Source: Tetradesmus obliquus (lineage: Eukaryota > Chlorophyta > Chlorophyceae > Sphaeropleales > Scenedesmaceae). Taken from it: a DNA stretch of 64,000 bases. Of this stretch, positions 1 through 64,000 are shown one piece after another. Below the pieces are notes generated by a model, which ran no database searches, was not told where the DNA came from, and saw only the letters and a list, made by a program, of their open reading frames with translations. Each line of letters opens with the position of its first letter. Positions within the stretch are counted from its first letter, which is position 1. A program made the position numbers and the translations under genes. Location: NCBI GenBank assembly GCA_030272155.1, contig CP126191.1, positions 8,454,501 through 8,518,500 of the forward strand. The letters run 5' to 3'.

Positions 1-1062
1 GCATCCTGGAAGCGGGGTTTTGTGGCAGCAGCGTGCAGCAGTTGATTGTCTAGCAACATAATGTCTGGTCAAGGGTACTCCAACACGTCCACCGTTGTGG
101 TCATATGTATTTCGCGCACCATGCTCATTGCATGAGCTGTGGCTGCTGAAGTGTAGGAACCATTGAGTGTATGTGGAGCAGCCTGTGGCTGCCACTGCAG
201 CTTTGTGGTGACTGCATGCACATGCATTGCCCGGCAGCGCCGGCCGCTGTTGGCAGGCAGGGCTACAATGTTTCACGTGCAAGTGCTGCTGCTTCAGTGG
301 GCCTATGCCTGATTTGTATATACATGCTGGACTTTCATGTAGGTCACATGGCTGACTGGCGGTGGTGCCATACAGCCAGTATGTTGGCTTCACTGCCTGG
401 GCTTTTTGGGTGTGTGTTTGACGCTCAAGCAGCCATGTAGGGCTGTGTACACACATGTGTGAGCACTAGATCATGGTAACTGTCACAATGATTTCTACCC
501 TTGTGTACTTCCAAGTACACACAAGTTGGTGTAGGTGTTACATCTGCCACCATGACAGATGTTAGATCTGTGTTACATCTGTCGTCATGGCAGCTGTGCA
601 GCTGTGTTATAAAACCTCCGAAGCATGCATGCATTGGCAGTGCATACCATCGGCTCTCAGGGCAGCCAAGCATATCAGCGGCTGCCCTGCATACAGCACC
701 GTAAACTGGCAACAGCTCGAGACAAGCAGGACCACAACATGCGTTCACAGAAAGAACATTCACACTCCATGCAGTGTATGCAGAGATTGGAGATGCTCTA
801 TTCCTACATCAACAAACCACCAAACCACCTCGTGGCTGTACCACACGGCCAGTCTGTGACAGGCACCCGCTACCTGGAAACGCAACCCAAGTGGCGTGCT
901 GGCCGACCCCACACCCCGAAACCCTGAATCTCTGCAAACACCACACACACTGAGCTCTGAGGCCTTCTCTAGTGGCTGGCGCACAGCACGCCTGCTGCAG
1001 TTGAGCTGTATGTGAGCGCACCCGCACAGCAGCTCCTCCCACGCTGTGTGGGGCTCAATCCC

Positions 1063-1372
1063 AACAGGCCAAACCCCAACATAGGCCAGACCCCGACGTA
1101 GGCCAAACCCTGACACAGGCCAAACCCCAACATAGGCCCAACCCTGACATAGGCTCAACCCCGACATAAGGCCAACCCTGACACAGGGCCAACCCCGACA
1201 TAGGGCCAACCCTGACATAGGCCCAACCCTGACACTCCACGAACAGATGGCATGCGACTGCACAACAAGGCCAAACCCTGACACAGGGCCAACCCCGACA
1301 TAGGCCCAACGCCAACATAGGCCCAACCCCGACATAGGCCCAACCCTGACACTCCACGAACAGATGGCATGC
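1063..1372. repeat. Minisatellite of about 18 bp units
   Basis: Tandem, imperfect copies of a unit like AACCCTGACATAGGCC run through this stretch. It is interrupted twice by a longer sub-repeat (CACTCCACGAACAGATGGCATG near 1233 and 1351, with a third partial copy near 1502), so a higher-order unit of about 120 bp was also duplicated. The 18-bp period is divisible by three, so it leaves long open frames on the minus strand that read as repetitive Gly/Val/Trp protein. I regard these as by-products. Confidence 0.85.
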
Positions 1373-1713
1373 GACTGGACAGCAATGCGTCGACTCCGCC
1401 TGCATGCATTGTGATGGCCATCAAGAGTTTCTAGCCCATAAAGGTTCAGCTGTCTGGGTTGCCGCTTGGGGTGATGTGTAGCTCCCAATCACATGCCATG
1501 ACACTCCACGAACAGTGTGTGCTGATGATTGAAAGTTTGCAAGACTATTGTGCAGCAGAGTCCCGTGCAAACAGGCCTGCTGATTGCTGCACAGCTACAG
1601 CCAGCAGCGCAAAGCCTGCAGCATGGCTGGCAATATCAGCCAGGCAGAACACTTGCAGTACAGCTCATCTGAGTGAACCAGTGCTGTCCAACACTTTCAG
1701 AAGCTGCCGCTGT

Positions 1714-1949
1714 CTGTTAGGCTGCACGCTGGTTTCAACACACCAGTCGGAAGTGCCTCCAAATGCAAGCAGTGCGCAAGATGAGTGAACCAAGGCTGTT
1801 CAGCACTCTGAAAAGCAACCCTGGTAACATAAAAAGACTTATCCTTCTGGTTTTGTATATTCGTTTTGTATACATCCCTTCTGTTAGGCTGCACACTGGT
1901 TTGAACACACGGGTCGAAAGTGTCTCCAGAAGAAAGCAATGCGCAAGAT
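1714..1949. repeat. Duplicated 69-bp block
   Basis: Two diverged direct copies at 1714-1782 and 1881-1949, both beginning CTGTTAGGCTGCAC and ending GCGCAAGAT, lie 167 bp apart. There is no coding evidence. It is an example of the local tandem duplication seen throughout the window. Confidence 0.75.
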
Positions 1950-3925
1950 ACAACAGCCCTATCATCCCTCCTAAACTGCTAGAAGTAGTAGGTGTGCCAA
2001 GTCAGCAGCACCACACGCAAGCCTCGTCACCCAGCCATGCACTTTGTTTGCGTTGTGCACAGCAGCCCAGCTCGTTGTTGAGCACTGGTGCAACACTGCA
2101 AACGAAATAGTAGATGTGCTGTAAGCAAAACGTGGAGAGACAAAATGTGATGCTGCTGGGCGGCACCATTAGAAACTCTCTACACTCCTCAAATAGGGGC
2201 GTCAGCCCAGCATCAACACTGCCTGGATAGCCTCGTCCAGAGTATTGCCCCATGCTTCGCCAAATATCTGACAAGCACTTGGCTTTGCACTGTTTCCAAG
2301 ATTTGCTTTGCATAAGAAACATAATGATGCGGCATAGTGCCGCCTTCTTCCAATGCATGATGAGCTGAGCCCGCCAGCTGACATACATTACATACATTAC
2401 ATGCTCCACTCAACGAGGAGTGGGAACCCCAGTCAGGAGCCAACGAGAGGCAGAGGCTGACATTCGTCCCTACATCGCTGCCGCATTGAGTGCCACACCA
2501 TCACTTCGAATGCACATGCCATAGCATGCTGCAGCCCACATGGGCAACCTGCTGAAGTTTGCAAGCCCCAAAGAGATCACAAAAAAGAACGCATGTTAGG
2601 CAGATTATGCTCAAGCTGAAGGGATAAGCTCTCATGCTGCACAGGCAGTCCCCAAGGTTCATGTGCAAAAACATGCGCTGAGCAGACAGTGCCAAGTTCC
2701 TGAAGATATGACCGCACATACAGAGCAGAGCATGTGCAAGTCCATAAGTTGATTCTCGAGCACAACAAACAGCATCAGGCATGAAAGACCTCACTGAACG
2801 CGCCATGGTGTAGCGCGCTTGCAAAACTGAAGCCTGCTGACCCTGCCAGTGCCAAGCTGGCAGTTCCCACCCGCTGTGACCAGTCGCATTCATCTGCGCC
2901 GTAGTCATGCTGGGATTAATTGCAAGCAAATAGTACTAAACAAACACCTCCCAAAAAGGCAGACCCTGAAAGGCCCAAAAACAACGCTAGTGTGCAGCTG
3001 CCAGCTCAACAGTACCGGCATAATGCACACAACACATGTGACCTGTTGATGCAGAACATGGCGCACAGAGGAACCTCAACAGTGCTGTAGGGTTCCTACT
3101 TCTTTGTCCTTGTTTGGTTGTGGCTGAGAAAAACGTATAGTATATAAGTATTTATGTCTGCAGCAGAAAGCCAGAGGCGCAGCATGCGCGCAGAAAAGAC
3201 ACAGCAGCCATATGCATCCATGACCTGTGGACGACACACGCTGCAAAGAAGGCCTAGGCACACACTGCTACAAATGCATTCAGTTTAGCAGGACAAACAC
3301 AGGGAGATGGGCGAAGTGGCAAGTAGGGCACACAAGCAGACACCCCACACGCGCACATGCACACGTATTTGCACGACATGATGTGTGCAGGCATCTGCTA
3401 ATAGTAGGGCAGTCACTCAATGGCTTGCACCTGCTGACAGGAGCATGCCCTGTGGTGCCTGCCACAGCACAAATAAAAAGAACACTCCGATAGAACTTTA
3501 TAATGCCAGGACCGGCATGCCAAGGCTGCCCCACGGTGTGTGAGGAGGCTCATCAAGGTCACTCCAGCCACCACTGGGTAAAACAGCACACATGCGTTGT
3601 GCCATGCAGATGTTGAACTCTGTCCAATCAAGCCTTGCTCTGGCTGGTCTTGCTCTTAGAGGCAAGCAATAAGCACAAGGAATTGTCAATGGCAAGTTGC
3701 CCCTTCCCCACCTGTTTACTGCCTACTGTGTGCGGTGGCACCGGACATGCTGCAGCGCGTAAACATCTATGTCAATGCGTCCCCTGCGGGCACAGCAGCC
3801 AGCGGCAACCGCCAACGTACACAAACACGCGCAGCACACCTGCAACCGCAAGCCCTGGCTCAACATCGGCGCTCACGCCACAGTGTGGTGAACGCACACA
3901 TGTGGAGTTCGTAAACAACGTGTTG

Positions 3926-5632
3926 CTAACAGAAGAAGCTCATTGTGATGCTGCCGGAGTCAGCCTGACGCAGCACGCCAGCATCCTGCTGCAGCTGCTG
4001 CAGCTCCTGCAGCTGCTGCAGAGCAGCACTCAGGTCGGCATACTCTGCCATCAGTGACAGCAGCCTGGCATTCTGTGCAGCAGCAGCATCCACGGCTGAG
4101 ACACCTGCTGCTGCTGTTGCTGCTGGCGCTGCTGCCGCTGCACCAGGCGGTGGCATTGCTGCTGGCATCTGCTGCAGCATGCTCGCAGTGTAGCCTCCGT
4201 CGACTGGTGCCCCACAAGACGTAACTGCTGCAGCGCGCAGCTCGCGCTCAATCAGTGCCTCTAGCTCTGCATCAACCAAGCTGTCAAGGCTGCCGCATGT
4301 GTCCCCGCAGCTTGCAACATCAGGGCTGAAGAACATCTCACCAGACAGGTTGGCAGTACTGCCGCTGCCCTGGCTCAACAGGCTGTTCTGGCGAGGCTGC
4401 ATTGCGCAGTGTGCGGCTGGCTCTGCCGGCGCCCAGCCTGCTTGCGGCTGCCAAGTGGATGCCTGACTCATTGTCGTTAGCATCTGCTGCTGCTGCTGCT
4501 GCTGCTGCAGGTGCGGCAGAGCGTGCTGAGCAGCAGCCGGTGCCAGCTGTGCACAGCCGCAACTTGTGGTAATCTTCTGGCCTGCCGCCTGCTGCTTGCT
4601 GGCGTTCTTGGCGCGCCGCCTTGCCAGGTCCTGCCTGCAGCTGTGGTTGGCACCTTCAAAGCGCTGCAGAGGCTCCATCCTGCCACACTGCAAGCGCAGC
4701 AGCAGGAGCCAAAGCATTCAAGGGCAAGGAGTTGGGGACCGGCATGCAGGCATATGTTTTCTCGTATTAATCTAATTCGCAATAAAGCACAGGTTGTAGC
4801 TGTGTCATTGCGTGGCACCACTAGCAGCCCCATCAAGAGCTCAAAATGCGATTCTCAAAATTCAAATGTTTTCATTGGTTTGAGCTCTTGCAGGATCATG
4901 CAGGTGACACGGAATCTGTGCTGCAGTGCCGTGGCAAGCAATTTTCCAGCAGGGTGCAAACAAATATACAAACGCTGCGGCAGTTGAGAGATGGGCCTTG
5001 TACCTGCTGGCAGAACCTCCACAGCTGTGCACCAGCTCCTTTGCACTGCACTGCAGCAGCCTTCAAATGCTCTGGGCACACGCCTGCAGAGACAGCAGCA
5101 GCCGCTGCGGCTTTAGTTTGGCTCCTTGAACACACAACAGGGCTGCAGATGCGTATTAAACAGCTGTAAGCAGCAACGCTGGTGGCGGCTGTGCAGCAGG
5201 ATACCTTGGTGATTGCCAGCTGTAAATTCCCCTGATCATGAACAAGCAGCCACGCCGTGACGGGCAGTGTTGTAGGTTTGTAGACAGTCGCAGCTGCACA
5301 GTGCACGCTGACTTGCCATGGCATGCAGTCACCGTTTTCAGTCCCTTCCACTCACGTCTTTTGAGGCAGTAGGGCTTGCCCAGTGCAGACAGGTCCACAC
5401 AGCAGCCCACCACCCTGCAGAGGCTGGCCTTCATGTTGCTGTGGCTCTGCCATTCCTTGGCAGCTGAAGCCTGAGTCCCCTCCGCGCCTTCTCGACCGCT
5501 CATTGAACCTGCTGGTAAGGGGAAATTCAGTGCATTGGGACGCGGAAAGGCCGCAGGGGTGGTGGTTTTGACGTCAACCTGGGAGTCATGGTCTTTTCGC
5601 CACTCGTCCCTCCACCAAGCTTCACCACGCAT
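3926..5632 (-). CDS. SBP-box (SQUAMOSA promoter-binding protein) transcription factor
   Basis: Three exons join in phase: 5632-5356, 5083-5004 and 4687-3926, giving about 372 residues. The SBP DNA-binding domain (residues about 72-147) is split across all three. Exon 1 ends with YCLKRR, exon 2 carries VCPEHLKAAA and RFCQQ, and exon 3 begins CGRMEPLQRF and reaches NHSCRQDLARRRAKN, the basic nuclear-localisation end. Zinc site 1 is intact (C72, C77, C95, H98). In zinc site 2 the cysteines C117, C120 and C136 are present, but the usual histidine position (124) is glutamate. The C-terminal 220 residues are a polyQ/polyA-rich, likely disordered region. SBP factors bind GTAC-core promoter sites; in green algae one family member controls copper and hypoxia responses, but I cannot assign this paralogue. 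The start is the first in-frame ATG of exon 1; further 5' exons are possible. Confidence 0.88.
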
Positions 5633-6792
5633 TTCACCAGCGACTACAAGAATGTTGGAAAAAACAAGGTTGATCTTACCTGGTGACGTTTAAGGCTACG
5701 TGAAAGGCGATGCAGCAGCTGCAGACTTGCAGGGTCCGTGGATATCTAGCCTATGCCCGCCCAGCCTTGCTGCTATAAACCACATATCAATCCAGACTTA
5801 GAACAGCTGCATGAATCTGTCTAGAACACGCCCTGTGTGCGTGCTCGCCGCAGCCGTAGTAGGTAACGAGATTCAGCGATCCGATTGCGCTCATCAGCGC
5901 CTCCGCATAAGCCGTCACTAATCAATCAGCCCACATAACAAAACGTAAGATACTATTTTGATTGCATACTATTTGCACGAGCGTCCTCGACGGCTTTTGT
6001 CCAGCGTGATTAGGGACGGTAATCAACTTGACGCTACAATTGCGGCAGGTGCCAGCTGCTTGAAGGGGGACCGCCCTAAGGCTCTACGAAAACAATCAAC
6101 TGGGCGGTTCACAGCCATTTGAGATTATATTCAACCCGCGGCTGGCACCAACGCTCCTCTCACTGAACTTCCTGAAGCTGCAGCGTAAGGTTGGTGGTAA
6201 AAAGAGTTTCATGTGGGTGGGTGGTTCGAAATGATTGGTTGCAACGCAGGAACCACCACCTCCCGCCTCTCTTCGTAAAGCAAGCGAGCTGAAGTCCAGC
6301 TTGATGCGCCATGCCACATTCCATCGCCATCACATGCGCGCCCTGCGGACGCTGGACATGCCAGGTGTGCACCTGTCACGCTGTGCATGTGCACGCAACC
6401 GATGCCGCAACCGATGACCTGACGTACCACTTGTGGCACACGGCTCCTCCGCATGACAGCAGCAACCGGTCAGACCGGTGCCATGGGCATGCGCAGCCTT
6501 GTGTATGAAAGCTTACCAGCGACTTTTGAAAGCATATGATCATCGTCAGCATATGATCATATAATCTCATGATCTCATAAACCTGTACGTGCCTGCACCA
6601 TATGGTGCATATTGGTCCAGAAAACCCCAAGCCGCTCGCACCCAACAGACATCAGCTGTACTCTGTGCATCTGTGACGTGTTACACTTGTATGACTGCCC
6701 ACAATTTACGACTGCTGCAGCCAATTTGCTGCAGTGCAAAGGCAGGCACACGATGCAAGCAATCGCCCTGATACACTGATCCTCTCATCTCA
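5633..6792. promoter_or_regulatory. Intergenic: SBP promoter region and VPS8 3' flank
   Basis: Both neighbours are on the minus strand, so this interval should hold the SBP gene's promoter/5' leader (low-coordinate side) and the VPS8 3' untranslated region (high-coordinate side). A TGTAA signal (TTACA on the plus strand at 6681-6685) lies about 110 nt beyond the VPS8 stop, which fits green-algal polyadenylation. Around 5790-6110 the sequence is less repetitive and more AT-rich than the surroundings. I see no coding exon. Confidence 0.5.
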
Positions 6793-9700
6793 TCACATGT
6801 TATTTTGGCTCCAGGCTAGCAGCTCATCAACATCAAATGAGCCTCTGCCGGTGGGGCTCGCCGCCTCGTCAGCTGCTGCACAAGATGCATTTGCACCAGC
6901 CGCATCAGCCGCCTGCCTGCCTCTGCTGGGGCCTGCTGCTTGAAGCAGACCCTTGCCGTAACCACTGCCAGCAATACCAACAGATGACACATCCGTGCCA
7001 GCACCCACCCCGGCATGCTGCTGCACCCGTGCCGCACTGCTATGGCTGCTACGCGCATTCAGCGCAGCCAGCTCGCGCGCAAGGTCAACCTCTCCCCTGT
7101 ACACGCGCCTGCTGCTGTGTGCTGCAACAGCCGCCTTCCTGTACTCAGCAGCAATGCCAGACAGGTGGCCGGCGGCAGGGCCTGCAGGCTGCAGCTGCAG
7201 CTTGATCCCGCCAGGCCCCAAAATGCCTGAGATGAGGTCCTTGTCAGACTGTGTGAGAGAGCGCAGCTGCTGCTGCTCCTGGCCACGGCTGCTGCTGCCC
7301 CTGCCAAGGACGCCAAGCAGCAGCGCAGTCTGCACTATGTGCACGCTACTGCTGCTGCTGTCGTGTGCAGCGGGGTCAGGGATGGGAGAGCTTGCCGCTG
7401 CTGCTGCTGCTGCTGCAGCAGACGTGCTGGGTCCTGCAGATGCGCTGCTGCTGCTGCTGGGCAGGAGCCCCCTGCCATCCCTGCAACAGCGCATGCAGGG
7501 AAGGTAAACACAGCAGAGCATGAGTGCCGAGAAAGACAACACAGTGTGCACTGCGCTGCTGTATGCATCACGCTGCATGCCACAATAGCAATCAAGTTGC
7601 GCATCTGCGCACAACGCTGCCTGCAGAATCGGCTGTCAACCATAGGATGGTGAAGAAGCATATATTGCTGTGCAGACCCCTCACCCTTGCTGCTGCTCCT
7701 CATCATGCAGCGGCTGCCTGGCAAGCTGCCGCAGCAGGTAGGAGCGCCGCACAGCAGCAAAGGCGTCGCTGGTGATCAGCCTGCAGCGGCACACAAGCGC
7801 AGCAGCAGCAGCGGCAGCTGAATCACCGCAGTTTGACAGGTTAGCGCAGGCTTTCGCTTTTGAGTAGCCTGGCCAGACTGCTTGCATTTGCAACCGCATG
7901 CATGGATGTCTGCAGGCACACACACTCAACGCGGGTCACCAGTGCACTACACATCGAGCTGCGCTGCACACGTATCTGACACAGCCAGCTGGCACAGCCA
8001 GATAGCACGCCGCCTTCCTGCCCCCGCGCCGGCTCACCTGTTGGCTGCCTGCATGATGGCACTCTCATACGCAGTGGCCCCAAACAGGCCCAGCAGCGTG
8101 GCGCGGAACTCCCCAAAGCGCTCACTGCCGTGCTGCGTCAGCACCCGCGCCACGATATCTAACAGCGGCAGGCAGTCAGCCATCACAGCCACCACCTCAT
8201 CTAGCAGCAGGCTGAACAGCTCATGTGCAATGCAGCCCGCCAGTGCTGCCGCAGCCGCCAGCAGCACGCCAGGCAAATCGGCGCGCGGCAGCTGCCTGGA
8301 TGCAGCTGCAGCAAGGGACTCCAGCAGCCGGGGATCGACAGCAGCAGCTGCTGCACTCAACTGCTGACTGACACTGCCAACGTGCTGGCTGGGATAGGGC
8401 TGGTTGTGTGCTGCAGCGGTGCCTGCTGCTGCCTGTGAGCTGCGCACTCTCGCCACATACACATCCATCAGTCCAAACCACAGTTGCTTGCCGCCACCAG
8501 CCTCTTCTGCCTCGTGCTGCTTACTGCTGCTGCTGCTGTGCCGCTGAGTCCGCCCTGCCGCGCTACTGCTGCTGCTGCTGCTCTGTGTGTTGCGCTTGCA
8601 GAATGCCAGCGCTGCCTGTAAGGCTTGCCAAGCTGCAGCCAGCTCCTGAGGTACCTCCGCAAGTGCCGCTGCTGCTGCTGCTGCTGCTGCCGCTGCAGCT
8701 GATGCTGCGCTACTGTTCACACTGACGCCACCAGATGCAGAATGCAGCGGACTGTGTACTGTGGTGCACCCTAAGCCCTTGAGCTTTAAACGGGGCGATA
8801 GCTCAGCCATCCAGGCCTTATGCAAGTCCACACAAACACAGGATGGCATGCTCTGCAGTGCTGCTGCTGTACTGCTGGTACCAGCTGCGCTGTGATGCGA
8901 TGACAGATATGGATGCTGCAGCGCCTGGTGCTGGTGCTGCTGCTGGTGTGGGTGCGCATTGCTGCTGGATGACGCGGGTGCGAGCTGCTGCAGTAAGCTA
9001 GCTGCAACAGCAGCGGCTGCTGCTGCCAGGTGTGTGGCTTCGGCCTCAGAGCTGCCTGCTAGCTGCACTGCATATCGTGCAGCCTGCAGCTGCCGCAGCA
9101 ATGCAGCAAGGCCCCACTGCACCTGCTCAGCACCTTCTTCTGCTTTGCTGCTGCCACTGGCTCTACTGCTGCTAGCAGTACGGCTATCCCTCTGCCTCAT
9201 TAGGCTGGCCGTTACCTGTCCGCCCCTGCTGCTGCCTTGCCTGCTACTCTCTGCAGCGCGCAACCCCAGATCGCCTGGCAGCTGCAGCACTGGGATGTGG
9301 CCTGACAGAAGTGCTTCCACTAGGCGGCTGTTGCTGGCTTCTACTGCAGCCATGTGCAGCCGCAGCGCTGCCTCTAAGTCACCCAGCCGCTCGTGCAGGA
9401 AGGCCTCTGCATCAGACACACCTGGCAGCACAACAAACAGAGAGCAGCAGGCAGCACCCAGCAGGCAGCAGATAGGGCAGGCAGTGATGGCCAACAGCAA
9501 GGAGACATACAAGTGGAAGGCATGCGAGCAAGTCGGTTGACTAGTATCCGGCAGCGTTGCTCTAACAGGCACACCCGCAGAAGTTGAAGCAGGGGGTGCA
9601 GAAGGGGTGCGTCGGGGGCAGCAGGCGTACGTGCAGTAAAGCAGCAGATGAGGCAACGCCACGCCTAGCAGCAGGGCCTTGCTCATAAACAGGATACATG

Positions 9701-12700
9701 AACAGCAGCGTACACTGCAAACAGGCAGGCATAACAATGCATGCACGCAGCCACACAGCATGCAGCTTGCCCCTGCAGGCCTCACCTCCCGCTGCACATG
9801 CCTTGATAGCTGCAGCCACGTTGTAGTGCTGGTGGGACTGCAGGAAGTGCATCACTGCATGCGGCTCAAACTGCACCAGCAGCCGCACATACAGGTCAGC
9901 AACCTCGGACCTGTCAAGCAGCAGCCGCTCTGCCCCTGCTGCTGCTGCTGCTGCCATGCTGGATGTATCTGTTGCGGCACCAGCCCCTGCTGCTGTTGAG
10001 GAGGGCGGCAGCTCGCCAGCTGCTGCTGCTGCTGCAGCCTGCTGTGCGCGCTGCAGCAGCAGGGCCTGCTGCATTGCTGCTCGCAGGAAACGGAACTGCA
10101 GCAGCGGCTGCTGCTGCAGGCTGATCAGCACAGGCACCTGCTGCTCGGGCTGGTGGCGCAGCAGCAGTGCGGCTGTTGCTGCCGGGTCCAGCTGGATCAG
10201 CTGCACAGCGTGCTGCAGCACTGCTGACACAAAGCGCTTGCGGGTGCTGCTGCTGCTGCTGCTGCTGGTGGTTGAGCTGCTGCTGCTGCTGTTGCTGCTA
10301 AGGAACTTCTCAATGTACACAAACACCTCGCCATGAGGTCTGCTGCCTGCTGTCATCTCAGCTGCTGCTGCTGGGTCTGCTGCAGGCGCAGCAGCATCCG
10401 CCTCATCCTGCTGCTGCTGCTGCTGCTGTGCTAGCTGCAAGTATGCTGTGATAGCTTGTCTGTAGCTGCCTGCTAGGTGGTGGATGGCAGCAGCAGCCCT
10501 AGTGAAGCCTGCCTGAGTAGCTAATGTCAATGCAGCCTGAGCTTGCTGCATTGTAAATGCTGCAGCATCTATGTGCTGCTGCTGCTGCTGTCCTGCTGCT
10601 GCTGCTGCCGGAGGGTTGATGCCCACTACTTCAACAATAGAGATGAACTGCTGCTCGAGCTGGCTTACAAGTGCCCCTGATAGCTGCTGATGACTGCTGT
10701 CGCATGCTGCTGCTGCTGCTGCTGTTGCTGCTGCAGCCTGGTCAACAATGTGCTGCAACAATTTCAGAACAAACGTTGGCTTTACTGTCACCCTGCCAGC
10801 TGCCAGCAGGTCTGCAATGTAGTTCATCACCACACAGCCACCACTGAGCTGGCTGCTGCTGCTGCTGCTGCCCTGCCACTGCTCAAACTTACCTGCTTCC
10901 AGCAATGCAATGAGGGCATTGACCACCACCTGCATTTGCATACAGCAGCGCGCAGCGCAGACGTTGACTCGGAGAGAGCAGCATGCCATGCACTGGAGCT
11001 GCCCTATCACCTTGCTGCCGGCCAGCCTATGCTCCCATCCATGCTGCGCCCTCGTCAAGAAGTCACATGCCAGCCTCTGCATGACACCCCCAATCCAAAC
11101 AACAAACACCAAGGCACCAACACCTTGCAGCCCCTGCCCTGCATACCATCCAAACTTGAACTGTCCGGTCAACCCTGTGTATATAGATTGTCAAGCCTCC
11201 TGCCAGCGCACCTGCGTGGCCACCAGCACCGACTCAAGATCGACAGAGCCCAAATCACTTTGAGCTCTTGGCTGTACACAGCAGTCAAACTGCATCTGTC
11301 CAGCCAACACACACCCCAACTTGCCCAGCCCACCTGCGTGGCCACCAGCACAGACTCAAGCTCACTGGCAGGCTTGCCAGCAGCGGCGCGCAGGTCTGTC
11401 TCCACCGCATCCCACCCCGCAGTCGCCTCAGCCAGCACGGCCACAACAGCAGGCACATCCACACTCAGCAGCAGCTGCAGCGCAGGGTGCGGATCAGACA
11501 GCCGCCGGCACACCACCGGGCTGTGGTCCGTGCTGCTGCTGGCATCAGTGCTGCTGCTGGTGGCTGCTGGTGGTGCGCTGAGTGCTGCTGCTGCTGCCGC
11601 AGCGCGGCCGCCGGAGTGGCGCCACTCTGCCAGCAGGTCTGCTGCATCAGCGAAGAGCAGGCTGCCCAGCAGCGTGGCGCGGATGGTGTCACGCACACCC
11701 GGGGGGGAGCTGCGGGGAGGGGGTGCAGCAGTGCAGGAAAGGGGCGCAAACAGCGACAACATGGCAGGCGTATGTTGACAATGTGCCCAGCAGCGCCACG
11801 CAGCACCACTGCAACACATACCACAGTGCCAGCACTGCTGCAGCAGGATGATGCAGCTGGTGTAAGCCAGCCAGTAGGCGGTGCAACCCAGCAGCATGGT
11901 CTATCGCAGCCACAGCCGCTACCCATGCACCTGGATAGGCTGCCAGTGCCCGGGCGCCGGCAGCAACAGCACTGCTGCAACACACACACACCAATGCAGC
12001 AGCAATGATCAAGCATGATGCACCTGGGCAGGCTGTCAGTGCCCGGGCAACGACAGCAACAGCACTACTGCAACTCACACACACCAACATAACAGCAGCA
12101 CTGCTCTGCATGAAACACGTGCAGACGAAATCAGAACATTACAGATCCAACATAGAATAGCGGCCCCAGCAGCCCCGCACCTGGGCAGGCTGCCAGTGCC
12201 CGGCGGGAAGGCCAGCCCCCTGAAGCAGCAGCGCAGGTACACCAGCAGCTTGTAGCAGCAGCGCCGCGCCTCAGCAGCGCTGCCAGCGCCAGCCACGGCA
12301 GCCAGCAGGTCAGTGAGGGGCTTGCGGTAGTCTGCCAGAGCGCTGTTGTGAATGTAGGCCAGGGCGCTGTACAGCCCGCAGCCCTCACACAGCCGTATGA
12401 CCTGCGAGTGTGTTTGTGAATGTGTGTTCAAATGTGTGTAAGTGTGGCTGGATTGTGTGTGAATGTAGGCCAGGGCGCTGTATAGCCCACAGCCCTCACA
12501 CAGCCGTATGACCTGCGAGTGTGTTTGTGAATGTGTGTCCAGATGTGTGCAAGTGTGGCTGGAATGTGTGTGAATCTGGTGTGGGTGTAGGCGGCAGTGC
12601 AAGCAGCCGTATGACGTGCATATGCAGGTGCGCGGATTGAGGATATGGTGTATGGGAGCGGCGCAGTGCACTTGTGTGCTGCTCGCTGGTGTGCAGCATG

Positions 12701-12848
12701 CGTCTCAGAAGCATACTGCGTAGTGCGGTTATGTGTGCAGCAATCGCAGGACATAAACCCGTGGTACTGTATTTAGCAATAGGCCACGCAGTGTCATACT
12801 GGGTGTCATGCACATGGTGGCTCTGGCCCTGCACCTGCCGCTGCGCCT

Positions 12849-12929
<81 letters not shown>

Positions 12930-15900
12930 CCCCCCACCTGGTCCAGGTCCAGCGAGGCGATGCTGAGGTGCAGCACGCAGCCCTCCACACGCTCCGGTTG
13001 GCCCACTGCCGCAAAGTGCTGCACCAGCGCCTGCAGCAGCACCAACAGGCACAACAACATTCAAGTTCCGCGCTGCAACAGCCTGGTGCCAGGCACATCG
13101 ATTGGGTAACGCTCGCTGCGTCGATCTGCCGCAGCATGCAAAGCAAACGAGCTTGCAGCGTGCTCTGACACACCGCTGTCAAACACACAGCATCAAACCA
13201 AAACTCTGTCACCCCAAACTGACAACAGCCGTGTTATTCTTCATCCTACAATGGTTTCATGTCCAACAAGCATGGCTTACTAAGGTTGGTAACCAGGCCG
13301 CACTAATTTGTGAGCACATGGCCAGCATTGCTTGCATGTGAACGGTTGTGCATTTACCATGCCTAGTCCTGTCCATATTACATGGCTCACCTGCATGACC
13401 TCAGGGTCCAGCCCCAGCAGCAAATCTGACAGAACAGCAGCCTCCAGTGCACCCATGAAGGCAGCCACAGAACCGCTGCCAGGCCCGGCAGCAGCAGCAG
13501 CAGCAGCCGGCGGCCGAGCAAACAGCGGGTACACGCGCGCAAACAGCACGTCTGGCCGGCCCAGCAGCAGGCAGGTGCACAGGCAGATCTCCGCAGCAGC
13601 AGCCACGTCAGACGGCGGCTGCGCAGCAGCAGCAGCACTGCCACCTGGCACAACCTGGCCTTGCTGCTGCTGCTGTCCTGCAGCCTCCTGCAGGGTTGCA
13701 GAGGCATGCCCCAGCATCAGGCTGAGCATCCACTGCTCCAGCTGCTGCGGTTCAGCGCCTATGCCCTGGCTGCGCCCTAAACCGCCCACAGAAACCCTGG
13801 GTTTCAGGCCGCCGGCTGAACCGCTGCCGCCACCAGACGGGCCGTGCGGCTCGCTGCCGGAGTGGCTGCTGCGCTGCTGCTGCTGCTGGATTGTGTTGTG
13901 GAAGCGAAGTGCATAGTATAGACCGAGTTTGAACTTGCGCACGTCCTGCGGATGCAATCACAATAGTAGTAGCAGCAGCAGCAGCCAGCACAAGCCGCAC
14001 AGAAACTGACGGTCAGTCAGGTACATCATCGATGACAACCAGCAACTGACGAGGCAGCTGGCTAGCACCGACGACAACCTGGCCAATGCCAAGCTCTATA
14101 CGTCCGCAGTGCCCTCACAATACGCGACAGTGCGGCGACTCAACTTCCACTCTGCATCTAGTCTGCATCCATTCTGCAATCATTCTGCAATCACTCTGCA
14201 TCCACTTCGTATCCACTCTGCAATCACTCTGCAATCACTCTGCATCACGCTGCATCCACCCTGCATCCGCTCTGCATCCACCTGCCCCTACACCCCCGCT
14301 GCACCTACGCAGAACCCCCCACCCACAGCACCATAAAAAGTGTTTTTTTTTTCTGTCACCCCCACCCGCCCTTTCGCCGCACCTGCAACGTCTTCAGCAG
14401 CTCGCTGCAATGCACCCACACTGCACCCACATCGCACCTACTCAAAACCCCCCACCCGCAGCACCCCAACCACTGCTCTCTCCCCCCCTCGCCGCACCTG
14501 CAGCGCCTTCAGCCGCTCACTCCAGGGCAGCCACGCTGCACCCACATTGCACCTACTCAGACCCCACCCGCAGCACCATCACCCCCACCACTGCTTCCCC
14601 CCTCCGCCGCACCTGCAGCGTCTTCAGCCGCTCGCTGCAATGCATCCACGTTGCATGCACACTGCACCCACACTGCACATACACTCCACCTACACAGACC
14701 CCCACCACCAGCATCATCACCCCCCCCCCCCCCCCACGCCCACACACACTGCTCCGGCCCCCCTCCCCCGCCCCCCCCCCCCCCCCCCGCTCTCCCCCTC
14801 GCCGCACCTGCAGTGTCTTCAGCCGCTCGCTCCAGGGCATCAGCCGCGCACAGAACACGCCGCCGGCCTGGCCCAGCAGGTACAGCCGCGGCCCGCCACC
14901 CACCACGCTGCAGCAGCAGTCAGCACCCCAGGCAGCCAGGCCCCCAGCCAGCGCCCACTGCCGGTCCACTGGCTGATCCATCCACTCTACCTGCTCCTGC
15001 ACACGCAGCACGCGCTGCGCACCCTGCTGCTGCTGCTGCTGCTGCTTGTCATGCCTGCTGCTGCTGGTGGTAAACCCTAGGACGAGCAGCAGGGTGCTAA
15101 AGCCCTGCTGACAGACCACCGCCACAGCATCCGCATCCAACCAGTGCACCCCCAGGATCGGCAGCGGCTCAGTAAGCCCCAGCAGCGGTTCAGCAGCATC
15201 AGGGTTCCCCCCTAAACCGCCGCCACTGCCAGAACCCTGCCCAGAACCCTCGGCCTGCCCTGCTGGTGTGCTGCCGCTCCAGGTGGCGCTGATGCTGAGC
15301 GGGAAGTGGCCTGCAACTTGAGCTGCAGCAGCAGGGTTCAGGGATTCTAAAGCCTGCTGTGCGCGCTGTGCTGCACGGCTGGTGGTGAAACTGCCTGGGC
15401 CGCCCCTCCGCAGCTGGCCGGCTGCTGCAGCTGCTGCAGCCAGGGCGTTTGAGGGCGCTGCGTCTGCGGCACCTGCAGGACAGCAAGGGTGGAGTCAGCG
15501 ATGCTGCGGCAGCCAACATATGTCATCACTTCACGAGGAGGTGTCTGCAGCAGACCTGTGGAGGCAGTCTCAGATCAGGTTGGTGGACTGCATCAGCTGC
15601 TCAAATGCCTGCAACGCTTGTGGGAAGAACCGAAGCCCTTGCAGCCACGCCTGTAAGGCATGCTGGCCTCAGCAGCCAAAGAAGCGGCTGGTCAAATGAT
15701 CATGGCATGTTGCAGCCAGCGCAGTGAAGAAATCTCGTGCATACACATAGCACACCACACAACAGCACACACCCCTTCCATGCGGCTCTGCGGGCTTGTG
15801 TGGGACCCAATTCACCATGATGCTGTGGTATTGCTGAGTGCTGCTGCTGCTGCTGCTGCTGCTGCAACATGTACCATCTGCTGCTGCATTCAAGTGCTGC

Positions 15901-17104
15901 TGCTGCTGCTGCTGCTGCCGGGCTCACCTGCATCTCCGGGGTTGACATGGTCGCCAATCAGCGGCACATCAAACATGACAAGCCTGCTGCCCCACCCCAG
16001 CGCCAGCACAGCCACCGGCACCACCATGCCGCCGCCAGCGTTACCAACACTGTTACTAACACCGTTAGTAACAGTGTGGCTGCCGTCTTCAGCAGCACCC
16101 CCGGACCAAACCCTATACCCTGCCGAGGCCTTGCGGGCGTGTGGCAGCCACGCAGCAGTCGGCACTGCTGCTTGGGGGCCTGCAGTGGGCTGTGGTATGC
16201 TGAAGAGCATGAGCAGCTCCTGGGCCTGAGGCTTAAGCCGAGCGATGTAGGCGTGGCTGGGGGTGAGCAAACAGAAGACGCCGTCGCCCACACGCCAGGC
16301 GCCGTCCTGTGCAGGTTGTAGGGTGGTGCGCACGCAGATCAGATTCAGACAGACGCACACAATGCGAGACGGATGATTCATAGTGTCTGCTGTTGTGCAC
16401 TGCACGGATGCCATGGCCTAGCAGACTGCTTATTCCGGGCGCGTGCGCATTGCATTCAACGCGGTTCAAGGCATACCAGGCCCTGCAAAAACCAGTATCA
16501 TGTACTTGCTCTGCTGCTGCAGCAAGCGGCGCACCTCAAACAGCGCCCGCCACGCTGCCTCATCCGCGCCAGCAGCAGGGCCTAAACCCTTGGGGCTCAG
16601 CGGCGGCGTGCCGCCCCTAAACCCCTGCACCCCAGCTGACCAGGAGCTGCCCCTGCCCCCAGCGCCACCACCGCTGCTACCGCCACCCGCTGCTGCTGCT
16701 GCTGCCCCTGGCGCCGGCATGGTGAAGGGTGCCAGGTGTGAGATGCCGAGCAGCGGCCCGTACTGCCCGTTTGCGAGCACCTTGCTGCTGACGTTGGTGC
16801 GCAGCAGCAGCGAGCTGAAGGCGTGCAGGCACAGCCGGCCCCGCGCGTCGCCTGTCAGCAGCAGCGAGGTGGCTCTGCTGGGCAGGAAGCTAGCAAGGGT
16901 GATGCGGGCGCCGTGCTGGGCTGCAGGGAGGTGGGCAGGAGTGCAGGCAGGCAGATGTGCATAAGGTCAGCCATGTCAAAAAGGAAGGCAGACAGGTGTG
17001 CAAGCATGCAGGAAGCTGGCCAGGCTGATGCAGGCGCCGTGCTGGGCTGCAGGGGGGGACAGGTGCGCAGGGTCAGTAATACCACAAGGCGGCAGACTGG
17101 TGTG

Positions 17105-17185
<81 letters not shown>

Positions 17186-19836
17186 ATCGCAAGCAGGTCT
17201 GCAAGGCTGCTGATACAACTGAGAAGATATCTGACTGACTGAAAAAATATCTAGCATGGCCATTACTTGCTGCCTTGAGGATGCCACAGCCCTCTACAGC
17301 ACGCCGTCAACATCAAATCAACCGGTTTCAATCCAATGACCATGTAAGATGGCGCCGACTGCCGCATAGTCAACCCGGCGCCCGCTTGCATATTGCTGTC
17401 ATCACTATCATCACTATCATCACTTGCTGCTCACCTATGCCTGCCACCTGGCTGGGCCCTCTGCGCTGCACCGTGCGGTCAACACAAAGTCGATATTGCC
17501 GTCATCCGTGTCATAATCATCATCGCTCACCTATGCCTGCCACCTGCCTGGGCCCTCTGCGCTGCAGCTCCCACACTGTCAGCGCACCGCTGCCATGCCC
17601 CACAGCAAGCCACAGCGCATCACCAGCAGCCGCAACCACGCTGAACCCCAGACACGTGACAGCATCCACCCCTAAACCCTCGCCCAGCTGCCACATCGCC
17701 ACCCCGCCAGGCAGCACGCTGTGGCCGTGGCCGCCGGCAGGGTTTTGGTGGCCTGCTAAACCGCCGCCCTGCTGCGCTGCTGCTGAACCCTGCTGTGGCA
17801 GTTGGAAGACCAGGGCTGAGCCTGAGGCAGTGCCGACTGCAAGGTACTGGCCTGAGGCAGCAACCACCTGCATGGCAACAGTCACAGCAGCCCGCAACAG
17901 ACTTATATAGCTGACAGCGCCACGTAACTGCAGAATGGAAGTGCAAGCGTGCACAAGCACAGAGCCAGCCAGCACTGTTTCAGGGCAGAGGCAGCCCCAG
18001 CCACTCCTGCAACTGCCTGAGCTGTTGCAGTGCTGAAGCTCAAGTACGCACACGTGTGGGGCAGCAGCGTGAAGCACCGGCCGCAGAAGGTGGGCAATGA
18101 CCACGGCCAACTGCTGTGCGCACCCCTCCCACGCTCCCCAGCCACCCACCTGCAGGGGGCCATGCGGTGCCAGTGCAGCTGCAAGCACCTGGCTCCAGTC
18201 CACGCCAGCAGCAGCAGCACCACCACCAGCCGCGCCGCTGCTGCTGCCACTGCCAGCGCTGCCGCCCGCAGCGCCGGCAAACAGCCCTGCCAGTGACTCC
18301 AACTTCAGCAGCACGCCACCACCTATCATAGCACCACCTGAGGCAGCCGGCCGCCCCGCAGGGTTCCAGTCTGCCTTTGCATCTGACAGCAGCGCGGACA
18401 TCCGCGCCTGGGGGTCCAGGCGCTGGAAGGCCCTGCGCTGCTGCTGCTGCTGCTGCTGCTGCTGTGCGGCGAGGCCTCCATGGAACAGCATCTCCTCGTA
18501 CTGCCAGGCCTGCCGCAGGGCCAGCTCATGAGGGGGCAGCGCAGCAGCAGCCGGCCCCTGCTGCCCTGCTGCTGCTGCTGCTGCTGTTGCTGATGATGAA
18601 GGTGCTGGCGGTGGGGTTAGCAGATCGCTGGCACTTTGCATCTCGTTGCTGCCAGTGACAGCTGCCTGTTGCTGCTGCGGCACTGGAGCCGCCACGCTGC
18701 CCGACACAAACCCGCCTGCTGCTGCTGCTGCTGCTGCCACCTCTGCCGCTGCTGCTGCTGTTCCTGCAAGCCCTTGCACAGGCTGCGCCGCTGGCTGCTC
18801 CACCTCCAGCACCTCCGCCATGTCATGTAACATGTCCAGCATGTCCGAATCATCATCGCTGCTGGCCCTGCTGCCGCTGCTGCTGCTGCTGGGGCCGTTA
18901 TTATGACCATCAGCAGCTGTCCCACTTGCTGCAGGAACAGCAGCTGCAGCCGCACCATTTGATGGTGGCTGTAGCCCATTTGCTGCAAATGCGGGCGGAG
19001 TTGCTAGGGTTGTACTGCTGCTGTGGCCGTCCATCAAGTCAGTCAGCACACTGCTGCCTGCATGTGAGGGCTGCACAAGCAAGGGCAGACCAGTGGCGGC
19101 GGGACTCTTGCTTGCTGCTGCACTCTTGGGGCTCCTTGCTGGTGCCTCATTGCTTGCATGCTGCTCCTCCTCCTGCTGCTGGTGCTGCTGCTGCTGCTGC
19201 AGCTGCAGCTGCTGCTCGCCGGGCAGCAGCTCACCCAGCAGCGACTTCAAGTAAATCTCACCAGCATCCTGCTGCTGCTGCTGCTGCTGCTGCTCCTGCT
19301 GTTGTGGTGTATGGTGATGCTCTGGTTGCTGTTGCACATAACTCACTGCAGGCGCAGCAGCTGGTGCTTGCTGGGGTTCCAATGCTGCAGAGGCTGTTGC
19401 TGTCGCTGCTGCTGGTGGAAGGCTGGCTCCTGCTGCATCAGCTTGCTGCACATCTGGCGTGCTGGCTTCCCCAGTGGCCTGACGCAACGGAACACATAGC
19501 ATATGCAGGGCAGGTCGTCGCGCAGGGACGAAATTGCTTCCCTTGCTGTCCACGTCACTGCACCTGAGTTTCTCAAGTGCAGCCGAACTAAAAAAACAAA
19601 GCCTGTTCCTGCTAGCATTCTCTTCCATCTGCTGCAGCTGGGCACTCCAACTGGCACAAGCACCTGCAGTACTGTCGCAAGGCATTGTGGAGCTACCAGC
19701 TCCAGCGGTGAACACGCTGCCTGACACAGCATGCCTAGGGTTGCATAGGGAAGGTCAACCAGGAATTGTTTGCCAGGCTTACCTCACCACCAGCCAGTAG
19801 CTCTGCCAAAATGTCTTCAAGGGCCCTCTCCTCCAT
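6793..19836 (-). CDS. VPS8: VPS8, CORVET complex subunit (vacuolar protein sorting-associated protein 8)
   Basis: Fourteen exons on the minus strand: 19836-19783, 19478-18150, 17867-17531, 16920-16477, 16306-15928, 15472-14808, 13945-13391, 13030-12938, 12401-12181, 11709-11334, 10929-9786, 9421-8038, 7780-7685, 7480-6793; about 2,590 residues. All junctions agree in codon phase except exon 4/5, whose boundary is uncertain; the 5' end of exon 2 is also a choice among acceptors. An acidic polyQ/polyA N terminus is followed by a beta-propeller-like region (AVGTASGSALVFQ, LLLTGDARGRLCLHAF). The plant-VPS8-like segment is RLYLLGQAGGVFCARLMPW, followed by helical repeats (RVEGCVLHLSIASLDLDQ, FLRAAMQQ, QFEPHAVMHFLQ) and the family C-terminal signature GEFRATLLGLFGATAYE. 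CORVET tethers early endosomes through Rab5/Vps21. No C-terminal RING finger was found, although animal and plant VPS8 carry one. It is longer than plant VPS8 because of low-complexity inserts. Confidence 0.9.
11204..11362 (-). repeat. Duplicated VPS8 exon-10 donor edge
   Basis: The last 30 or so bases of exon 10 plus its GT donor (coding strand ends GTGGCCACGCAG|GTGGGC at 11334) recur about 122 bp further into the intron (copy about 11204-11240, also CACGCAG|GTGCGC). The copy keeps a usable-looking donor site. Confidence 0.8.
11927..12206 (-). repeat. Triplicated VPS8 exon-9 donor edge
   Basis: The 3' end of exon 9 with its donor (original 12177-12206) recurs at about 12020-12050 and 11927-11958. 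Each copy reads on the coding strand as GGCAGCCT..CCAG|GTGC or a close variant. The two intronic copies also share flanking intron sequence, showing an approximately 93-bp tandem unit. Confidence 0.82.
12349..12627 (-). repeat. Duplicated VPS8 exon-9 acceptor edge
   Basis: The first about 50 bp of exon 9 with its acceptor (12349-12425) recur almost unchanged at 12460-12535 as part of an approximately 111-bp unit. A third partial copy surrounds CAGCCGTATGACGTGC near 12606. Both ends of exon 9 are therefore flanked by copies of themselves. Confidence 0.85.
12847..12931. repeat. CTG/CAG triplet repeat in VPS8 intron 8
   Basis: A nearly pure CTG run on the plus strand (CAG on the coding strand) begins a few bases after the exon-8 donor at 12938. 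It is interrupted by one CCCTTG. Six frames stay open through it, so apparent polyQ/polyA/polyL frames here are artefacts. Confidence 0.9.
14150..14290. repeat. Short-period repeat in VPS8 intron 6
   Basis: Tandem copies of an 11-12 bp motif like CACTCTGCAATC, varying to CTGCATCCA, lie within the intron between exons 6 and 7. There is no coding role. Confidence 0.8.
14376..14840 (-). repeat. Four-copy array of VPS8 exon-6 donor edge
   Basis: The original exon-6 end (14801-14840; coding strand GAGCGGCTGAAGACACTGCAG|GTGCGGC, shortened here) recurs at 14606-14645, 14491-14530 and 14376-14415. Spacing is 195, 115 and 115 bp, so the unit is a true tandem repeat that straddles the exon/intron boundary. 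All four retain the GT donor in the same context. Poly-C tracts (about 14721-14741 and 14771-14788) lie between the original and the first copy. Confidence 0.9.
16882..17053 (-). repeat. Duplicated VPS8 exon-4 acceptor edge
   Basis: About 45 bp at the start of exon 4 with its acceptor (original 16882-16926) recur at about 17008-17053, 126 bp upstream in transcription. The copy keeps CTGCAG|CCCAGCACGGCGCC. Confidence 0.85.
17103..17185. repeat. GGCA tetranucleotide microsatellite
   Basis: About twenty perfect GGCA units lie in VPS8 intron 3, between the duplicated exon-3 donor edge and the duplicated exon-4 acceptor edge. Confidence 0.95.
17429..17566 (-). repeat. Duplicated VPS8 exon-3 donor edge
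   Basis: A 42-bp block at 17525-17566 (exon-3 end plus the ATAG|GTGAGC donor at 17531) recurs at 17429-17470 with one mismatch, 96 bp away. The flanking intron sequence (a GTCAAC..ATATTGC..GTCATC block) is also duplicated, so the unit crosses the exon/intron boundary. Confidence 0.88.
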
Positions 19837-20323
19837 GCCCAGGCCTGCCCAGCAACTCACTCAACTGCCTGAGTACAGATCAAGAGCCTTAGGCAGCAGA
19901 GCTCCAACCACGGAAGACCCATCTGATCAATCAATGTACTGAACAACTATAACGCGGATGCACCGGCCATGCACCATCATCCAACATGTCCAGACTTGCA
20001 GCGCGCCAACTGTGCCGTGAATACTGCAAGCTTACTGAACAACAAGAAATCGCTGCTACATTACGGACTTTTTACGCACATATGGGAGTGAGAGAGGTCA
20101 AGAGTAGCTCTAAGAGTAACACCCAGTAACAACATAATGACTAACCACGTACGAAAGGGAGGACGCATGGTTCTTCTGTCTTGCTTCATCGGCATTGGCT
20201 TTCAAGATCAAGAGTAGGTTGCCTGCTTGAGCTTGGATCGTAGCCACCCACGTCAACCTACCAGCACTTGTTTGCAACACCCTGCATTGGAACTGCCTGC
20301 ACTTCTGCACCTGCGCTAGGCAC
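19837..20323. promoter_or_regulatory. Divergent promoter of VPS8 and the LRR gene
   Basis: 487 bp separate the VPS8 start codon (minus, 19836) from the proposed LRR start codon (plus, 20324). The middle (about 19921-20150) is AT-richer than the flanks and free of CAG/CTG repeats, unlike nearly all other non-coding DNA here. I cannot point to a TATA box or named factor site. Confidence 0.55.
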
Positions 20324-23300
20324 ATGGTCGCAGTCCCCACCCTAGAAAACATTTGTGTCGATGTAAGTTAACGTTGCACTGCCTGGCAAAGCGCTTATCG
20401 CCACGCAGCATGACTCTGCTGACAGGCAGGAAGGGCACAGCAGTCAGGAAGGTTGACAGGCCAGCTGATGCATGGTCCCTTCCCCTGCTGCAGGTCGCCG
20501 CAAGGCACGAATTTTGGATCGTTCAGAAGCGCCACGTTCAGGTGAGTCACTTTGCTGTTTGATTTGCTGCCAGAGAGAAGCACAGCACTTACGTGTAGCT
20601 GGTTGCTGACAGTCTGCGTAATGGGGTCATCCTCAGCACACACGGCTTGTGGTTGTGCTGCTAGTTTGTGGTGCTGCCGGCAAAGCTGTATCATAGCTTG
20701 TAATCACCATGCATGCACCTGGTTGCTCTGCGGTAGTTGTACCTAGCACCCTTCCATGCTGACACGCATGGTGCGGTGCTGCTGCTGCTGTGGCACACTA
20801 CTGATAGTACTTGCCGGAGCATGTGGCAAACCAGCTGCTGCAGCAGCTGCTGCTGCGTGGCCGCTTGCAGCAGCCCAAGCAGCTGGACAGCTTCAGGCAC
20901 TCTGCAACATGCCTGGCGCTGAGCGGGCGGCAGTTGGCGGCGCAGCAGCAGCTGGCAGAGTGGCTTGCATATGTTGCTGGGCTCAGGTGGGTGGCTGGCG
21001 GGTGGCAGGTGGAGCAGGCAGCCATGCATACATTTCAAACCGGGCACAGCCTCCCATAAAGAGTTATTCATCTTCACACGGGTACCATGCGACTCTAGCA
21101 GGCGGCGGCAGTAGCAGGAAGTCATGCAGGGCTGGAGCCTTGCAGGGAATGTGTCGTCTGTAAGTTGCGCTAAAGCTCCCGCAACTTTTTGCAACTGTCA
21201 GCACTGACTGAGCAACGTACAGCATTGAGGAAAGTGGCGAGGGGCGGATGGCCCCGCAAGCACTTGGAAGCATTCTACACGGCTGTATCAGCACGCACCA
21301 CCCGATTGCTAGACTGCAGCACACAGCAGCAGAAATATCTCACAATTTCCTCAACATCAACCTCCAAACTACAGCCTCTCATATTCCGGCACACCCTCCC
21401 CTAGAAAGTACTCCATTTTCACACGGGTACCATGCGACTCTAGCAGGCGGCGGCAGTAGCAGAGCATTGCGGAGAGTGGCATGTGCAGCACGTCATTGTC
21501 TGCTTTCAGTGGCGGGCACTCTAGAGGTACGTCTACCAGGCAAACAGGGTTGTTGCAGCATGCACAGGTGGCTGTGCAACACACGCCTTGCATGAGCGAG
21601 CTGCAGATTGTTTCATCCTGGCTTGCTGGCAGCAACAGGCGCTGTGCTGCAAGCAAGGAAGCAGGCATGGCGCAGCAGCGGCGCACGCCATTGACATAGG
21701 CTTTGTATGGCACAACCTCCCCACACTACGCCGGTGTGAATGACAGCAGAAAACTGAACAGCTTGGTCTAGCTCAACCGAAATTTGTGGAGACCCTTGAC
21801 ACCCTAGGATTTTTTGAAACATTCCCTCATGTAGAACATGCAAGCGGTACCGCCTTCCCAGGCGCATCTCAAATGGTTCACAACAGGCACTTAGCTGTCG
21901 CAACGGTGGCAGGGGTGCCAAGGTGCCTAACGCAGCGTTATTGCCGAGGCAATGTGCTGGCTACGTAGTGAAGACCCCCTTCAGGCAATGCCATAAGTTG
22001 GGATGTCAGAACGTTTGGTCTTGCCAGCCACACTCCTTTGCTTACATGTAAAATGGAAACTTGTGTGATCTCTCAATCTCTATGTATACACTGTGACAGT
22101 GCTGTGCGGTCACTGCTGGCTGAGCCAGCAGCAACAGTGCTGAGCACACCATGTTCAGGGATCAATGTTTGGAGGGGGGCCGCAATCGTACAGTTGGTCG
22201 GATCTCATGCAAGAGAACAGGAAAAGGGGCTTCACAGCGTGCACAGGCGAACACGTAGCGTCAAACACCCGAAGACCAGGAAGAATCGTATGCGGTCCGC
22301 CGAGAGAAGAGAGGTCTGTTACAGGGGTGGGCAAGCTATCGCCCTAGAGCGCGTCCGCCATTGCATTGCATTGCATTTGTACACGGAGGCGGTCTCCCCA
22401 ACCCCGCAGGGGCTAGGTACTGCCAGTCAAGCCAACACTCCGCCATTTAAGCCCTCGTATCATAAGAACCAGTGGGTATTTGTCCAACCTCCAGGTCCCC
22501 ACACCGCGGTAACATGCCACCGTAAACGCAAGCATGCATGCAATACAAGCAGGCTAGCACATGGAATGCAGTAGCTGCCGGCATACAACGCTACGATCAC
22601 CCGCATAAGCAAACTAAACATAAATACAGGTGTGCTTGCTTATGCCGCCTGACGCACAAACAGGGTGATCCTCCTGAGTCAACCCACAGTTAGCTGCTGG
22701 TCGACAGGCTTGCAGAAGCCCCTGCAACACTCACCTGCACAACATCTGGCAACAAAACGCACATGCAACACGAAGGTTGGCCAGGCCTAACTCAATAGAC
22801 TCGACAACAACAAGTGACACTCGGGGCCAAAAGGCCTGGACTGCTGCAACCCGCACACAGAACCCCCGTCCCATCACAGCGTGCAGTGTCAAGGGTCCCT
22901 TGACACTACAACAACACCGCCCCCTAGCAGACAACGACACCGGCCACTTCGAGGTCAATGTCCCACGACCATGGCTATTAACCTATGGTGCCCACAGGAG
23001 TTGGCTGGATACGCCTGCAATCAAAGCTGACCAAAGTTGAACTCCACAACGCCACCTGCCCACCGCCTTCTACTGGTGCTGGCCTGTAGAATGTGGGCCC
23101 CCAAAGCACCAACTGCTGCAACAGCGCAACCTCCAGCACTGACAGCAAGCAGGCACCCAGGATTTTCTAAAGGCAATTCAGAACCAGCATCTGCCAGCAC
23201 TACCCTGGCACCCCCCCTAGTTTACTAACGGTACCCCTTAGTGGTGCCGGACTGCCCATGTCACTAAGCCCTGACCTTAGTAACAAGCCCCTTAGCAGGC

Positions 23301-26300
23301 CAGACCTTAGTGACACCCTTAGTTGTTGGTGCTGCCACGCTGCTAAGCCCCTTAGCAGGGCAGGTCAGCACCGCTGGAAAAGCCCCTGTAGTGTGTCTGT
23401 TACATTCAAATTGCTGCACAACCATAGCTGAGGCGAGGCAGGCATCCCAGCACCCATTGCAGTGGCTGCTGTCAGCACCTCCTGCCTGCCTGCTGCTGCT
23501 GCTGCCGCTGTCATGGTGTGCTTGCATACTGCCTCTATTCCCGCACCGGCATTGTCAGGTGATCATGAACTTCCGTGATTTTATGCTCCATGTCCGGTTT
23601 GTAGATGCCTCGCCCGCATGGCAGTGTGCTGTGGAACTGCCTGTAGCAGTGGCAGCAGTGCTACTGGTGGCCCTGTTTATGAAGGTGGTGTAAGCATCGC
23701 GACCTCTGAGATCTTTGTTAACGTTTTAAATGATGTTCGTTTATGGTTCTTACAGGCAATGTACTTCGGACGACTGTTGCGGCCAACATGGCCAGTGCAG
23801 CTCAGCTTTCCTCAGCAGCTCATTCGCCTCATCGTGCCTCACGTTACCAGGATGCGGACCCGCCAGCCAGCAGCAGCTGCAGCTTGATGATACCAATGGG
23901 GAGCGCTTCGCTCGTTGACTGGAAAGGACAGCAACATAAACAATGCAGCCTGACATGAACCTTTTCACTGCAGCAGTAAGAGATGAATGAAAGGCAGGCA
24001 TACATGCATGCCCCCCCACCCACCTCCACATGTGCCAAACACACTGCTGCTTCTCCTGCCTCTTTGCGAGGAAAATAACCCTCTGCACACCTGTGCTGAA
24101 AGTGACGACCTGAGCGCGTCACTGACAACACTACACCAGGGCTACCTCAGACTACAAAGGACCAGAAGACCGTCAGTGCTCGTTCCCCCTAGTCATCGTG
24201 GCTGCTGCGGGAACAGCACTGACCAGGTTTTATTATTGATTGCAGGTAATACTAGATCAAGTAATAGCAGGAGGAGCAGCACATCAGAATATATGAAGTT
24301 GAAGACAGCAGCCATGGTGGCAGGGGGCGCCTCCTAGATGCGTGAGTGAGCAACATGTTGCATCCAGCTATTGCAAACTGTGTTTACATGCCAATGCAAG
24401 CTTTTTACAAGCATGGCCAGTGCTGCTGCTGCTGCAGCAGACCCAAGTGCCAGCACCAGTACGTCAACCACGTAACACCGCTCGGTTGAACTTGCACTCA
24501 GGACATGAACAGGCCAACCTCGCACGTGCAATGAAATGCGAGGTCCAGTCACAGGTGCCACCTTTCTGACAGGGGTTCAGCACAGACCTTTGACCAGCAC
24601 ACGACAGCCCGGACTGCATGAAAGCCATGTCAGCCGCTCGAAATGTTTGTTTATTTCATTTGTTTTCTGTTCTTATTAATTCGGTATCTCCACACAGCAA
24701 CCCGGTGCTCGCACAGCAGTACTGAGCATAGTCAAAGTCCGCCTTTAGCATCGAGCAGCACGGCATGCAACGTAAAGAGTCACTTCGATGGCTAATAGGA
24801 ACATCGAAGCCAATACCTGGGCCCGTTCGAGTGCTATATGGCTCAGATCGGTGGGGTTTGACCTGCAGTGCACTCGGTGGCGGGGAACTGCCCTCCACCT
24901 TGCCCTGCACGATCATCGCCTACTGCGGAGCCTGAGCCCACGACAGGCATGCTGACGATGTTTATGTCAGCTCTTGGAGCCGTGGCCGCTGAGGTAAGTG
25001 CAGCAATGTTCCTGCAGCACCGTCAGCAGCGACTGCTGCTGCCCTGGCATGTTGCTGCAGGCCACGCTGTTTCCAGAACGTACAAGCGGTATGCTTTAAG
25101 TAAAACGCTTCGGGCGTAGCTTCACACACATGCAGCAGCAACATGTTCTTGTAGAATTTAGCGAGGCCACATGCTGCAGGACCAGCAGGAGCATGCTGTT
25201 CCAACAGCCAGAGGCACCTCTGGACTATGTATGCTGCCACCATGGTCATACGCTGTTTGCTGGTACACAAGCAGTCGCTCCTGTTGACTTGACTGATGAT
25301 GATGTTCGTGCCTTGCAGTTGTGCCGTCACTGCGCCGCCCCTGTCGAGCAACTGAGGGCACACAGTGGAACATGTGACAGCTGTGAGGCAGACCAGCAGT
25401 GCTCTGCCTGTTGTGTCAACTGCATGGCAGCTGATACCATACAGGTGAGCTCGTAACTGTGTGGGTGGACTGCACAACGAGCGCCGCACAGCTGCACTGT
25501 TGTGTGCGCACGTAGTAGTATTGGCATGCACTGCAGCTTCAGAGGAAACATCAGAGGCAGGTGCTTCTTAATCATTGTACTGACAGTAGCTCTGTTTCTG
25601 ATGTGCATCTCTGCAATGTTATGCAATGAATGTATCGGTATTGGAGGCGCATGCAAGCAAGTAAAGCAGAGAAACACCTCCCCCCCACCCCACCCACCCA
25701 CCCACCCACGCAACTGGCGACACTGCGCATGTTATGCAACGATGTATGTCCTGCTGCTTTGCTGCAGATCCTGTGCGCTGGCACCAACAAGGACAAAGTT
25801 GCGACTGCAGGCTCCTTCACTGTGTCAAACACTGTGTCAAAAACCGGGTGACCCTGCCTGGTCTGAACAGCGTGAGCAACCTCTTCCATGCCCACAGCGA
25901 GCAGATGCAAAAGCCGCAGGTGGCCAACTTCATGTCTGCTGGGAAAACCCTGGCTGACTGGCCCATCACTGGTGTGATGCTGCGGGAGCCAGGGCCAAAG
26001 AGCTGCTTACCCAACCAGGTGCTGGACAGGTGGAGGCAGATAGAGAAGCAGATCTAGGAAGGGAGGCATGAGAGCTAGTGTTCTGCTCGCAGGCACTGTG
26101 TGAGTTGAGTGATTCTCAGGGTGTACACAGGTTGTGGTCTGTTGTAGGTATCGAGTTGATTATTTGGGCGACGCTGCTTGCTTCACACAAGTTGCTTTGC
26201 ATAGTGGTTGACTGGTATGGGGTGCTGGTACCATGTCGATACTTGACAAGGACTCTAAGAGGCGGCGGCCGTGGCCTGCTGCAATCCCTCACACTGGTTA

Positions 26301-29300
26301 CTTATTTTTGCCAGCGAGCGGCTCGCAATGCATGCTTGCAAGTGCAGTGTACGCAGGCTTTGTTGCTGTGCAGTTGACTTCACAGTACTGTGCGCCTCCC
26401 AGTACGGATACATTCATTTCTTGCATGTGCTGAACGCTACTCCTTGTAGCTTCACAGAAGCACCTACTAAGCCCCTTATCACGAAGCTACTAGGCTTAGC
26501 CAGCAGCAGTGCTAAGGGGGCTTAGTGACAAGGGGCTTCGTACTAGGCCCTCGCCAGCCACTAAGGGGGGGGGGCTTAGCAACTAAGGGGTGGGGCTTAG
26601 CAACTAAGCCTGTGCAATCACTAAGGCATAGGACCTGCAGACCGGCTTAGTAACTAAGGTTAAGGCTTAGTAAACTAGGGGGGTTGCCAGGGTAGTGTAG
26701 TCGGTAGCTAACACAACACTGCAAAGACTGCTGCACTCATCACTTCTCCACGCACAGCTGACTAACTGGCTGCACTTCCAGCTTCCTGCTGCTGCTACAT
26801 CACACTGCGACTGCTGGTCCTACAGCAGATCCTCCAGTTTGGCTCCAGAAGCAGACATTTATGGGGACGTCATCGTTCAATGTGCCTGCCATAAGTAGCC
26901 AATAAGTATGAGGGTCAGAAGCGGCTGCTGTCCTGCACCAAACGAGGCAAGTCATGCACTGTTGTTGAGGCCAACGCTAGGCATCGCCATGAGGCCTGCT
27001 CCAGCTGCTCCAGCGCTTAACGCTGTTTCAGAAATTAGGTCATGCTGTCCACCGGCCTCGAGCGCGAGTGGTAGAAGGCCTGGCACTAATGCTGCGGAAG
27101 GGGCTAACGCGGCTGCTGTGGCTCCACTGAGGACTGCACGCCGCCGAAGAAGAAGAAGAGGTCTGTTACAGGGGTGGGCAAGCCGCCGGGAGAGAGGTCT
27201 GTTACAGGGGTGGGCAAGCTATCGCCCTAGAGCGCGTCACTTGCCCCTCTTTCAGCTCACATATCATGAGAACCCGATAGCAAGCCACGAGATGCAACCA
27301 AAGTGAAACTCCAGAGGCATCTTGCAGCCCCTACCTCCCCATAAACCAACAAGTACATGCAGTGCAGCATGTGCGAAGTGCAGCACGAAAAGCAGCAGGG
27401 TGCTCAAAGCACAGGGCACAAAACGCACAAGGGAAGGCAGGCATGGTCCAAACAGCAAGCCGCAGAAGAAGAGGGGTTACACGGTGTTATACAGCAAGCC
27501 GCCACACAGAAGAGGGGTTACACGGTGTGCACAGGCAACGTGCACAGCAAGCCGCCGAGAGAGAGGCTTGTTACAGGGGAAGGCAAGCTATCACCCGAGA
27601 GCGAGTCACTTTTTGAGTCCCCACTTTCAGCTCACATATCGTATGAACCCGACAGCAAGCCACAAGACGCCACCAAAGACAACTTCAGAGGCGTCTCGCA
27701 GCCCCTATCTCCCCCAAACGAACATGTACATGCAGGGCAACAAGTGCGAAATGCAGCACGAAAAGCAGCATGTGCTTCACGCACAAGCACAAAACGCACA
27801 GGGAAGAACAAGCATGGTCCAAACAGCAAGCGGGGTGCACAAAGGTGCTGCTCACCATAAATGTCTGGCATGATTGCATCAAGGCACTGCTGTACGCACC
27901 AGACTGCAGCAAGCAGGAGCATGCATAACTGACGCGGCGTACGACTGACAGGCAAATCAAAGCAAACTAAGGCAAGCACAGAAACATGCAGCACGGAGCA
28001 ACGATCTGGGAAACCAGCGCTGCGACACCCACAACATGCAACATGCCCTTGACAGGAACTGGAAAATCGGCAACTGCTGGCAGCACAATATGCAACGGCA
28101 GGAAGGTCAACCAGAGCGGGGCGCCAGTACAATGCGCAGCTGTGCTGGATCAGAGCACAGAAACGGGTGATTGCCAGGCACCGCAACCCGCCAAGTAGCG
28201 GGCGCTGTCTCCGTCGCCACAAAATCAGCAAGCAACTCCCAAAACCTCAACACCGCTTGCTGCTTAGCCGCGAGAGAGAGAGAGAGAGGGGTTGCTGCTT
28301 AGCCGCCAAAAAGAGAGAGAGAGGGGTTACACTGGTGTACTCACGCGGCATACGCCACCACTAACACCTGAAAGGATTTGCTTAGCCGCAGAGAGGAGAG
28401 GCTTGTTACAGGAGAAGGCAAGCTATCACCCGAGAGTGAGTCACTCGCCCTACTTTCAGCTCACATATCGTATGAACTCGATAGCAAGCCACAAGACGCC
28501 ACCAAAGAAAACTCCAGAGGCGTCTCGCAGCCCCTATCTCCCCATAAACGAACATGTACATGCAGGGCAGCAAGTGCGAAATGCAGCACGAAAAGCAGCA
28601 TGTGCTCCACGCACCAGGCAAAAAGCGCACAGGGAAGGACAAGCATGGTCCAAACAGTAAGCGGGGTGCACAAAGGTGCTGCTCACCATAAATGTCTGGC
28701 ATGATTGCAGCAAGGCACTGCTGTACTCACCAGACTGCAGCAAGCAGGAGCATGCATAACTGACGCGGTGCACGACTGACAGGCAAATCAAAGCAAACTA
28801 AGGCAAACTAAGGCAAACTAGGGCTCTGCTGCTTCTGCAATCCTCACTGCTGACAAGGACAGAAACATGCAGCACGGAGGAAAGAGCTGAGAAACCAGCG
28901 CTGCGACACCCACCACATGCAACATGCCCTTGACAGAAGCTGGAAAATCGACAACTGCTGACAGCACAACATGCAGAGGCAGGAAGGTCAACCAGAGCGG
29001 GGCGCCAGTACAATGCGCAGCTGCGCTGGATCAGAGCACAGAAACGGGTGATTGCCAGGCACCGCAACCCGCCAAGTAGCGGGCGCTGCCTCTGTTGCCA
29101 CAAAATCAGCAAGCAACTCCCAAAACCTCAACACCGCTTGCTGCTTAGCCTCCTGTAACATCTGCGCTACTAGCTGTTGTCGCTGTTGTTGTTGATGCAG
29201 CTGCTGCTGCTGCCGGCGCTGCTCTACCAGCTGATTATGTTGTTGCTGCGCAGCAGTGGGAGCTGCAGGCTGCAGTGTATCAGTAATAAGCGCCTGGCCC

Positions 29301-32300
29301 GCCGGCAGCGGCGGTGGCTGCTGCACGGCCAGGGCGGGCGGCGGGATGCTCAGCTTATTAGCATGTCGTCTGCCAACATCCATGGCATTCAGAGCAGCTA
29401 GACAGACAACCTTCCAAACGCCCCTGTGGAGCTTGGTAGGGCCAGCTGGCGGCTGCATCAACCAAACATGCCGCCTTTGTTTGTGTTTGGGTTCGAAACT
29501 GCGCCTCGAAATTCGCGCATCTTAGTTAGTCGATTTTAACATGTTGCCATCAAGTTGCGCTCGTAGTCTAGTGGTATGATAGGTCCCTGCCACGGACCAG
29601 GCCCGGGTTCGATTCCCGGCGAGCGCAGCCTTTTGCAAGTGGTCAAGATGGGTTGTCGCTTTTGGTTCAGTCTATGGTCGGTTTTGCCGGCCATGCCTTC
29701 AGATACGGCCCCGCGAAGGGCCTTCGCGGGCCACGCTGTGGCACACGACGAATGCGAGAGAGGCAGGGTCACAGCATGTAGTTCGTGTGGCTACAAAACG
29801 GATACGTTTGAGCTGAGGTATCAACTGGCCCAGTCCCAGTGGGACCATGCATTCCTGAATATGTCCGTCTTCACAACACTAGGGAAGACAGAAGAAGAGG
29901 CATGCTAAACAGGAGGCCAATCCTAGGAAAGGGATATTATACCCTTCCCCCACCCTTCCCCCCACCCCATCTGTAAACACCATCCACCCTTCCCCCACCA
30001 TTCCCCCCACCCCAATCCACCCTTCTCCCACCCTTCTCCCACCCTTCCTCATACCCTCTCTTACCCTAGTTCCCTAACCCCTACCTTCCTCCACACAAAG
30101 AAGCTGCACAGGGTTCTGAGGATGAGTTGAGGATGGAAAGAATTATAGGACGGGTTTGCAGAAAGTGGCATTGCATTCCTTGCTGCATTGGCCAAAAACA
30201 GCTGTAAAAATATGTAGTCGGGAGAGAGGCTTGTTACAGGAGAAGGAAAATATGTAGTCGAGAGAGAGAGAGAGAGAGTCGAGAGAGGCTTGTTACAGGA
30301 GAAGGCAAGTCGAGAGAGAGAGAGAGAGAGTCGAGAGAGAGAGGCTTGTTACAGGAGAAGGCAAGCTATCACCCGAGAGTGAGTCACTCGCCCTACTTTC
30401 AGCTCACATATCGTATGAACTCGATAGCAAGCCACAAGAGAGAGAGAGGCTTGTTACAGGAGAAGGCAAGCTATCACCCGAGAGTGAGTCACTCGCCCTA
30501 CTTTCAGCTCACATATCGTATGAACTCGATAGCAAGCCACAAGACGCCACCAAAGAAAACTCCAGAGGCGTCTCGCAGCCCCTATCTCCCCATAAACGAA
30601 CATGTACATGCAGGGCAGCAAGTGCGAAAAGCAGCACGAAAAGCAGCATGTGCTCCACGCACCAGGCAAAAAGCGCACAGGGAAGGACAAGCATGGTCCA
30701 AACAGTAAGCGGGGTGCACAAAGGTGCTGCTCACCATGAATGTCTGGCATGATTGCATCAAGGCACTGCTGTACTCACCAGACTGCAGCAAGCAGGAGCA
30801 TGCATAACTGACGCAGTGCACGACTGACAGGCAAATCAAAGCAAACTAAGGCAAACTAAGGCAAACTAGGGCTCTGCTGCTTCTGCAATCCTTACGGCTG
30901 ACAAGGACAGAAACATGCAGCACGGAGGAAAGAGCTGAGAAACCAGCGCTGTGACACCCAACACATGCAACATGTCCTTGACAGAAACTGGAAAATCGAC
31001 AACTGCTGACAGCACAACATGCAGAGGCAGGAAGGTCAACCAGAGCGGGGCGCCAGTACAATGCGCAGCTGCGCTGGATCAGAGCACAGAAACGGGTGAT
31101 TGCCAGGCACCGCAACCCGCCAAGTAGCGGGCGCTGCCTCTGTTGCCACAAAATCAGCAAGCAACTCCCAAAACCTTAACACCGCTTGCTGCTTAGCCTC
31201 CTGTAACATCTGCGCTACCAGAGGGGGTTCGAAGAGTGGGCTGATGCAACGGCGTTTCAGTCCGCCACAATTGACGCGCCGGCCATCAAGTTGCGCTCGT
31301 AGTCTAGTGGTATGATAGGTCCCTGCCACGGACCAGGCCCGGGTTCGATTCCCGGCGAGCGCATTTTTGGATTGTGGAGGCCTTGGCCCTTTGCACACCT
31401 CCACATGCCTCATCTGCTTGACTTGGACCTTATCTGCGATGTTTATGGCCGCTGCTTTGCCTTTCAGCCACCTGAGGGAGCTTTCACTGGTCAATGTGCC
31501 TCGCCTGAAGGACAAGCACCTCGCGCCACTCACCCGCCTGGCTGGCAGCCTCACATCTCTGCAGCTCACAGGCTGCAGCAGCGTCACCAAGGCAGCTTGC
31601 CCGCTGGTGCTTGGGCAGCTCACAAACCTCTGGAGCCTGGCACTGTCAGGTGATTTGCGGCTGCAGGCGGTCTGCCCCTTTGCGCTTTGCAGGGGATCAC
31701 ACGCTGGCAGCCTGGGGACCAACAACCATTGAGACGCAGCACATGCCGATGCATGCTTAAATGCGCTGCGACGATAGGGCCCCTTTAGCAGGGAGCATGA
31801 GGCAACAACACACAGCACAGCAAGCTGCTGGCTCTCGCACCACATCTGATGCATGCATCTGCTGGCTGGTCACCTGCACACGACTCCACCTTCAGTTCAG
31901 ATTGCGCTTGCCAAACCTCTGACGTATCAACATACGCGGACGTTGCGCCACTCTCACCGACTTCCCTTTCCCTGCTGCCAACTGTTGTGCCCTTGTTGCA
32001 ACTATCCACCACCATCACCTCATCTTGTGCGTTTGCTGCGCAGGCACAGGCGTGCGGCCACCATTCCTGCAGCACCTCTCCCGCCTCACCCTACTCACCA
32101 GCTTGGATCTAGGCGGCTGCCAAGTGACCAACGCAGAGCTACAAGCAGCGCTGCCTCACCTCAGCAGCCTGCGGCGGCTCACCCTGTGGGGCTGCTCAGC
32201 TGGCGATGCATGCGTGCCGCTGCTGGCGCAGCTGCCGCTGCTGCAGCAGCTCGACATGGCGTGGAGCCTGCTGCGTGCTGCAGTGCCGGCAGTGTTCTGC

Positions 32301-32716
32301 GGTGGTTTGCAGCAGCTGGACCTGTCGCACTGCAAGCTGGAGGGGGGCTGGGAGGAGGTTGCCACGGCTGCAGCCGTCACTGCTAGCTGTGGTGGAGCAG
32401 GGGCAGATGCGGCAGCATGTGGTGGTGTGGCGAGGCTGCAGGAGCTGCGCCTAGTACATGCTGCTGTGTCAGCAGGCACAGCTGAGGTGCTGGAGTCACT
32501 CATCAGGTGCGCTGCTACTGCTGCACAGATACACATAGCGAATGGCTTGTAGGTAGGAGCGTTTAGTGTGCACCAGTTACTGCCTGCTTTGCACGCTTTG
32601 CTGCAAGCTCTCACAGCATTGCATGGAGAGCTGGTGTCGGCAGCCTCTGTTTGAACTGTAAAGGTGAACACGCATTGGTACACACCAGTGCTGGACTCTT
32701 GCTCAACCAAAGTTTG

Positions 32717-32747
<31 letters not shown>

Positions 32748-34562
32748 TTGCTTCTTCAGGTCCAGCAGCCACACCCTGCAGCTGCTAGACTTCACGTCTC
32801 TTTCAGCTGACAGCTTGCTGCCGCTGCTGCTGGCACTCGAAGCAGCGGCAGCCCTCACAGCTCTCAGCCTTGCCTCAACACACCTGCCAGATGACTTCCT
32901 GCCAACCCTCGTACCCTGCGCAGCCCTGCAAACCCTAGACCTCAGCCAGAACCCTGATGTGACAGCTGCAGGGCTGCAAGCTACCCTGCCTGCGCTGCAG
33001 CAGCTGCAGCAGCTGAATTTGGCGGGAACAGGTGTTGATGATGGCGTGCTACTGCTGCTGGGGCAGCTGCCTAAGCTGGAGCACCTGGTGCTGGCTGATA
33101 CAGCAGTCACTTGGGAATTGGATCCAAATACTGACAGCACAATGATGGGTCATCAGCAGCAGAACCAGGCGCAGGAGCGCAGCACCGGCGGCAGCAGCAG
33201 CAATTCTGCAGGCAGCAGCAGCTCGCCAGGCATGCAGCAGTGGCAGCGACTGCGCAAGCTGGACTTGAGCAATACCCATGTGACTGATACAGGCTGCCAA
33301 CAGCTTGCACGCCAGCTTGCAACAACTGCAACAGCAGCAGCAGCAGCAGTGACGGCCAGTGAGGACGGTGGTGTCGTTCCTGCCTTGTTTGGCCTGACGC
33401 AGCTGGCGATTGGCAGCAGCAGTAGCAGCAGGGCAAAGCTGAATAAGCAGGGCCTGGCAGCAGTGGCGCGCATTGGCAGCTTGCAGCAGCTCACATTACA
33501 GGTGAGGTTGCTGCATGCATGACAGCAATGGCATCAATGGCAGCAGTGTGGGGGCAGCAAGCATGCCGCGTGTTGCATGCACAGCATTCTGCACTACTCA
33601 TGCACACAGTGCAGCAGTTGTGCAAGTGCTGGCAGCAGCGGTCCGCGACACCACAGCAGCCTTGTGAGTAAATCTTGCACTTGTATTACTGCAACCTGCT
33701 TGGCATAATGCGCTTGTCATCATTGATTGGGGATTGCACTGTAGTACCGTTTACTAATCGCAAGCGCCGCTGCATCACCTGCCTCCCCTGCTGCTCGTGC
33801 CGCGCGGCTATAACCCCGCGCTTTCTGCAGCGCTGGCAGCTACAAGCGCACGACCTGGCAGCCCTGGAGCCGTTGCAGCATCTACAGCAGCTGCATGCAG
33901 TGCAGCTTGATCCCTGGCTGCTGTCAGATGCAGCACTGGTTGACCTGGCAGATGCTGTTGGAGGTGCAGCTGCTCTGCCAAGCTTGCAGTTGATTACACG
34001 AGATGGGAAGGTGCTGCTACGTACCGCTGCTGCTGCTGCTGCTGCTGCTGCAGTATCAGCCACTGCAGCGGCCAGCCTAGGCGATCAGGCATGCAGCGGT
34101 GCGCTGCTGCTCAACGAAGCAGCAGCAGATGGTGGCAGCACATCTTGGCTGAGTGCTGCTGCTGCTGCCATGGCTGGTCCAGATCCTGTGCAGTTTGGAG
34201 CGGTAGGCGCCCATGGCGACTGGCTCGCAGCAGCAAGCAACACCAGCAGTAGTGGTGCAATCTGCACACCAACAGCAGCAGCAGCAGCAGCAGCGCTTGC
34301 ACCTGCCCCAGCTGGCCCCAGCAGCAGCAGAAAGCCAGGGCACAGAGTCTTCAGTAGCAGCAGCAGCAGCAGTGTCGCGCACCTGCACCTGTCTGCCTAT
34401 GATGAGCGCTACCGCTACAGCACAGAGCAGCTGTTGGGGCTCAGTGGCTGTGCCAGTGGGGCTGGCAGTGCTGCTGCTGCTGCTGCTGCTGGCCTGACCG
34501 GCATCCCTGAGGAGATCCTGAAGGCCAGCAGCGCAAGCAGCTGGCGACGCGAATCAGAGTAA
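20324..34562 (+). CDS. Leucine-rich-repeat (RNI/AMN1-like) protein with a 10.5-kb intron
   Basis: Seven exons join in phase: 20324-20362, 20494-20541, 20808-20986, 31468-31649, 32044-32506, 32760-33501, 33831-34562; 794 residues. The N terminus (MVAVPTLENICVD, then ARHEFWIVQKRH, then YLPEHVANQLLQQLL and a second helix) resembles the leading domain of plant RNI-like LRR proteins. Exons 4-6 carry cysteine-containing LRRs (LRELSLVNVPRLKDKHL, SLDLGGCQVTNAEL, LDLSNTHVTDTG). The last 200 residues are Ser/Ala-rich and low in complexity. Plant relatives are thought to act as protein-interaction or ubiquitin-ligase adaptors; no F-box is evident. The exon 3/4 join relies on matching codon phase (2 nt plus 1 nt restoring Ser) and continuity of the repeat, across an intron full of mobile DNA; two separate genes are possible. 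TGTAA lies at 34571, just after the stop. Confidence 0.72.
21020..21480. repeat. Tandem duplication with about 345-bp period
   Basis: The block around 21067-21113 (CACACGGGTACCATGCGACT, then TAGCAGGCGGCGGCAGTAGC) recurs at 21416-21462, with weaker similarity in the preceding 40 bp. It lies in the long intron of the LRR gene. No function is visible. Confidence 0.8.
23198..26697 (+). mobile_element. CACTA-superfamily (EnSpm-like) DNA transposon, about 3.5 kb
   Basis: Terminal inverted repeats begin CACTACCCTGGCA at 23198 and end with its complement at 26697. The first 31 bases of each end match at 30 positions (one C/A difference). Immediately inside, both ends carry many CCTTAG/CTAAGG subterminal motifs (23228-23355 and 26463-26675), the arrangement expected for CACTA elements, where such motifs bind the element's own protein. 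The flanking triplets are CAG (left) and TAG (right), an imperfect version of the expected 3-bp target duplication. At 3.5 kb and without a recognised DDE transposase it is probably non-autonomous. Plus-strand exons inside (see separate entry) could be element genes or captured host sequence. It sits in the third intron of the LRR gene. Confidence 0.82.
23563..26057 (+). CDS. Possible spliced gene inside the CACTA element, Cys/His-rich
   Basis: Several plus-strand pieces look exon-like, but I could not join them with a unique phase. Near 23567 a frame reads NFRDFMLHVRF, then a membrane-like LPVAVAAVLLVALFM. Around 23757 a piece with YFGRLLRPTWPVQLSFPQQL follows a TTACAG acceptor. At 24949-24993 MLTMFMSALGAVAAE precedes a strong GTAAGT donor. 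At about 25176-25444 a Cys/His-rich segment (CCHHGHTLF, LCRHCAAPV, CDSCEADQQCSACCVNC) suggests one or two zinc sites and ends at a CAG|GTGAGC donor. From about 25768 to 26057 a last piece contains DWPITGVMLREPGPK. I do not recognise the family. It may be the element's own protein, captured host exons, or more than one unit. Confidence 0.35.
28988..29461 (-). CDS. Hypothetical protein with a C-terminal half present in three copies
   Basis: A minus-strand open frame of up to 157 residues; the Met at about 29385 (MDVGRRHANKLS) is a likelier start. It has a proline/glutamine-rich first half and a non-repetitive end (LRFWELLADFVATEAAP, WRVAVPGNHPFLCSDP) finishing APRSG-stop. The same C-terminal codons recur at 28050-28235 and 31038-31210 as part of the duplicated units, but only this copy extends upstream. 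I do not recognise the family. The stop could instead be intronic, with a donor just before it. It lies antisense within the LRR gene's long intron. Confidence 0.4.
   Translation of the reverse strand: MMQPPAGPTKLHRGVWKVVCLAALNAMDVGRRHANKLSIPPPALAVQQPPPLPAGQALITDTLQPAAPTAAQQQHNQLVEQRRQQQQLHQQQQRQQLVAQMLQEAKQQAVLRFWELLADFVATEAAPATWRVAVPGNHPFLCSDPAQLRIVLAPRSG
29557..29627 (+). tRNA. tRNA-Gly (GCC anticodon), copy 1
   Basis: A 71-nt cloverleaf with acceptor stem GCGCTCG/CGAGCGC, D-arm TAGTCTAGTGGTATGATAG, anticodon loop CTGCCAC (GCC, glycine) in a GGTCC/GGACC stem, and T-arm CCCGGGTTCGATTCCCGGC. The discriminator base is A. The A and B box promoter elements are intact. It matches the eukaryotic tRNA-Gly(GCC) pattern. 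Only a T4 run (CCTTTTGC) follows, a weak Pol III terminator. It lies within the LRR gene's long intron on the same strand. Confidence 0.97.
29648..29908 (+). CDS. Possible short reading frame next to tRNA-Gly copy 1
   Basis: An 86-codon frame beginning MGCRFWFSLW with a CSSCGYKTDTFELRYQLAQ segment. It begins 20 bp after the tRNA and contains a strong hairpin (CCCGCGAA/TTCGCGGG at about 29711-29731). Codon content is unlike the CAG-rich genes nearby. I recognise no family and it could be chance or a fragment of another element. Confidence 0.2.
   Translation: MGCRFWFSLWSVLPAMPSDTAPRRAFAGHAVAHDECERGRVTACSSCGYKTDTFELRYQLAQSQWDHAFLNMSVFTTLGKTEEEAC
29930..30085. repeat. Pyrimidine-rich CCCTTCCCCCA repeat
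   Basis: Imperfect tandem CCCTTCCCCCACC-type units form a strand-asymmetric polypyrimidine tract on the plus strand. No coding content. Confidence 0.8.
31293..31363 (+). tRNA. tRNA-Gly (GCC anticodon), copy 2
   Basis: All 71 bases match copy 1 at 29557-29627. The upstream GCCATCAAGTT is also shared, and the sequences differ beyond it. A T5 run starts right after the discriminator base (CATTTTTGG), a good Pol III terminator. It is 104 bp upstream of the LRR gene's fourth exon, on the same strand. Confidence 0.97.
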
Positions 34563-35405
34563 TCGGCAGTTGTAATGACAGATTCAAAGCACACGGTGGT
34601 TTGACTTGTGGCTTGGCTGTATTAACACTGGGATGGACTGTTATGTGTCGGTTGATATCCGCATGCTGGTAGGTGCTGCCTCGAGCTCTCTAGCAGAGGT
34701 TCTGCTAAAGTGGAAGCTCTAAGCCTGACTCACAAGCTGAAAGCCTGCCAGCAGCATCCAGGCTGCAAATGTGTCTGACCTTGGCTTCGTATGTGCAGCT
34801 TATGCAGCGCAGGTGCCACCTGTGGTTATGGTGTCTTGTCATCCTAAACCTCGGCAGAGCAGTTACCACGTCACACCGCACAATATGGAATCACACATGT
34901 CAGCAGCTGGAATAAGACGCGCTGGCAACCAGCAATTTGCGCACTTTAGGCACAGAGGTGGCGCCAGTGACTTGTATGAAGTGAGATCGAGTTGCAATGG
35001 ATGGGCGTGCCTTGAAGCATGAGAGGCCCGAGGTGTGAGAAGTTTCTCACACTCCACAGGTGGCACGTCACAACATGCTGAAGCTCAACCGCAATCAGCA
35101 TTGATGCTGTTGCACACACCTTCACTGCACATTCAATGTGTGAAGCTGGCTTCAGCACAACATGCGGGGATGATCCCTGCAGTGCAACGTGCACCGTGCA
35201 CAGTGACTGTGCGGCGCGCAAGCCCCGTCCGTGCCACATCGGATGCCACATCAGACCCCATGAGCCTTGTCCGGCTCCTTCGCGGGTGGCCAGCCATGGG
35301 CCTGCGGCCCCTATTTCGGTAATCATTGATTGCATTGTGACGCAGTGCCCCACGCTGCTTCACGCCAGTGCAGCAATGAGCAGCCACGCAGTGCCCCACG
35401 CTGCT
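34563..35405. other. Convergent intergenic region (LRR and ribokinase 3' ends)
   Basis: Both flanking genes end here. TGTAA at 34571-34575 may serve the LRR transcript. A 32-bp block around the ribokinase stop (ACGCAGTGCCCCACGCTGCT...) occurs twice, at 35341 and 35388. I see no gene. Confidence 0.6.
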
Positions 35406-37003
35406 TCACGCCAGCGTGGCAAGGAAGCTGTCCAGCTGGGCGCGGCTGGGCATGCTGGGCTGCGCCCCTGGCCGTGACACACAGATGGCGGCAGCAGCAG
35501 CAGCCAGCCGCATTGCTGCTGCTGTGCTGGCCCCCTCAAGCAGGCCGACCATGAAGGCAGCAGTGAAGCAGTCGCCAGCACCTGCACGCAGCAGCAGCCG
35601 CAGCAGCAGCAGCAGCAGCAGCAGCAGTGACAGCCAGCGGCTCGGTCCTGGTCCAGCATTGCTTGAAGGTGCGCAGCTGCGCATGTGCCTTGGTTCTTAG
35701 GAGCAGTAAGGTATCGCCCTTTTACATTGAAACCGGAGCTGTACCTACATCTGGGGAGCTTGCACACACTTGTGTACACTTGCAGGTAAGTAAGCGCGAG
35801 CAGCCATGCAGTTGATCTGCTTGTGCTACTGGAACCGGTGCTGGCTGCAGTGCTGCTGCTGGCCTGTGGCGGCGCCTTGGCCTATTCAGGCTGCACTCAC
35901 AGCGAAAGCACAGTTGAGTGATAGTTTCAACTACAGACTGCTGCGTTGAGACTCCTTATGAGCAGCAGCTGGCATGCATGAGGCACCAATATGCGAGGCA
36001 CTACCAGTCATGTCTGCACAACGAGGCGCAGCACTAACCTGTGGTGTCCACAACTTGGGGCGCCTTGACAGCAGGCTGCAGCACGACTCCAGCAGCAGCA
36101 GTAGCAGCAGCAGGCACCATCATACTGCCAGCTGTGCCGAGCTTCAGCAGCACCTGCAGCCCACTACCCTGCTGCTGCTGCTGCTGCTGCGCTGCTGTCT
36201 CCTGCAGTGCAGCAGCCGCCGCCAGCTGCTCCTGTGTGCTGCCTGTGGGAAGGCCGGTGAGGCGCTGCAGCTCCGTTTCATTAGGGCTGATAATGCTGAG
36301 GTACTGCAGCAGCTCAGGGGACAGTGGGGCATCAATGCCGCCAGCATCAAGCAGCACTGGCACACCTGCTGCAGCAGCCACCTGCAGCACGCGATGAGGT
36401 GTTGATCTTAAACGCGTCGTGGTTACACTGGCCTAGTAGGATGTATTCGTAGCATGCTTGCATGCAACTGGACTGTGATCCCTCTGTCAACGAGTACACA
36501 GTGACATGTATGTTCTGCGAGACACAGCATGGGATGTGGCAGCATGCTATTGCTGCATGCCGCGTCAAGGTCTGTCTGTGTGCTGGACAGCGCTGCAGCG
36601 ACATCTGGGCAAACTCAAGTGCTGGAGGTTTGCCTTGACTGCCTGTAGGCACACGTGAGCAGCATGTGCCTGCACTGCACGCATGAAGCCTGAGCTCTGC
36701 TGTACAAAAACATCTTTTACACAGTAGATGCAAGGCTGCGCCCCTTCAAGCAAAGCTGGACCAAGAGACTCCCGCTGACAGTCTCCTGATGCTGCGAGTG
36801 GGCTGTTCATGCAGGCACAGTAGCTCTGCTCTGCTGTGCTGTGCTGTGCTGCGACCTGCAGTGGCCGCAGCAGGCGTGCGAGTATTCTGAAGCACATGCA
36901 TGCTGTGCGCGCTGCGGAATGCCACGCACCTTTGCCACCTGTATGTTGGCGGCCTCTGGGATCTCTCGCTGCAGCAGCACCGCACCCGCTCCAGCAATGA
37001 GCT

Positions 37004-37035
<32 letters not shown>

Positions 37036-37216
37036 GTCAACCCATGTCATACAGCAGCACCAGGCTGGACACAGGCAGCTCAAGCAAGAGCAGGAGTAGC
37101 CAGAGTGGAGCAGCAGCTGCCATTGCTGCAATACACACATGCAGTCGGGGGCATTCTACAGCCTGAATGCTGCAGGCACGGTTGGGTTAGGCAGCAGCTG
37201 GCTGCACAGGCACCAC

Positions 37217-37248
<32 letters not shown>

Positions 37249-38605
37249 CAGGGCAGCAGTTGTTGCAATGCACCTGCTGCTCCTGCTTTGAGAGGTTCCA
37301 AGCTTTTTCGTCTTGATTGGCTCCGCCAACAATGATGATGCTGTTCTCACCTGCAGAGAAACAGCAGCAGACAATGACAAAGGCAATGACAATGACAACG
37401 ACAATGACAATGACAACATGATGCTTTTCTCACCTGCAGTGCAACAGCAGCAGACAAAGCACAGCACAGCAGCATGCGGCACAACTCACATGTGAAGTGT
37501 GACGCGCGTTTGACGTGCATGACAGGTGCTGCTTGCGAGAAACATGAGGTGTGCACCGTGTGTGGCAAGAAGCGTGACAGCATTCCAGCAGAGCAAGGTG
37601 TGATTGAAGCACTGGAGCGCTGCCAGCCAGGGGGCTTTGTCCCCACAGCCAAGCCTGCGATTGAACACCTGATGAACCACTGAACTGTGCAAACATTGCA
37701 CGTTGAGGGCAGCAACAGCATCCTGCATGTGTCTGCTGCCGCAGCGGCCGCAGTAATCTCGAAAGAGGGGACAGTTACATGTGGGTCCTGCACCATCTTA
37801 GATGGTATGAGCCACATCAGGGTGGACACATGGTCTGAGACCAGTAAATAGACGAGTGAACATCATCGAACATGATGCACACTCTTGTTATGCTGTATCC
37901 AGTCACAGGATAGCAGGACGGTCGGAGAGAACATGAACATCATACTATGTTCCAGTAGAACACGATGCACACTCTTGGTATGCTGAGTACCCAGTCCTGC
38001 CCCCACCGCTGCTTTGCAGGAGGATGACAGCAGTGCCTGTAGGCCCAGGGCTCCCCTGCAAGTGATCCAGCCGCACCCCTGCCCCAGCCAGTGCTGCGCG
38101 CAGCGGCGCTGCATAGCTGTCGATGCCGACTTTGCCCAGGAAGTATGTTGGGTAGGAGAGCTGTGCTGCTGCAGCGGCTTGGTTGGCTCCCTGCAGCAGC
38201 GCCGCGGCATGGGAAAGCGGTTTGCAGGAGTTACAGGCTCGTCCTGGTTCTTCCCTGGCACGCAGCAACAGTAAAGTCTGCATGCGTGCTAGGCACTTCA
38301 ACCGCTGGTGTGCTTGCTGCTGCAGCTACCTTGCCACCTGGGAAGAAGGACATGGTCTTGGCTCCTAGGGTTTCGCCGGGTTGTGGGAGCCGGTCTACTG
38401 AAAGCACTAAGTCTGCATTGATGCTGCCAACAACTACCAGTGGCTTCAAGTGTGTGCTGCTTGCTTTGTCAGCAGCAGCAGCAGCAGCAGCTGCTGCTGC
38501 TGCTTTGCTGGTGCGTGTAGCATGGCAAGCTGTCGCGCCCTTTAGCTGTAATTGCATATTATGTAGTGTTTGAGCAGCTTTTGGGTTGGTGCTGAGCGCC
38601 CGCAT
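35406..38605 (-). CDS. RBSK: Ribokinase (PfkB family), probably plastid-targeted
   Basis: Six exons, all in phase: 38605-38330, 38190-38007, 37350-37274, 37001-36930, 36381-36039, 35581-35406; 375 residues. It phosphorylates D-ribose to ribose 5-phosphate with ATP, feeding nucleotide and pentose-phosphate metabolism. The N-terminal PfkB signature GSINADLVLSVDRLPQPG is followed by FFPGGK|GANQA split over exons 1/2, then ENSIIIVGGANQ, AGAVLLQREIP, the ISPNETE motif and the catalytic anion-hole motif as GAGDCF, with the catalytic Asp present; Cys replaces the more usual Ala/Ser/Thr. The first about 50 residues are Ala/Ser/Thr/Lys-rich without acidic residues and look like a transit peptide, as in plant RBSK. 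Length matches the family once this is removed. Introns carry CTG repeats and a copy of the exon-3 acceptor edge. Confidence 0.93.
35640..35690 (-). repeat. Fragment of dispersed repeat family, reverse orientation
   Basis: Partial copy (GGTCCAGCATTGCTTGAAGG, then TGCGCAGCTGCGCATG) of the approximately 100-bp family seen at 36717, 40513, 43283 and 43617. It lies in the last intron of the ribokinase gene. Confidence 0.65.
36717..36826 (+). repeat. Dispersed approximately 105-bp repeat, copy A
   Basis: Runs from ACACAGTAGATGCAAGGC through TTCAAGCAAAGCTGGACC to GAGTGGGCTGTTCATGCAGG and GCACAGTAG. Full-length relatives are at 40513-40620 and 43283-43391 (same orientation) and 43617-43711 (reverse). 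There are no terminal inverted repeats or poly-A tail, so I do not assign a class. It lies in ribokinase intron 4. Confidence 0.8.
37332..37460 (-). repeat. Duplicated ribokinase exon-3 acceptor edge
   Basis: The acceptor and first bases of exon 3 (coding CTGCAG|GTGAGAACAGCATC at 37350) recur about 88 bp upstream in transcription, near 37425-37440 (CTGCAG|GTGAGAAAAGCATC). The block between includes an AC/AT-rich GACAATGACAA repeat (37373-37420). Confidence 0.75.
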
Positions 38606-39188
38606 GAAGTGATCGCCGTGATGCTGTGTTTCTGCCGCGATCTTGTCTGTCTACTGGCTTTCAGGCTCCGAAGCATGTACGTACGTTGGATACATTCTGC
38701 GAAGCTGGACTCATGCCGCGTATGCAGGCGTGTTTCCCCTGTGCTTTAGCACTATCCGCACTCCGGGGTCAACACTGGACTAGACTGTTATATTGGGAAG
38801 AGCAAGTCGTCGTGTTCTCGCAGAACTTCTTGATGAGCCCCAGGTGATAAGACCTGCAGCTAACACAAAATGCAATAGTACAATGCATCTTAATGCGCTC
38901 TCACATTGCTAGAAGGTGACAAGTGACAAGTCAACGCCGCAGCCAACCAGAGGCTGTAAAGTATGACCTTGAGGGACATTCTGTCAGAGCAAAAGAGAAT
39001 GACATAGCAAGCAGCACACTTTTAGGTTGACCTTCATCCAACAGCCGTTGCATTCACAGCCATGCACGCAGGTGCGCAAGCTGCACCGTCACCACCGTGC
39101 CGCCACTTTCACCATACACCAGCTACCCAGGCACTACCTCCACACACACGTCCGGCCGAGTTTGTAAACTGTACATCAGTACGTGCTG
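38606..39188. promoter_or_regulatory. Ribokinase promoter and DUF4202 3' flank
   Basis: 583 bp between two minus-strand genes. It should hold the ribokinase promoter and the 3' untranslated region of the DUF4202 gene. It is AT-richer around 38860-39020 and lacks triplet repeats. No coding exon is apparent. Confidence 0.5.
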
Positions 39189-41105
39189 CTACCCAGACAG
39201 AGCTCGCTGCACCACAGCTGCCTGGTCTGCCGGCAGCGCCAGGCTCAGCGCTGCTGCTCTGCCTCCCTCGCCCATCTTGGCCCATGTCTTGCGCACGATG
39301 TCCACCATCTTGTCGGGGCCCTCTTTTGTCAGCAGGTCGGCAAACTGGTGCTGCATGAACACCAGGCACAGCGCATCCTCCACCACCTGCAACCCACAAT
39401 TTGTGTTGCAACACAAATCAGGTGAAAGATGTCTTTATAAATTTCATTTTGATGTCAAACAGTGAAGGATCTACCACCCAAACATCACGAAGACGTGTGT
39501 CCTGTGAATTCTTGGATGCTTCTATAGCCTGCTCGCATGCAACTGCAACACTTGAAGGTGCGTAACTGTGCATTTACTCAGGATGTACTGTATGATGTCG
39601 TCCTTGTACAACAGTGGGATGGATTTGCGGCTGCGTGCACCATCAAGATGACGAGCAGCAGTGCTACTGCGCCTGCATGATGCGTGATGTCACGCGGGAC
39701 AGCTGGTGACACAGCTACGTTGAGACAGCCCAACCCCAGCGTGGCCGCTTGATGGTTGGTGCAGCAGCAGTGGTGCTGGCCACAGTTGTGTGCAGCGCGC
39801 TAGCCCTTTCACAGTCCAAAGAGCGACCCTCACAGCTGCTGCTGCTGCTGCTGCAGCTCCATGACCAGACAGCTGCCATCCAGCACGCCCATGCATGCAG
39901 CACCATCCAGCCCAAAACTGATACCCAAGGTATCTGTCAGCAGCATGCTGCAGCCCCAAACAAACTCTCAGGGTTTGTAATATGACAGTGTTTTAATATG
40001 ACAATTTTGTGTCAACAGGCTGCTGTAATCCTACCTGGTTCTCAGGGTCTTTCTTCAGGTCCTTCTTCAGAATGAACCTTGTCACGCGCTGCTGAGAGGC
40101 CTCGTCATAGCCTGCCGCCTGCATGATCTCCACCACAGTGGCTGCATGAGAGGCCTTGAGGCCCTCCCGCCACTGGAAATAGCCGGCCTTGCCCTGCACA
40201 GCAGATAATAACAATCACACAAATGTAGAGTGCACGTGTATATTATATAAATGCATTAGAATTTGGAACTGATTGGTAGTAAAATTATACGTGTCTTTGG
40301 AAATTTCACCTTATTTGGCATCAGCTGGAGATAGCCGGCCTTGCCCTGCACAGCGCAGCAGACACACGGCTGGCATATGCAGTTACACAAGTACCTTGGT
40401 TTTGGAGAAGCCGCAGCCGCATCAACTCGTCCTTTTGTACAGCTGCCATGTGATGTGCAGGTCGGGGTCATCACCCTGGGCGCTAAGCTGCTGCAGCCTT
40501 TGTATAAAGACGATTGTACACAGTAAATGCAAGGCTGCGCACCTTTAAGCAAAGCTGGACCAGGAAACCCGCGCCCAAAGAGCCCTGATGCTCCTAGTGG
40601 GCTGTCATGCAGGCACAGTCATCCAGCAGCACGTCACCTTGTGCGCCGGCTCACAAGCTGGGATAGCGAGAGCAGGTATGGAGCCACGACAACATCTGAC
40701 ATCAATAATACGTGCACCACCAGTAACATTTCACCTAACATGTTATAACATGTTGTAACATGCCCTTACCTCCGGGTAGGAGCTGCGGGGCGTCTTCCAG
40801 CGCTGCACGTGCTGGCCCCGTGCCACAATGCGCAGCTCCTCACTTGGCTGCTGCTGCAGCTGCAGCACCCACTCGGTGAGCCACTGGCTGTAGGCCAGCT
40901 CATATGGCAGGTCCTGACCTTGCCAGCTCACTGTGCGGGGGTCCTGGGCATTCAGCGTATCAATTGCGTCCAGTACTTGCTGCAGGCGGGGACTAGTGAC
41001 GGCGCTACTGCTGCTGCTGCTGCTGCTGGTGCGGGTGGTGGTGTGGCATGAGTGCCGCAGCCGCAGCTGCTGCTGTGGGGTCTGCTTGGCTGCTTGGTGG
41101 TGTGC
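39189..41105 (-). CDS. DUF4202 family protein, 5' exon unresolved
   Basis: Three exons in phase: 41105-40770, 40193-40035, 39386-39189, giving 230 residues with a stop. The first listed exon has no in-frame Met before the domain, so an upstream exon must exist; a candidate ATG at 41288 followed by a GTACAG donor is weak. Family landmarks in order: LQQVLDAIDTLNAQDP, LPYELAYSQWLTEWV, IVARGQHVQRWKTPRSSYP, GYFQWREGLKASHA, AAGYDEASQQRV, LKKDPENQVVEDALCLVF and DIVRKTWAKMGEGG. DUF4202 proteins occur in bacteria, fungi and algae; the conserved His/Arg/Asp pattern suggests a metal-dependent, HD-like helical fold, but no activity is established. Two intron edges show a duplicated acceptor (see 40177-40354). 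Confidence in the family is high, in the 5' end low. Confidence 0.88.
40177..40354 (-). repeat. Duplicated DUF4202 exon-2 acceptor edge
   Basis: The start of the middle exon with its acceptor (40177-40202; coding TGCAG|GGCAAGGCCGGCTATTT) recurs at 40329-40354, 152 bp upstream in transcription, with one difference over 26 bp. The copy retains the AG acceptor. Confidence 0.85.
40513..40620 (+). repeat. Dispersed approximately 105-bp repeat, copy B
   Basis: Same family as 36717-36826, with ACACAGTAAATGCAAGGCTG at the start and TAGTGGGCTGTCATGCAGGC near the end. It lies in the intron between the first two recognised DUF4202 exons. Confidence 0.8.
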
Positions 41106-42245
41106 CTAGTGTACGGCAGACAGTAAAGGACGCAGCAGGCACAGGTTATGATACGAGCATTTGACGACAAACCTAGCCTGGCACAACCAGAGGTAGATTC
41201 GCCGGGATCTGGCGCTGGTCAAGGCATCTTGTTTGTTGCTGCGTCACGCAAGCGCAGCAAGCAGAACTGACTGTACCCACCGCAGCATGGCACAGCCAAC
41301 AACTACTTCATGGTGGTGTGGGTCTGACTGCTGTGCGTGCTAGGCTACGCCGCACTGACAAGAGCATGACTATTCACGTGCAGTGATTGCCTCTGCTTCT
41401 GCAGTGCTGCTGTTGCTGCTGCTATTGTTGTTGCTGCTGCTACTGCTACTGCCAGCACGTGCTGCTGCTCCTGTGCTGTATTATGAGTTGCAGCTCAGCT
41501 GTGTTGGGTCTGATACGCGCGTCGTCAACATCAGAACTGATTAAGGTACTCACTTTGTGGCAGTGCAGTCGCTGCGGTGCACAGATCATCTTTACTTCGC
41601 ACTACAGAAAACGCCCACGCCCAGTTCACGCCTGGCCGCACGGTGTCGTTCAGCCCTCAACGATATCGTGCGGTGTTTTATCTTTGCATATGCATTCAAC
41701 GAGGTGCCTACATGCACGGGGTGGGAGGCCACTTCAAACCATGACATGGTGACCATGTGCTTTGACCAGCAGGGCTCAAAAACCCTGGTGGCAGGTTTCA
41801 GCACATGACACGGCACAAGCGCTTGTCAAGAGGCCTGCACTTGGTCAAGCGTATTCGGTCCGCAGCTTCTGCCAGGCTCCGTGTAGAGTTTGAGGTTGCT
41901 CTGGGCTATCTGCTCGGAGGGCTTGCCTTGCCCAGCATGGACTGCCAGGTGCCACTGACGGTCAGTACTGTTGTGTTTTGCGTGCTTCTCTCTGCACACT
42001 GCTATCGCTGTGACAATGCCCTTGCAGTAGTCGTAAAAACACTGCAGCATAACAGCCTTTTACAAAGCAGTAGTCTTGAACTGCCCAGACACCAACCAGA
42101 ACTGATACGCTGCACTACATTGGCATTGCGCACTGCAAGGTGGTACACAACATGCTCAGTCGCAGCTGTGCATTACCACCCTTCGAGATCCTGGCTTTGT
42201 CTAGAACTCGTCATTTTACACAACACGCTCAATCGCTCAGCAGCA
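41106..42245. other. Interval between DUF4202 and coiled-coil genes
   Basis: It should contain the missing first DUF4202 exon and promoter (41106 up to a few hundred bp) and the 3' untranslated region of the coiled-coil gene. TTACA at 42216-42220 is a TGTAA signal 26 nt past that gene's stop. A segment at 42130-42215 (GCAGCTGTGCATTACCA, then GATCCTGGCTTTG) is shared with 51450-51505, marking a second dispersed repeat. Confidence 0.5.
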
Positions 42246-45200
42246 TCAGCGCAGCGGCGCCAGCTGCTGGCCCTTGTTCCACTGGTCCAGGCGCGTCGCC
42301 CTGCGCTTGCTGCCGCCCCACACGCCCAGCTGCTCGGTGCAGTCGCGCGCCAGCTGCCGCAGCGCTGTGCCTGGCGAGCCCGGCTGGAGCTTGCGCCGCG
42401 ACATCACCTGGTGAGTATGAGCAGGCAGGGGAGGCACGGGAGACGCAACACAGGCAGATTGAGGCGGACGCAGCAGCAGTGGACGCATATGGAGCTGGTG
42501 AGAGCACTGCGCGTGCACATCACCTGGGGTGGCGTGCAGCAAGGCGCTTTTGTGACAGCGGCAGCACAGTGGGGTGACAGGGGCAGCAGTGGGCACAGCA
42601 GGAGCCAGGTGGGTCACTGCTTATCAGCACACCGCGTGCACACTCAAGTTGCCAGGTGACAAAATACGCAGATCACATGATGCACCATGCAGATCACATG
42701 ATGCACCATGCAGATCACATGATGCACCATGCAGATCACATGATGCACCATGCAGATCACATGATGCACCATGCAGATCACATGATGCACCATGCAGATC
42801 ACATGATGCACCATGCAGATCACATGATGCACCATGCAGATCACATGATGCACCATGCAGATCACATGATGCACCATGCAGATCACATGATGCACCATGC
42901 AGATCACATGATGCACCATGCAGATCACATGATGCACCATGCAGATCACATGATGCACCATGCAGATCACATGATGCACCATGCAGAGGCCAAGGTGCGC
43001 AGCCCCCATGTCTGCTGACACACTTGTTGGCTTCCTGGAATATGCTCTCTATGTATAATGTGCTCTCTACTGCAGCGCAGCCGGCCTCACCAGGTTTGCC
43101 TGTGCTGTCTCAAGCACACCGAAGCCATCCGCAGCCTGCCGCTCAAGCCGCCGCATCAGTGCATTGTCTCTGCGGCAGCAGGTGAACAGCACCGGCAAGC
43201 GCAGCAAGTCAACGGCATCGTGCAGTGTACACAGCCACAGCAACAAGCCCGCCCACTGTGTGCATGTGCATAAGGGCGTTGATTACACTGTACATGCAAG
43301 GCTGCGCACCGTCAAGCAAAGCTTGACCAAGAGACCCCCACCCAAAGTCTCCTGGTGCTCCGAGTGGGCTGTTCATGCAGGCGCAGTAGTCCGGCTGCCC
43401 GGCATCAAGCAAAGCATGTGCCTTTCATGCGTGCAAACCAGACAGGAAGACAGCTAAGCTACTACAGCCATGTGCATGCATGTTGTTACACATGTTGTTA
43501 CACATGTTACGCATGTTTTGATGCAAAGCCAGCTGCCAACATTGCAGCACCCCAGGCATGCTGCCTGCTCTTGGTACCGCAATGCACATCCCTGCTAGCA
43601 CAGCACGACTGCCGATGAAGTGTCAAGCAGAGCCCACTCGGAGCATCAGGAGACTGTGGCGGGGGTCTCCTGATCCAGCATTGCTTGAAGGTGCCTGAAT
43701 GTGCATTCACTGTATCGTCCTGTCACTGCATTTACTGCATGTACTGTATCGTCCTTTGACTGCATTTACTGCATTTACTGTATCATCCTTCTACTGCGTA
43801 TACTGCATTTACTGTAGCATCCTTTTACTGCAGTTACTGCATTTACTGCATTTACTGTATCATCCTTTTCCAGCCGCCCCCACCTTGGCACCACGCCCGG
43901 CACGTCCAGCTCAGCCTGTGCCGCCTCATACAGCAGCACCAGGCTCAGCAGGTCCTGCTGCTGCCGGTAGCGCTCCCCAACAGCCGCCACGATGCCGCAC
44001 GCAGCCTCAATTGCTGCTGCTGCCTGCTCAGTGTGGCCTGGCACCGCCAGCAGCGCTGCGATGTAGTCTAGCAGGGTGGACAGCTGGCCTGTGCAAGAGG
44101 GGAGGAGAGGGGCAGCAGGCATGCAGGCAGGTACGCGCGGAAGGATGACGCCAGCAGCCAAAGGCGGTTGTGTTTATGTTTGTTGAGATTTCCGTCCTAG
44201 CTGTTACTGCTGCTGCTGCTGCTGCCGCGGTAGGAGGCTGGATGCAGTTGCAGTGCAGAAGGTGCTGCTGGTGGCAGTTGCTAAGCCAGCCGCAACAGCC
44301 GCCAGGCCTATAATGTATGCGCCGCCGCAGCATTTACACCCTGTGCACATTTTATTGGCTCCAGCCACTATTGAGTCCCTTTGTGTTGCAATATGAGCAC
44401 GTGTACATCGTATGCATACACAAAATATGTAGCTTGCACTGCATCTCAGTGGCTGCTCAGCGGAGCTGCTTTTATTTCCTGAAGACAGTTTGCAGTGTGA
44501 GCATGTACGCTGCAGGGCAAGTCCGCTTGCCTAGCTGTTTGACGTGCAGCACAAGCCGCTGCCGCATACACATACACACATAACTCATCCCAGCGCACTT
44601 CCCCACTGCCCCAGACACACACGCACACACCTGCTGTTCCACTCCACTCTCCTACCTGGATGCTGCCTGCCGTAGTGCTCCGCAGACAGTTGCGCAGCCT
44701 GCTGCAGCATACCCAGCGCCTCCTCAGCTGCTGCCGCATCGCCGCTGCCGCTGCGCAGCATGCTTGCGGCCACATTGCGCAGCGCCCAGGTGCGCTCAGG
44801 GACAGGCACCAGTGACTGCCGCAGCCGTGCGCCTTGGGGGTCTAGGCCTCCAGGGCCTGCAATGGGGGAGCCCTGCAGCACACACGCAGCACATATGCAG
44901 CACATATGCAGCACATATGCACAGCAGAGAAACAAAGAACAGCTGGGTGATGACCCTAATGTACCCGCAGTGTGCACCATTTGCGGCCATTTTGGCAGCT
45001 GCACAAACATTGCCTAGTGATGCACGTGCACCTGGGCCGCCCACCAAACCACGTATCTAGTGATCACATGCAGCCCACCGTGTGAGCCCGCCACAGCCCG
45101 CCACAGCCAATCACAGCCCATGTTGTGAATCCACCACAGCCCACCACAGCCCACCACAGCCCACCACGGCCCACTGTGTGAGCCCACCACAGCCCACCAC

Positions 45201-45833
45201 AGCCCACCACAGCCAGCCACGGCGCACCCAACCCAACCCAGCCCTGCACCACACGCAGCACCTACAACACCTCTGCAGGTGATGGCAGGCAGCAGCAACA
45301 TCCGCGCCAGGCGTACATACAAATATTCGCGCCGCAGTATAACGCCTAGCAGCAACGAACGGGGGGCGCAAGCCCGCAAAAAGTTTGCGGGGCATGGTCC
45401 GTAGGGACGAGTATCTGCCTGCATACCGCCGCGCATCCCGCCCACCCCACCCCACCATTCCTTGTGCCGCACCCCGCACCTGCAGCACCTCTGTAGCGCG
45501 AGCCAGCGTGGCCTGCTGCCGCCGCATCTCTCGTGCCTGCCGCGCGCCGAAGCTCATGTTGCGCTCCGCAAGCTGCCGCATTGCTGCTGCCACAGGGTGC
45601 CGCTTTCCCAGCAGCACCTGCAGCGAGGCTGCAGCAGGCGCCAGGCTGTCTTGCGGCGCATCTGATGTCAGCTGCTGCAGCTGGTGCTTCACGAGCCGCT
45701 GCAGTGGGGAGTCTCTGCTGCTGGCAATGCTGCCGCTGCTGCTGGGTGAGGTGGCAGCGTCTGATGCTTCAAACAGCTCGTCGTCAGCAGCGCCAGAGTC
45801 CATAGGGGTGCCTGGTGTGCTGCTGTTGTCAGG

Positions 45834-45864
<31 letters not shown>

Positions 45865-46025
45865 TCAGCAGCGCTCAGTGCATTGAGGCGCTGCGTTGCC
45901 GCGTCCGATGTATTGAGCAGCAGAGCGTATACGCAGGCAGGCACCAAGTATGCTGACGCAGGCGCTGCGGCAGCGCCGGCGCTGATCACTTCTCCAAACA
46001 ACACACGCAAGCCAGAGCTAGGCCC

Positions 46026-46059
<34 letters not shown>

Positions 46060-48229
46060 AAGCTGAAGTTGTCACTTGGCTTTGATGCAACAAAGTCTTC
46101 CAAGTGCCATTCTATGACACTGTCGAGTACTGCTGTTGCTGCTGCCACCTGTTCTTGTGCCACAAGCTCTGCTGCGTGCTGCAGCTGCTGCTGCAGCGAT
46201 GAGTACTGCTGTTGCTGTGGGAGCCCGCTGTAGCGCGCGTAGACCTACACATCAACACAAGCAGCACAGGTCGTTAGAAAGCTGCAGCAAATGTCAGCGA
46301 CAGCGGCAGCATCGTGTCAGCTAGCAGGTGCTGCAAACGCAACGTGTGCTTGCGCCTTAAACACACCTGCGCCACGAGTTGCGCCGTGCACCCGGCCACC
46401 TGCACATACACAGCCCATCGCTTACATGCTGAAAATGTAAACTTGATAAACTTGCTTTGCATGCTCAACAACTCTGCAAACTCCATGTTTGCAGCACTCG
46501 TCATGCAGCACACACCAGGACTTGCCAATCCTTGCCCACCAAACATCAGATCCCTTGCGGCCTCAAAACCCTAAGCCTTCCCTTATGACAAAACCCTTGC
46601 CCACAAAACCCCAAGCACCCTAAAAACCCCACCTGGAAGTCCTGCTGCAGCTCTCCACTGCCAGCCAGGGGAGCCACCTGCCCCACAGCCAGGCGGGCAG
46701 CAGCCTCCAGCTTCAAGCAGGCCAGCCAGCGCCACAGCAGCAAGTCACACGGCCCCAGGCCACACCCTTCCTTGCCACCCTGCTGCTGCTGCTGCAGCAG
46801 ATCATCCGGCTGATGAAGCGTCAAGCCTTCCAAGCTGCTGCTGCTGCTGCCGCCGGTTGCGTTTGCTACAGCCGCTGCGTAGTAGTTGGCTGCAGCCTGC
46901 GCCGTTGCTGCTGCCAGCTGGGTAGCTCCCTCCACTGCCGCATCCGGTGACTTGTATGTCCTGCTGCTGCTGGCCACGCTGCTGCCGCTCTGCTGCGAGA
47001 GCTGCATGGTGACTGTCATCTGCCTGCTGCTGCTGCCGGATGCGATGGCCCTTCCACGCAACTGCAGCTCAATCCTGCGCAGCAACACCACAGGGCAGCA
47101 ACAGTTGGACCAAGTACACGAACAGCATTCAACCTATGAATGCTTCAACTTCATCAAGTTGTGCAGCACTGCTGCATTGTGCATTATGCAGGAGCAAGCT
47201 GCATGCATGCCAGTGCCAGTGCATAACTGTCTGACGGCGGTCAGGCATAACTGCCATAACTGTCATACATGTCAGAACTGTCACGACTGTCTGACGGCGG
47301 TCAGGCACGTACCTGGTACGTGCAGCTGCCCACAGAGCGATGCTTCACTCTAGCAGTCGCTCTGATGTGATGTTAGTGAGACCGATACTGAACAAAGACA
47401 TCTAACAATGAAGAGCTGCTGGCGAACAGCAGCCTGACATCACCACACACACCTGATGCTGTCCCTGCGCATCTGCTGCTTGGCTGCTGCCCGCTGCTCA
47501 GCTGCCTCTCTTGCTGCTCGCTCCGCAGCCTCTGCTGCTCGCCTCGCCTCTGCTGCCACCCGCGCAGCCTCAGCAGCAGCAGCAGCCCTGCAGCAGAAAC
47601 AGCAGCAGCAGCATCACATGGGCAGGATGAAATGTGCTTTGCTGCTGACTGCCATGGCAGAACGCGCGTTACACAGCCAGCCATGGAAGCTTCAATGATG
47701 CTGCAGGACGCTCAGTGCCAGGCAAAGCTTTGGCATGCATTCAGAGGACAGCAGCAGAACAGCATCCGCTACAGTTCTGTTACAAACAGAACTGCAATGC
47801 TGCGGTGAGCCGCACCCCTGACTGGGCTTTTCTGCACTGCACCACCTCCTATCATTTGTCACATTCCGTCTCATTCGGCATCTCTTTGCCGCATTCTGAC
47901 GTAATCGCCATCAAAACACATGTGCCTGCACCAGCCCGCCATTCAGCCCGCCACCCAGCCGCCGGGCCCACCGTGCCGCCGCCTCCTCTGCTGCGCGGCG
48001 TGCCGCCGCCTCCTCCCTCAGCGCCAGCTCGCGTGCGGTGCGGCTGGCCAGCTCCTCGTCAAGCTTGCCCTGGTCCTCCTCAAAGGCCTGGCACAGCAGC
48101 AGCAGCAGCAGCAGCAGCGGCAGCGGCAGCGGCAGCAGCAGCAGCAGCAGCAGCAGCGGCAGGTTGAGGTAAGCGAGCGGCTGGCCAGCTCCTCATCAAG
48201 CTTGCCCTGGTCCTCCTCAAAGGCCTGAC

Positions 48230-48265
<36 letters not shown>

Positions 48266-48379
48266 GCGGCGGCAGCAGCAGCAGCAGCGGCAGCAGCAGC
48301 AGCAGCAGCAGGATGAGGTAAGGGTGCGGCTGGCCAGCTCCTCATCAAGCTTGCCCTGGTCCTCCTCAAAGGCCTGGCC

Positions 48380-48435
<56 letters not shown>

Positions 48436-48787
48436 GCAGCAGCAGCAGCGGCAGGGGGCAGGGCCAGTGAGGCATTTGTAGCTCGGACTGCTGCTGCACG
48501 TGCACCCTCAGTGCGCAGAGACCTGCGCAGAGGCCAGCAACCCTTTTGTAACAGCCAGCAGCTGACACAAACATGCCTGGCATGCAATGAGGCAGCCGTC
48601 ACAGCCCAGCTTCATTAGCGTTCAATTTGGGTGGTTGTGACAAATGCCGCACCTTCTTTGCTGCTGCCCGCCGCGCCCGCAGCTGCTGCAGCTCCTGCAG
48701 GGCTGCTGCCTCGTACTGCGCTGCCTTGGCTGCAGCCTGCTGCCGCTCCAGCTCAGCACGCCGCGCTGACTCAGCAAGCCTGCAGGG

Positions 48788-48829
<42 letters not shown>

Positions 48830-50219
48830 GCAGCAGCAGCAGCAGCAGCAGCAGCGACGTGGAGCAGTGATGCACAGGTCAGCTACCCTAAACAATGATA
48901 AGAGAATGGCTTCAGAACCAGCATACACAGACACCTGCACGAGCGCAGCAGCTTGCACGCAAGCGGCCACAAGCGCCAGCATGCTTTCCCATTGTGTGCT
49001 AGCACAGCGCTGTTAACATGGAGTTTGCAGAGTTTTTTTAGCATGTAAAGCAGATGGAAGTAGTCGAACGAAGCGCTGTGCGCACCGCTTTGCCGCCTCT
49101 GCCTCCTTGAGCGCCGCCTGCTGCTGCAGGTACTGTGCACGCCTCTCACGCAGCTCCCGGCTCTGCAGGCACACACCAGCACACCACACGGCAGCAGCCA
49201 GCACATTGTTGTCATGTGTGCGCGCAGCTGCACCGTTGAGTCTAATATACGCAATTGCTGCACGCAGCTCCCGGCTCTGCAGGCGCAGCCACATGCACAC
49301 TGCCCTGCTCGCACCTGCACTCGGCTGCCCTCCTGCCGCGCCTGCCACCCCCCACCCTCAAAACCCTGCCACCCCCCACCCTCAAATCCCCGCCACCCCA
49401 CCCTCAAAACCCTGCCACCCCCCACCCTCAAAACCCTGCCACCCCCACCTTCACATCCCTGCCACCCCACCCTCAAAACCCTGTCACCCCACCCTCAAAA
49501 CCCTGCCACCCCCACCCTCAAAACCCTACCACCCCCACCCTTCAACCCCTGCAACCCCCACCCTCAAAACCCTGCCGCCTGCCCCTCACCTGCACCCGGC
49601 TGCCCTCCTGCCGCGCCTGCAGTGCTTTCACATCCAGTCGGCCCGCATCAGCAGCCAGCCGGCCCTGCCGCACCGCCGCCAGCAGCGACAGCGCCACCAC
49701 CCAGCCGCCTGCAGAGGACTCCCAGTAGCCACCTGCTGCTGCTGCTGCTGCTGCTGGCGCTGCTGCTGCAGGGCTGCTGCTGTAGGGGTTTGCTGCAATA
49801 GAAAGAGTTTGCTGCTGCTGCTGCTGGGTGGGTTGCTGGGTGGCTAGCTGCTGGTCCTGCAGGGTGATGCAAAAGGGGCAGGGCAGGAGGAGGCTCGGGT
49901 GCTGGCACAGCTGCCACCTAATGTGCAGGCTAGTGCAGGCAGCTGATAACTTATGTGTGTCCAGAGCAAGAGCATACAATCTGCATGCATGGATGGCATG
50001 CTCTGTCCTGCACCTGTCGATTATGACTATAAGCAGGAGAGGAGCAAAGTGACATATCACAACCCCTGCAGGCCAAGTGTACTGTTCGCGGACCCTGCAA
50101 TGCACATTGCTGCACAGCATACCTTGTACTTCTGAACAGATGAAACGACTTCAGCAATGGCCTCAGGCACAGATACATTAGCAGTTGAAGCATCTGCATC
50201 TTGCACTGCTTTTGATGCG

Positions 50220-50252
<33 letters not shown>

Positions 50253-50545
50253 GCCTGCTGCTGCTGGACCTCCTGCTGACTTGCTGCTGGTGCTTCAGGC
50301 TGCTTAACAATGTCATCTGCTGCTCCAGAGTCTGTTACATATACGTATTCATACTCGCTGTCGGACCCGCCCCGTGAGGGCTTCGACCAAGGGAAGCTCC
50401 AGCCATGCTGCTTGTTGTCTGTGGCTCTGGCTGCGAGCGAACGCCTAACACGATTGCTTCTCAGTGATCTTGGATGTAAACTAACGCGCAATTCGCAGTC
50501 TGATATGTGTGCTGCACGTACGCTTGCTGAAAACTCTGTTGCCAT
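42246..50545 (-). CDS. Large coiled-coil and helical-repeat protein, likely plastid-targeted
   Basis: Twelve exons, every junction in phase: 50545-50123, 49856-49590, 49162-49086, 48779-48653, 48087-47972, 47587-47453, 47074-46633, 46244-45480, 44872-44656, 44088-43884, 43169-43091, 42407-42246; 1,004 residues. The first about 45 residues (MATEFSASVRAAHISDCELR, then an Arg/Ser/Ala-rich stretch) resemble a chloroplast transit peptide. Next come a polyQ linker, a Trp-containing segment (YWESSAGGWVVAL) and about 150 residues of charged Ala/Glu/Arg coiled coil over exons 3-6 (AESARRAELERQQAAAKAAQ). Then follow mixed helical segments with polyS inserts, a TPR-like pair (EEALGMLQQAAQLSAEHYG, LLDYIAALLAVPGHTEQAA) and a basic tail (VMSRRKLQPG, LGVWGGSKRRATRLDQWNKG). 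I do not recognise the family; a scaffold or assembly role is a guess. Confidence 0.8.
42669..42985. repeat. 21-bp minisatellite, about 15 copies
   Basis: Near-identical tandem copies of CAGATCACATGATGCACCATG occupy most of the intron between exons 11 and 12 of the coiled-coil gene. The unit length is a multiple of three, so all frames stay open. There are no spacers, so it is not a CRISPR-like array. Homogeneity suggests recent expansion. Confidence 0.97.
43283..43391 (+). repeat. Dispersed approximately 105-bp repeat, copy C
   Basis: Full-length member starting ACACTGTACATGCAAGGC and ending CTGTTCATGCAGGCGCAGTAG. It forms an inverted pair with copy D at 43617-43711, 225 bp apart, in the coiled-coil gene's intron 10. 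Confidence 0.82.
43617..43711 (-). repeat. Dispersed approximately 105-bp repeat, copy D (inverted)
   Basis: Reverse-orientation copy containing GAGCCCACTCGGAGCATC and CCAGCATTGCTTGAAGG. Together with copy C it could form a long stem in the intron transcript. Confidence 0.8.
43715..43865. repeat. TTTACTGCA-type tandem repeat next to exon 10
   Basis: Imperfect copies of a 9-bp TTTACTGCA motif grouped with TGTATCATCCTT into longer units of about 28-35 bp. It abuts the donor of exon 10 of the coiled-coil gene at 43884. Confidence 0.85.
45075..45235. repeat. CCACCACAGC tandem repeat
   Basis: A 10-bp motif repeated with a GTGTGAG interruption in a longer approximately 60-bp period, in intron 8 of the coiled-coil gene. 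Downstream, CACCTACAACACCTCTGCAGG (about 45260) resembles the exon-8 donor edge at 45477-45500. Confidence 0.8.
47221..47310. repeat. Duplicated CTGACGGCGGTCAGGCA motif
   Basis: Two copies, 56 bp apart, of a CTGTCTGACGGCGGTCAGGCA sequence that is itself nearly palindromic (CTGAC.GC.GTCAG), joined by a TAACTGTCATAC-type repeat, in intron 6 of the coiled-coil gene. Confidence 0.7.
48042..48376 (-). repeat. Three-copy array of exon-5 acceptor edge with CTG tracts
   Basis: About 49 bp of the start of exon 5, including the AG acceptor (original 48042-48090), recur at 48179-48228 and 48328-48376. Each copy is preceded on the coding strand by a long CTG tract (48091-48160, 48231-48311, 48380-48450). 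Copies differ by one or two bases, so three nearly equivalent acceptor sites exist, each with the same first 45 coding bases. Confidence 0.92.
48785..48865. repeat. CAG/CTG triplet tract upstream of exon 4
   Basis: A nearly pure triplet repeat, CTG on the coding strand, lying 5-80 bp upstream of the exon-4 acceptor of the coiled-coil gene. Confidence 0.92.
49147..49284 (-). repeat. Duplicated exon-3 acceptor edge of the coiled-coil gene
   Basis: A 24-bp block CACGCAGCTCCCGGCTCTGC..GGC containing the acceptor and exon start (49147-49170) recurs identically at 49261-49284, 114 bp away. Confidence 0.85.
49312..49622 (-). repeat. Duplicated exon-2 donor edge and intervening minisatellite
   Basis: The exon-2 end and donor (49588-49622) recur at 49312-49346 with one or two differences. 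Between them lies an approximately 20-bp minisatellite (CCACCCTCAAAACCCTGC, about ten copies, 49347-49585). The array therefore sits between a real and a copied donor. Confidence 0.88.
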
Positions 50546-51041
50546 GCTGTACTTCTAGATACCTACGCAATCACCGTAAGCTCGACATCGGACGTGGTAC
50601 CCCGCAAACAACAATACATCAGACGACCAGCACTGTTGCTTGCTGGCGGGTGTCGGCAGTACATGCGCGTGGCAGTAGCAGGTCTGTAGCATGTCACGCA
50701 TGGGTTCTGCCAGCTGCAAGCCGGCCAGCTGTTGTTCCGCGGCGCAACGATACACATCATCCAGAGAAGCTCCAAATATATTACGCAAATCACCGCAGTG
50801 TAAGCAGTGTTTGTCAACCAGGCAGGCACTTGCCAGTGCACACGGTCACAGTCAACCATATGGTCAATGCATTGACCGAGCGCAGTCGACGATTGACTGG
50901 GTTCACCCAGCCCTAGGCCTCCTGGTCACAGCCACAGCTACAGCTGCACGGACTCACAGCTACAGCTGCACGGACTCAATCAAAGATGCCTGTTCATGCC
51001 ATCACATGCCATCACATGCCACCACATGCCATCACATGCCA
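50546..51041. promoter_or_regulatory. Promoter of the coiled-coil gene and SCY2 3' flank
   Basis: 496 bp between two minus-strand genes. It contains a short direct repeat (CACAGCTACAGCTGCACGGACT twice at 50929-50975, and four CATCACATGC units at 50998-51046) close to the SCY2 stop. No coding exon is apparent. Confidence 0.5.
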
Positions 51042-51126
51042 TCACGTGGACAGCGACTGTATGATGTGGCGCTCGTTGTCCAGCTTGTGCTGCAGGCGTG
51101 GCCCCTCCATCAGCGACTCCACCTGC

Positions 51127-51171
<45 letters not shown>

Positions 51172-51982
51172 CCGTCATCGTCAGACGTGACGGCGTCCTC
51201 ACGCAGTCTGTGCGAGTTTTGCTTTGGTTGTCACAGCAGAGCCTCCAACACTTGAACCACGCAAACGCTGCCGACACACGCCACGGTTGCTGCAGAGTTT
51301 CTCCTTCCAACGTAGCATATGAGCGCGCGTCAGGGCACAAATACAGCAGACACACAAGCAAGACATCATACACAGCAGCTGCGCGCAATGCATGCCCTGC
51401 CGCCGCACCTGCCGCGACGTCTTCTGGACAAGCATTGCATGAAGGTGCGCAGCTGTGCATTACCAGTGTCCTTCCAAATCCTGGCTTTGCCTAAAATTCG
51501 TCATATTACGTCTGTACTGCTGCGCGCACGATGACGACCAAGCTGGTGGTGACACACACCAGCGCTTGCGTCATCATCCTCAAGCCCCTGCTGCAATGGC
51601 TGCATGATAGCAAGAATATAACAAAAAGAACAACCGCCGTGCAACGCACTGCAGCTGCCGCCGAATGCGGCATGCAGCACAGCTCCAAAGCACGCTCAGG
51701 CACATAACATAACATAGATATAACAAAATAGCAACATAACAGCCTTTTGTTACACGCGCACCTGCCGTGACGTCTGCATGACTGCACCCACAATAATGAC
51801 CAGGCTAGTGGTGGCCAGTGTGGTGCCAACCATGCCCAGGCACAGCTGGTCAAACAGGTTGGCAGCAACAGCAAGGCCAGCAAGCGCCAGGCCGCCCCAG
51901 AACTTGCACTGCCGCAGCTTGGCCGCCAGGTACTGCTGCGTGGCGTAGCCTGGCGCCACGCCCTTGATGCCCACGTCGATCT

Positions 51983-52024
<42 letters not shown>

Positions 52025-53991
52025 GGGCATGGTACGTTTGCAGCAGCGGCGCCATGCAGCAGCAGCAGCAGCAGCCATGCCCTGGATGCTCACGTTGATC
52101 TGTGGCGGCAGTACACAGCAACACACAACTCTTCAGGCCGTGCCAGCACAGCCCGCACGATTCAGCCCAGCCCCAGCACAGCCCCAGCAAAGCTCCAGCA
52201 TTGTTTTGACACGCACCCCATCCCCATCCCCACAGCCCCGTGGTGGAGCACTCACAGCACGCTCAACACCCACACGTCGCAGGCGACCACAACACCGATC
52301 TTTCCGACGCCCACTTCGTTCGACTACTTCCAGCTGCTGTACATGCTACAAAACTCTGCTAACTCCATGTTACCAATACGTGTCCTACAACAGCAGCACC
52401 ATCCCCAGCGGCACACCAGGTTACAGCACAGCTGCAGCAGCAGCAGCAGCAGCAGCCCGGTTGCAGCACCACCCCCCACCTTGGTGAAGTATTGTGCTAT
52501 GCATTGTGCTATTGCAAAGTGCGTTGCCTACGAATGTGTGTACTGCACCCACCATGGTAAAGCACTTTTTCCAGCAATTTGAATGCGCATTGTGTTGCAT
52601 TGCGCTACTGCAAAGTGCATTGCCTGCAACTCTTCCCACTGCACCCACCATGGTGAAGTACTCTGCCACCTCAGGCGGGTTAACCGCGCCAAACGGCAAA
52701 AACTCCATGCAAAACACCAGCAGGCCGTAGATGACCAGGCCCCAGGCAGTGGCCTGCAGGCCGTAGATGAAGCTGGCCACACCCGCAAGGCCCACAAACT
52801 CGGCTGCTCTCGGCAGGATGCCGTAGAAGGCTGCACTGGCGATGATCATGGGCTGAGGGCCGGCAGCAGCAGCAGCAGCAGCAGGGGTGCAGCAGGAGTC
52901 TCCACACTGCTAGTTGCGACGAAGATCTACAGGCGTGTGTGGGAGTTGCGGAAGGTATGGGCGGAGCAGCAGCGCCCATGCAGCAGGCGCCACTGGCAGG
53001 CAGGCAACAGCCTGCGCAGAATTGCGCAGGCCGAACCGTGTGCAGCAGGCGGCATGCAGCTGGCAGCAGTCCACACGTCTGCATCCAGCGCAACACACAG
53101 CACACCCAGCCTGCCTCACCATCATGCCCGAGGAGTTGAGCAGCTGGCAGGAAAGCAACACGGCTGCAGCCCGCGCAGGATAGCACAGGTGGGGGAGTGG
53201 TGTGCAGCAGGCCGCTACTAGCTAGTATCGGCAGTTTAAAAAGACGTGTTCTGCAACAAGCGCAGACCTTTACCTCTGAACTTGCTTCAAGTTGCTCACC
53301 ATGACTCCCGAGGAGTTGAGCAGCAGCGGGAAGTGTGCGCCCTGCTTGCCTGCAGCGGAGGCCTTGCGGTCAAGCAGCGAGCGCGCAGCAGACAGCAGCT
53401 CCTGCCGCCCGCCAGTGCCAGGGCTGCCAGGCTGCGGCGGCTCCTGCACGAATCGAAACAGAAAAGCAGTTTCTACTTGACGTTCAGTTCAAATTGTTCC
53501 TACTGGTTCGAGTCTGAAATAGTTTATTAGCGGGGCTGCCAGGCTGCGGCGGCTCCTGCACGGTGCATTGTGTGCATGGTTCAACAGCAGGCAGCAGGAG
53601 CAAGACGTTCAGGGAAAGCATGAGCAGGACATGGACATTTGGCACCGGGAACAGCAGCGCATGCCCACAGTCAAAAGCTGCAACCGCAGCTGAACACCAC
53701 GCACACCATGCCCACACACAACATCCTGTGTATGCGCCTCGATCATCCCACTGGCTGCGCCTTGCTGTGCTGCACTGTGCTACCATGTTCTGCCTGCCCT
53801 ACTTTGTACCACGCACCGGCGGCGGCGCCTTGCTGTACTGCACGATGGGCAGCCGCACTTCACTGGCTGCCAGGTACACTGTGAACAGCAGCAGCCCCAG
53901 GTACCCCCCTGCCAGTGCTGCCAGCTTCCACAGGGCCAGGCTAGAGGACTCTAGGCCCACCAGCACCTGGTGCAGCGTGGACGCATACTCT

Positions 53992-54039
<48 letters not shown>

Positions 54040-54307
54040 GCAGCACCAGCGGCAGCGGCAGCGGCAGCGGCAGCAGCAGCAGCAGCAACAGCAGCAACAG
54101 CAGCAGCGGCAGCAGCAGCAGCAGCAGCGACGTCAGGTTGAGGTAAGGGTGGGGTACACGACCCCAGCCTGCTTGGCACTGTTTGCATGTAGGCCGGCAG
54201 CACGGGCACAAGCAAACCAGGGGCAACAACACACGACACCAGGTGATACGCACTTGCTGCATCAACACCACACGCAGCCCGGCCCCTAGCCACCCAACAC
54301 TAAACAT

Positions 54308-54359
<52 letters not shown>

Positions 54360-55139
54360 GGCCTCACCCGTGATGATGCCCATGCAGATGACCAGCGTGC
54401 TGCCGTTGCCCACGCCCGCAGCTGTGATGGTGTTGGCGCAGTGGTGGATCATGAAGCTGCCAGCCACCAGCGCCAGCGTGGTTTGGACGATAAAACCCTG
54501 GCTGTACAGCGCATAAGGGGCCAGCTCCAGCGCACGCATGATGCCCTGCACACACCCATGAATGCGGCGATTGTTCGGTATAATACTATAACGTATAATG
54601 CTAGAGTATCTTCAAGCACATCATCCGGATCTAGCCATATATGGTGTGGGCTGTATGTGCGTGTGTTTGGCAGGCATGGGGCCCGGCGGCAGCACTGGAG
54701 CAGCAGCTGCTGAAGGGTCAGGGGTGAACTCGTCACGTGCGTGCATTGCACATAGGTGGCACACCAGAGCATGCCAACCATGGCGGGGCCTCGCCAATGC
54801 ACAGCGCACATGCTCTTCAAATCAAATAGGCTGCCAAGCAGGCAGCAACGCTTGCATCAAACACACACAGTCAGACAACACAGCAGCAGCGAAGCAGCAG
54901 CCGTCCTGCTACCCCCTTACCGACTGCAGCGCAAAGCCTGCCGGGCGCAGCACAACTTGATGAGTGCACAGCATGCAGTGACAGCTGCAGGCGCTGCCCA
55001 GCAGGAGCGAAGCTTGCAGCAAACATACCAACAAACAACACAGCAGCAGCGAAACATTTTGCCCAGCTGCTCACCGACTGCAGCGCGAAGCCCAGGGCCA
55101 GGTAGTTGATGCGGTCGTTGATCAGCGCCTCACCCTGGC

Positions 55140-55176
<37 letters not shown>

Positions 55177-55638
55177 GCAGCAGCAGCGGCAGCAGCAGCG
55201 GCAGCAGCAGCGGCAGCAGCTCAGCTTGGCGTGATGGGCAGCTGGATGCAGAGCGCTACACAGCGAGTGGTTACAGCTACAACTGGCAAGAGTTACTGAT
55301 GCGGCGGGCACAGCAAGGGCGCTGCCGTCTTGCGCGCATGATACCGGTGCAGGTCCTGCTGCTGCTGCTGACGTCACCGCTGCTCATGTTGCCCCGCTGC
55401 TGCTGCAACGATCTCCTCAGCCCCGGCTCCTCACCCCCTTGCGCTCTTGGCATGCTAAGCTGCTGCTGCTGCCACTGTTGCTGCTTTTGCTGCTGCTGCT
55501 GCTGCTACACCATCCTCAGACCCCCCCCCCACCCCCTTGTAGCACACTAAGCTGCTGCTGCTGCTGCTGCCACACCATTCTCAGCCTCCCAACCACCTCA
55601 CCCCCTTGCCCTCCTCGCTCTCCTTGCTCTACCGCTGC

Positions 55639-55674
<36 letters not shown>

Positions 55675-56373
55675 ACACAAATTTCCTGGCCGCTCACCCC
55701 CTTGCCCTAAGGTGGTTTGGGAGTGGCTCCCCGTTTTGGGGTTCATCTCTTACTAGAAGATTGTGTGACTGACTAATTGACTCACCCCCTTGCCCTCCTT
55801 GCGCGCCTCCCTCAGACGTGCCGCCCAGGGCCATGGCGCCAGGTCCTTGGGCAGCAGCAGCAGCAGGCTCACGATGATGGACGCGTTGATGTGAGGGGAG
55901 ATGCCCAGCTCAAACAGGCTGGCAGGCAGCGCCTGCGCCTGGCCGTACAGCGCACGCATCATGCGCTCGCCTGCGGGTGCGGCGTGGTGTCAGGGTGGTG
56001 AGAGAGATTGAAAGATAAGATGAGAGGGCCTGATCAGGGTGTGCGGCAAGGTGTTGCGGCAGGGTGGTGAGAGAGTTAACTGCATTGGGATGTACGCAAC
56101 AACGTGTGATGCGGCTAGCAATGTATGGGTGGGGTGGGGCGTCAGCAGGGAGGGAGAGGAAGCGCGGGACAGCCAGCGGCAGCAGCAGCAGCAGCAGCAG
56201 CAGGTGGGCTCGTGCTGGCAGCAGGATATTGGCAGGAGAGCGCAGCTGGGTTGTTGGTTTGAGGAGCGAAGCTGGCTTCTGGCTGGCCACCGCAGCAGCA
56301 GGTGGTGTCTGGCACCCTACCTGCTGCCACCGCCCGCTGCTGCCGCTGCCGCTACCGCCCACTGCTGCTGCTG

Positions 56374-56413
<40 letters not shown>

Positions 56414-56586
56414 GTCTCACCCTCCATGCCGTATGCTGCTGCCGGCAGGCTCCCCAGGTCCACGCCTGGCACCGGGATGAAGTAGCCCAGCCGGATCACC
56501 AGCAGCATGCCGGCCGTGACCAGCAGCCGCTGCAGCACAGGCCAGTTGCGGCGCAGCACGCCGGGCAGCAGCAGCCGCTGCCACCA
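51042..56586 (-). CDS. SCY2: SCY2, plastid SecY-type preprotein translocase subunit, N terminus unresolved
   Basis: Nine exons in phase: 56586-56421, 55970-55786, 55134-55075, 54545-54368, 53989-53817, 53443-53300, 52852-52649, 51980-51762, 51122-51042; about 403 residues from exon 56586. SecY forms the protein-conducting channel; SCY2 is the second plastid form, placed in the inner envelope of plants. Landmarks: RLGYFIPVPGVDL (TM1 and periplasmic-type loop), LFELGISPHINASIIVSLLL (TM2), NYLALGFALQS, TITAAGVGNGSTLVICMGI, EVRLPIVQYSK, FPLLLNSSGVM, the NPPEVAEYF cytosolic loop, and a last TM with LVIIVGAVMQTSRQVESL. The FPL.LNSSGVM and VGNG motifs and the SCY2-like C-terminal half support SCY2 over the thylakoid SCY1. 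Upstream exons must encode a transit peptide; candidates at 56600-57400 could not be fixed. Five or more junctions carry duplicated exon edges. Confidence 0.9.
51402..51427 (-). repeat. Copy of SCY2 exon-8 donor edge
   Basis: CCGCACCTGCCGCGACGTCT matches the exon-8 donor edge at 51757-51782 (GCGCACCTGCCGTGACGTCT). A further fragment at 51525-51560 (GATGACGACCAAGCTGGTGG) matches the next exon bases, so the exon end is represented twice in the last intron. Confidence 0.75.
51963..52103 (-). repeat. Duplicated SCY2 exon-8 acceptor edge with CTG tract
   Basis: The exon-8 start and acceptor (51963-51985) recur in diverged form at 52079-52103 (GGATGCTCACGTTGATCTG). CAG runs on the plus strand (51981-52022, 52056-52075) separate them. 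Confidence 0.75.
52486..52665 (-). repeat. Copies of SCY2 exon-7 donor edge
   Basis: The exon-7 end and donor (52641-52665, GCACCCACCATGGTGAAGTA) recur at 52545-52569 (GCACCCACCATGGTAAAGCA) and more weakly at 52486-52507. The copies alternate with ATTGTGCTATTGCAAAGTGC blocks, giving a unit of roughly 60-95 bp. Confidence 0.78.
53115..53323 (-). repeat. Duplicated SCY2 exon-6 donor edge
   Basis: The exon-6 end plus donor (53295-53323) recurs at 53115-53143 sharing CCCGAGGAGTTGAGCAG. Spacing is 180 bp. The copy retains a CATG|GTGAG-like site. Confidence 0.82.
53421..53562 (-). repeat. Duplicated SCY2 exon-6 acceptor edge
   Basis: The 30-bp block GGGCTGCCAGGCTGCGGCGG + CTCCTGCACG (53421-53450) recurs without mismatch at 53533-53562. 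Spacing is 112 bp. Exon 6 is thus flanked by copies of both its ends. Confidence 0.9.
53994..54126. repeat. Long CAG/CTG tract at SCY2 exon-5 acceptor
   Basis: About 130 bp of CAG on the plus strand (CTG on the coding strand) with CGG interruptions, ending 5 bp from the acceptor. A second pure tract (54308-54359) lies near the other end of the same intron, adjacent to the exon-4 donor. Confidence 0.95.
54916..55101 (-). repeat. Duplicated SCY2 exon-3 donor edge
   Basis: The exon-3 end and donor (55070-55101, CTCACCGACTGCAGCGCGAA) recur at 54916-54945 (CTTACCGACTGCAGCGCAAA), 154 bp away. On the coding strand the copy has an even more consensus-like GTAAG donor. Confidence 0.85.
55137..55222. 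repeat. CAG/CTG tract at SCY2 exon-3 acceptor
   Basis: A triplet tract (CTG on the coding strand) with regular CGG interruptions running to within a few bases of the acceptor at 55135-55136. Confidence 0.93.
55430..55805 (-). repeat. Array of SCY2 exon-2 donor-edge copies
   Basis: The exon-2 end and donor (CTCACCCCCTTGCCCTCCTT at 55781-55800) recur at about 55693-55708, 55597-55616 and 55430-55450, with a weaker fifth copy near 55530. Between copies lie CTG runs on the plus strand (CAG on the coding strand). On the coding strand each strong copy gives GCAAGGGG|GTGAG. Confidence 0.85.
56361..56411. repeat. CTG/CAG tract just after SCY2 exon-1 donor
   Basis: CAG on the coding strand, starting 10 bp inside the intron. 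A shorter CTG tract (coding strand; 56178-56203) lies later in the same intron, so the two could pair in the transcript. Confidence 0.92.
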
Positions 56587-56770
56587 CTGCAGCGGCCTGG
56601 GGGCGGCGTTGCGAGGGGTCGAGTTGTTGTTGCGGTGCGCAGGGGGAGAGAGCAGTGCTGTGCGTAAGTGTCATTAGTGTGTACATGTCGAGGAGGAGCA
56701 CAGGCTTGAAGTTGTGCTGGGTTGTGAGCCTGCAGGCGCTGCTGGGTGCTGGTGTTTTGCAACAGCTGGC

Positions 56771-56801
<31 letters not shown>

Positions 56802-56872
56802 GTGCAAGTCTGCAGTTCCTAGCCCTTTCTGTGCATTGTAGCTTGATGTAATGCAGGCTTGCATGCAACAGG

Positions 56873-56911
<39 letters not shown>

Positions 56912-59900
56912 AGACATCTGGGTGGGGTGAGCTGCGGATGTGTCAGGCGGCAATACACCTGCTGCCTTGCACAAGGGTGCCCCTGAATATATACACCATC
57001 GACGTCGCACAGCAAATCTCAGTGACCATTTTGAAGTTGTTGCACAACTGCTGTTGTGCTGCTGTGTCACTCACTCCGCGCTGCTACCGCCTGCCGGGCC
57101 ATATTGTGGAGACGCCCCAGCAGCAGCTGCTGCTGCTAATGTCCTCGACTTGTGCCGCCCATGCACCGCTGCTGTGCTGCTGCCGCCGGCTGGCCATGGT
57201 AACGGCTGTGAACTACATGCACTAGCGCTGCCGCTACATAAATGACTGCTGCTGCTGCTGCTGCTGCTGTTTGGCCGAGGCACAGCTGCTGCAAGGCCTG
57301 CTGCTCTGCATTGGAGGGCTCGGCCATGTCCAGGCCACCTGCTCACTGCCTGCTGCAGCCCTGCGCAACACAGCCAAAGCTTTAGCAACAATCAACCACA
57401 TGCAGTGCGGTGTGTGCAGAGTCACGGCACTGTCGTGCTGCTGCCGCTGCTGCCGCACTGTTGCTGTGGCTGCTGCTGCCTTCTAAGTTGGGATCCATAT
57501 AACATCCTGTGCGTGCTGAACAGCAGTAGTACCTGTTCTGCGCGGTGCCCAGCTCCTCACGGGTGCTTGATTGGCTGGTGTGCTGAGAAGCAGCATGTGG
57601 ACTGCTGCTACTGTGCCTCTGCGGGCAAGTGGAGCATGATCGTGCTACTCTTTTCCTATTTCGACTACGCTGTTCGGGTGAACTACAATTGATTTATTGA
57701 GGCAGCCGGTTCTGCAGTGCTGCGTTCGAGCATGCATCAATGTGCCTCCCCGCCCTGTGGCCGCAGATAGACGTTGTACACGTTGCACACCGTTTTGAAA
57801 TGTGATCTACTTGTAATTGTTAGCCTCCACATGTAGTTTGACGTTCGTGTCGAATTCAAAACCTAGGACCTTCTAACTCCTGCATGACTACTGCCGGCAC
57901 CACGACCGTATTCAAGGGTTATAACGTGCCCCGTCGAACAGCTACTGAACTCTGCATTACACAACTTCACCTGCAACACTCTGCTGACACCAAGATGCAC
58001 ACAACAGCAAGGCACATGTCTGTCATGACAGCCAGCTGCGACCCCTTGAAATAACACAACACAAACCGCCACCAATTACTTGCAGTAATGCTACACTGTG
58101 ACACTGCAATTCCTTGCCATTGGACCATAAAATTAACAAAGTGACAGACCAGATGAGACCCGAACAACCGGCACCGGATAAGGCAATAGCCTTGTCTGTC
58201 AGCAGTGCCGAGCATGCATGCAGTTGGGTTATGAATCCTGAAGACCTGGCTGTCACACACCATGTGCAGTACGCTCAGCTTCCGCGCACTCTGTTCTGCT
58301 CACCAACACCCTGCAATGAGTGACAACATCTTCAAGCCGATCACAGGCACTACCAAATCACTGCCATAACCTGTAAGAGCAGTCCCATCAACCGCTCTTG
58401 CAAACTAGGCTACCACAATGCAACCGTCTAGTGAAACATACACATGCCGCAGGAGCCTCCTGAAAATACAGAGCTAATAACGCTCAGAACTACTGTTGAA
58501 CAATGCACATACACGCACAAGTGTTAGCATGCAATGCAGGCTACCGAGGGTGGGCACCAACCAGAACCAATACACCTTGCACCCTCAGGTGTGATCCGCA
58601 GCAGCACACCAACACAGGCGACAGCTGCGGGCTGCCGATTGTGCTCGAAGAAAGGCAGCGGCACAACAAGTGTGGCGGCCCTCCACAAGCTATACATGGC
58701 TCATACATAAGATGTAAAGGCATGCAGCATCTACTACAGTACAAGGCACTGCTTATTTGAAGCACTGCAGTTTGTTCTGAAGGGAGACTCCGTGACAAAA
58801 TCGGGCGGTGCAAATTAGCACTCAGGATGTCACCCAGCGGTCACCCGCAAGTGCGTTTGATTGCAGCGCATCAGACCCTGCCAGCCTGACACACCTCTGG
58901 AGCCTCTCAACATGCCACATGTCATGCTGCGAAACAATGCTCCCCCACCCAGGCACCTGCACAGACCACCGCCCACACGTTGCGCGATCACTGCTTGTTC
59001 AGCAGTGCTGGCAGCGCCGTGACGCTGCCACCCCAGCACCTCAGGGACCCACGTGATCGAGGTGCCAGGAGAGTGTTGCTGTGCAGGCAGCCACAAATCA
59101 GCCACAAGACGCTACCATGCAATCAGCCCCCATGCTGGTGTAACACCCTCCAATCGCACAGCTGACACCGCTTGTTGAAGTTGTTGCTGAAGCTGTTATG
59201 CTGATACAACCTGCATTACAGGCAGGACACGGCAGCACTGCCGGAAGCGAACAAACGACATATGGCAATAATACATCACGATCCGACGCGTGCATACCCA
59301 TCCTGCCTGGTAATGCTGCAAGCAGCCGATGGCACCCTGACCCTGGCATCCATACCGTGCCAAACAAGTACCAAGTTCAAGGTAAAGAAGGACCTGCCAG
59401 AAGCTCTACATGCAGCAGCTGCTTGCCAATAACACAACTGCTGATGCTGCAGCCAGCAACAGCACCAAGCACACGGTGCCAGCCCATATCAACAGCGTCA
59501 GCAGTTACTCCAGGAGAGCGAGCAAAGCAGAAAAGGCAACCTAGCACACATGTATTGGCATGCACGCGGGATGCCAACTGAGAGGTGTTGTTGGTGAGCC
59601 CAACATGTGTAGTGTGCTGTAGCTCTGGGCCAGATGACACATGCTGGGCACGCGTAGCGTATGCAATGCCCTGCTGTCCCAAACCAGAAGCGCTGACATC
59701 CCCAGCTGCAGACGCAAGTATCGCACAGGACAGTACACATACACAGAGAAAGAAATGCATGTAAGGTGGTGATACAACAGGTCACTGGGATGACCCAAAC
59801 GTGCCACGGCAATGAATTGACAGCTCACAATGCTGCCGCACAGCTGCCACGCAGGCCAGCTAACAGCTGACAACCGGGCATCAGCAACCATGCAGGATCG

Positions 59901-61687
59901 GCAGGCAGTGCTGCACACAAACAAACCCGCATGCGAACCCTCCTGCAGCAAACACGCCACTTCTTTTGCATTCATAACATCAGGCGCTGCTCAGCACCGG
60001 GCCTATTGCGCCGCTGTCTCTGCGCGCCCACAGCTGTAGCCTCTGATCACGTCCCCGCAGAGTACACAGATATGCAAGCCACATGGTTGAGCAAGCTGCT
60101 CAAGGCCATGCAGCGCACACACCCATATGTACAACACAAGCCTGCCTGAGCGTGCTCATGGCTGCACAAGGTGAATACCACCCCTGCAGAGCAGAGAGCA
60201 TGTCTGGCGATGCAGTGTGGTGATCCATGAAAGCTGCACAGTTCTTGAAATAGCCCTTTTGGGCAACGCAGCACATCACGTGCATGATCCACGAGCAACT
60301 AACTTCCATGCAACACAACCGCAGTTGCTTTGGATGCACTTCACTAACCCGCTGCAACACAGGCAATGCTACTCAATCGCAAGTGCTCCAGGACAGCGCT
60401 TGGCCTGCCTGGAGCTTGTACGCAAAACCCCTTGTGCATGATGTGCATGCCACGTCGTGTGCGATGTGCAAATGTCTCACAAATGTGCAGCGCCCAACAG
60501 GCCCATGCTGCACACAGAGCGCCCGGCTTCTATGCAGCTCTCCACAATCAACAGGTATCACAGCAGCACCTCACGGCGCAATCAAGACAGCGCCAGAATG
60601 AATTAGAACAGAGCCAGACTCAAAAGAGCACAGTCCAAACTCTGGTTGCTGTGGAGGACGTGATGATTGGCCAGGCACGACAAAGAATCAGCACGATAAC
60701 ACCCAAAGCAACCAATCACATCACAGCAAGAGAGGTTCACCTGAAAGACAGCCAATGAGCATCAGGCAGCCAGCGGTTGCGCACAGGCTGCCAGCCAGGC
60801 AGGGTCATCAATGCCCCAGCCTAGCCTGTCTCGCTCAGCTGCACTCACAAATCCTGCAGGGCTGGGTGCAGCACCCACAATACGTCTGCAGCTGCCACCC
60901 TGGCAGCAAGCAGGCACGCACACATGGCAGGCCAACGCCTGTGTCTAGTCACAGCTGCAAGCATGCAGTGCTGCTGACAGCAGGCGATGCTCAGTTCTCA
61001 TGTGCCTGCGCTGCTGGACCGCAGCACAGAGCACGTGATTTGTTTTGTTGTTTCCAATCACCCCATCACCCCACCGTCAAACTGAATACCGCTGCACCTG
61101 CAGTAGCAGACGCGGTCTGAGTGCTGCTACTGTCACTGCCATTCACTCCCCTCCCTGATAGTGGGCTTGAACGCCCGTGCAAGGACGGTATGGGCACGCA
61201 GCAGCGTTGTTGAAGTGTGGCAGCTGGCGCACACTAACACACTCCAACGAACATCCCAAAGCGCAAACAGGGTGAACAAAGAGAACTCAAGCCAGCTAAA
61301 AGCTGGGTGATGCTGGCCTGCTGCTTGCTGGCAGCGTAAACAACAAAGACTGCGCAATCAGAATACACCGCACCCACCACAAAAACACCTGCTCTGAACC
61401 GCTGCTACAGATCCCACATGAACACGCGATGAAGCACATGGGAGCCACACACACAATGCTGCTCATGCGACGCAGAAGTGTGCCCAGTGCCCAGATCCCC
61501 CATGGACACATCAGTCCAGGCAAGCACGCCGCTGCCACTGCCGCTGACTAACCCAAATAACGACTGTGTCTATACAGCACACACACAAGCACAGCCTCAC
61601 CACAATGTGCTGCTGTACTGCATAGAATGTAGGCAAGCCACCGCTCCGCTGCACCATCCGTGTTTACAGCAACAGGCTGCACGACAC
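56587..61687. other. Interval without recognised gene; SCY2 5' region and kinase 3' flank
   Basis: The first several hundred bases (to about 57400) probably hold the missing SCY2 transit-peptide exon(s), introns with CTG/CAG tracts (56776-56795, 56873-56911, 57246-57269) and promoter. From about 57500 to 61600 triplet repeats disappear, base composition is more even, and I find neither conserved frames nor linked exons. Part may be a long 3' untranslated region of the minus-strand kinase. A non-coding or lineage-specific gene is possible but unsupported. Confidence 0.45.
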
Positions 61688-63811
61688 CTACTCTGCAGCA
61701 GGCACCAGCACTGGCTGAGCATTGGCGTGTGCGCGAAGCTCAGGCAGCAGGCAGCTCAGGGGCAACTCCCCGGACAGCGTGCGGGGGCCCGCCAGCGGCG
61801 AGAAGCTGCTGCGGCTGGGCAGCAGCGCGCCGCCGCTGCCGCTGCTGGCTTGGTGCCGCCCGGGGCTCAGCTGCGGCACATCCACAGGCCGCGTGCGCGG
61901 CAGGCCGTGCGGCGGCAGCTCCACCACGTTGTTGGTGGCGCCTGCGCCGCTGGGCGTGGGCGTGTAGCCCAGCACTCCTGCAAGCCACGGGTGCGCCAGC
62001 GCCTGCTGCGCGGTGATGCGCGTGGCGGGGTTGCGGTCCAGCATGCGCGCCACGAGGTCCTGCGCCTCTGCGCTGATGGGCGCCCACAGCTCGCGCGGGA
62101 ACTGCACCTCATGCGTGCGGATGGCCGCCACGATCTCGTACGGCTGCAGCTTGGACACGTCACTCAGCGACTTGCTGCGCCAGAACGGCAGGCGGCCTGT
62201 CAGCATCTGGTACATCTGCGGGAGGAGGGGAAGGAGGGGGAGGAGGGAGAAGGCATCGACTGTCAGACGCTGTAGCGTAGCTACAGATGCACATTGCAGC
62301 AGTGGTATGCGCACGTAACCACCCACCAGCACAAGCACTCTCCGCAAAGCTGTAGCCAAGAGCTGGCCACGAAGCAGATCATGCAGCCTAACCCAGTCCA
62401 CCCCATAGCAGCACACGCCTGCGGCCAAGCAACACACGCAGTACCAAGCAGCAGGCAGACTCACCATGACGCCAGCTGCCCACATGTCCACACCGACGCC
62501 AAAGCGCTGCAGCGCCATCTCCGGTGCCATGTACAGCGGGCTGCCGCAGCACTGCGTCAGCGGCCTGCCCTTGGCTGCCACCCTGCTGCAGCCAAAGTCC
62601 ACGGCACGCACTTGCAGGTGCGGAGCCTGCTGCGCACGGGGCGAGGTAGGGCACTCGCTGCCTTCGCTGAACATGATGTTGGCGGGCTTGAGGTCAGCAT
62701 AGCAGATGCTCTTGCTGCAAATCCCAAGCACAGAGAACGGCAGACCACAGCGATGAGTCAGAGCACTTGCGCAGCAATCGCCAGCAATAGGGACACATGT
62801 TGCAGCACAAAAGGTTATGTGACGCACGCACACGCACACAAAGAGGCGCAAGAGCAGCAGTAGAATCCAACGCGCAGCAGAGCACGTGCATAGGCTGCCG
62901 AAGCCCTAGCCAGCCCGCGCACCTGTGCAGCTCCACCAGCATGTCCAGCACGCCACGCATGATGGTGGCAGCCTCCACCTCGCTGACGCAGCCGTTGGCG
63001 TCGAGCAAGCTCTTCAAGTCGCCGCCCGCGCAGAGCTCCTGCACAATGTACGCATGCTCCTCATCCTGCGCATGCAGCGGAGGCACACAGGCAGGGGAAA
63101 GCATGTCAGCCTTCACGTGAGCCTTGAGTTTGCCTGATGTGCGGCAACTTGATGCACAATCTCAATCCAACACCAGTATCCAACACCAACACCAGTATCC
63201 AACACCAAAGACTACACAATACTCGCAGCAATTCCTGCTCGACAGCAACTGCACCAGTGCTGCTGCAAACCACAGCTGCACCTGCTGCCCCTCCCTGGCT
63301 ACCGCCTTTGAGGCGCCACACGCACCTCATACAGCCCCTCCAGCTTGGCCACAAACTTGGAGCCCTGCGCCTGCACCCATGTGCTGACCTCCCTGCTGAT
63401 GGCCTCCAGCTGCATGCCACCATGGCTGCCTGCCTTCTTCAGCACCTTGACTGCGTAGCTGAGGCCTGTTCTCTTGTGCACAGCCTCATGCACTGTGCCA
63501 AAGCTGCCGCGGCCAAGCACTTGCCCAACTGCAAACTTGCTGGTGAAGCCAGCATTCCAGCCCAACTGCGGCGCAGCGCTGCAGCATGACTCACATGCTG
63601 CTGCTGCAGCCAGCAGCGCTGGATGATGCCGGCTTGCTGGCCAGGACCTGCTGCCAAGGAAAGCGTCATTGGCATGTGGGCAGGGCCGCAGCCTTAGCAG
63701 GCTGTGAGGCACTGCGACATGATGCGGCTTTGGGGTCACAGTTGTGTGAAGGCATGATGAAGTGGTGGACTTGAGGTCTCCGTGTAGAACGTGAGTGAGG
63801 GCGTAGCTCAT
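61688..63811 (-). CDS. CDPK-like Ser/Thr protein kinase without visible EF hands
   Basis: Four exons in phase: 63811-63326, 63065-62923, 62714-62465, 62215-61688; 468 residues. The kinase domain covers residues about 93-340: glycine loop GRGSFG (100-105), AVK lysine K122, hinge IVQELCAGGDL, catalytic loop YADLKPANIMF (Asp217, Lys219, Asn222), DFG at 249-251 and APE at 273-275. It continues through MYQMLTGRLPFW and an RNPATRITAQQALAHPW end motif. This order is typical of calcium-dependent and related kinases. The usual His-Arg before the catalytic Asp is Tyr-Ala, seen in some plant and algal CDPK-related kinases (memory, not checked). The C-terminal 120 residues are Pro/Ser-rich and contain no EF-hand loop, so calcium control through its own EF hands is unlikely. 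The 90-residue leader is Cys/His/Ala-rich; start by first in-frame ATG. Confidence 0.9.
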
Positions 63812-64000
63812 TCCTAGAGCGTGATGACGCTCTGGAGCTCAATCAAGCCAAAGGCACACTCCAGAGGCTGGGTGTGGCACCACCTAAGGTCTCCTTCTGC
63901 TGGCTGGTCCAGCTGACGCAGGTACGTCTGTAAAGCACCTGCGCAGAGCGTGCAACAATAGCGAAACAGTGAAAAGGGGGAAAGCGAGCACAAAGTTGAG
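63812..64000. promoter_or_regulatory. 5' flank of the kinase gene
   Basis: Only 189 bp remain before the window ends. It should hold part of the kinase 5' leader or promoter. No feature is evident. Confidence 0.35.

Follow-up and report, generated by a model that had tools for sequence, protein, structure and literature searches.

The window, as the whole stretch of 64,000 nucleotides analysed here is called, belongs to contig 1 in a 17-contig assembly (104.7 Mb) of Tetradesmus obliquus (Chlorophyceae, Scenedesmaceae). It contains genes for VPS8, a ribokinase, a DUF4202 protein, a coiled-coil protein and SCY2, and Pfam agrees with the gene names VPS8, DUF4202, PfkB/ribokinase and SecY. For the statistics, the window was combined with a 200-kb block of the unlinked contig C2. 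The gene models were produced by a hidden Markov gene finder self-trained on the window and 200 kb of C2, with a consensus of CAG/GTGAG for the donor and TGCAG/G for the acceptor (the slash marks the junction) and 458 introns with a median length of 261.5 nt. For the KAS gene on C2, the prediction is 98% identical over the full length to the annotated T. obliquus protein P0035. DUF4202 and ribokinase are fused in one gene model (window 35406-41288), while the proteins P0156 and P0164 carry the two domains separately; the fusion is probably a wrong join.

A number of exon-edge copies had been predicted by the gene finder as small exons. Those duplicating a neighbouring exon were returned to the introns by rule, and the mini-exon copies in VPS8 (225 nt) were returned by hand, after which no internal stop was present. 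Gene model W,2, which is TE-rich, introns longer than 2000 nt, gene models shorter than 600 nt and mini-exons judged to be copies were excluded. Each exon flank was matched against the intron that it borders, with inverted matches and intron swaps as controls. The cleaned set consists of 590 junctions whose flanking exon is no shorter than 60 nt.

At a score of 16, a copy crossing the junction was identified in the same intron for 25 of the 590 junctions, in addition to two exon-interior matches and no inverted match, and five intron-swap controls gave 0, 0, 0, 2 (interior) and 0 matches. At a score of 15, there were 25 cross-junction and 4 interior matches, and a background became visible (inverted 1; swaps 1, 2, 0, 1, 0). 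A first pass over 452 introns (904 junctions) had given 28 matches at a score of 18, of which 24 were cross-junction and 4 interior, with no inverted match and none in three swaps; at a score of 16 it gave 31 matches, with 1, 3 and 1 in the swap controls. The recurrence of exon edges in adjoining introns, which an initial annotation had reported for five neighbouring genes, is therefore borne out, with controls near zero. Its extent is not, since copies were also identified, patchily, on C2: 16 of 111 junctions are matched in the window versus 9 of 479 in the C2 block (Fisher 4.3e-7), and all 25 matches fall in 6 of the 27 gene models. Donors (12) and acceptors (13) are matched equally, and the 22 introns with matches are longer (median 437 versus 264 nt). 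The interior exon sequence that was searched, 30-150 nt from the edge, amounts to 61,203 nt versus 22,827 nt within 30 nt, or 2.7 times as much. The comparison of exon edges with exon middles in the window and the C2 block came out as the initial annotation had predicted, but it does not separate the hypotheses, since the exon edge is necessarily copied in every tandem or target-site duplication extending into the intron.

In the window, about 18 affected junctions had been counted; after cleaning, 15 junctions with 20 intronic copies are confirmed (VPS8 6, SCY2 5, coiled-coil gene 2, DUF4202 1, ribokinase 1; Table 1). A sixteenth match, in a CAG-rich intron of the coiled-coil gene (48088-48229), was removed because it probably represents coding repeats. 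Counting the real one, two to four copies were found per junction and not the five given as upper limit, and the best-scoring copy lies 83-310 nt from the real site, compared to the 95-280 bp stated before. When one ambiguous junction is removed, 24 junctions with 35 copies are left in the window and C2; junction W,4,36 was left out of the later anatomy counts. The statement that the copies keep GT or AG holds for 35 of 35, with the caveat that matches were selected to cross the junction, which favours retention.

Table 1. Copies of exon edges and splice sites in introns of the window, with the corresponding real sites
Feature	Position of copy or element	Strand	Real site and remarks
VPS8, exon end and donor copy	11203..11238	-	real 11325-11360; spacer single-copy in genome
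VPS8, exon end and donor, two copies	11927..12046 (11927-11953, 12020-12046)	-	real 12177-12203
VPS8, acceptor and exon-start copy	12458..12524	-	real 12347-12413; intron part similar too; tandem array, period 111
VPS8, exon end and donor, three copies	14380..14644 (14380-14414, 14495-14529, 14610-14644)	-	real 14805-14839; period ~115
VPS8, acceptor and exon-start copy	17008..17054	-	real 16882-16928
VPS8, exon end and donor copy	17429..17470	-	real 17525-17566; 41/42 identical
Ribokinase, acceptor and exon-start copy	37418..37439	-	real 37335-37356
DUF4202 gene, acceptor and exon-start copy	40325..40354	-	real 40173-40202; spacer AT-rich, single-copy
Coiled-coil gene, acceptor and exon-start copy	49261..49284	-	real 49147-49170; 24/24; spacer single-copy
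Coiled-coil gene, exon end and donor copy	49312..49345	-	real 49587-49620
SCY2, exon end and donor, two copies	52469..52566 (52469-52493, 52542-52566)	-	real 52638-52662
SCY2, exon end and donor copy	53115..53144	-	real 53295-53324; spacer single-copy
SCY2, real acceptor	53421..53450	-	last 7 intron and first 23 exon nt; 30/30 identical to copy 53533-53562
SCY2, dispersed introner-like element between both copies	53451..53532	-	17 genome copies including its own; nhmmer 4.7e-16 (53449-53530)
SCY2, acceptor and exon-start copy, read as target-site duplication	53533..53562	-	locus L047
SCY2, exon end and donor copy	54919..54938	-	real 55073-55092
SCY2, exon end and donor, two copies	55597..55711 (55597-55615, 55693-55711)	-	real 55781-55799; short, among the weakest families

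The exon part of the copies comprises 14-75 nt (median 31), and the best copies differ from the real edges by 52 mismatches in 803 exon-edge nt. On the intron side, identity is 0.95 at positions 1-5, 0.65 at positions 6-10 and about 0.36 at positions 21-30. At donor sites, it is still 0.89 at +5 but 0.44 at +6, with 0.86-0.95 over the last 20 nt of the exon and 0.66 at 21-30; this drop is too sharp for a tandem duplication that is simply old and drifted. A gapped, anchored comparison revealed that at 17 of 25 junctions the intron part is more similar to its counterpart than to other introns (p<0.05). Tandem arrays are present in the window at 11925, 12347 and 14374, and an acceptor in C2 gene model 24 has tandem units in four copies. 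By this anatomy there seem to be two kinds, namely tandem units with a recognisable intron part, like the one at 12347-12524 with a period of 111, and short copies of exon edge and splice site that flank an unrelated spacer. Eight of the 24 spacers were searched individually, and seven were single-copy while one, in SCY2, was dispersed. A profile search of the window and the C2 block identified no remnants of the element in other spacers at E <0.1. A single cause is disfavoured, because seven of the eight searched spacers are single-copy and the known element accounts for few junctions.

The SCY2 spacer (53452-53532) has 12 matches across the genome, its own place included, and with an improved query, 17 copies of an element of about 90 nt were identified on 14 contigs, with 71-100% identity. 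In the alignment, the element resembles a small intron with a start like GTAAAC and an end like TTTCAAATTTG, and all 17 copies lie within predicted introns. These introns are 108-147 nt long at L040, L041, L044, L046, L051 and L052, and at the other 11 loci the element is part of a longer intron. For L044, the predicted GT-to-AG intron contains little beyond the element. At 10 of the 17 loci (L047, L036, L039, L040, L041, L042, L048, L050, L051 and L052), both ends of the element are bordered by direct duplications of 18-51 nt, while 30 shuffles per flank never scored above 10. Weaker flanking duplications were found at L038 and L046 and none at the remaining five loci (L037, L043, L044, L045, L049).

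For the 12 loci where a duplication, strong or weak, flanks the element, the junction anatomy was examined. In five of these, the duplication is a copy of an exon edge across a predicted junction, with a spacing of 103-122 nt and the same anatomy as in the window: acceptors are copied with 9+20 (L036), 7+23 (L047, the window locus) and 10+20 (L050) nt of intron and exon, and donors with 16+3 (L038, weak, 16/19 identical) and 17+5 (L042) nt of exon and intron. The other seven have no exon-edge copy of that kind at the predicted junction; L046 shares just the splice motif (9+1), L048 has a different, larger repeat at a distance of 510 nt, and L039, L040, L041, L051 and L052 have nothing there. 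At L040, L041, L051 and L052, the duplicates are located at both ends of an intron of 108-147 nt, which has little in it besides the element and this duplication. The L052 duplicate, ATGC(T/C)GCAGGTGCTG... with an intron of 119 nt, fits an intron that would have been born between the AG/GT sites of the two copies. Within about 200 nt of the element at L037, a diverged exon edge with its donor recurs, as seen by eye, at a distance of about 120 nt around a different spacer, which looks as if insertions had been nested. The element at first seemed always to point the same way relative to the junction, but L048 and L051 do not conform to this. The element has a B-box-like stretch on its reverse strand; it is not classed as a tRNA-derived SINE, as no tRNA was matched in Rfam at E<=1 with the one element copy searched (L036). 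A second dispersed element of about 100 nt was also identified in introns (window 36700-36815, 40505-40640 and 43270-43410; 40 scored copies of 88 candidates genome-wide, 75-100% identity). It was rejected as a cause, since it has no flanking duplications at the three window places (scores 6-10).

We consider it probable, though well short of certain, that the exon-edge copies were left behind as scars by duplications across splice junctions, brought about by insertion of an element or by tandem duplication. Such an event would leave exon edge and splice site on both sides; splicing would use one site, the other would fall into the intron and the mRNA would remain unchanged. These events would be tolerable because splicing restores the coding sequence, and the copies would drift thereafter. 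In the first of two routes, the intron-like mobile element of about 90 nt would insert with duplication of 18-51 nt of its target. With a target that extends across a junction, the exon edge would be copied, one copy staying exon and the other becoming intron together with the element. This route is shown by the anatomy at one window junction (SCY2, 53421-53562) and at its relatives in the genome, and by that anatomy the SCY2 copy is a long target-site duplication. In the second route, tandem duplication would act on a junction-crossing unit of about 80-300 nt, sometimes reaching four or five units, as the similarity of the intron part suggests. The junctions other than that in SCY2 would stem either from events like the first route with other inserts or from such tandem duplication. 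We infer the transposition step, the near-neutrality of the copies and the route behind each remaining junction. Duplication across junctions and growth of introns by this means had already been proposed in the initial annotation and are supported here; it had overlooked the mobile element, by which one window junction is explained outright.

Introners have been described as short, multi-copy, intron-like elements in genes that obtain their splice sites partly from the duplicated target (Gozashti et al. 2022, PMC9860276). The T. obliquus element is likewise short, multi-copy, intron-like and located inside genes. In contrast to the 3-9 bp given there for the target duplications of earlier introner families (PMC9860276), its duplications comprise 18-51 nt, and unlike the introners described, several of its insertions are located at junctions of longer introns. 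No paper on introners in Scenedesmus, Tetradesmus or Sphaeropleales was found in a search that was poor in subscription journals and preprints. For potato, one duplication across an intron-exon boundary has been reported (PMC4974935), which, as in T. obliquus, provides splicing signals and places a piece of exon sequence inside an intron. The potato abstract presents a single tandem case and no mobile element, whereas here many junctions are concerned, some with an element and flanking duplicates.

Direct repeats of 4-12 bp at the exon ends of new Daphnia introns (PMC4202315) and of 4-30 bp at the borders of introns in general (Rogers and Bendich 2025, PMC11782384) have in common with T. obliquus that the exon edge is repeated at the far end of the insertion, as the footprint of a staggered break or a transposition. 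The T. obliquus repeats are mostly longer and lie inside existing introns. Staggered double-strand breaks at junctions, closed by filler repair as proposed for new introns in Daphnia, are a possible alternative, if a doubtful one: a long stagger would give the duplication, and the filler would be unique, as seven of the eight searched spacers are. However, the Daphnia repeats of 4-12 bp are far from the exon parts of 14-75 nt found here, and 17 similar inserts would be left unexplained.

Random tandem duplication alone, with exonic events purged, those at junctions hidden by splicing and the SCY2 element coincidental, appears unlikely. In that case, copies of conserved exon sequence would stay recognisable longer than copies of intron in intron. 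The similar intron part at 17 of 25 junctions agrees with it. In a placement model with 200,000 random drops, 26% straddled one junction and 46% fell within an intron; the actual numbers are 26 junction families versus intron-only families in 8 introns, or in 19 when introns with both are counted, which is an excess at junctions with a raw p of 1.8e-6 or 0.0024, respectively. Corrected by a rough factor of 1.6 for the slower decay of exon edges, the excess becomes insecure (26/34, p 5.5e-4; 26/45, p 0.11), so that a preference for junctions is a lead, not a result. Against chance duplication alone are the spacers that lack similarity on the intron side despite 90-100% identity of the exon edge, the median exon part of 31 nt where 62 nt would be expected, although divergence trims it, and the existence of duplications flanking the element. 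An equally tentative and rather improbable alternative is an insertion machinery of Scenedesmaceae that would target splice junctions, cutting 3-10 nt on the intron side and about 15-60 nt into the exon, whereby any insert would duplicate the exon edge. The intron-side cut would lie at 7-10 nt for three acceptors and at 3-5 nt for two donors. If true, junction-directed insertion of a mobile element or of unique filler would lengthen introns harmlessly.

The initial annotation had regarded the copies as decoy splice sites, which is appropriate for their sequence, any function being putative. The splice-site scores are nearly equal (mean 8.8 bits for copies versus 9.7 for real sites, with the copy at least as high in 18 of 35), but use of the copy would cause a frameshift or a stop in 31 of 35. 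That selection keeps them as functional decoy or alternative splice sites is very unlikely. The retention of GT or AG, the scores close to those of real sites and the end of the donor similarity at the end of the splice signal would agree with selection, as would the position of 34 of the 52 exon-edge mismatches at third codon positions (p 0.011 versus a neutral-copy estimate of 0.487), hinting at some constraint. However, the 40 copy-private changes in the seven families with at least two copies are close to random by codon position (10/12/18), and the spacing is without a clear bias for multiples of three (10, 8 and 6 of 24). Moreover, comparison by eye with proteins of T. obliquus or related species at 10 junctions (KAS 3, with P0035 and the transcript-derived P0038; SCY2 5, with P0001; DUF4202 1, with P0164; ribokinase 1, with P0156) showed the copies to be absent at all 10. 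The copies are not supported as true alternative exons either. A transcript-derived SCY2 of a relative, P0004, continues past NSSGVM into unrelated residues and then ends; it looks like a retained intron at one SCY2 junction, with no sign of use of the copy. Gene conversion keeping the copies alike is also unlikely, since the homologous stretches are short; moreover, the copy at KAS has retained the older codon TTC (Phe, like P0036-P0039) where the exon reads CTC, which argues against recent conversion at KAS.

An artefact of the assembly or of the gene models is hardly credible: the models were self-trained and the finder had predicted some copies as mini-exons, since removed, but the same anatomy is present on other contigs, the exons are backed by homologous proteins, and P0024, a SCY2-related open reading frame from a JGI-sourced contig, has three tandem copies of the exon start EYASTLHQVLVGLESASLA, one of them with ENASTL..., with intron-like stretches between them. 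P0024 is probably the same phenomenon at another junction in a relative.

If junction-straddling duplication is the origin of the copies, introners, tandem duplication and staggered breaks, as three proposals for the gain or growth of introns, are tied to one footprint in one genome. This suggests a simple rule, by which an insertion that duplicates the splice site along with itself can land at an exon edge and still escape selection, and the copies may show how introns grow without breakage of the gene. For T. obliquus, two sets of annotated proteins are public, with the locus prefixes OEZ85 and OEZ86, which makes presence or absence of the copies directly testable.

Further repeats were identified in the window. 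By eye, motifs like CCTAAACCC, which are telomere-like, recur in the coding region of VPS8 (13760-17680). A predicted intron contains a 21-nt unit that is repeated perfectly about fifteen times (42668-42987). A repeat of about 0.8 kb is present in several copies with 86-98% identity at 27546-31363, and beside it are two tRNA genes (29557-29627 and 31293-31363) with equal Rfam score, the stretches being identical in 82 of 82 positions.
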